DNA of 64,000 nt from Onthophagus taurus. Lineage: Eukaryota > Arthropoda > Insecta > Coleoptera > Scarabaeidae. This document shows, in pieces, positions 1 to 64,000 of the stretch. Position 1 is the stretch's first letter; the number at the start of each line of letters is the position of its first letter. The position numbers were made by a program, and so were the translations under genes. The notes under the pieces were generated by a model. The model saw only the letters and a program-made list of their open reading frames with translations. It was not told the DNA's origin and did not search any database. The stretch spans positions 3,348,001 to 3,412,000 of the forward strand of contig NC_091968.1 in the NCBI RefSeq assembly GCF_036711975.1. The letters run 5' to 3'.

Positions 1-410
1 CAGAACCTGAGGTAAGAAGAAAGATTCCTAGAGGATGTACTGCAGAAGGACGGCTATACTATGAGAGATATCTAATGAGCCACCAAACCACGCAAAAAGA
101 ATTATGACTCGGTAAGTACACCAGCCGGTTTTATCTGCCTTCCTTATATTTCATGTATGACGGAGCGATTGCGAGGTGGCTGAAGTCAGCAAAATACAAA
201 ACGCTCTTCCGATAGCCAAAGACAAACTAACCCCATTAAATGGAGGCTATCGTGCAGTTCCGGGAAGTATTACGTTGGTCAAACTGGACGTAACATTGAA
301 GCCGCATCAAGGAACATGAGAGGGATGTCCAACTGAGTAAAATCCAGTCGCAGAGCGTTGCCACAAAGACACGAGCCAAAATGGCGGTTTGACAGCTTGT
401 CAGTGCATGT
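1..410. other. Unassigned DNA left of the first MITE
   Basis: No gene is recognised. A short open stretch lies near 8-111 on the plus strand (about 30 codons ending in TGA), but it matches nothing I know. A 15-bp string, gagccaaaatggcgg, occurs at 373-387 and again at 846-860, bracketing the MITE and the THAP fragment. The missing 3' exons of PSMD5 (minus strand) would be expected here or further left, but none can be read. Confidence 0.4.
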
Positions 411-670
411 CAAGGTTTATAGAACATAAGGTTACCTCATTCCCTATGCCTCTGTAGTATCGATTATTACCCCGCAAATTGACGTCACTGGTTCGATACA
501 GTCAGAATAAAAGATAGCCTATACGTGCCTATACTGTGGTACAGTCTATATAAAATATTTAAACCTCGCATCGTGTTGTGTTATTCATAGAACCAGCTAC
601 GTCACTGACCCACCTTGCCTCTCAGAGGAGGAGAATCGGTATTGGGTAACCTTATGTTCTACAGACCTTG
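411..670. mobile_element. 260-bp MITE, copy 1, with 9-bp target duplication
   Basis: Imperfect terminal inverted repeats of about 26 bp start CAAGG and end CCTTG, with the shared inner string AACATAAGGTTACC. The element is flanked on both sides by the 9-bp duplication agtgcatgt (402-410 and 671-679). A second copy about 96% identical by eye lies at 29659-29920 with its own 9-bp duplication. There is no coding capacity. A 9-bp duplication is typical of Mutator-like elements and is also seen in Merlin. The inner TIR resembles, from memory, the P-element terminus, so the superfamily is left open. Confidence 0.88.
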
Positions 671-700
671 AGTGCATGTCACCACTTATTTACAAAAATA

Positions 701-847
701 ATGCCGTCTTGTTGCCTTTGGTGTTGCAAAAATAGCAGTAAGAAGAACTTTAGACTCTTGAGAGTACCACGAGAAAAAAAAAGAAAGGAAATTTGGCGTA
801 ATTTTATCAACAGAACGACAGTTTTAAATTTCCCGCTTGACTTTTGA
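701..847 (+). pseudogene. Decayed THAP-domain N-terminal fragment
   Basis: An ATG at 701 opens MPSCCLWCCKNSSKKNF, which has the start and paired cysteines of a THAP zinc finger. Frame is lost in the A-run near 773-785. One frame over, the text continues RKEIWRNFINRTT, matching the THAP helix (R..W...I.R), and stops at 845-847. The C-terminal Cys-x2-His pair is absent. THAP domains occur in P-element-type transposases and in host regulators, so the parent is uncertain. The fragment begins 22 bp after the MITE target duplication. Confidence 0.5.
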
Positions 848-1182
848 GCCAAAATGGCGGCAAACCGCGGTACTTTGATAATCTAAGGACTTTATTTGAC
901 ATGGGAATAACATAAATAGAGAAGATGCTAGTGAACTCAACGCAACCTTCTCCACCTGGATTTGACAAAAACAACTTAGTTGACAATTAGACACTAATTA
1001 GTTATTAATTATTTTTTCATGTTTCGTCACTTCAAACTTGTTTCTGAAGAAGATTGCAACATGGCATCTAAATTTTTTTAGAAAACGACTCAAAAGTTTG
1101 TATTTCTAGGTCTATTATTAGTTCTAATTTTAGTTTAATTTGTAAAATTAATGAAAATAAATTTGAAATATTATTTTTTAAC
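848..1182. other. AT-rich DNA, presumed PSMD5 intron sequence
   Basis: No coding signal was found. The stretch lies directly 3' (minus-strand sense) of a good splice donor at 1182-1181, so it is most simply intron 2 of PSMD5. Confidence 0.4.
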
Positions 1183-2054
1183 CTGGTTCACAAAGTTGGA
1201 GATAAACAACATTTTCCGTATCTTGTAATGAATCACAAAGTTTTGATAAAACCTTACAATTCTCCAAATACGTACAACCATGCTCCATTTCGGCGAAAGT
1301 TGAAAGCAACTCAATTATATTTAATTGAACCAAAACATCCTTTGAGTTTAATTCGTCTATAACATCCCTTAAAAATCCATTTTTCTCCATTTCAATAGCT
1401 AAATCAGGTGATATTTTCGCTATGTTAATAACGACTTGATGAAATCGGATCCTATTCATTTCATTCGATGATGTAACCTCAACTAGGATTGGATTAACTT
1501 CCTGGGAGATTAATAAATTAATTCCTTGGGGTGTTTTACATATTTCTGAGACTACATCACAAGCAACTGTTGCAACAGAAAGATTTTCATCACCGATACA
1601 TTTAACAACGTAACCATACAAAGTTTTAAAATTAACCAAACTAATCTTATTAAAAATAAATTTAGAATCACGTAAAATCTCGTTTAAGGCCATTATTTTA
1701 ACTTGGGCGTGAGGATGGTTTAAAGCCCTTCCTAAATCGGTGAAAAAATGAGATGTTCCATCACCCAAATCCAAGGTACTTAAACACACTGTAAGTACCT
1801 CACATGCTAATTCAATTTGTTCACTAAAAAAAGCATTTTTTAAATAATTATTTAATAAAAAGGATTATTTCTTACTCGCTTGAATCGTTTAAACAATCAA
1901 AAACGAGAGGTAGCTGTAAAAGCGTTGTTGTCTCTTTCGCTTCATCATGAGGTAAACTTGAGATGTAATCTTTTATGTCGTTTAAGACCGGTATTCTGTT
2001 ATCTGCAGTTTTTAAAAGTTGAGATTTCTCTGTACACCAGATTTCACGAGACAT
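1183..2054 (-). CDS. PSMD5: 26S proteasome assembly factor PSMD5 (S5B), N-terminal two exons only
   Basis: HEAT/ARM-type chaperone that helps build the 19S regulatory particle, in cytosol and nucleus. Exon 1 is 2054-1876, starting at the ATG of MSREIWCTEKSQLL; upstream in-frame codons lack an ATG. Exon 2 is 1823-1183 and the junction is phase 2 (GA|T). Together they encode about 273 residues, roughly half the family length of about 500. Recognisable text includes YVVKCIGDENLSVA and SKDVLVQLNIIELLSTFAE, which align with the human protein from memory. Exon 2 ends at a good donor (CCAG|GTTAAA), so the gene should continue to the left. No later exon is visible in 1-1182. It is either cut by the window edge or disrupted. 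Confidence 0.85.
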
Positions 2055-2438
2055 GATATCGGCGTTTTTTAAAATGACAAGCAAGAAAATTGTCTAACCT
2101 CAAATTTTGATGTGACTAACTTCACATCATTAACTAAATTTTTAATTTAATTTTCGCTTTACTATTTAATAAATAATAATATAAAATCGTTTATTTTCTA
2201 ATTTGATTATTAATGTCTTTAATATGAAAAGCTATTAAATAAATTTTTAGTCTGGTTGAAATAAAAAAAAAAGTTTTTCTTATCCGAAATGATAATTTTC
2301 TAATTTGTAAATCTAATTTAACATTTCCGTTCTATAAATCTATTAAGATAAGAAAACATAAATAATTCAATCTAATTGATAAATAAAAGGTATTTAAGGA
2401 ACAACTAACTTACCACAACCGAGTTTTAATTTCCCGAA
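2055..2438. promoter_or_regulatory. Divergent intergenic region, PSMD5 / trypsin
   Basis: About 380 bp of AT-rich DNA separate the PSMD5 start codon from the start codon of the plus-strand protease. Both promoters must lie here. GATA-like strings (for example AGATAAGA near 2345-2352) are present, which would suit a gut-expressed protease, but this is only suggestive. Confidence 0.4.
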
Positions 2439-3359
2439 ATGTACTTTTTAACAATAACATTGTTTTATTTACAATTTATCCTTAACTGCAACGGTACTAT
2501 TTTTCAAATTAATCAAATTTGTTTTTATTTTTTATATTAATCATTTTTTTAGGAAACGTAATTCAGCAAGACATAGATGGCAGAATCGTGGGTGGTATCC
2601 CTGCTAATATCGAAGATTTTCCATATCAAATTTCATTACAATATAGAGGACAACACGCTTGTGGTGGATCAATTATAAGTTCAAAATTCGTTGTTACAGC
2701 TGCTCATTGCACAGATGGGTAATAATTTATTTCCTTAATAATCCATAAAAATTAATGAATTATTTTTAAGTGCAAAAGCGGAATCTTTATCGGTTAGGGT
2801 TGGTAGCACTTCGTATCGAGATGGCGGGAAAATAATTCAAATTCAAAAAATTATTCAACACCCTTCCTATGATAATAGCGTTATTGATTACGATGTTTCA
2901 ATTCTTGAGTTAAAAGATGAATTGGAATTTAATGAGAACGTCCAAGCGATTAAATTAGCCGAAAATGATGTTGGGCCGAATCATTTTGCCGTTGTTAGTG
3001 GATGGGGGACTCTTAAAGAGGTTAGAAATTCCAATTTAATTATTATTATAAAAATATTTTTGTATATTTAGAATGGCAAACTTCCGAGCGAATTACAACA
3101 AGTTTTTGTGCCGATTTTAAGCAATGAAGAATGTAGGGATTTTTACGGGGAAAAACGTATAACAGATCGAATGTTATGTGCTGGTTACACTGAAGGTGGG
3201 CATGATTCGTGTCAAGGTGATTCAGGTGGCCCTTTAGTTTATAAAGACACCTTAATCGGAATCGTTTCATGGGGAATCGGATGTGCGAGGCCAAATTACC
3301 CCGGAGTTTACACCAGTATACCAAAAATTCACCAATATTTAAACGAATACGTAATTTAA
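2439..3359 (+). CDS. Secreted trypsin-like serine protease (S1A), complete
   Basis: Four exons, 2439-2493, 2553-2718, 2771-3020 and 3072-3359, join in phase to 252 residues. A hydrophobic signal peptide ([15 protein letters not shown]) precedes a short propeptide and the activation site R29|IVGG. The catalytic triad is complete: His70 in TAAHC, Asp115 in DYDVSILEL and Ser208 in GDSGGP. Asp202, six residues before the serine, predicts cleavage after Lys/Arg. There is no CLIP domain. Introns are 59, 52 and 51 bp, the size class typical of this genome. The length and simple pro-region suggest a digestive or other secreted trypsin; the exact role is inferred. Confidence 0.93.
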
Positions 3360-3391
3360 AATCAAAATTTTGATTATTTTATGTTGGTATT

Positions 3392-3397
3392 AATAAA
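3392..3397 (+). terminator. Poly(A) signal of the trypsin-like gene
   Basis: AATAAA begins 32 bp after the stop codon, followed by a T/G-rich stretch. It is well placed for cleavage before the Kelch gene start at 3539. Confidence 0.6.
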
Positions 3398-3538
3398 AGC
3401 GTTATAAACTTGACATTTGTCATGTGTTTGACTTTCGTTAATTGAATTGTAGGTTAGGTTCACATCAACAAAAACAAACCCTTTTTAATAAAAAATCTTA
3501 ATGATCTCACCCCTAAATCGGTTTTTATATTAAAAATC

Positions 3539-6500
3539 ATGGAAGATAATCAAAATGTTACGTTTGATGTTGAAGGAACGTTAATTAAGTGTAAAAAGAT
3601 TGATTTAGTAGAAAAAAGTGATTATTTTAAGGTTATGTTACACGGGGATTTTATTGAAAAAGATACAAATATAATAAAACTGCAGGTAAAATTTTATTAA
3701 AATCTCAATTTATATCAAAAATATTTTCTTTTCTTATAGGACGTTGATTTAAATTCGTTCAATATAATCCTAAAAACATTATGGGATGAATCATACTTAA
3801 TTAATGATGAAGATTTATTAACAGTTCTCCAAACGGCCTCGATGCTTCAATTCAACCACATAAAATCGAATTGTATTGAGAAAATAACCGAGTTGTTATC
3901 CCCAATAAATTGTTTAACAATTTGGCAAATAACAGAACAATTAGATATAAAACCTTTAAATTTGAAAGCAAAGGCGATGTCTTTAGTGGAATTTGAAATA
4001 ATAAAAGACTTGGATTGTTTATTAGAATTAAATATAAACCAGCTTTTTAAATATTTATCAAACACTAAGTTGCGCACAATAAACGAATTCCACGTTTTTG
4101 AATGTTGTATGAAATGGTTTTATGAAAACAATAAGAAGGAAAAGTTGTGCGAAAATTTTGATAAGAATAGGATTTTTAAAATATTCATGGCGTGTATTGA
4201 TTTTAAAACGATTTCTGATGGATTTATTACGGAAATGTTGCTTTACCCAGATTTAAATAATGAAATTGTTTGTTTATTGGGGGATATTTTAAAAATTAAA
4301 GACTCAAATTTAAAAGAAATCGATTATGATGATGAATCGTTGAGATTTTTTAATAATTGCAAACAACGTGAAAGTTTTTATTCGCCTTGTTTAGTTATCG
4401 ATAGTTTTCCAAGGAGTTTTAAAAGACAAAAAATCTCTTCAATGTGGTATTATGGTAAGTTAATTGTTGTGATTATAACTAGATATAGTTCGTCATATTT
4501 GTAGATAAGTTTAAAAGAAAACGACAAAGTTTGATTTTAGAGAATTCTCCAGAAATGAGTAATGCATCAACATCTAAAATTATCTTATTATATGGTAAAT
4601 AAATCGTTTTATTATAAATAATTTTTGATAAATCTTTCATTTTTAGATGTTAAAATAAGAGATTTTTGTAAATTAATTAATATACCTCACGAGAAGCATT
4701 CTAATCTTCAAGGATTCGAATTAATTGGTTATAAAGAGTTATTATTTTTATTTGGTGGGGAGATTTCGTTAGGAAAAGGCAATTGGAACAATAATTTTTG
4801 GGTTTATAACACAATATGTGATAGATGGGAACGAAAATCAAAGTATTTATTATTATTTATTCATTAATTGAAGAGCACTTTTCCAAAACTAAGTCCAAAA
4901 TAATTATTTGTGGATATGACTTCTGTAAAAAGTTGTATAGAACACATTCAGTAGAAATGTGTTAATATGAATATTTAGGATTACTTCATTTTTTTCTTAC
5001 AAACAATAGATATTCAATTCACAAATGTTAACCCAAAAGTAAACTAAGTTCTTGGACATGAGTAACGTTTGAAAAAATAACAGTAATAAATAAGCACAAA
5101 ACAGCATTAACCCTTTGCAGTCTGCGCTACATTCGCAGTTTCATACCAGCCAGTCCGCGCTGAATTTGCAAGTCGCTTATCCGCTTGGTAGAGTTTACTT
5201 TGGAAAACATTCATGACCTTGCTAACGTAACGTACTTATAAATTAGTAGATATACAGGTGATTCAAAAAACCGCTAATAGACTTCTAAAGCAGGTAATAC
5301 ATGAAAAATTAAGACTGGTGTGAAGTTATCCATAAATCCCAGCCATAAACTTAAAATATTAATAACCAATACGATTTGGGTCACCAAATTTCACACACAG
5401 GTCACTCTTACCCTGAAGAACAGCTTACAATCCCCATTTGGTAAAAAAAAAATTTGGGCACCTTCGAATTAAACCAAATTCTACCACATAATAGAACACA
5501 GTTCTAAGTATTTTTATCAATTTTCAAAACACCAAAAAAAAAACAAATATTCTTAAAAATAAAACCAAAAGACAAAGAGTTATAAACTAAAAATAACTAA
5601 AGAAAACTAATCTATAATACGGAAAAACAAAACAAAAATATTCCCTTTTCTATATCTATAGTGCTCACTCATCATAACAAAGTCTGTTCACTGAATAAAA
5701 CAGATCTCAAGTTGCGTGCAAATACCGCTGGTGGTGCCGATTTCAAAGTTCCTGGTAGGGGATTGTAAAGCTTCGGGAGGGTGAAAGTACCGTATTTTCT
5801 CGAATGTAATCCGCACCTTTTTTACAAATTTTATGTGCTCTAAAATCAAATGCGGATTACAATCGGGTGCGGATTAGATTCGCAGTCGTATAGTTGCAAT
5901 TTAGAAAATAGTAAAATAAAATCACATTATAACAATAACACTTTATTAAGGGTTTTAGAACGATTTTTACATTTTTATGTATCATTTTCTTCCCATATTA
6001 CGTCATCTTCGGATCAATACAGATCAATTCGGATTATACAAAACTTCGTAAATGATGTTATAATATTGTTTTCAGGGAACGTTTTCCATGTCGCCTACAC
6101 TCACTGAGCAAGTTCAGAAGCTCCTTTAATTGCTATCGGTTTTGTTAATTCTCGAGTTTGTTAATATACATATACATACACAGGTTGTAGTATGGATGTT
6201 ATTCCACCAGGTATTATTATTATGACAAGAAGTCTAAACCAAGGGCAATCAGTCTATGATTAATTAATATCCTTTTTTAATAATCCTCCTGGTCTAAGAC
6301 TCCATACTTGTCTTAATCATTCCATTATCAGCTTTTTCATTATCCATCCTTTTTGTTGTGCCCTAACTAGGACGTCATTCGGGAAGTCTTTCAGATTTCA
6401 GAATGGTTTTTTTCTCAATATTACTAATGACAGCAATTTTTCCCTATCACTTGTTACTACTAGCATCAATGTTATGCGCAATTTTTCGCAACCACACGTT

Positions 6501-9500
6501 TATAAAGAAATTTCCCACACACCTCTGCTTTCCAGTGTGTAATTGGGTGGCATATCCAGATATACTACCATTTCGTTGACATTTACAGTTTGAGACAAAT
6601 TGAAATTTTCTTGAAAATCATTAGGAGCTTTTGGGAAATTGTAGTTCTGCGCCTCAACGATAACCCCATTCGGCGCATAAATCCCACAGTCCAACCTTTG
6701 CTAGTATTAAACATTTTTTAGTCCCTTCTAACGTTTTTCTTGAGAGAACTAGAAAACTGCCTCGTCAATTTCATGAAATCGTCTCTCCTTTAGCCCGGTA
6801 AATTTTTTGCACGATGCCTCACAGTCTGCAATAGCTTGTCTTTCCGCAACGTTACTCTCATTAACAGCAAAAATTGTACCAGCTTTTCGATTTCCTTAAC
6901 GCTAACTTAATAACATCATATTTATTTATTTTCCAATTTTTTCTGGCTTGGTAAATTTAAAGTCTAGTCTAATAAAAACTCGTCGTAAGCAAGGTTTCTT
7001 TAGGTACATCAGCGTCAGTCAACAGAAAAAATATATATTTATGGTTAACAACAAGCATCGCATCGTTTTGGTGTTGTCGAATTGCTCAAAGAAAGATGCG
7101 GATTACATTCGCAAACTAAATTTCTTTACCACTATGCATTTTTAAAATCGGGGTGCGGATTAGATTCGAGTGCGGATAAGATTCGAGAAAATACGGTAAA
7201 TGATCTTTGAAATAATGCTGTTGCATGCTGCGGATGAGAAATTATACCCTTATTTCTAACATTTAGATTGTGGATATCCGTTCTGAACCTTATCTTATCA
7301 CTTAAATAACGTGGTTCTCGCAACATTAAAAGTTTATGATAAAAAGTAAGCAATCTAAACTTTCTTCTATTAGCCATGTTTAACCAGCCAGCAACCTGTA
7401 ACATGTGAGAAACATGTTCTCGTCGTCTAAGTTTATAAATCATTCGTAAACAGGAATTTTGTACACGCTGTATTTGACATGCCGTATCAGTATCCAAACA
7501 AGGACCATATACAGTACTACCATAATCAAAATTACTAAGTATTAAACTGTCGCATAATCTTATCTTATTTGATGTCGTCAACAAATATCTACTAGCATAT
7601 ATCATTTTCAGAGCAGCAAACGATTTCCCAACTTTACTAGTAATATGTTCACGGAATCTTAAATCGCTATCAAGCATTAAACCCAAGTTGCGAGACGTGT
7701 CACTGACCTTTATTGGTTTCTTGTTAATATTTACGAAGAAAGAGCTAGCATACTTCATACGTGTTTTTTGTGCATCACCACAGACTTGTCTGGGTTTATA
7801 CTCAGGCAATGTTCTGTGGATATGTCAATCAAACTACGTATATCACTCTCAAGCGTTAACCTACCCGAGGTTATATTTTCAGGAGGAAACGATAAATAAA
7901 TTTGCGAGTCATTTGCATAGAAGTGCACCTCGTAGTTTGATAATGTTCTAAGAAAATCACAGGTATATATACAATATAAAAGAGGCCCATAAAAGAGTCT
8001 TGAACCTTGTGGAACTCCGGCTTGAAGTTGTTTTGGTGTGGACAATACATTGTTCAATTTGACACCTATCATTCAAGTAGCTCGATATCAACGCTTGAGA
8101 GTGAGAACTGAAACCTATATAGTGTAATAACGATACTAAAATTTTATGATTTACTCTATCAAATAATAATTCCATTATTCCATTATGCCTTGGAATAATC
8201 CAAAGTTACTAATGCAGTCAGATAGTTTTTATCACATGCTCTTAAACAATAATCCACAGTATGCATCAGCGACGTCTCGCAACTGTAATGCTTTCGGAAG
8301 CCAGATTGTGTATGTGGCAGGATACCATACTTGATCTGTCTCCTAAAATCTTTGATGGAAATTGACTTCTTTCCATGAATTCTTCTATATAGCAAGAAGG
8401 AGTTTACAACAGCCGTATCAATTATCCTTGTGAACATACACCAGTACCATTTCTTACCGCTTATTGCTATAGAATGTTTTTCTAGGAGCCAATCATGATG
8501 GTCTACCCCACCCATGTATGGATTATAATGGTGAGTCTTGGCTGAGCAACTTACACTTTTAATTTTTGTACTTTGCTCCATCTTGCAACTGATGCACACT
8601 GTATATAACGTTCCATCTAGTCGTTGTTCTTAGTTGTTCTTATAGCGTTTTGCTGTTATACGAAAGTCCCCCACAAGATCAAGCAACAACAGTTTTTCTC
8701 TGAATTGTTTGTGAGAGATGTTTTTATTGGTATTAGTAGGAGATGCTTTGTATAAAATATAAGCATTGATGATTGATGCTTCCAAACCTCGGAAAAAAAG
8801 TTTCTTCCACCATTTTAGGGTTTTACGAAGGAAGCAGTAGGTTGCAGTATATTGGTCTGCTACATCGACGCCGCCCATGTTTTTATTATATTGTACTTGA
8901 CTTGAAAACTGGCTGCGTTCTATTATCCCCAACTCTTCTTCTGACAATTTAGGATCTTGAAGTTGTCAATATCACATGTTTGCGACAAGCAACTGTTTCC
9001 TCAATTCTTACTTTCAGTGATTTCATCCAGAAAGGTATTCCTTTTCTATTCGTCATAACTGTTAAATTTCCGTTAAATAACATTGCAAATTAAGTTATTT
9101 TTCTGCAAGTATGATGCTAGTATAGAGTCTATCGGTAAAAATATGGTATCCTATAGCTTCAGGCATTGACTGTTGTAGATTATTATACAGGTTTAGAACA
9201 ATCCGGCTTGTGACTGGTAAATCGGGATAAATTAGTGGGTTTGTCGTTTGATGTCTAAAATATGGTAAAAATATGTATAAATATCCACATGATGAGTCAG
9301 CTAATACGTATAGACGAAGTCCCCATTTGTTTGGTTTTTTGGGATTGTCACGTTTTAAGTAAAATTCTTCCTTTGAATTTACAGAGATATTCTGAGATGT
9401 TAACTTAATGTATTTCAAAAGATGTTGAACATTACTGTTTTTTGCACACTAATTTTATGAATGGGTGGTGATGGTTTTGCATTATTTAACGCATTTGTGA

Positions 9501-11307
9501 GATTCGTATTATTACTTTTCAAAACACCATGGGAGAACAGAGAACGAGTATAAGTACTTTTCACGTGTACTGTTTTTCTACCTTTGTAGTAGGTAAATAC
9601 TCTACCATTTTGAATGGCTTTTCGTTTAAAAGAAGTACTCATTGCCGTTTTATAATCGTTTATATTTCGTTTTGCAGGACTGTTTAATCCAGGTATACGA
9701 CAACGTCATCCCTATTCTGATTGAGCTCAATAATTACAAAAGTAAGATTATACAGCCACAACTGTCTCATCTAATAAACCTCTGAAATGTTTAATTTTGG
9801 CAGAGGCAGATTCTGGTGCATATCGAAGAAACTTTTACTATATTACTAGACTCTCCTTTCTTTAAAAGTTCATAAAACTTTTTTACACGTAATTTGTGTT
9901 CTTTAAGTTTTGTGGTGACACGAGTTCTGATCTCCATATTTGTAGCATTTGTCATCTCCAATTGTGTTTATTCACAAAAACTCCGGTCTAGGAACGCCTT
10001 CCTTAAAAAAGTAGGCAGCGATGGATTTAATTTTGAATTGAGATATTTGGGCAATTGACTTAAATGCAAACTTGCACATGTGCATCAATTTTGCAGATGT
10101 ATTAATCATTGCGTAATCGCTGCTTTGGTTCCGCAGTTCTTAGACGATGCCTCTTTGGTTTTTGCAGTGTTATAAATTTGATAATAAAATTGTTTTGTTA
10201 AGCAGCTGAACTATGCATGTACAGTTTATTGAAGAATTCTATAATGAAAATTATGAAATTATGTACCAAAATAGAAGTACTACCAAAAGCAGCTAACCTT
10301 GCGAAACATAATTTCGTGCCTTTACGGTTTTTCTATCGGCGCTATTGCGTTTCACAGATTCTTTAGTTTTCTTCCAGCAACTTTTCCGTTTTCCTCTTAA
10401 GTAAAGTCAACGAACTCGTAGATCCTCACGAGCGTGGACTTGCTCAATTTTGAGATATAACCTTTTTGTATTTATTTTAAACACAAAAACGCGATTTTCG
10501 ATTTTTTGGGCTTAGTTAGTTTCGGAAAAGACCTCTTCAATTATTATTAATCATTCAAACTAACCTTTTAGGTTACCTTTTGAGCGTCGTCATTTTGAAA
10601 CATGCATTTCAAACGATGTTCTTTACATCGTGGGGGGAACCGGAAGTTTCAGAATTATCCAAGATAATATGTTCTATTACAAATATAAAACGAGTATGTT
10701 TATAAATAGTTTAAATCATTCCTAATAATTTTTTATTGCAGATGAATGGAGTAAAACGCAAATTTTACCATGCGCTGGTCGTCAAGTAAAATGTTGCGAT
10801 TTCCAACAAAAACTTTTTTTATTAAACATAAATGGAAAATGTGGATATCTTTTTGATTTAAACCACAATCGATGGATACAACTCCCCATTTACGATAATA
10901 ACATAGAAGTAATTTACCCAAATAAATTTTCGTTGTTCTCTTACGAGGATAAAATTTATTTAAAAGGAACAAGGTTAATTACAATGAATGTAAAGGATAA
11001 CAAATTAGTATTGGAAGATAACAAGTACTTAAATTCGATCTTATACGATCAAATTGATTCTGTGATTTGCAACGATCTTGTTTATACGTTATATACGGAA
11101 ACTGTCGATGATAAAAAACGAGTTGGATTAGAAAAATTCGATTTAAAATCGTTGGAGAAGGAAATTATTTTTGAAAAGTTGAGCGAAAATTCATTTTTGG
11201 ATTTAAACGAGGATGTTTGTTTGTTTCGGGAGAACATAAAGTTGTTTAATTTTCAACATTTTTCTATGGTGGAAAATGATGATTATGTTGGTGATTATAA
11301 TTTATGA
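3539..11307 (+). CDS. BTB-BACK-Kelch protein (KLHL-type Cul3 adaptor candidate)
   Basis: Six exons close in frame to 611 residues: 3539-3685, 3740-4454, 4505-4594, 4647-4842, 10572-10693 and 10742-11307. Residues about 5-105 form a BTB fold (FDVEGTLIKCKKIDLVEKS) and about 110-220 a BACK region (NEFHVFECCMKWFYEN). Kelch blades follow, with FLFGGE in exon 4 and VLYIVGG in exon 5. Exon 5 (LPFERRHFETCISNDVLY) lies beyond a 5.7-kb transposon-filled intron and is needed to reconcile phase 2 on the left with phase 1 on the right. Such proteins usually present substrates to Cullin-3 ubiquitin ligase; the substrate here is unknown. The blades are divergent, so no orthologue is named. Confidence 0.85.
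4843..5399. other. Left part of Kelch intron 4, unassigned repeats
   Basis: No gene is seen. At about 5109-5240 a stretch beginning TTAACCCTTTGCAGTC contains internal partial repeats (CAGTCTGCGCT / CAGTCCGCGCT), resembling the end of a TTAA-target element. No matching opposite end was found. Confidence 0.35.
5400..8334 (-). mobile_element. 5'-truncated Jockey-like non-LTR retrotransposon, inactive
   Basis: Reverse-transcriptase text reads on the minus strand from about 8334 down to 5660: QSGFRKHYSCETSL, TLDYSKA, FDRVNHKIL, GVPQGS and YANDSQIY, then the thumb and C-terminal region. It has frameshifts near 8180, 8070-7960 and 7800-7755, and the catalytic YADD box reads YAND. A TA-target transposon (5790-7196) splits the C-terminal end. 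Joining the flanks gives LPKLYNPLPGTLKSAP and a stop near 5661. About 270 bp of presumed 3' UTR follow. The 5' end is fused to a piggyBac fragment at about 8334. Confidence 0.85.
5790..7196. mobile_element. Pogo/Tigger-like DNA transposon, TA target site
   Basis: Terminal inverted repeats begin CCGTATTTTCTCGAAT and extend to about 27 bp, with GCGGATTA motifs repeated inside. TA dinucleotides flank both ends (5788-5789 and 7197-7198). A minus-strand open stretch at 6694-6500 contains YLDMPPNYTLESRG, which matches the DDE region of pogo/Tigger transposases. The usual first catalytic Asp context (DET or DQT) reads NEM. The element is broken and inactive. It sits inside the Jockey ORF, so it inserted later. 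Confidence 0.85.
8335..8599 (-). pseudogene. piggyBac transposase fragment A
   Basis: Minus-strand text YNPYMGGVDHHDWLLE followed by WMCMFT-like and VVNSFLLYRR segments matches the C-terminal part of piggyBac (PGBD4-type) transposases, with a trailing DFRRQI motif. It then runs without a stop into the reverse transcriptase of the neighbouring Jockey-like element. The N-terminal region and the cysteine-rich C-terminal end are missing. Confidence 0.75.
8630..9418 (-). pseudogene. piggyBac transposase fragment B, different family from A
   Basis: Read downward from 9418: KPNKWGLRLYVLADSSCGY and YHIFTDRLYTSIILAE, then after a frameshift GNLTVMTNRKGIPFWMKSL, then YNKNMGGVDVADQYTA and INAYILYKAS ending near 8640. 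The order matches piggyBac transposase. Frameshifts occur near 9095 and 8950. The GVD-box region is homologous to fragment A but clearly different, so these are two separate insertions. No intact inverted repeats could be paired. Confidence 0.78.
9419..10571. other. Right part of Kelch intron 4, unassigned
   Basis: A minus-strand open stretch at 9642-9415 contains YKGRKTVHVKSTYT, weakly like the piggyBac segment before the GVD box, but it is out of order relative to fragment B. A second short minus-strand frame near 9954-9790 (KLKEHKLRVKKFYELL) is unrecognised. The remainder shows no structure. The stretch ends at the acceptor TTTTAG of Kelch exon 5. Confidence 0.35.
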
Positions 11308-11789
11308 TTATTGTTGATTTTTGTTAAATTAAAAAAAAATTGTTACTTATAAACGGCATAAATCAAAAATTACAAATAAATTAAAACAAAAAGAAACTTA
11401 GTTTAATTTATTTCTTATATATTTAATCTCATCTAATCTAAATTTAATATCGTTTTTGATGAAAGCAATTGAGAATAAGAATTGGAATGTTGAGAAAAAC
11501 GAGATTTTCGTTTTTTATTTCTCTAAAAATATAAGATGAGACAGGAATAGACAGGCTCAAACTATTGAAAATTGTTTGGTGTCTGTCTATTTTTTTCACA
11601 GAACACTGACTGAATGACAGCTATCACAAGCACAGAAGCCGCTTGGTACGTTTTATGATTATACAGAATGTTTCTGTAAGTCGTGGCATAAATTTAACCA
11701 CAAATACTATATAGAGTCAAAATGTTGATTGATGTAAAAATTTTTGAAGAAAATAATCTAGAGTGTGATTTTGTACTTTTAAACTGGTT
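11308..11789. other. 3' flank of the Kelch gene and repeat fragment
   Basis: An AATAAA lies about 70 bp after the stop codon (near 11375). Around 11650-11760 the sequence resembles the outer arm of the foldback element at 24665-25735 (a shared stretch reads aaatttaaccaca), so it is a fragment of the same family. Confidence 0.4.
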
Positions 11790-13385
11790 TTTATTTTATA
11801 TAGAATTTAAGTCTAACTAATTTCGGCCCTTGGCCATCTTCAAAGACTCTACAAATAGATTAACAACTCATCTTATCCATTTTACAAACAAGTTTCTTAA
11901 TGTTTCTTTTTCTTTTATTAAAAAAGATCACATTTCAAAGTCGAAATTATTATTAGTTAAGATTATTAGTTACTAATTCACAAAATTAATGTTTAAAAAG
12001 TTGTAATATGACATTAAGGACGAAGTGTTACAAGTTTACAGGTTAAAATTTAAGAGCGCTCTTTTTTTAACAAAAGAAATATTAAGAAACTTGGGAAAAA
12101 TTCGAGAATCATCATGTGACTTTAAAATCGACGATTTTTTTTAATCAATGTGAAATAACTCAAAAAACATGTTAAAAATAAAAAGAAAGTACTGAAAAGT
12201 GATTAACACTAGATTAACTTCAATTATAAAACTTCTATTATATGATAACTGACTTCAGGTTTAAAATGTCAACCTCAATTTTGACATATTTGTAATCTTT
12301 ATTAAAAATCCTTTAAAATGAGTACAAACACGACATATTTATCTTCAATATTAATGAAGTTATGGTCAACTTCCGGTTAAGAATGACAACGTCAATTTTG
12401 ACATATTTGTAATCGTCGTGAAAAATCCTTTAAAATGAGCCCAAATATATATATAAGCAACTTCCGGTTTGAAATGTCAACGTCATTTTGACATATGTTT
12501 AATTTTTATAAAATGTCTTAATATTTGTCACAAAAACAGAAATATAATAAAAAAGAATCAAAAATTAAGGTTGGTATTAATATTTAAAAATTAAATTGCT
12601 AACTTCGGGTTTAATGTTTTTTATTCTTTTTTGTTTTTTGAGATAAGTGCGTCATCTTTGGACTCATTTTAAAGGTTTTTTAATGAAGATGACAAAATTG
12701 ACGTTGACGTTTCAAACCGGAAGTGATTGTATCTCCATTAATATTAAAGCTAAATATGTCAAGTTTGAACTCATTTTAAAAGATTTTTTATGAAGTTGTC
12801 AAAATTAATAGTTAAAAGTTCGAACTTTTTGATTTTGTGAGATAAATGCGTCATGTTTGGACTCACTTTAAAGGTTATTTTACGAAGATTACGAATATAA
12901 CAATAAATTTAAAGTTAACATTGACAACTGATAGTTTTCTTTGCACGACTAAACCTGAATGTTTCTAGTTCTCGTTTTAGTTCAATAAAAACATATAACA
13001 TAGTAATATCTTATATGCTAACTAGCGCTACCTACCACTGCCACTAGACCGAGAACTACAAACATTCAGATTTAGTCCCACATCTCTCAAGACGGCTAAA
13101 CTCGAATGTGTAAAACTAGAACTAACAATAGACTTAGAACTAGAAAGATTTGGGTTTAGCCGTCTTAAAAGACGTACGGCTAAACCCGAATGTTTCTAGT
13201 TCTAAGTCTAGTGTTAGTTTTAGTGCAATAAAAATATGCAACATAGTGATACCTTATGCTAACTAGCGCTACCTAGCTACTGTAAAATGGATAAAATGAG
13301 AGATATTAATCTATTTGTAGAGTCTCTGAAGACGGCCAAGGGCCAAAACTAATTAGACTTAAATTCTATATAAAATAAAAAACAT
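11790..13385. mobile_element. Foldback element with about 100-bp inverted ends
   Basis: The first about 100 bp (11790-11890) recur inverted at 13285-13385, about 90% identical by eye. Both carry ggcccttggcc and a run matching ctctacaaatagatta. A candidate 8-bp duplication, acttttaa, flanks it. The interior has an imperfect direct repeat of about 125 bp around 12240-12500 (three copies of an aacttccggtt / tttgacatat module) with an inverted counterpart near 12660-12740. CTAG-type hairpin units occupy 12940-13275. No transposase is visible, so it is non-autonomous. Confidence 0.65.
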
Positions 13386-14590
13386 AAACTTTTAATTTTA
13401 TACTAACATCTAGAAAACGACACTGGTCCGAAATTGTAGGTTCATCTATTTTTTCTATTGTAGAATTTCTTCGTGTATCTAAGTGTCGGTTCTTAGACAT
13501 ATGATGCAAATCGGACTTGAAATCGTATAACGTGATTGGCGCTTAACTTTATCCTTTAAAACAAATAGTATTTTAGGTCTTTCGGTATTCTGCATTTTGT
13601 TTAAGATAAGTTACACCTTTACCTACCAGACAGCATGTAAATCTCTAAAAACGATCAAATGTCGCTTAGTCAAGTGATGTATATCGCGGCCCAATTATCT
13701 TTATAAATACGATTTTTTTTCCATATCTGTCAAAGTCAAATTTTTAGGGTTTTCGTTGGTATTACTGGTATTACCTAGGGTGCTTAAAAAATGTATGTTG
13801 TTTTACTGATTCCTAGTAACGTTTTCAATAACAAGTTAAGAGTTGAGGTTAAGAAGTTTTATATCAAAAATTTAATTTTATATAAATATGTAGATATTAT
13901 AAATAAATTCACAGCAAATATTAAAATGTTGTCAAGGTGTCAAAAATAATAAAAAATACTCACTTTTCTGAAGAAAATCCTGCTTGCTCACTTTCGTTGC
14001 AAATTTAATCGCTCGTAGGATTCGATGCAATAAATCTTACTTTTTGCATTTAAATCACCAAAAAAATAATACAAAAACTTAAATTAGTATTAAAAATGAT
14101 ACAAAAATCGGAAAAAAGGCTGTGAAGTGAAGTTAGATTTTTTTCGAAGTTTCTGTCAAATTTACCTGCCAGATTAATATAACCTAAAAATTGTTTAATT
14201 TAATTCTTTTTTTCTAGTTATAGTTTTAATCATTAATGTTATTATTATTCCTTTCCATCTTTGGGAATTTAATTTAATTTAAACAAATAATACCGGTACC
14301 AATCTGAATAAACATAAAAACACATAAAAGAACAACAGATTTCAAAGTAAATAAATTAGCAACAAGAAAGAAATAAAACGTATAATAAAAAAAAATAGTT
14401 TTAAGATATGAGATTTATAAAATATAATTGACGTGGCAAATCTTGTGAAGATGATTACATTTGTTAATCGAAACCGGTAGAGCTGAACAATTAAATAATG
14501 CATCTCAACACACATACATACATAGATGTTTTTAATTCAAATTAAACTAGTTTTAATTGTTATTCAGCACTAGGTTGTTATATATTTCTT
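13386..14590. other. AT-rich DNA without recognisable genes
   Basis: No coding, RNA or terminal-repeat signal could be supported. A minus-strand AAAAG|GTGAGT-like string near 13965 resembles a splice donor, but no exon can be built on it. Confidence 0.4.
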
Positions 14591-14594
14591 ACCC

Positions 14595-15660
14595 TACCTT
14601 TCTTAAGACGGCTAAACCCGAATCTTCTAGATCTAGTGTTAGTTTTACTGACAGTATTAGTGCAAAACTATAACCAACTCTGGTATTGCACTAGCACTGT
14701 CAGTAGAACTAACGCTAAACTTAGAACTAGGAACATTCGGCTTTAGCAGTATGTTTCTTAAGACGACTAAACCCGAATCTTTCTAGTTCTAAGTCCAGTG
14801 TTAGTTAATTTTGCATTAACTCTTACTAGAACTAACACTAGACCTAGAATTAGAATCATTCGGGTTTCTTGGCCGTCTTGAGAGACGTGCGGCTAAACCC
14901 AAATGTTTCTAGGTCTAGTGTTACTTCTAGTTTTGCACTAGCACTATCAGTAGAACTAACACTAGACTTAGAACTAGAAACATTCGGATTTAGCCGTACG
15001 TTTTTTAAGACGGCTAAACCCGAATGTTTCTAGTTCTTAGAATAGTGTTAATTCTAGTTTTACATTAGTACTGTTAGTAGAACACAAGACCTAGAACTAG
15101 AATCATTCGGGTTTAGCCGTCTTGACAGACGTGCGGCTAAACCTGAATATTTCTAGTTCTAGGTCTAGTGTTAGTTCTAGTGACAGTGCTAGGTAGCGCT
15201 AGACATCACTATGTTGCATATTTTTATTGAACCAAAACTAGAGCTAAAATTAGATCTAGAACTAGAAACATTCGGATTTAGCCGTACGTTTTTTAAGACG
15301 GCTAAACCCGAATATTTCTAGTTCTAAGTTCAGTGTTAATTCTTGTTTTACATTAGTACTGTTAGTAGAACTAACACTAGACCCTAGAATCATTCGGGTT
15401 TAGCCGTCTTGAGAGACGTGCGGCTAAACCCGAATATTTCTAGTTCTTGGTCTAGTGTTAGTTCTAGTAACAGTGCTGGGTAGCGCTATGTTGCATATTT
15501 TTATTGAAGCAAAACTAAAGCTAACATTAAATCTAGAACTAGAAACATTCGGATTTAGTCTCTCAAGACGGCTAAACCCGAATGATTCTAGTTCTAGGTC
15601 TAGTGTTAGTTCTAGTTTTAGTCGTTATTCAGCACGTGTGTTGTATATTTTTATTGAACT
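14595..15660. repeat. CTAG-rich hairpin repeat block
   Basis: This is the longest early block of the dispersed hairpin family. Arms read gacggctaaacccgaatg, then alternate CTAG-containing words (ttctagttctagg, tctagtgttagttctag), followed by a loop and the arm in reverse complement. Successive arms meet at a second dyad (cgtctt / aagacg). About seven arm pairs can be followed. The open frame at 15455-15838 that starts in it is fortuitous. Confidence 0.85.
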
Positions 15661-16399
15661 AAAACTACTATCCGTGCGAAAAGTCAAGGCCCCTCACTTT
15701 AGACATCGATATCTTCACAACTGTTCGATAAAAAAAATTGCGACAAAGTTTGTTGTAATCACTGAACATTTCTACGTAACATATGTCAATTTGAAAATGT
15801 TCGGATCCACGGTTTTCTTTTTATCGCGAGGTAAATGAAAAAAGTACCCGATTTTTTACCGTACCGGCAACTTTGCGATTTTTTTTCTCGAAAACTATCG
15901 CACGAAAAAATTTGAATTTTGAACAGTTGGTAGCCTGATGTGCTCTTAATGAGTGGCATATTTTATTTTTTCAATATTCCATACAGTTTCGCGGAAAATC
16001 GCGGTGTAGTAAGACGCCGTTATGTCGAAAACGGCTGAGTGGATTTCCTCGCGGATTTCACCAAAATATGTCGATTGTCGGATTCTGTTATCAATTTTTC
16101 AAAATTAGAGCTCCCTAATTTTTTAAGAGCGATTTAATGGAATTACAAATTAAAGAGAAACAGATATAAGCTCTGCGGGGTCACCGCGGTACCGCCCAAT
16201 CGGAACAGATGGTGCGTCTCAGACAGGACGTCGCGCCTTATTTCTTTATGGAGGTAAGATAAAGGCGCGACGTACTATTATCTTTGCCGTTTCAAAGCTA
16301 TCTTATTCAATAATTGTATATCAACTCATTAAATTTAATAATGACATTCTATTTATCTCAAATCAATTAACATTTCCACTTCAATAACTTTTTGAATGA
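15661..16399. other. Unassigned region downstream of the second protease
   Basis: 15664-16180 is less AT-rich and has a repeat-like look (runs such as tcgcggaaaatcgcgg) but no transposase. At 16270-16345 there is a copy of a short module (ctttgccgtttcaaagct ... ttattcaataattgt) also found near 23066, 26652 and 34905. Confidence 0.4.
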
Positions 16400-19300
16400 T
16401 TAATTATGTACGAAAACGATTAGTAACAATAAACATAACACGAATGGAGTTTTATATCGCATATTATCATCAGCTTTACTTCGTAGAGATAAATAATTCC
16501 TGGGAAAGAAGTAGTTTGAGTGATTAATAATAATGACATCTTTGTAAATTAAGTTACTTACCCTTGTAAAGTGTTGTAAATCCATGGTTTATAATAAAAA
16601 ACGTTGGTGTAAACTCCCGGTATTTCATTCCCACATCCAATTCCCCACGAAACAACTCCAATTTGTACACCAGACAGGATTAATGGTCCCCCGGAGTCGC
16701 CCTAAAATTAAAAAAATTACTTTTACTATAATTTAATTCGAATTTTAATTTATTTTTTGATGTTTATAAAATAAATTAATAAAATTTTCTTAAAAAATAT
16801 ATTTATTTTATACCAAGTTCACATTTGAATACATTTTTTTTAACAATTAAAACCCTCCAAGTGCTTCTTCAATAAACTTCTTATACATACACATAAAACA
16901 CACAATAAACGCTTCAAAATGAAATATTTCTTTACTTCCTTGTTTCATTCTATGTTCGTAAAACGCAGCTTTCTCAACAACTTGACTTTTAAGTTGCATA
17001 TCGCAATTTTTCACCAATTCCTCCACTAAAGTCTTAAAAATGACATCAGAAGGTATCTCGTGGGTAATCAATTCGTACAACATCCCTCGTATTTCACCCA
17101 ATTTCTGCACGGTTTGATCACGAGTAATCTTTTTGGCAACTTCACGTATAAAAGTTAACCAATCGGGATCTAAAATTTGTTGATTTTCTTGGAAAGGATA
17201 TTGTTCAACCCGGCATGATTCTAAAATTAATAAAGCCCTGCGTAAATTTCTGTTTGATTTAATCGCGACTTTTTTAGCAAACTCAACGGGGACGTTTAAA
17301 CCTTCTTTTTTACAGGTTATTTGTAAAATTGAAACGATTTCTTCGATTGTTGGGGCTGGAACTCTTATTGAAAGACACCGACTTCTTATAGCTGGAGTAA
17401 CTTGGGACGTTGAGTTACAAGTTAAAATTAATCGACAATTTGCGATATATTTTTCCATCGTGCGACGTAAAGCGTGTTGGGCATCTTTAGTTAATTGATC
17501 AACATCTGTTAATACGATCACTTTAAATTCTTTTTGACCGTTTATATCTAATTGTTGAGATTGCGCGACGTTTTTAATCAAATCCATCACTACCACACGA
17601 TCATAAATACCCACATCAGAAGGATTTACTTCTATGTGATAATTACTACTAACAGTCATTATTTCAAGCTTTTTGTTTGAAGGGGTTGTAAATTCCATTT
17701 GTTCCATTCGTAAACGATCTACTCCCGGTCCGTATAACTCTTTTAATAGGCATATAATCCGGGTTTTTTTGCCTGCCCCAGAGGGGCCGTACACTAATAA
17801 ATGGGGAAAATCGCCTTGTTGGGTTAACCGCTTGAGGTTTTGAGCTTGTTCTTTATGGAAATCCAATTTTTGGAAATCTTTCGGGCGATATTTATCTACC
17901 CAAAGACTCATTTTCACTTTTTAAAGTAATAAAATCCGAATGTTTTCAAAAAAAAGTTAGGTTAGGTGTCTATAAATTAAAGATGGCAACCTTCAAAAAT
18001 GAAATAAAACTGTTTAATCGTGAAAAATCTTTTAAATTTAGCTTAGCTTTTTAATAAATCCGTTAAGAACTTAATTATTTCTTATAAATTAACGATTATA
18101 AACACAAATTAATTAAATTTAGAAAGGAAATGAAAAGTCACGTTTATACAGTGTAATTTTTCAAAGCTATTTTTTGGCGGGAGATTTAAAACCAGAGAGG
18201 ATTTTAAGTAAAGTGTAGTTACGAATTTAATTACTTTTTTGTTTAAACATAATAAAAACCTCACTTTGTCCCACATAAAATGCAACATGTTAATATACTA
18301 TATTAATAATATAATATAATAAATCATAACGTATACAGGTGTTTCATAATATGTGCGCAGGACTTAAGGATATAGCTTGTCCAAAAATTTGAAAAAAACT
18401 TTCTATCAACTTACCCTCTAAAATGCACCATATTCGAGATACAGGGTGTTGAAATTTAATAAAAAAAATTCATTTTTTGCGAATATTTTCGGAACTGTTT
18501 ATCGTACAGAAAACAGCTTTTGTAAGCATATTCTACTCGTAATAAGCTATCACATCCTGATACCTCGGATCAATAATATACAGTGATATCGGTTTACGAA
18601 CAGTGGCTAAATTAACAAAACAAAGGTCTCAAGTATTAGAAGAAGTAGAAAAATTGTTGTTAGTTTGGATTAATGAAAAAAGACTTAAGGGAGATAGTGT
18701 AAGCGAGGCTTTTATATGTGCAAAAGCTTTAGAACTTTATCAATATTTATTGTCGAACCAGCCAAGTACAAGTGATACTAGTAGTGTCATGGAATTTAAG
18801 GCTAGTAGGGGATGATTCGAAAAATTTCGTCGACAAACTGGAATTCATAGTGTTGTTAGGTAGAGGCGGCTAGTTCGGATCAAAAGGCAGCAAAAAAATA
18901 TGTGGAGGACTTTCGTAAATTTATAGACTTAGAAGGTTACGTCTCGAATCAAATTTTCAATTGCGATGAAACTGGGCTATTTTGGAAAAAAATGCCAAAG
19001 AGGACATATATATCCAAAGAAGAAAAATCACTACCTGGCCACAAAGCAATGAAGGATAGGCTTACATTATTATTGTGTACAAATGCAAGTGGAGATTTCA
19101 AAATTAAACCACTTTTAGTATACCATTCTGAAAATCCGAGTGTTTTTAAGAGCAATAAAGTAATAAAAAGTAAGCTGCCAGTAATGTGGAGATCAAATTC
19201 TAAGGCTTGGGTTACCAGAATATATTTTAGAGAGGTCAAATGACGTTTTTGCTCCTTCTGTTAAAACTTATCTTGAAGTAAAGAAGCTGCCCGTTAAATG

Positions 19301-22300
19301 TGTGCTACTTATGGACAATGCTCCTGCTCATCCTCCAAATATTGAAGGAGACCTTGATCCTGCATACAATTTTATAAAGATCAAATTTCTGCCATCTAAC
19401 ACCACATCCTTATTACAGCCAATGGATCAGCAAGTAATTTCAAACTTTAAGAAGCTATATACGAAAGATCTTTACAAACCACTGCATACAGTTTATTGAT
19501 AATGCCTGGAACAATATCTCTTGTCGTACATTGCAGTCAGCATGGAGAAAACTCTGGCCAACTTCTGTGTCTGACAGACATTTTAACGACTTTCAGGAAG
19601 AAGCAGATGTGATACAAGACATTGTCAACATTGGCATAAGTTTGGAGTTAGAAATCAACGAGGATGATGTGGCGGAGCTCCTGCAGGACCATAGCCAAAA
19701 ACTCATTCCAGAAGAACTTATGGAATTACAACTTGAGCAGGTGAAAGCTGTGGAGGAGGAGCATTCAGCAGAAAAACATGAGGAACCAGATGCTTTAACT
19801 GCTGATATAAAAGATATTTGCAATAAGTGGAATGATGTGCTTTTATTCCACAACATCACCCTGACAAAACTGTTACCGGTAGAGCAGTGGATATTTTATA
19901 TGATAATGTAATGGCACATTTTCATAAAATTCTCATAAATGTTTGTTATAGACTCCAAATTAAACATGATTGCACACTACAGGAAGGTACAGGCGGAAAT
20001 GTCTAAACGGGCGAAATATTTTAGATCTCTAAGTTATAAAGACAAAGGTATAAACACGAAGACAGCGATGCAAATATATAAGAGCATATGTAGACCATTG
20101 ATCGAATATGGCAATAGTGTATCAATGAATCCATCCAGAAAAACGGGAGACATAACTGACAAAGCGGAAAGAAAATGCTTGAGGATTATCTCTAAGATTA
20201 GGCACCCAAACAACCCATTACACAACGTAAGAAACAAGACTTTATACGAAATGACTGGTATTGAACCTATAAGACTAAGACTAGACAGACTACGGAAGAA
20301 ATTTTTAGACAACAGAAACAATTATGAAAAAATACATAAATTATGTTTAAAGAGACAAGCAGCACAGATGGAAGTTGATCAGAGGAAGACAATATCGGAA
20401 CTTTTTCATAAATACTTAGCTGATAATGAATAATATTGTTAAAATTTTTTGTTGTAATTATAGCCAGCGGAAAGACCATTAGGTCGATAGCTGAAATAAA
20501 GATTTATTTCTCTCTGTTTGTTATATATTTGTTACATATGTGGTTTTATGTTTTTTTGATAATTACATCAACTACTATATTTCGCTTTCTGTATTGTTTC
20601 AATAAATAAAACCATTAAATGTTGAAACACTTTTCCATAACAATAGGAAAAATTGATTTGGATCACGAACTTTTCGGTTCACGAACAAGGTCGGGGAACG
20701 GATTATATTCGTAAACCGAGGTATCGCTGTAATATGTTATTACGTATGATATAATGATATTATGTAATTTGACATTACATTGTGTCCGTTATAGCTCAAT
20801 AAAAATATACAACAATCCAGCGCTGAATAACAAATAAAACTAGACTAATACTAGCACTAAAACTAACACTAGACCTAGAAACATTCCGTTTAGCTGTACC
20901 TCTCTTAAGACAGCTGGTTGGTGGTAGGTAGCATAAAATATTACTATGTTGCATATTTCTATTGAACTAAAACTAGAACTAACACTAAAACTAGAAACGT
21001 TCGGGTTTAGCCGTGCGTCTTCAGGCGGCTAGTGTTAGTTCTAGTTTTAGACTATCGCAAGAACTAACATAAGACCTAGAACTAGAATCATTCGGGTTTA
21101 GCCGTCTTGAAAGACGTGCGGCTAAATCCGAATGTTTGTAGTTCTCGGACTAGTGTTAGTTCTAGTGGCAATGGTAGTAGGTAGCGCTAGTTAGCATAAA
21201 ATATTACTATGTTGCATATTTTTTATTGAACTAAAACTAGTACTAACACTGGCACTATCACTAGAACTAACACTAGAACTAGAATCATTCATGTTTAGCC
21301 GTCTTGAGAGACGTGCGGCTAAACCCGAATATTTTTAGTTCTAGGTCTAGTGTTAATTTTAGATTTACACTATCATTATAACTAACACAAGACCCAGAAC
21401 TAGAATCATTCGGGTTTAGCCGTCTTAAAAGACGTTCGGCTAAATCCGAATGTTTCTGGTTCTCGGTCTAGTGTTAATTCTAGTGGCAGTGGTAAAAAAT
21501 AGAGTACTTATAATGTACAAAATTATAAATTATTTGCAACAAATAAATTAATAATATGTATTACCTGACAAGCATCTCTTCCTCCGTTAACATATCCAGC
21601 ACAAATAGTTCTATGGTTGCGGAATAACCCACGATATTTAGGTTGAATGTAAATAGCCCCACATGTTACTTCGGAAACAACAGGAACGGTTACACTTAAC
21701 AAGTCATTAGAAAACTTGTTCTGAAATGGTATTAAAAATAATGAAATAAATGTTTAATAACACTAAAAATACTTTCTTCATTTGATTTTGTAATACCCCA
21801 ACCAATTACTGTACAATCTTTATCTTCGTATGTATCAAAATGGATTGGAAATGTTGCGAATTTTATTGTAGGGCCTAATTCAAACGGCATATTGATCTGA
21901 AAAGATTTATGATACATTAAAGGATTGAGTTTGGTTTGTTTAATTTACCGCTATTAAACCTATATCGCAGGAGTTGTTATAAAAGTTGAATAAGGGGTGT
22001 GGGATTACAACCATTGCATTTCGTTCTTGTGCGGTTAGATCGTTTAGTTTTGAGACTCCCATTCGTAGTTTGAATACTCTATGATGTGATGGAGTATTAG
22101 TTCTTGGGTCTAATTGAATAAATTAACATTAATTGGTAACATTCATGAAAATATTTATTTTACTCAATAAGCAATGAGCAGCTGTTAAAACCCAAAGAGG
22201 CGCAATATAAGATCCACCACACCAATGATTTCCCCTCATCAGAATATTTACCTAAAAAATTACAATGAGGATGTGTTTTTTTAAATAACAATTTTACCAT

Positions 22301-22553
22301 ATAAGGATAATGTTTGATGTGGGTTGGTTTTCCCCCGATGATCCGAGGTTCTGGTCGAAATGTCATGTTTATTTGTACCGGTGTTGGTTCAGTACTATTC
22401 AATTCATCTATGCTGGGAGTTACTAATTTTCCATACGGGATTTTATCAAATTCACCTACAAAAGAAATGCAAAAAGAACGAAATAACTTCAAAATAATGT
22501 TTATACCTACCCATTTGTATCAATAAGATCAAAAACAAGAAATTTAAGATCAT
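16400..22553 (-). CDS. Serine protease (S1A, trypsin-like) with hydrophobic C-terminal tail
   Basis: Eight exons on the minus strand: 22553-22511, 22455-22298, 22251-22164, 22109-21949, 21896-21773, 21720-21565, 16701-16562 and 16499-16400. They encode a signal peptide ([12 protein letters not shown]), a pro-region, the activation site RIIGG, His in LTAAHC, Asp in CDIGLIA and Ser in GDSGGP. An Asp six residues before the serine predicts trypsin-like specificity. The last exon ends in a hydrophobic run ([16 protein letters not shown]), suggesting a membrane or GPI-type anchor. The exon 5/6 junction does not keep phase: the donor after GAAGAAA is phase 1, the acceptor frame is phase 0. A one-base error or lesion is likely. 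The 4.9-kb intron 6 contains RFC3. Confidence 0.82.
16847..17911 (-). CDS. RFC3: Replication factor C subunit 3 (clamp loader, 38 kDa)
   Basis: AAA+ subunit of the RFC complex that loads PCNA onto primer-template DNA in the nucleus. The 354-residue frame is uninterrupted and starts [13 protein letters not shown], as in other RFC3 proteins. The codon two positions upstream is GTG, so the ATG at 17911 is chosen. Walker A reads GPSGAGKKT, the region of Walker B reads [11 protein letters not shown], and [16 protein letters not shown] corresponds to sensor 1 and the SRC motif. The length equals the family norm. It has no intron and lies inside intron 6 of the protease, on the same strand. Being intronless raises the possibility of a retrocopy, but the frame is fully intact. 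Confidence 0.96.
   Translation of the reverse strand: MSLWVDKYRPKDFQKLDFHKEQAQNLKRLTQQGDFPHLLVYGPSGAGKKTRIICLLKELYGPGVDRLRMEQMEFTTPSNKKLEIMTVSSNYHIEVNPSDVGIYDRVVVMDLIKNVAQSQQLDINGQKEFKVIVLTDVDQLTKDAQHALRRTMEKYIANCRLILTCNSTSQVTPAIRSRCLSIRVPAPTIEEIVSILQITCKKEGLNVPVEFAKKVAIKSNRNLRRALLILESCRVEQYPFQENQQILDPDWLTFIREVAKKITRDQTVQKLGEIRGMLYELITHEIPSDVIFKTLVEELVKNCDMQLKSQVVEKAAFYEHRMKQGSKEIFHFEAFIVCFMCMYKKFIEEALGGF
17912..18580. other. RFC3 upstream region and repeat fragment
   Basis: The first 100-200 bp must include the RFC3 promoter. From about 18270 the sequence is repeat-like: tgtcccacataaaatgcaac recurs near 59728, and tacaggtgtttcataat / tacagggtgttgaa resemble TA-flanked non-autonomous element ends. 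No coding signal is seen. Confidence 0.4.
18603..19912 (+). pseudogene. Tigger-type transposase (CENP-B HTH plus DDE), broken
   Basis: Plus-strand fragments in order: a HTH_CENPB-like part ([19 protein letters not shown], 18603-18815); the DDE core with [15 protein letters not shown] and [10 protein letters not shown] (18902-19243); [11 protein letters not shown] and [14 protein letters not shown] (19302-19499); and an acidic C-terminal part (19531-19911). The catalytic Asp residues in CDETGL and MDNAPAH are present. Stops and frameshifts near 18815, 19243 and 19499 make it inactive. Confidence 0.88.
19925..20515 (+). mobile_element. 5'-truncated non-LTR retrotransposon 3' end
   Basis: An open frame at 19939-20433 encodes 164 residues typical of the C-terminal part of non-LTR polyproteins ([47 protein letters not shown]). 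The reverse transcriptase core is absent. The 3' end is A/T-rich (gaaataaagatttatttc). It interrupts the Tigger transposase frame (just after [12 protein letters not shown] in the alternate frame), so it is the younger insertion. The clade is not assigned. Confidence 0.75.
20815..21500. repeat. CTAG-rich hairpin repeat block
   Basis: Alternating sense and antisense arms (gtctagtgttagttctag / ctagaactaacactagac) are separated by loops that include the longer loop class with gcgctagttagcataaa and atgttgcatattttt. It ends about 60 bp before exon 6 of the minus-strand protease, inside intron 6. Confidence 0.85.
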
Positions 22554-22735
22554 TTTTGCTTTTAATATATCAAATAATGTTATATTTTGACTGCTTTTGA
22601 CGTTTAAATAAGAAAAAATGACAAGAAAAAACATCAAAAAACATTTATTTTTTTAAAATACATCACATACATAGTATATGGAATCAAAAAACATAGAAGT
22701 TAATTAATATTAAATTTTGTTACATATTATCATAA
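22427..22735. repeat. Segmental duplication, copy A (protease 5' end to TRMT61A stop)
   Basis: About 290 bp spanning protease exon 2 start, intron 1, exon 1 and upstream DNA are repeated in the same orientation at 26800-26876 plus 28211-28440. The outer edge (tacatattatcat, 22722-22734) equals the last codons of TRMT61A at 28428-28440. Copy A keeps the working exon 1; copy B is degraded. Before the duplication, TRMT61A and the protease would have been adjacent. Confidence 0.8.
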
Positions 22736-22739
22736 TAAG

Positions 22740-23260
22740 AGTGTTAGTGTAAAACTAGAACTAACACTAGAACTAGAAACATTGGGGTTTAGCCGTCTTT
22801 AGAGACGTGCAGCTAAACGATATGATTCTAGTTCTAGGTCTTGTGTTACTTCTAGTGATAGTGCTAGTGTTGTAAAACTTGAACGAACACTAGACCTAGA
22901 ACTAGAAACATTCGGATTTAGCCACACGTCTCTCAAGACGGCTAAACCTGAATGATTCTAGTTCTAGGTCTAGTGTTAGTTCTAGTTATAGTGTAAGTGT
23001 AAAATTAGAACTTCAGTGTTAGATTGTTGTTTATTTTTATAGAACGAAAACTAGAACTAACTAATTATCTTTGTCGTTTCAAAGCTAGCTATCTTATTCA
23101 ATAATTGTGTCTCGGCACAGATATTGAATTTAATAATAGTGAGTCTCTTATGACGGCTAAACCTGAATGATTCTAGTTCTAAGTCTAGTATTAGGTCTAC
23201 TAACAATCTAGTGTTGTTTCCATGCGGGATTGTTGACAGATTGTGACTGCTCTTACATAG
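22740..23260. repeat. CTAG-rich hairpin repeat block
   Basis: About three arm pairs with short loops (for example gatagtgctagtgt). The block ends with actaacaatctagtgttg then tttccatgcgggatt, the same exit sequence seen near 26795-26825. Confidence 0.85.
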
Positions 23261-23389
23261 CAAATGCAGATGCGTACATATTTCTACTCCTACTACCTAC
23301 ACTGCTATAATTCAGCTTTTCCTGAAATAATAACAAAAGAGGCAAAAATAAATTGTAAAAAATGGGAAAGAGAAACATCAAAAATATGA

Positions 23390-23970
23390 AAAACCAGTTA
23401 GACGCTTTCCCAACTACTTGAATAACTACCGTGCAATCTCTGTCCTACTTACAATGTCCAAAATTTTGGAAATTGTCATAAAGAAAAGCTTACTTAAATA
23501 TTTGACTTATGAAAACTTATTAACGACTTGCTAACATAGTAAACTACTGCTTAATGTATTACAAGTGATCATAAGAGGTTTTGATGAACAAAAATATACT
23601 CAAATTGCCTTTTCTGATCTTAGCAAGGCTTTTGATTTTGTAAATCATGACATTCTTACTAAGAAATTGAACAAATACAGAATAAGAGATAAGGCCCTTA
23701 ACCTGTTAGTTTCATCTCTCGATCAGCGACAACAACAAACTCACTGGAAAGGTACAATATCGGAGTGGAAGAGAGTCGAAACAGGTGTTCCGCAAGGTTC
23801 GGTTCTCGGACCGATTCTTTTTTTGATCTACATAAACGATCGCCGAATTTTGTAGCATCGATACTTCCTTTATAAACGTGGAAAAGGATATTGAAAGACT
23901 TCAGGTAAAAACAAGTACAACAATGGTTGAGACAGAAAAGTGGTTCAACTCGAACATATTAATTAATATG
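23390..23970 (+). pseudogene. Non-LTR reverse transcriptase fragment
   Basis: Plus-strand text LNNYRAISVLLTMSKILE (about 23410-23470) is followed, after a stop, by FSDLSKAFDFVNHDIL and ETGVPQGSVLGPILFLIYIND (23565-23855). These are motifs 1-4 of a Jockey/I-type RT. The YADD box is missing because the frame is cut right after the IYIND motif. Both ends are absent, so this is a dead fragment. Confidence 0.82.
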
Positions 23971-23984
23971 TTGATGTATTGTAC

Positions 23985-24480
23985 ATTAATGGATTCAGAA
24001 AAAAAATCTTAATCCAATAACGCAAAGAAAAACATACCGAGCAATTTGAGAATCAAAAGTTAATAATCGCTTGAAATTGAAAATCGCGTTGGAAAAAGTT
24101 TATTTGTAGCATGAATCATAGTATTCATGAAACCTTTTCCTTTGATACCTCGCTCATGAAAATCGGAATGTAAATGACAGAGTTACAGCTTGCGGCATTC
24201 TTGTGTGACAACCTGCATATACAGGTGTTTTTTCTCTGCTAATATTACATTTAAAATGTATGTATGGTACATAAATGGATTCAGAAAAACAAACTCTATC
24301 CAATGACGCGAAGAAAAACATACGCAGCAATTTGAAAAACAAAAGTTAATAATCCCTTGAAATTGAAGTTGGCGTTGGAAAAAATTTATTTGTAGCATGA
24401 ATCGTAGTATTCATCAAACCATTTCATTTGATACCGCGCTCATGAAAATCGGAATGTAAATGACAGAGTTACAGATGGGG
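23985..24480. repeat. Two direct copies of an about 280-bp unit
   Basis: The segment from about 23990 to 24187 recurs from about 24272 to 24475 in the same orientation, with strings such as gaaaatcggaatgtaaatga and gtagcatgaatc in both. Copies differ by scattered substitutions (roughly 8-10% by eye). A vestige of tacaccctgtatat ends the second copy. No coding role is seen. Confidence 0.7.
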
Positions 24481-24664
24481 CGTTTTTTATCTTACACCCT
24501 GTATATCACCACTAGATTTAGTTAATGAAAATATGGCTAGTGAACACTATTTAAAGAAACATACCTATGTCAAGAATTTTACGTTTTCCGTAGGTCAAAT
24601 CATAACCTATACGGTTTGATCGCAATTCCCGCTAAATTTGGCTGTTTTTCTCCTGCAATCATAT

Positions 24665-25735
24665 AAAATTATACAGAGTGTTTTGGTGACTCGGGAACAA
24701 ATTTAACCACATATACTAGAGTGAAAATGATGACGATTCATGTAAAAAAAATTAGTAAAAGTCTTCAAATTTCAAAGATACAGGCCATCAAAGTTAGGAA
24801 ATTTGAACACATTTTTCCAAAAATCTTAAACACTATTTACAGTAAACCGCTGAAATTTGGTACAATATAAATAAATGTGATGTAAAATCGTTAGGCAATT
24901 TATGAGTTTTATTGGTCCGCGGGAACAATGCCATACAGGCTGTTCCTAAAGTTTGTTTGCTCAGTACATTTTTATTCTATCATAACCCTACATTTATTTT
25001 TGCAGTTTCTGATAATAAATTTAGTTTAGAAACTTTTATTACTCTTAGATAATATTGATAAAAATCACCGTTTTCGTGTTAAATGTAAAAATGTTGGGTT
25101 CCGATTTCAATAATAGTACTAAAAACAAGAAATCTAAGTTTTTGAACATTTCCTTTAGTATTTTTTATTACTTGTCTTGTACTTATGTACTTTTTTTATT
25201 ATTCGTGTTAGTGTTGTCTTTTTTTTGTTGATTTTTAATTTATTATTTTTGGATTCTTTTATTAAACCAACTAAAACAACTTAAAAATGTGATTTAGCTA
25301 AATCTACACTTGGACATGTTGCATACCTAATAGTTATGACAGTTCAGTTCGATTTTAGTGTTATTCGGAGCCTAACATTTTTGCATTTAATACGGAAACG
25401 GTGGCTTTTATCAATATTCTCTAATAGTGATAAAAGTTTCTTAACTAAATTTATTATTAGAAAATGCAAAAATAAATGTAGGGTTATGATAGAATAAAAA
25501 AGTTCTGAGCAAACAAACTTTAGGAACAGCCTGTATAGCATTGTTCCCGCGTACCGATCCAACTCAAAAACTGCCTAAGGATTTTATGTGATATTAGTTT
25601 ACACTGTACCAAATTTCAACGCTTTACCATAAATAGTGTTTAAGATATTTAGAAAAACGTGTTAAAATTTCCTAACTTTGATGGACTTTGATGTTCCCTG
25701 AGTCACCGAAACAGCCTGTATAGTTATATAGTTTT
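24665..25735. mobile_element. Large foldback element with about 400-bp inverted arms
   Basis: The left arm (about 24665-25095) and right arm (about 25350-25735) are inverted copies; examples are ggtgactcgggaac / gttccctgagtcacc and acaggctgttcctaaagtt with its complement near 25522. They surround a T-rich core of about 250 bp. No transposase is present. The open frame at 25344-25562 lies in an arm and is fortuitous. A fragment of the same family lies near 11650-11760. Confidence 0.75.
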
Positions 25736-26034
25736 ACGTTCGTGTGATGTGAGATAAGATGGAAAGAAAAAAAAATAAAGCTGAATATCTCTAGGAGACA
25801 TTTTCGTAGATTGGTTACCGTTAATGAAACATTTTAGTAATGTACCATAATTGTCACCTGTATGTTGCAGAAACGTTTCAATGAAACATAAAAAGGACCG
25901 GACATTAGCAGTTTCAGACACGTTTCAACTATGTTTCAGAAATATGTCGAAGAAACATTTCATGTTTCAATAATATGTATCAGAAATGTTTCTGAAACGC
26001 AAATTTGTTTACTGGGGTGTTAATTCTACATAGT
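25736..26034. other. Unassigned DNA with ATGTTTCA-rich stretch
   Basis: From about 25860 to 26000 the word atgtttca / tgaaacat and close variants recur at least eight times in both orientations, giving a diffuse palindromic character. No gene is supported. Confidence 0.45.
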
Positions 26035-26815
26035 AACAGTGCCGTCTTTAGAGACGTGCGGCTAAACCCAAATTATTCTAGTTCTAGGTATAGTGTAAGT
26101 TCTAGTTTTACACTTGCTCTGTCACCAAAACTAACACTATACCTAGAACTAGAATCATTCGGGTTTAGCCGTTTTTGGAGACGTGCGGCTAAACCCAAAT
26201 GATTTTATTTCTAGATATACTGTTAATTCTACATAGTAACAGTGCTAGTGTAAAACTAGAACTAACACTAGACCTGAAACGAGAAACATTCGGGTTTAGT
26301 CGAAACTTTCTAGTTCTAAGTCTAGTGTTAGTTCTAGTTTTAATTGTTATGCAGCGCTAGATTGTTGTATATTTTTATTGAACTAAAAGTAGAACTAACA
26401 CTAGACCTAGAACTAGAATCATTCGGGTTTAGCCGCACGTCTCTAAAGACGGCTAAACCCAAATGTTTCTAGTTCTAGGTCTAGTGTTAGTTCTAGTTTT
26501 ACACTTGCATTATTACTAAAACTAACACAAAGATCTTTAGAGACGCACGGCTAAACCCTTAAACTTTATAGTTCTAGGTCTACTGTTAGTTCTAGTTTTA
26601 ATCGTTATTCAATACTAGATTGTTGTATATTTTTATTGAACGAAAACTAAAACTAACTATCTTTGTCATATCAAAGCTAGTTATCTTATTCAATCAACAC
26701 AGATATTAAATTTAATAATAGTGAGTGTCTTAAGACGTCTAAACCTGAATGATTCTAGATCTAATTTTAGTGTTAGTTGTACTAACAATCTAGTGTTGTT
26801 TCCATGCGGGATTAT
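26035..26815. repeat. CTAG-rich hairpin repeat block
   Basis: Five or more arm pairs. Loops include the class containing gttattcagcgctagattg and tgtatatttttattgaac. The short module ctttgtcatatcaaagct (near 26652) lies in its last loop, as in the 22740 and 33985 blocks. The block ends in the same tttccatgcgggatt exit sequence as 22740-23260. Confidence 0.85.
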
Positions 26816-26876
26816 AACAAATTGACCTACAAAAAAAATGCAGAAAGAACTAAACAACCTCATAATAATCTTTTTG

Positions 26877-28210
26877 TAATTCGCGACGGTAACGAAAGCT
26901 TCTAACAGTACTCAAACGGGTGCTGTAATGAGACTCCTTACAGCATCCGATGCTGTAATGAGATTTTAGTAACATTTTATGGAACCAGTTCAAGTTGGTG
27001 ATATTGGGTCATTAATTTTTCTAGTTGTCAATGTGACAATGTTTGTCTATGGATGTTTAAACGCGTTCTTAGCATCGAATACAAGGTTCACAATGATGAG
27101 GACATTGAACACTGAGCAATTTCTCTTATTTTGGGAGGTGTACATGAAACATTTTTGTCAGGTGAATACATTTTGTGTTTTGACAGTTTCTAATTGTCAA
27201 TTCAAATTTCTATTTTTAAGTGTTACCAACTGCTACATACCTATTTCCCTACATTGTCAAAATTTATTTTAATTTTGTTAAAAAAAAGGATAAAAACGCG
27301 AATTACAAAAAATAGCATAAAAAACACATTTCATAAGACTTAAAGCACTCATTCATTAAAAAAACTCGTGGCTTCGCCACTCGTTTTTCAACTTGAATTC
27401 GTGCATTTCAATCGTGTCTTACGAAACTTGTTTTTTAATATACTATTTTGTTATTCGCGATGGTAATGAAAGCTATAACAGTACTCAAACGGGTGCTGTA
27501 ATGAGACTTCTTACAGCATCCGATGCTGTAATGAGATTTTAGTAACATTTTATGGAACAAGTTCAAGTTGGTGACATTGGGTCATTAATTTTTCTAGTTA
27601 TCAATGTGACAATGTTTGTCTATGGATGTTTAAACGTGTTCTTAGCATCGAATACAAGGTCCACAATGATAAGGACATTGAACTCTGAGCAATTTCTCTT
27701 ATTTTGGGAGGTGTACATGAAACATTTTTGTCAGGTGAATACATTTTGTGTTTTGACAGTTTCTAATTGTCAATTCAAATTTCTATTTTCAAGTGTTATG
27801 GCAGTGGCGCCGACTTTTTAATATTTGAGGGGGGGCAGAACTTTTTCAAATGGTACACCTTATTACAATAATGTATTGTACAATACAATTGTACACTTTT
27901 ACAATTGTCCGGGGGGGCTGAAGCCCCATGCCTCCGACTACGGGGGGGCTCAAGCCCCGCAGCCCCCCCGTAGTCGGCGCCACTGTGTTATGGTATTACC
28001 AACTGGTACATACCTATTTCCCAACATTGTCAAAGTTTATTTTATTTTTGAGAAAAAAAAGGATAAAAACGCGAATTACAAAAAATAGCATAAAAAACAC
28101 GTTTCATAAAACTTAAAGCACTCATTCATTAAAAAACTCGTGGCTTCGGCACTCGTTTTTCATCTTGAATTCGTGCATTTCAAACGTGTCTTACGAAACT
28201 TGTTCTTTAA
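26877..28210 (+). repeat. Tandem pair of an about 560-bp unit of unknown nature
   Basis: Unit 1 (26877-27440) and unit 2 (27445-28210, lengthened by a hAT MITE) are about 95% identical by eye. Each has a stem-loop gggtgctgtaa / ttacagcatcc near its start. Each has a conserved 58-residue plus-strand frame beginning ME.VQVGDIGSLIFLV with a hydrophobic segment. Near the end each has a hairpin aactcgtggcttcgccactc. The frame ends next to a GTGAAT donor-like site. I do not recognise the protein. No target duplication was established. Confidence 0.65.
27802..27985. mobile_element. 184-bp hAT-type MITE, 8-bp target duplication
   Basis: Ends read CAGTGGCGCCGACT and its complement agtcggcgccactg. The 8-bp duplication tgttatgg flanks it (27794-27801 and 27986-27993). 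It is GC-rich (runs of G and C) in AT-rich surroundings. It interrupts unit 2 of the tandem pair; unit 1 is the empty allele, which confirms the boundaries. The frames read through it are fortuitous. Confidence 0.93.
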
Positions 28211-28427
28211 TATACTATTACATCAACCCATTTGTAAAAAAAAATGATAAATTTAAGATCATTTTTGCTTTTAATGTATCAAATAATGTTATATTTTAAC
28301 TGCTTTTGACGTTTAATTAAAAATTGACAAGAAAAAACATCAAAAAACATTTATTTTTTTAAAATACAACATCACATACATAGTATATGGAATCAAAAAA
28401 CATAGAAGTTAATTAATATTATTTTTT

Positions 28428-29438
28428 TTACATATTATCATTTGGATCCCTCATTACATTATCATTATCGTCTTGAATTTGTAAATGAATATTTCTAGCC
28501 CAAATTGGTGGTAAAGTTGCAAAAGTTAAAAACCCGGTATGTCCTGCTTGTTTACTAGGAGCAATTGAAGTCAACGTCTTGGAAAAGCTCATTCCATCCT
28601 TATTCCTAGTGTCATCATTATCGTTAATCATATCAGTTTTTTTATCCCTTAAAAACTCTAAATTTAACATATTCAAGCTTTTCGTTTGCACGTTATATTG
28701 CGATTGTAAAACCTCGACGGTTTGTAATTCCTGGAAACCTAATTCTTTTAGTTTTAAACAAGCTTTTTGTACTTGTTCTATACACGGCGAAAACGAACAT
28801 ATTCTCCCGCCGGTTTCTTTTAAACTGTTTAAAGCATGCGGAATTGCTAACCAAGGATGGGGCAAATCAAGGAATACCGCATCAGCTTTGTGATCTAAAT
28901 CTGTGCCAAAACCATCAGTACACACATCTCTTTGCTGTACGGTTACATATCTTTGCAATCCGTGATCGTAAAACTCATCTTTGGCTATATTAACTCGATT
29001 TTCATGAAAATCAAAGGTGTATAAATGACCATGTGGTTTTACAGCGCGGATTAAAGCGTGTGATAATGAGCCACTTCCCGTACCGCTTTCAATAACGATA
29101 CTTCCTGGATTTAATTCTAATTGTAACACAATCATACTTGCATCTGGGGTGTATATAATTTGGGTACGATGTGGTAAAGTTAATGTCCATAATTCCGGTG
29201 TCGGTTGTAAAACGTACCCCCAACCTTTACTCAAAGTAATCTTCGACCCATAATCTTTCCCAATCAAATCTCCACATTTTAACGCCCCATAAGGGGTTTG
29301 AAACACATTTTCAATCAACACACCTTTTTTACTTTTCGTTTTTGGCTCGGCTTTTACAGCGTAAACTTGATGTATCGTTAAATAAAGGATAACAGTATCA
29401 CTTTCTTCAATTACTTTCTTAAAACCATCAAAACTCAT
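28428..29438 (-). CDS. TRMT61A: tRNA (adenine(58)-N1)-methyltransferase catalytic subunit
   Basis: Catalytic subunit of the nuclear TRMT6/TRMT61A complex, which makes m1A58 in the T-loop of tRNAs, including initiator tRNA. The single 336-residue frame is intact. The N-terminal domain (FQTPYGALKCGDLIGKDYG) is followed by the Rossmann-fold SAM site IESGTGSGSLSHAL, the acidic motif after LYTFDFHENR and the active-site region FLDLPHPW. ICSFSPCIEQVQ and the C-terminal strands complete the fold. The length is slightly above the human protein because of an Asn/Asp-rich tail. The ATG at 29438 is the family start. No intron is present. Confidence 0.95.
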   Translation of the reverse strand: MSFDGFKKVIEESDTVILYLTIHQVYAVKAEPKTKSKKGVLIENVFQTPYGALKCGDLIGKDYGSKITLSKGWGYVLQPTPELWTLTLPHRTQIIYTPDASMIVLQLELNPGSIVIESGTGSGSLSHALIRAVKPHGHLYTFDFHENRVNIAKDEFYDHGLQRYVTVQQRDVCTDGFGTDLDHKADAVFLDLPHPWLAIPHALNSLKETGGRICSFSPCIEQVQKACLKLKELGFQELQTVEVLQSQYNVQTKSLNMLNLEFLRDKKTDMINDNDDTRNKDGMSFSKTLTSIAPSKQAGHTGFLTFATLPPIWARNIHLQIQDDNDNVMRDPNDNM

Positions 29439-29658
29439 GTTGGAATGTTCTTGGATAAAACTTTTTGAGGTTAGAAATTTAACTTTAATGTTATGAATTT
29501 AAAAACGTTTGATTTCGGAAGGGGGTTGTTCAGGTTCGGTTCTTTGAAGAGGATTTGAAGTGTATCGATTTGTTTAATCCAAAAATAAACTCAGGGACAC
29601 TTGTGCAGAGGGGTGTTAATAGCGTTAAGGTGGTCCAATGAGGAATTTAGGTTAAGGT
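29439..29658. promoter_or_regulatory. TRMT61A upstream region
   Basis: About 220 bp between the TRMT61A start codon and the MITE target duplication (29650-29658). It must hold the promoter. No TATA box is clear. Confidence 0.35.
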
Positions 29659-29920
29659 CAAGGTTTATAGAACATAAGGTTACCTCATTCCCTATGCCTC
29701 TGTAGTATCGATTATTACCCCGCAAATTGACGTCACTGGTTCGATACAGTCAGAATAAAAGATAGCTTATACACGTGCCTATACTGTGGTACAGTCTATA
29801 TAAAATATTTAAACCTCGCATCGTGTTGTGTTGTTCATAGAACCAGCTACGTCACTGACCCACCTTGCCTCTCAGAGGAGGAGAATCGGTATTGGGTAAC
29901 CTTACGTTCTATAGACCTTG
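29659..29920. mobile_element. 262-bp MITE, copy 2, with 9-bp target duplication
   Basis: Nearly identical to 411-670, with the same CAAGG...CCTTG inverted ends. It is flanked by ggttaaggt at 29650-29658 and 29921-29929. The high identity of the two copies implies recent movement. It lies about 220 bp upstream of TRMT61A. Confidence 0.9.
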
Positions 29921-29929
29921 GGTTAAGGT

Positions 29930-30834
29930 CGTGTATTCAACACGTGCGAAATCGAATTTGAATAAAAATTAATTAAATATTATATTTACTTTAAATAATT
30001 ATGAAATAATTAGTTATTAATTAAATAAAATTTTTCAACTTTATTTCTTGTACTAAAAAATTGAACGCGTGTGGCGCCATCTCTTGAGGATATTTTGAAA
30101 TTATTCAGCTAAGAACCGAACCACTACAATACAGGTTGGATTGGATTTATATATAAAAGCTCCAACCACAGAATAACTGTTTGGTGCCACTATGTGGCTC
30201 CAATTAACGTTCCGACTGGTTGGGGATTCCTCAAATGCAATTACACCTGTCAAATAATACCGCCACATTTGAATTTGGCATACTGCATCATATGACGTGA
30301 GATTGCATCTGACGAGCTTCCAACCAGTTATAACGTTACCTGAATCAAAGCTATAATGTCAATTATAATCTAATTAATTAATCATACCATTATTACTTTA
30401 TTTATAATCGCTATAATCTTACCGAAAAAACACTGTACTTGTTTTACTTGTGACAACTTAGTGACGTTTTCATTTGTCAATTTTGAACAAACTTCACTTT
30501 TAAAATACTTAGCGGCAAATTTAAAAATATAAAACGAATTGGAATTTATACTTTTTAAATTAACAAAATAATACTGGTAATAATTGTTATTGCTGTCTCT
30601 TATCATTCCCACTATTAATAACAAAATTGTTAATTAAATTATTTCAGTATATGTAGACACTAATGCCCTCTTACTGGGGGATTTCGACATACAATCAGTC
30701 CCAAGTTCTCCTATCAAAAATACCTGGGGCTGCTATTAATCATTAGTTGGACTAATGAACTAATGATTGAACCTTCTGTAAGGAAGGTAAAATCTAATAG
30801 GACTGCTACACCCTAAAACCAAATGTCTTTAACT
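29930..30834. other. Unassigned DNA with one MITE relic
   Basis: No gene is supported; the minus-strand frame at 30624-30382 has no recognisable features. A weak inverted repeat (taacgttccgactggttgg near 30200, complement near 30325) is present. Near 30785-30820, aatctaataggactgctac matches the terminal repeat of the MITE at 54379-54700 and is probably a decayed relic. Confidence 0.4.
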
Positions 30835-31080
30835 TTAGGTCTAGTGTTAGTTCTAGCATTAAATAACTATAAAACTGAAATTGACACTAGACCTCGAACG
30901 AGAAACATTCTGGTTTAGCCGTGAGTCTCATAAGACGGCTAAATCTGAATGATTCTAGTTCTAGTATTAGAATAATCTAGTATTGAATAACAATTAAAGC
31001 TAGAACCAACACTAGACCAAGAAGGAGAAATATTCTGGTTTGGCCGCGAGTGTCTTAAGACGGCTAAAGCTGAATGTGAA
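30835..31080. repeat. CTAG-rich hairpin repeat block (short, diverged)
   Basis: Two degraded arm pairs of the hairpin family (gacggctaaatctgaatg, attctagttctagtatta) directly precede the piggyBac remnant. Confidence 0.75.
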
Positions 31081-31099
31081 TGAATTGATTTTGTGTATT

Positions 31100-33800
31100 T
31101 ATTTGGGTTTTTTCCACAAAAGCAAATGGCATCAGTATCTAATATCGATGATGATATGATGGACGTGGTGGATCGCACCACAAGATATCAAAATTTATCG
31201 GAAGAAAAGAGGTGTGAAAGAAAGGTTAGCCATATGGTTGACCGGTGCTGATGGACCGGTCGAGGATATCAATGCATCCGAAGACGACGCCAACACGAAT
31301 CCTGATTATGTGCCAACGTTGGAAGATGCGGCTTCCGATGCTGAGACAGAGACCGTTATAGAAACTAAGACTTCATATGGAGATGATGAGGATTTAGAAG
31401 ATTTATATGCAGGCGATTGAAGCAATCAATATGGACTAAGAACTACGTTCGGCGAGCTCGATTATAAAATACCGTTCAAAGGATGGCAAGCTTTGGTCAA
31501 GCGCTCCGTCAGCTACAGGTAGACTTCGTGCGCATAACTGCGCCATTGTGAGCCTCTGGGTTCCTGGGATTATGCGAAACCCGATTTTAATATTTAAATC
31601 CCTAATAACACCAGAGATCGTTAGTTTAATTGTGTCTGAAACAAACCGGAAGGGCCACGAGCTATGCCGTTATGGTGTACTAAGAATCCTAACCAGACAC
31701 CGCGAACGGTGACAAAACCTGTAACCGAAAATGAAATATAGCCTGCTCTTGAGTTGTGGGGCAACAACACATCCTATCTACAGGGCGACGATTCTAACTA
31801 AAACTATTCTACAACATGAGCAACTTAGAGCGTCTATACAGCATGATTTATTAGCTCGCCATCAAACTTTGACATATGATAGCTAATCTAATTACAAAAA
31901 AAATGTTAATGAACATATGTCCTATTTCAATTATTTACGAAATTATAACACTTTAAAGTTTTAATTTTTATATCATAACTAACTGCTACATTTTTCTTAA
32001 AACACATAAATATTACAAATATTGTTCAAAATAGCCTCCTTCTGCTAGAATACATGCTTCACAACGACGAAATAAAGAGTTCTTCAGCCGAATTAAAATG
32101 TCCGGTTGATTTGTTATTTTAGTAGCAGCCATCTATACTCTTTTTAATAACTGTTCTCGTGTGTTAATTTCTACTTGATGCACAATTTGTTTCATATGAC
32201 CCCATAAATAGAAATCCAATGGAATCTTTATCAGAGGCGGCGCTACCGGGGGTTGCAAGGGGTGTACCGCACCCGGGCGCCGCCTAAAAAGGGGCGCCGG
32301 TGCCTTTTTAATGTTTTCTCCAACAATATCTTATCTTTCTTTTGCAGTACTTAGACCTGTCAGCAGTATCTAGTCTTCAGAAAGCAGTATTTAGTCTCCA
32401 CAAAGCAATTTTTTTTTCTGTACCACTCGGTACCTCATTGCTGCAGCTGTTACCTTGTTTTTGTGCTTATCCTGCATTGGCAAAGTTTCCGTATTGGTGA
32501 TTTCCTGTCCTGCACAATAACAAGACAAGTCCATTGGTTTCTTGTTCATATTCTTCGCATTCTTTTATTGAATACATAAGTATTGCCATGAAAAATCATG
32601 TTTGGTTTATAATCAATTTTTTGTTTTCTCTGAACAGTAATTTCAGACTTCATGTGGACTTTGAACAATGTAATTCCTGTTTTTTGCTGAAGTCTAGTTT
32701 ATAACTATTGCAATTTCAGACTTTTTCTTGCAAATTAACCTTCTGACCAGAGTATTCCCGACTATTCCCTTAAGTTTGGTTGAATTTTTAATTTTTCCCC
32801 CGCATTTTGGGCGCCGCATTCCGCCCAAAATGCTTGGGGGGGGGGCGCCACTCCGGTTCCCGCACCCTGGCGCTTCATTTGCTAGCGCCGGCACTGATCT
32901 TTATGTTCATTAACATTTTCTTTTGCTAATTGGATTAGCTATCATGTGTCAAAGTTTGATGTTGAGCTAATAAATCATGTTGTTCCCGTACAGAGACCAC
33001 ACGCGCTTCACCCAGTATATTCCGTCTAAACCAGCAAAATGCATAATTAAAGTCTGGTGGATGTGTGATGCCAATTCCAATTACCCACTGAAAGGAATAA
33101 TATAATATATGTTGGAAAACAGGCAAATAAAGCGCGTACGATAAATCAAGGTTGTTCTGAAATTGGTCGAAATATACTCCGGTTCTGGACAAACAATGTG
33201 TGCCGATAATTTCTTCTCATCTTTTGATTTGGCCACGGCTTTGATGACAAAACGGTTGGCATATGTATGAACCATGCGCAAAAACAAAGCCTGCATACTG
33301 AAGGAGATGTTGGATCCAAAACGAGGTGTATTCAGCACAGTATTTGGTTACCACAATAATAACATCGCGCTATGTTCATATGTCACATAAATGTTGTGGT
33401 TCTCATCTCGATCGAATAATACAATTCCGCCGTCGAAGCCACTTACTTCAAATTCTGGACTACAATATGTATAAATCCGGAGTGGACATCATGGATTAGA
33501 TGGGTAGCGGTTACTCGCGCAAATGGGGCACAAACCGATGGCCGTTAACTCTGTTCTATAACATGTTGGACGTGGCGGACTTGGCTGCATTCAATTATTC
33601 AATGTTTTTTCGCAGGTAGCTGTAAGCCCACCATAAGACGATCAACCAGTCCATGCCGTTTCTTCTGCGACTCGACCATCGTGCTTGCTGTGCTATAAAT
33701 TGGATAAAAAGCAGCATTGATTACAAGTGGTGAAAAAAACCGGTGTGTCAACAGCATTAACATGCCAAGTACGCGTGCCTTGAAAGCCGTGTCTAACATT
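31100..33800 (+). pseudogene. piggyBac-type transposase remnant, rearranged
   Basis: Plus-strand pieces in piggyBac order: an acidic N-terminal region (about 31126-31420); ITPEIVSLIVSETNRKG (about 31602-31655); IPSKPAKCIIKVWWMCD (about 33016-33085); and YKSGVDIMD with an internal stop, followed by TNRWPLTLFYNMLDVA (about 33465-33600). Stops and frameshifts are frequent. A segment near 31820-31917 recurs inverted at 32907-32990, showing an inversion or foldback event. A hAT element lies between them. Other minus-strand open frames here are shadows. Confidence 0.72.
32232..32896. mobile_element. 665-bp hAT-type non-autonomous element, 8-bp duplication
   Basis: Ends read CAGAGGCGGCGCTA and tagcgccggcactg. 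The 8-bp duplication atctttat occupies 32224-32231 and 32897-32904. Subterminal regions are GC-rich with palindromic gggcgcc words. The centre includes agcagtatctagtcttc-like repeats resembling 39000-39890 in the Rab11 intron. No transposase is seen. Confidence 0.9.
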
Positions 33801-33984
33801 TATTTTCCTACATTGTTACTTAGAAAATATAAAAATATATTTTTATTATTGACCTTGTCTTTTTCCTAGCATTAAACACATTTATATACACTTTTAGTAC
33901 ATCTGCCTATGTATTCCGATACAAATTCCATGTAGGTTTACGCAGACCTAGTTGTACCAGTTAGGGCCAAAAAATCTCTGAACC

Positions 33985-35080
33985 ACCTAGAGTTAAAACT
34001 GGAATTAACACTAGACCTAGACTGGTTTAGACGTGAGTCTTTTAAAGATGGCTAAACCTGAATGATTCTAGTGTTAGTTCTAACGCTAGTATTAATTCTT
34101 ATTTTAGTTGTTATTCAACATTAGATTGTTGTACATTCTTCATTAAACTAAAACTAGAACTAACACTAAACCTAAAACTAGAAACATTCGGGTTTAGCCA
34201 TACGTCTCATAAGACGGCTAAACCTGAATGATTCTAATTTTTGGGTCTAGTGTTAGCTCTAGTGACAGTGATAATGTAAAACTAGAACTAACACTAGAAT
34301 TAGAACTAGGAACATTCGGGTTTAGCCGTCTTAAGAGATGTACGACTAAACCCAAATGATTCTAGTTTTAGGTATAGTGTTAGTTCTAGATTTTTCAGAC
34401 AGTGTTAGTGTAATACTAGACCTAGAACGTTTCCGGTTTAGCTGTGCATCTGAAAACGTCTTTTAATTGTTGTGCAGCGCCAGATTGTTGTATATTTTTA
34501 TTAAACCAAAAGTAGAACTAACACTAGACCAAGAACTAGAATCATTTAGCCGTCTTATGAGACGCTCGGCTAAACCCGAATGTTTCTAGTTTTAATGTTA
34601 GTTCTAGTGTAAAACAAGAACTAACTGTATACCTAGAATTAGAATCATTTGGGTTTAGCCGTCTTTACAGACGTGTGGCTAAACCCAAACGATTCTACTT
34701 CTAGGTATAGTGTTAGTTCTACATAGTAACAGTGTTAGTGTAAAACTAGAACTAACACTAGACCTAGAACTAAAAAAAAAATCGGGTTTAGCCATGCGTC
34801 TGAAGAAAGTTTCTAGTTTTAGGTCGTTAGTTCTAGTTTTTGTCGTTATTCAGTGCTAGATTGTTGTATATTTTTATTGAGCGAAAACTAGAACTAACTA
34901 ATAATCTTTGTCGTTTGAAAGCCAGGTATATTCAATAATAATTATGTATATTAAATGTAAGAATAGTGAGTCTCTTAAGATGGCAAAACCTGAATGTTTC
35001 TAGTTCTTGGTTTAGTGTTAGTTCTAATTTTAATTGTTATTCAACACTAGATTATTCTTTAATATATCAAAATATATAGG
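33985..35080. repeat. CTAG-rich hairpin repeat block
   Basis: About eight arm pairs. Several loops carry the gttattcagcgctagattg / tgtatatttttatt class. A copy of the ctttgtcgtttgaaagc module is near 34905. The block decays towards 35080. Confidence 0.85.
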
Positions 35081-36573
35081 ATTATTAATAAATAAAACTC
35101 AAAAAAACAAATTAATAAGTTACTGAAATTTATTTAAAAATGAATCCCTAATAAAAAGATGAAAACTAAGCATATATACGTTATTTTATATTATATTTAT
35201 ATATAGATTTTAATAATATATTATATGTACTTTATTGTAGCATACACATAGTTTCTTGTATTTTTTCTGTTTTTTTTTTATTAATTTTAAAACTCTCATG
35301 AGACAGGAAAGTGTAGTAGTAATAAAAACCCAAGATTTTGCAATAAACGGGGTTGAAGGTATGGGTTTTAAAGAGGATAATGAGACACTGCATCAAAAAC
35401 TGGGTGTGGGGAGGAGTCGCTATAATAAACTAACTCAAAATACAAAAAAGTATAAAGAAAAAAACTTAACGCGCTCTCTCGATAATTTTTTTCGTATTTT
35501 TTTAACATTTAAAAGTGTACAGCCAACTTTCACAAACGTTAACATATAACTACGACCTACTACTTTGATTTTTTTTATACGCCGGACCAACGAAACCTCG
35601 TCCATCTCATTCACTTTGACGATTCCTAACTATGTACAGTGGTGTTCCTGTTGCCCAAAAAGTAGACGAAGGGGGGATGGCCGACGACAAAAATTTTTTA
35701 CTTAAGTATGCCCATTTTTAATTTTTTACTAATTACTTAAACATTTGCGGCGGCGCTCTTACGTTGTTGTGTACATTATTTAATTAATTAAATTTTTTAA
35801 ATCCTTTTTTATTTTTCATTTCCGTCCTCGCTAATGAAGTATTTTTGATAAATTTAATTTCTTAGTTTTTTTTTTTTTTATTTAAATGACAACAAAATAG
35901 CGTACGGTGAGGCTCCACTACTACGTTGATGATTTTTCTAAACAAGTTAAAAATATATTATTAATAATCATTTTTTATAATTATTGTTTATTCAACATAT
36001 CTCGTTGAATATTAATACATTAATTTTTAATGTAATTCAGAAATAACTTCATTTGCAATCTTCAAATTTCTTAATTTGTGTTTGTATCTCTTGTTTAGGA
36101 AGGGATTCAATAAGAATTAACACAAGAAGACTAGCTCAAGAAGTGGAAAGGACCCTTTTATTCCATTTAAGACACTCATCTGATAATTCAATTTAACAGA
36201 GAGGTTATGTTTTGCAACCAAGAAGATGTTATAACAATATATCCAATATACACAGTGTAAAAGTTAGTATATATAATAGTATATAATGCAACTATGAACC
36301 ATTTCCCTTTGACTTAATATGTCAGAAAAACCCAATGAGATTAACAAAATAAGAAGAACCTCTCTAGCCTTAATCAACCCAGCTATCATAATTTATTTAT
36401 ACTTTTATAATTTGAAGATTGTAAGTCATGAAGTAATTCCTCAGTGTTAAACTAAAAATATATAAAACATTTAAAAAGTTTATAAATAAATATCGAATAA
36501 AAAATTATTAGAATTTACCTGCAATGTGGCAATAACCGAATAATATTGCTAAAAACCCAGCGCTTCTTCGTAA
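35081..36573. other. Rab11 3' UTR and intergenic DNA
   Basis: Very AT-rich. The Rab11 3' UTR (minus strand) should extend left from 36573, and several TTTATT (complement of AATAAA) words are available, for example near 35978. A 97-codon plus-strand frame at 35256-35549 has low complexity and no known domain and is not called. The rest shows no structure. Confidence 0.45.
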
Positions 36574-40948
<4,375 letters not shown>

Positions 40949-41398
40949 TATTAAAACGGTTTCGTCTCTTATGGGTTTCGCGAGAAAAAAGGAAAACAAC
41001 AAATATATGTATATATAGATGTAGATATAACACTTGTATAGTTTTTAGTTCATATCACTACGGTTCGTGGGGATAACAAATATATAAGGGGGCGCGCACT
41101 TAACGTTATCACAGGCACATATTAGCACGGTTTTGGACACGTAACTAACCGATGACAGATATAAATCCAGGAAAATCGCCGTTAACTCGCACCAAAATGG
41201 CGGAAATTTTTTGTTTTATTGTTGGCTGACCGCCCCTTCCTTCAACGCAACCAATACTACGAATATAGCCGCACGTCGTATCAGCACTATATTCATTCAT
41301 ATATGAAGGATACGTTCTAAACTTAATCAAAATAAAAAAATTACAATTTTTATTCTATTATTATATTTAACACCAATCTAAACACATTTAATTAACAA
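40949..41398. promoter_or_regulatory. Rab11 5' region / NDUFAF4 3' flank
   Basis: The region between two minus-strand genes must contain the Rab11 promoter and 5' UTR. A ccaaaatggcgg motif at 41190-41201, the core of YY1/Pho-type sites, lies about 240 bp upstream of the start codon. No clear TATA box. Confidence 0.45.
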
Positions 41399-42129
41399 CT
41401 ATTTATCGTTTTTTTTATCTTTAAAGTCCAACATTTTTAATTTGTTGTGTACTGTAATTTTCTTTCGAGGCACCGCGGGCCCCGCAAATTTTGCTTTTAC
41501 ATCTCGTTCTTGTGGAATATAAACTTCGTACATTTTGTAATACTTCAATATGTGATCTTAAAAAAATGACTTATAAAAAGTTAATTTATTAATAGATTAA
41601 AAAAAATCTTACTTGTTGTATCTTCTGGAAGTAAATACTGTTCAGCTATTTTACTAGCACTAAATGTTTTTTTATCGCTTTGATGATCAGATATAAATTT
41701 AACCACATTTCTCAATGTAACTCGCCCCAAAGGAACTTTTTTAGGTTCGTAAAATCCATAATCTCCACTATCTACGTACGTTCTAGAAGTAGGTAAAGGT
41801 CTATCAGGGTTTGTTGTGCCTTGCGATTCATGTTTAACCTAAAATGATATTATATTGTATAAATTAATTAGTTAATTTAAAAAAATTACCATTGGATCAT
41901 GAGATCTAATAAATACATCTTTTAAACGTTTATCTAAACCATCATCTTTCTCTAAAGCCTTTTTGAATTCTTCAGGTTGATTTTTAAGCATTTGTTGGTA
42001 ACTTAATTCATCCGATTTGTATTTAGGTGCTGGAGTTGGTTTTGGTTGAGAAATAACTTTATGAGCTCTACTTTCTATATTAAATTCTCGTATTGGTTTC
42101 GTTATAATTTTCGATATAGTTTTACCCAT
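41399..42129 (-). CDS. NDUFAF4: Complex I assembly factor NDUFAF4
   Basis: Mitochondrial inner-membrane-associated factor needed to assemble NADH:ubiquinone oxidoreductase. Exons 42129-41890, 41838-41613 and 41556-41399 join in phase (0, then 1) to 207 residues, slightly longer than the human 175. The family signature is clear in the first exon: IREFNIESRAHKVISQ, KPTPAPKYKSD and LDKRLKDVFIRSHDP. Later parts include PLGRVTLRNVVKFISDH and the C-terminal KYYKMYEVYIP. Introns are 51 and 56 bp. The start Met is followed by Gly, as in relatives. It is head-to-head with LATS. Confidence 0.9.
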
Positions 42130-43098
42130 GACATCAATAAATAATGATTTAATTTATATTTTATATTAATTAAACAATTTAGAGCTTCACACGTTCGGTT
42201 ACTTAACTAAGTTGAGGTTATGTTCAGTGTGATTTTGACAGAAGAAATTTATTTTGTTTTAATTTGATGATATTAATAAATAAGAGTAGATATTAGGATC
42301 GATTTATTTAAGTATTATTTTATTAATTTTTTTAAGGTTACGTTATTAATTAAGAATTATTTTTAATTTTGAAATTTGCTATCAGAAATAAAGGGTGCAA
42401 GGTTGGCAACCGTGGTCCCGTAAAATATGGCGCAGATGACAGATATCTAAAACTCGAACGATTTTCTTTGTTTTCGTTCGCGATTGAGTGCCTTTTAGCG
42501 TTAATCCCACCAAATTTCCGGAAAACCCGAAGAATACTGCCACGCGGATTACTTAAACGACCGGAAAAATCACCCGCCGCGAGAAGTGCTTATGCGGTGT
42601 TGTTAAATTCCTTTTAGAAAGAGACGGAACACGGCTTTAAATCTGTCAGATTTTCGCTCGTTTTATGGATTTTTGGGGAATATTTCGGAGGTAAGAAGTG
42701 TTTATGTACAAAATTCGCTACTGGGGAGACGATCCTTATGTTTATAATCACTATAATTCGTTTACTTAACCGAGTATTGCTAAAGAATGCCCCTCTGGTA
42801 TGCGATAAAAAGAGATGGACCGATCGCAATTTGGCACATATCTTTAGCATTGCCTGGGGCTTTCTTGCACATTGACAGATACTCTTATATTATCATTCAC
42901 ATATACAGAATCTGTGATTGTATTTAGAAGTTTTCGTAATTAATGTTTAATAATTAAATCTTAATTATTTCTAGAATTCCTATAAGTGAAGAGTTTTAAC
43001 CCAAAGTTATCAAATGTGAATCGTTTTCAAGAAAATCTGGAGTGCTAGCTAAGCTAGCGTGCAATGTGAGACGATTGAGGGACGTTTGAGGGCCCAGT
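42130..43098 (+). promoter_or_regulatory. Bidirectional promoter and LATS 5' UTR
   Basis: About 970 bp separate the divergent NDUFAF4 and LATS start codons. Around 42400-42690 the sequence is less AT-rich and probably transcribed as the LATS 5' UTR. A good donor (cggag|gtaagaagt, intron from 42691) and acceptor (ttatttctag|aatt, to 42974) predict a 284-bp 5' UTR intron. The open frame at 42369-42617 matches nothing and is treated as UTR. Confidence 0.5.
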
Positions 43099-57986
<14,888 letters not shown>

Positions 57987-59625
57987 AAAAAAAAGGGGGA
58001 AAAATCTTTTTTTCTTTTTGTTTTTTATTTTTGTTTAAAATTTTCGGGCTGGAACCCGATTATAAAATTATAACCCCGTCCAAAAATGTGCTCTCTCTGT
58101 ATTTATCTCTCTCACTCTATAATACATAAAAAAATGTTTGTGGAGGAAATGATTTTATAAAAATGAAAAGAAGAAAAGATGGGAAAATCAGGTTAGAAAA
58201 TGATAGGAAAGGTTTTTTTTGGATTGCATCTGTGATATTGTTAATATCATTTAATTTTTTTGGATTAAAAGGTAAGGTGATGATGGAGGATTTATTACAA
58301 AATATATGGATTGATTTTTTTTTTGTTTGAGGAAAATTTAAGTGCTCAATTTTAACTCTAATAATTTAAATAGAATGAGGAAAAAGCGCGAGAAATGAAA
58401 ATAAAATAAATAAACTAACATAAATGTAGATTTTAAACAAACGTGTAAAGTACAAGTTTTTTCTTTTTTTGTAGTATATTTGTGTACTAAAAAATTAAAC
58501 TGGAGTTATCTTTAATAAAAGAGTTGATCGAATAACGTTGTACAGAAACTATAAATATTTTTTAAAAAACAATAAATTATTATGAGAAAAAGAAAATGAT
58601 GTGAACATTATGGTGCTATGTTATCATAGATTTTTAAAATGATTTTAAGAAAAAATACACTATTTATGTATACACATTGTGATTTTATTTATTTATGAAT
58701 ACTTAAATCATTTTGTGTATGTATGTGATAAAAAAATATTGGACAAATTAACACGATTAATAAATTATTAACAGCAAAGAAAAAAAAGTTATTTTCTTTT
58801 TGAAAAAAATAAAGTGTAAATACCATGTAAAAATACTCTGATTAGGATACTAATTTTTTTGGTTGTAAATAAACATAAAATGGTATCCGTTCGATTTTTT
58901 TTCTAGATTGTAACGAATATTTAATGTAATTTAGAGATCTAATTTGCTAATTTTTATTTGTTGCACAAAATCGATAAAAATACAAAAATAAAAAAGTATA
59001 AGTAATAAATATTAAAAAAATGAAAACATAAAACTATTTGCGAACACTGCCTTAACATTTTGACAATAATCTATCTCCTAAAAAATATTAAAAAACTTAT
59101 TTTAGTTCTTTATTTTTTTAAAGAGAAATTTGTATAGCTTTTAAATTCCTTTAAAAGTTAATAAACAATTCTTTTCCCCCCAATTCAATCCCACAAACTA
59201 TTTTTTCTAATCTTAATATTTGTAATAACGCATAATTTTAGCCTAAGTTATGTACTAGTTCGTCAATTTCTAGTCTATTTTTTTTTTGTTTTTTTTTAAG
59301 AAAACCGATTCGAGAACCGCAGTTCTTTTTCAAAATAAACGGGAAATTTATTATTTTTTATTATTATTATTATTCTATTTCGGTTGTTCCTGTCGTGTTT
59401 CGCTTTTCAAATGAAAAAAAAACTACTAAGTAAAGAATAAAATAAAAATAAAGAAACGAAAAAAACGGTTCAAAACGTTCGAGTGTACCGAACAAAAACG
59501 AAAAATTGTTTCAGTGCCTTTAATCGTAGAGAGCTGTTCATTGTAAATGTGTGTACAGAAAAATAATTATTTACTTTTCAAAAAATAAAGGGTTTTTATT
59601 TAATTTTTTTCCTAGTTTCTGAAAT
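57987..59625 (+). other. LATS 3' UTR
   Basis: Very AT-rich DNA with no open frame and no transposon insertion, in contrast to the introns. Candidate poly(A) signals AATAAA occur near 58808, 58869 and 59585. The last is followed by a T-rich stretch and is a plausible distal end. Confidence 0.5.
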
Positions 59626-59979
59626 CGTGGAAGTCCCATCCTCATTCCATATTATACCGGAAATTTCATATAACTCGCAATATATGAATCCAGTAATCAT
59701 AGTTGCGAAACTGCTATGCACTTGCACTGTCCCACATAAAATGCAACATAGCTTATAACACAGCAATTTGTAAAATGATAAGTATATTGTAAAAAAACAA
59801 ACAATTACACATATACAGGATGTTTAGAAATTGGTGGATAATGTACAAGTAGCGACATTCTTCGATCGACTCTGAATCAAAAATCTGAATATTAAAATGT
59901 TCTACTATGTTGCCAAACGTGTTTTCGAAAACTGTTATTAAAATTTGACTTTTGCATAGTACTTAACGACCGTCAAAAC
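59626..59979. other. Unassigned repeat-like DNA
   Basis: It shares tgtcccacataaaatgcaac with 18268-18287 and contains atacaggatgtttagaaattgg, a style typical of TA-flanked non-autonomous ends. No gene. Confidence 0.4.
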
Positions 59980-60620
59980 GATAGTTTTTTACGATTTTAC
60001 AGCGTTAACCAAAAACAAGTTCCAATTGTGACAACCACAAGGAGTAAAGAATGTTCTTGAGTTAATATTCGGGATTCTTGTTTTAACCCCTTTACTTACA
60101 CCGATCATGTTCGCTCCATTATTGTATCCGTTACACATCGACAGTTTTGGATATCTAAGTTGTGTTCTTCTAATTTTTTTTTAATATAGAATCTTAAATA
60201 CTCCCCCGTTGTTTTAACGACAGCCATAAATCCAATGAAGTTTTTTTCAATGTGACCAGTAGAAATATTGCAGTATCGCAGTATGATACTCATTTGTTCA
60301 GTACGTCTTACATCTCTGGTGCAACCAAGCATGATGGCATAATATTATGCTTGTTTTATTCTGTGCATAATTTCTCCAATAACTGAATCAGACGTTAATA
60401 CAATTAATTTATTTTGGATATCATGACTCAAATGATGTGAACAAGTTATACCAATGTTTTAGGGACTCTCTAATCAATTTTTCATTTTCCATATTTATCG
60501 TTAGTCCATGTTTAATTCCTTTGTATAGTTCCACCCATTTAAACATGAACTCAATGTATCCTTGAGTCTGGTCGTGACTTTGCAATATTCTTCATAAATC
60601 TTTCCAGTCACAACATACTT
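59980..60620 (-). pseudogene. hAT-like transposase remnant (DUF4371 region)
   Basis: Minus-strand text from 60332 downward reads EQMSIILRYCNISTGHIEKNF, IGFMAVVKTTGEYL and LEEHNLDIQNCR. After a frameshift NNGANMIGVSKGVKTRIP and CGCHNWNLFLVNAVKS follow (to about 59990). This order is that of DUF4371 proteins related to hAT transposases and ZMYM-type genes. Upstream fragments to about 60600 are weaker. It is broken. Confidence 0.72.
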
Positions 60621-60639
60621 CTTTTATTATTTGTACCTT

Positions 60640-60925
60640 TATACCTAGAACTAGAATCATTTGGTTTTAGCTGCAAGTCTCTAAAGACGGCTAAACCCGA
60701 ATGATTCTAGTTCTAGGTATAGTGTTAGTTCTAGTTTTACACTTGCACTGTCATTAGAACTAACATTAGACCTAGAACTAGAAACATTAGGGTCTCATAA
60801 GACGGCTAAAGCCGAATGATTCTAGTTCTAGGTCTTGCGTTAATTCTGGTAATAGTGTCAGTGTAAAACTAGAACTAACACTAGACCTAGAACTAGAAAG
60901 TATCGGGTTTAGCCGTGCGTCTTCG
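60640..60925. repeat. CTAG-rich hairpin repeat block
   Basis: Two arm pairs with short loops (tttacacttgcactgtca; gtaatagtgtcagtgtaa) and the hinge tctctaaagacggc. Confidence 0.85.
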
Positions 60926-61189
60926 TCTTCAAACTTTAGAAAAAATTAATATTTTGAACTTGGGGATTACATAAACCATAAAAAAGATGAGCAAATCACA
61001 CGACATTTGGAAAACTGACCTTTAACCATAACTATCATAAACTCGTTTCTAAAAAGTATATTATGGGAATTCCCTAAAAGTTTGACAATTTTCTCGTTTA
61101 AATGGAGTTCAATGCTATCTTTTGATACAAGTATTACATACTTATGCACCACGCAAAACAAATATGTAACAGCTACACATTTAGCTGCA
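60926..61189. other. Spacer between hairpin blocks
   Basis: A 64-codon minus-strand frame (61161-60967) has no recognisable domain. No other structure is seen. Confidence 0.4.
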
Positions 61190-61330
61190 TTCTAGTTTTA
61201 GGTTTAGTGTTAGTTCTAATTTTACATTAGCACTGTTAGTATGTAGAACTAACACTGTACCTAGAAGTTCCTAGAACTAGAATCATTTGGGTTTAGCCGC
61301 ACGTCTGTAAAGACGGCTAAATCTGGGTAT
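61190..61330. repeat. CTAG-rich hairpin unit abutting the satellite
   Basis: A single arm pair ends at gacggctaaatctgggtatc. Within it the sequence switches directly into the 153-bp satellite, so the satellite sits inside or beside a hairpin unit. Confidence 0.8.
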
Positions 61331-63148
61331 CCGGAGCATAATACAGAAAAACTTTAACTACAAAAGTTGTAGCAAATTGTACTCTTAACACAATGGTCTG
61401 TAACATTTTTGCTCCCAGATGCATCAATGTGGAGAATTTTTCAAAAATATGAAAATTAGAAGAGTGTTAAAAGAAATCGGCATCGGGAGCATAATACAGA
61501 AAAGCTTTAACTACAAAAGTTGTAGCAAACTTTACCATTAACACAATGGTATGTAATATTTTTGCTTCCAGATGCATCAATGTGGAGAATTTTTCAAAAA
61601 TATGATAATTAGAAGAGTGTTAAATAAAATCGGAATTCGGAGCATAATACAGAAAAACTTTAACTACAAAAGTTGTAGCAAATTGTACCCTTAACACAAT
61701 AGTCTGTAACATTTCTGCTCCCAGATGCAGCAATGTGGAGAATTTTTCAAAAATATGAAAATTAGAAGAGTGTTAAAAGAAATCGGTATCGGGAGCATAA
61801 TACAGAAAAGCTTTAACTACAAAAGTTGTAGCAAACTTTACCATTACCACAATGGTTTGTAACATTTTTGCTCCCAGATGCATCAATGTAGAGAATTTTT
61901 CAAAAATATGAAAATTAGAAGAGTGTTAAAAGAAATAAAACTTTTACTACAAAAGTTGTAGCAAATTGTACCCTTAAGACAATAGTCTGTAACATTTCTG
62001 CTCCCAGATGCATCAATGTGGAGAATTTTTCAAAAATATGAAAATTAGAAGAGTGTTAAAAGAAATCGGTATCGGGAGCATAATACAGAAAAGCTTTAAC
62101 TACAAAAGTTGTAGCAAACTTTACCATTAACACAATGGTATGTAATATTTTTGCTTCCAGATGCATCAATGTGGAGAATTTTTCAAAAATATGATAATTA
62201 GAAGAGTGTTAAATAAAATCGGAATTCGGAGCATAATACAGAAAAACTTTAACTACAAAAGTTGTAGCAAATTGTACCCTTAACACAATAGTCTGTAACA
62301 TTTCTGCTCCCAGATGCAGCAATGTGGAGAATTTTTCAAAAATATGAAAATTAGAAGAGTGTTAAAAGAAATCGGTATCGGGAGCATAATACAGAAAAGC
62401 TTTAACTACAAAAGTTGTAGCAAACTTTACCATTAACACAATGGTTTGTAACATTTTTGCTCCCAGATGCATCAATGTAGAGAATTTTTCAAAAATATGA
62501 AAATTAGAAGAGTGTTAAAAGAAATCGGTATCGGGAGCATAATACAGAAAAGCTTTAACTACAAAAGTTGTAGCAAACTTTACCATTAATACAATGGTTT
62601 GTAACATTTTTGCTCCTAGATGCATCAATGTAGAGAATTTTTCAAAGATATGAGAACTAGAAGAGTTAAAAAAAGTCGGTATCCGGAGCATAATACAGAA
62701 AAACTTTAACTACAAAAGTTTTAGGAAATTGTACCCTCAACACAATAGTCTGTAACATTTCTGCACCCAGATGCATCAATGTGGAGAATTTTTCAAAAAT
62801 ATGAAAATTAGAAGAGTGTTAAAAGAAATCGGTATCGGGAGCATAATACAGAAAAGCTTTAACTACAAAAGTTGTAGCAAACTTTACCATTAAAACAATG
62901 GTTTGTAACATTTTTGCTCCCAGATGCATCAATGTAGAGAATTTTTCAAAAATATGAGAACTAGAAGAGTGTTAAAAAAAGTCATCGGTATCCGGAGCAT
63001 AATACAGAAAAACTTTAACTACAAAAGTTGTAGCAAATTGTACCCTAGCACAATAGTCTGTAATGAATTTTTCAAAAATATGAAAATTAGAAGAGTGTCA
63101 TTATACAGAAAAACTTTAACTACAAAAGTTGTAGCAAATTGTACTCTT
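61331..63148. repeat. 153-bp satellite array with alternating monomer types
   Basis: The landmark ggagcataatac recurs at 61333, 61486, 61639, 61792, about 62078, 62230, 62383, 62535, 62687, 62840 and 62996, plus truncated copies. Each monomer contains the dyad actacaaaagttgtag. Two types differ in the next segment: A has aactttaccattaacacaat, B has aattgtacccttaacacaat. They mostly alternate, forming an about 306-bp dimer. A block of about four monomers (from 61486) is repeated from 62078. Short open frames in the array are by-products. Confidence 0.92.
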
Positions 63149-64000
63149 AACGAATGATTCTAGTTCTAGGTATAGTGTTAGTTCTAGTTTTACACTTATA
63201 CTTTCACAGAACTAACATTAGACCTAGAATTAGAAATATTCGGGTTTAACCGTGCATCTCATAAAACGGCTAAAGCCGAATGATTCTAGTTCTAGGTCTT
63301 GTGTTAGTTCTAGTGATAGAGCTATTGCAAAACTAGATTCAACACTAGACCAAGAACTAGAATCATTCGGCTTTAGCCGTTTTATGAGATGCACGGTTAA
63401 ACCCGAATATTTCTAATTCTAGGTCTAATGTTAGTTCTGTGAAAGTATAAGTGTAAAACTAGAACTAACACTATACCTAGAACTAGAATCATTCGTTAAG
63501 AGTACAATTTGCTACAACTTTTGTAGTTAAAGTTTTTCTGTATAATGACACTCTTCTAATTTTCATATTTTTGAAAAATTCATTACAGACTATTGTGCTA
63601 GGGTACAATTTGCTACAACTTTTGTAGTTAAAGTTTTTCTGTATTATGCTCCGGATACCGATGACTTTTTTTAACACTCTTCTAGTTCTCATATTTTTGA
63701 AAAATTCTCTACATTGATGCATCTGGGAGCAAAAATGTTACAAACCATTGTTTTAATGGTAAAGTTTGCTACAACTTTTGTAGTTAAAGCTTTTCTGTAT
63801 TATGCTCCCGATACCGATTTCTTTTAACACTCTTCTAATTTTCATATTTTTGAAAAATTCTCCACATTGATGCATCTGGGTGCAGAAATGTTACAGACTA
63901 TTGTGTTGAGGGTACAATTTCCTAAAACTTTTGTAGTTAAAGTTTTTCTGTATTATGCTCCGGATACCGACTTTTTTTAACTCTTCTAGTTCTCATATCT
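62646..64000. repeat. Large perfect palindrome centred near 63323
   Basis: Every base compared from 62646 to about 63285 is mirrored as the reverse complement from about 63361 to 64000 (positions sum to 126646). This includes rare variants such as ttttaggaaattgtaccctc and gcacccag. The central about 75 bp is an imperfect CTAG hairpin. The right arm runs off the window, so the full length is unknown. Two identical 77-residue frames (62924-63157 plus, 63489-63722 minus) are a consequence. Confidence 0.93.
63150..63500. repeat. CTAG-rich hairpin units at the palindrome centre
   Basis: Three nested arm pairs, with cgaatgattctagttctagg at the left and its complement at the right. The innermost loop is tgatagagctattgcaaa. 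Here the hairpin family forms the turning point between oppositely oriented satellite arrays. Confidence 0.88.

Follow-up and report, generated by a model that had tools for sequence, protein, structure and literature searches.

The closest known counterparts of the repeat described here are the palindromic or euchromatin-dispersed satellites of Tribolium; the kind is already known and this member of it is new. In excerpts of work on Tribolium madens (PMC13081366), the satellites TmSat1 and TmSat2 occupy megabase regions that are thought to be pericentromeric, and TmSat2 has a 704-bp monomer with inverted parts of about 300 bp. Our repeat, from the beetle Onthophagus taurus, shares with TmSat1 and TmSat2 palindrome-like monomers (as in TmSat2), arrays that turn round at defined inversion sites and dyads at several levels; unlike them, in a comparison by description only, it has monomers of about 127 or 163 bp in short arrays, and in the window (the whole 64,000-nucleotide stretch of contig NC_091968.1 that was analysed) these arrays stand among genes. 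The TCAST families of Tribolium castaneum, according to excerpts of PMC5844308, have monomers of 294-1771 bp, found preferentially as single repeats, with 68-384 dispersed elements per family. They too are satellite-like repeats scattered near genes, some of them resembling parts of non-autonomous transposons, and TCAST7 has long inverted halves; ours differs in forming arrays and in numbering tens of thousands of arms. In the Tetris foldback element and TIR-220 satellite of Drosophila virilis (excerpts of PMC4079207), a TIR element is likewise linked to a tandem repeat that is also found outside it, but in that element the TIRs themselves consist of the repeats and target site duplications (TSDs) are 8-10 bp, whereas here the array is internal to a carrier transposon. 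Yeast foldback inversions and ODIRA, in the excerpts of PMC7467729 and PMC4689423, are similar in that inverted duplications begin at inverted repeats or single-strand hairpins; the yeast work is experimental, whereas we infer our case from one natural locus. A literature search with sequence words of our repeat gave no match, and the terms '127 bp', '153 bp' and 'palindrom' have 0 occurrences in the available part of a Tenebrio molitor satellite paper (PMC13192020).

We think it reasonably probable that the arms of this repeat pair as DNA and that a satellite-like family, encoding no protein itself, is multiplied by template switching, hitch-hiking in a transposon, local duplication and unequal exchange. 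A stalled fork or a strand end that met a unit would allow one arm to anneal to the other, whereupon synthesis would turn back and copy the loop inverted, and a second switch would return it to the original strand. Small events of this sort would leave loops and junctions flipped inside arrays and large ones would leave palindromes, so that switching, together with the other three processes, would reshuffle the family as well as multiply it.

Design and abundance of the repeat

The family, a satellite-like one, consists of tandem repeats and is present as small arrays dispersed in the genome. Its monomer is an imperfect palindrome, mostly of 111 or 147 nt, which together with a 16-nt spacer makes a unit of about 127 or 163 bp; its arms, about 46 nt long, are made from CTAG-like hexamers and its loops are asymmetric. 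The original prediction that eleven blocks (Table 1) belong to a dispersed repeat family that can form hairpins and has a design of its own is supported: (i) an arm match (≤5 mismatches) lies ≤200 bp from each of the 11 predicted coordinates; (ii) the window is indeed rich in CTAG, with 321 such words vs 126-151 in shuffles (n=10); (iii) the parts succeed one another as forward arm, loop and inverted arm; and (iv) a second dyad occurs where neighbouring units meet, with a constant core-to-core spacing of 31 nt in 127 of 138 junctions from the window and the fetched loci. The same double-dyad order is present in the copies fetched from elsewhere in the genome. That there are two dyad centres follows from the design, because any tandem array of a palindrome has them.

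On both strands of the window, the 18-nt arm occurs 12, 27, 45, 62 and 80 times at 0, 1, 2, 3 and 5 mismatches, respectively, compared to means of 0, 0, 0, 0.05 and 2.2 in the shuffled window (n=20). Genome-wide counts were 24,362 arms (≤2 mismatches) and 14,187 junctions (≤3 mismatches), with 0 for the controls of both. Head-to-tail 127-bp units, as expected of a satellite or tandem repeat, are present, the longest array read having 19 units (locus L056), and arrays are homogenised internally, as arm identity for units with the same loop is 0.935 within an array vs 0.850 between arrays.

At least three loop classes had been predicted, and S, T and Q loops were found (80, 47 and 3, respectively, in the 130 of 142 units passing the loop score). 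The further claim, that loops are swapped while arms are conserved, was not confirmed. Within a class, arms diverge about as much as loops do (111-nt class, 0.059 vs 0.071; 147-nt class, 0.033 vs 0.026), and units with different loops are hardly closer in their arms within one array than in different arrays (identity 0.805 vs 0.800), so free swapping of loops between arms is not supported. Outside carriers, that is, among a list of selected loci with block 1 and the carrier-anchored T units of four loci left out (81 units, 17 arrays), the same-array and different-array values were 0.819 vs 0.803 for S-T pairs and 0.827 vs 0.819 for Q-S pairs. Between arrays in this set, arm identity was 0.846 for S-S, 0.803 for S-T and only 0.720 for T-T (7 pairs), and therefore the statement that arms follow loop class is true for S alone.

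Table 1. Features of the window (window positions; block 1 to block 11 are the repeat arrays)
Feature	Position	Strand	Remarks
TIR DNA-transposon carrier around block 1	11485..13702	+	nhmmer: left part 11485-12940, right part 13288-13702
Carrier subterminal inverted repeat, about 102 bp	13281..13381	+	motif CTGAAGANGGCCAAGGGCC; mate 11788-11886, minus strand
Block 1	12940..13320	+	array (147-nt type unit, junction, more units), inside carrier
Block 2	14595..15670		array; junction orientations alternate (head-to-head units)
Block 3	20815..21497		array
Block 4	22740..23231		array; right part 23020-23231 similar to 26616-26813 and 34857-35026
Block 5	26035..26813		array; right part common to blocks 4 and 7
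Block 6	30815..31080		short array
Block 7	33990..35045		array; right part common to blocks 4 and 5
Block 8	37613..38800	+	regular direct array; S and T units mixed, junctions all one way
Block 9	60640..60925		short array
Large palindrome	60983..64000, on to 65071 past window end		flank, array, 153-bp satellite and array, followed by the inverted copy of all four; axis 63323
Block 10	61185..61325		array piece, left arm of large palindrome
153-bp satellite array	61329..63063	+	left arm; inverted copy 63583 to past 64000
Block 11	63150..63495		array at centre of large palindrome
Central hairpin	63265..63381		midpoint is the palindrome axis, 63323
18-nt arm stretch	63276..63293	+	CCGAATGATTCTAGTTCT; putative inverted template switch maps here

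The carrier transposon and local duplication

The family appears to have spread in part by hitch-hiking in a TIR transposon, of which one of the 11 window blocks is the example, and in part through local duplication, as seen in three window blocks that share an array edge. With respect to the latter, the 40 candidates scored out of 1,787 for the right 226 bp of block 4 include three long matches, each of them within the window. The idea that the family shows no target duplication and belongs to no known superfamily fails for the block at 12940, which lies inside an ordinary TIR transposon; nine of the 11 blocks have no match to this carrier, and block 8 merely adjoins a 127-bp piece (37436-37562, to its left) similar to an internal piece of it. 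Block 1 is thus an example of a satellite-like repeat being carried within a DNA transposon that is non-autonomous.

Two nearly equal patterns of the carrier TIR gave 462 and 464 matches in the genome (≤3 mismatches; control 0), and both TIRs, the conserved ends expected of a TIR transposon, were seen in several fetched loci. The window copy has a right TIR at 13660-13692 (3 mismatches); its left TIR was looked for and not found. The best matches to block 1 were fetched with their surroundings; of these 37 loci, 34 contain the 147-type unit, and in 32 of the 34 the left carrier flank is retained. Direct 4-bp matches read by eye at two insertions (AAAT, shared by hAT-embedded copies, and ATTT in L025) suggest a target duplication of 4 bp; six further loci (L011, L023, L030, L046, L051 and L052) show no 4-bp match by eye, AATT pairs at carrier flanks are uninformative because they are palindromic, and no empty site was found at ≤3 mismatches. 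Some carrier copies lie inside an outer element. The hallmarks of hAT elements are a TAGGGATGCA-type TIR and an 8-bp TSD, and the outer element, judged on its ends alone, has both; in the six copies with both ends, read by eye, there are 8-bp repeats in L013, L019, L021 and L037, 6 of 8 letters alike in L015 and no 8-bp repeat in L031. Five TIR pairs bounding 6.2-6.6 kb were noted and three of these stretches were fetched. They contain pieces of Penelope-like RT and GIY-YIG (weak Pfam matches), Copia-like pieces, a RasGEF_N frame and a putative Tc1-like piece that has no Pfam match. None was accepted as an autonomous carrier copy, as no transposase is tied to the TIR in the three.

It could be argued from the above that the arrays are the long, repeat-laden TIRs of a foldback-type DNA transposon, spread via an unseen transposase, but we consider this unlikely. 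Consistent with such an origin, a TIR element that has subterminal inverted repeats and is flanked by AT-rich DNA encloses block 1 and, in 32 of the 34 fetched loci, the unit; foldback elements such as Tetris, moreover, bear tandem repeats in their TIRs that later grew into satellites (excerpts of PMC4079207). However, long TIRs made of tandem repeats are not what we see: the array is internal to the carrier and outside its TIRs, array ends vary in the blocks read (by eye), only 1 of the 11 window blocks lies in the carrier, and the 15 frames of ≥90 aa in the three TIR-bounded stretches gave no Pfam transposase at the cut-offs used.

Flipped loops and the 4.1-kb palindrome

Returning to template switching, the orientation of a loop relative to its junction is an internal marker by which inverted switching, or inversion, can be counted genome-wide; with it, something hitherto examined in yeast could be put to the test in an animal germ line. 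The loop is opposite to the junction at 32 of 177 unit sides, and of the 62 units in which both junctions could be read, 11 are arranged head-to-head. Genome-wide, 677 of 5,153 unit sides are flipped (389 + 288) and the standard ones number 1,896 + 2,580; these flip counts come from consensus patterns and are lower bounds.

One event only could be followed at single-base level. The blocks at 61190 and 63150 both belong to a single 4.1-kb palindrome, which the original prediction overlooked. With regard to its structure, we found that: (i) its arms, compared from about 60984 to 63256, show a single mismatch and one gap of 589 bp (right arm, satellite part); (ii) past the palindrome, from 65072 onward, 77 nt are identical to 63217-63293; (iii) 65072-65225 is the exact reverse complement of 63276-63429, and therefore the loop there is inverted relative to the central loop; and (iv) the two identities overlap in 18 nt of arm, matching the prediction for an arm-to-arm switch. 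The return junction has 1 nt shared.

That the palindrome is an assembly or amplification artefact, with the other flips due to ordinary recombination or gene conversion between inverted repeats, strikes us as quite improbable. A sequencing or amplification chimera at a hairpin could imitate a nearly perfect palindrome, which these nearly identical arms resemble, and it is general knowledge that recombination between inverted arms likewise flips loops. Nevertheless, the arms do differ, by 589 bp of satellite and one base, and the far side has the 77-nt duplicate and the inverted loop, unlike a simple turn-around of a read.

A bolder form of the template-switching model is that the satellite is 'self-inverting', its arms being recurrent template-switch sites that would give rise to flips genome-wide, to kilobase palindromes and to palindromic amplicons of neighbouring DNA (flanks and the abundant 153-bp satellite). 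We put this forward tentatively and regard it as doubtful. Other inverted repeats of ≥300 bp either reflect the self-symmetry of arrays or are centred hundreds of bases away from the nearest arm (e.g. window 25234, L026 and L053), and therefore no second kilobase palindrome backs the template-switching model in general. Were the self-inverting reading true, the family would preserve, in the germ line of an animal, a natural record of fold-back replication that can be counted.

Pairing of the arms as DNA or RNA

The arms presumably act through pairing as DNA, not RNA, and the DNA would be expected to fold in the cell. In line with the prediction that either strand can fold into hairpins, single strands of five pieces folded better than shuffles (z -6.8 to -13.2). 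Arms match to the same degree within a unit as between arrays in an oriented co-evolution test (0.866 vs 0.865). Across 54 units, both arms had changed at 11 positions, against a chance expectation of 8.1; the changes were complementary at 5 of these, and one arm only had changed at 272. In the 147-nt class the corresponding values were 4 (2.3 expected), 1 and 96. Compensatory change maintaining pairing was not found by this test in either set. Judged from sequence, this would speak against a conserved hairpin-RNA role and, with loop swapping also unsupported, the small-RNA idea is weakened. A role for the arrays as sources of hairpin RNA for siRNA or piRNA pathways, with pairing under selection, is very improbable in our view, as the folds are very stable (MFE -58.8 and -66.1 kcal/mol per 111 nt, z about -13) but the arms lack co-evolution and the whole window has no Rfam family at the gathering score, matches in permissive Rfam scans, miRNA families included, being all far below it.

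The hammerhead ribozyme core is CUGANGA...GAAA. The arm reads CUCAAGA...GAAU, and a hammerhead retrozyme was rejected on this basis. A carrier repeat (CTGAAGA-TGGCC-AAG-GGCC-GAAAC) has a hammerhead-like core, but an additional base precedes stem II, and this look-alike is matched by no Rfam model. A likeness of the junction-plus-arm sequence to the carrier motif is suggestive only: against the whole carrier the score was 14, a value reached by 9 of 500 shuffles, and against the hammerhead-like motif alone, a comparison picked post hoc, it was 13 (1 of 2000 shuffles).

Structure, abundance and classification of the family

The original prediction listed at least eleven sites of the repeat in the window, and this is borne out by an arm (≤5 mismatches) lying ≤200 bp from each of the 11 positions given. 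Counting both strands, the window holds 45 matches to the 18-nt arm gacggctaaacccgaatg when ≤2 mismatches are allowed and 62 when ≤3 are; 20 first-order shuffles of the window averaged 0 and 0.05. Units (forward arm, loop, inverted arm) are chiefly 111 nt (54/144) or 147 nt (30/144) long and, with a 16-nt spacer, form monomers of 127 and 163 bp; three arrays elsewhere in the genome (L056-L058) are tandem repeats, mostly of 127 bp. Where adjacent units meet, the spacing from inverted to forward arm, core to core, was 31 nt in 127 of the 138 junctions in the window and fetched loci. The proposed second dyad is therefore real, but the double dyad needs no special design to explain it, because two dyad axes are inevitable in a head-to-tail array of a palindrome.

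Across the 290.8-Mb genome containing the window, a limit of ≤2 mismatches gave 12,201 + 12,161 arms and one of ≤3 gave 7,115 + 7,072 junctions (control matches 0 for each), and arm density in the window is ~8x the genome average (≤2-mismatch counts). Extrapolation from the window, based on its 45 arms and roughly 6.7 kb of array as estimated from block edges, suggests that the family makes up ~1% of the genome. Frames in the neighbourhood of the blocks resemble RFC3, TRM61/GCD14, a Rab-type GTPase and a LATS/NDR-type kinase; genes of this sort lead us to judge the host an insect. A 19-nt word of the 153-bp satellite adjoining blocks 10 and 11 has 85,413 genome matches at ≤1 mismatch (control 0).

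The family is a satellite-like repeat of a kind already known. There is precedent, in the available portions of earlier reports, for palindromic satellites (PMC13081366), satellites dispersed in euchromatin (PMC5844308), satellites linked to foldback elements (PMC4079207) and hairpin-started inverted duplications (PMC7467729, PMC4689423). Six sequence words of the family or its neighbours had no match in the literature texts searched, a result limited to those words.

Flipped loops and a 4.1-kb palindrome

We favor, with moderate confidence, the explanation that the arms of this satellite-like palindromic family pair as DNA and that template switching flips loops and makes palindromes. The S loop, which is asymmetric, marks orientation against the junction. 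Among units with confident loops, loop and junction agreed on 94 sides and opposed each other on 29 for S loops, compared with 49 and 1 for T loops and 2 and 2 for Q loops. Head-to-head units accounted for 11/62 of those with both junctions readable, and in one array (L058) all units beyond the first whose junction could be read were of the opposite kind. Genome-wide, 1,896 and 2,580 sides (one count for each of the two sides) were in standard orientation and 389 and 288 were flipped (677/5,153, or 13%); these are lower bounds from four consensus patterns at ≤3 mismatches, among which arm letters differ.

In the window joined to fetched neighbouring sequence, a palindrome spans 60983 to 65071. 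The central loop aside, its arms are identical but for 1 mismatch and a gap of 589 bp within the right-arm satellite. The palindrome also takes in ~200 bp of flanking sequence outside both satellite and array. Its axis falls at 63323, midway along a hairpin at 63265-63381. Past the palindrome, from 65072, there is an exact 77-nt copy of 63217-63293 followed by a hairpin with an inverted loop; 65072-65225 is the exact reverse complement of 63276-63429, and the two identities overlap by 18 nt within the arm (CCGAATGATTCTAGTTCT). An arm-to-arm template switch would yield both this overlap and the inverted loop. The order of events that we infer is: (i) a growing strand with the left arm already copied would anneal to the right arm's complement; (ii) the loop and left side would be copied backwards for ~2 kb; and (iii) the strand would switch back to a position ~100 bp short of the hairpin, where the sequences joined share 1 nt.

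Alternatively, the palindrome could be a chimera from DNA amplification; taken jointly, we consider an artefact or recombination reading unlikely. Among the listed inverted repeats of ≥300 bp, 60983-65071 is the only kilobase palindrome of this kind; the others reflect self-symmetry of arrays or have axes away from arms. For this reason we set our confidence in template switching slightly lower, and that in the artefact or recombination reading slightly higher. The family might be usable as a natural recorder of fold-back. A small inverted junction duplication, noted by eye at a young array's edge (L056, about 2890-2950), may be a second trace of this kind.

Pairing of arms and loop classes

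Predicted folds of the units are very stable. Despite this, the two arms appear, from comparisons with units oriented by loop, to decay independently of each other. The left arm matched the inverted right arm at 0.866 in the same unit, 0.865 in other units of the same array and 0.865 in other arrays for the 111-nt class (54 units, 14 arrays), and at 0.764, 0.772 and 0.764 for the 147-nt class (30 units, 27 arrays). When each array was represented by a single unit, the observed match was equalled or bettered in 26% and 35% of permutations, respectively. Positions changed in both arms were in slight excess (11 vs 8.1 by chance and 4 vs 2.3), complementary double changes were few (5 and 1), and loops and arms diverged at similar rates.

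Loops had also been thought to be swapped between units while arms were conserved. This did not hold up: the arms of different-loop units matched at 0.805 within one array (52 pairs) vs 0.800 across arrays. Outside carriers, the TIR DNA transposons considered below, S-T and Q-S pairs keep the same order, although T and Q units there are few (5 and 3). The match of T-T pairs across arrays is low (0.720, 7 pairs).

Routes of dispersal and neighbouring elements

To judge from its flanks, the family spreads partly by hitch-hiking in a TIR element. Of 37 loci fetched for the best matches to block 1, a set in which the carrier is over-represented by choice of query, 34 had a 147-type unit followed by a junction (35 units), and 32 of these 34 retained the left flank of the ~2-kb element. 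The carrier TIR GGACCGCGTTATGCATCACTTGACTAAGCGACA has 462 genome matches at ≤3 mismatches (control 0); its flanks are mostly AATT, and a 4-bp target duplication is suggested. Some copies are surrounded by an outer element with hAT-like ends, with exact 8-bp duplications, by eye, in 4/6 two-ended copies. In the window the carrier encloses block 1 only, and block 8 has an adjoining 127-bp carrier-like piece. No Rfam hammerhead match was obtained in the related carrier copy examined.

Repeat features in the window (window positions)
Feature	Positions	Remark
Inverted repeats, ~102 bp, hammerhead-like core	11788-11886 and 13281-13381	In carrier
Diverged tandem repeat, AGCAGTATCTAGTCTT-type units of about 20/40/81 bp	39086-39857	Right of block 8
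153-bp satellite	61329-63063 and 63583-64000	Joined to CTAG arm, mirrored in 4.1-kb palindrome

Local duplication is a second route: among the best 40 of 1,787 candidates scored, three long genome matches to the rightmost 226 bp of block 4 were obtained, all within the window (identity 100, 85 and 81%). The two routes together account for a minority of the arrays. The rest have differing ends, and the blocks read showed no terminus in common.

Five copies of a CTGATGATGGYTTATNANCYGAAACCGRTT-like motif (45176, 45328, 48264, 52666 and 52877) resemble the hammerhead-like motif of the carrier; we take them to be possible ends of Penelope-like elements. Between two carrier TIRs at another locus (L051, 1610-5795) are Penelope-like RT and GIY-YIG pieces (weak Pfam matches) and, presumably, a Tc1-like piece. 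A RasGEF_N frame lies between carrier TIRs at L053 (4553-4981), and these TIRs may therefore belong to separate carrier copies flanking a host gene. In the window, a frame at 50773-51396 is mariner-like by eye and had no Pfam match. Transposase fragments belonging to other families lie at 8183-8629 (-), 49727-50194 (-) and 55167-55673 (+); the matches are to DDE_Tnp_1_7, to DDE_1 and, weakly, to DDE_3.
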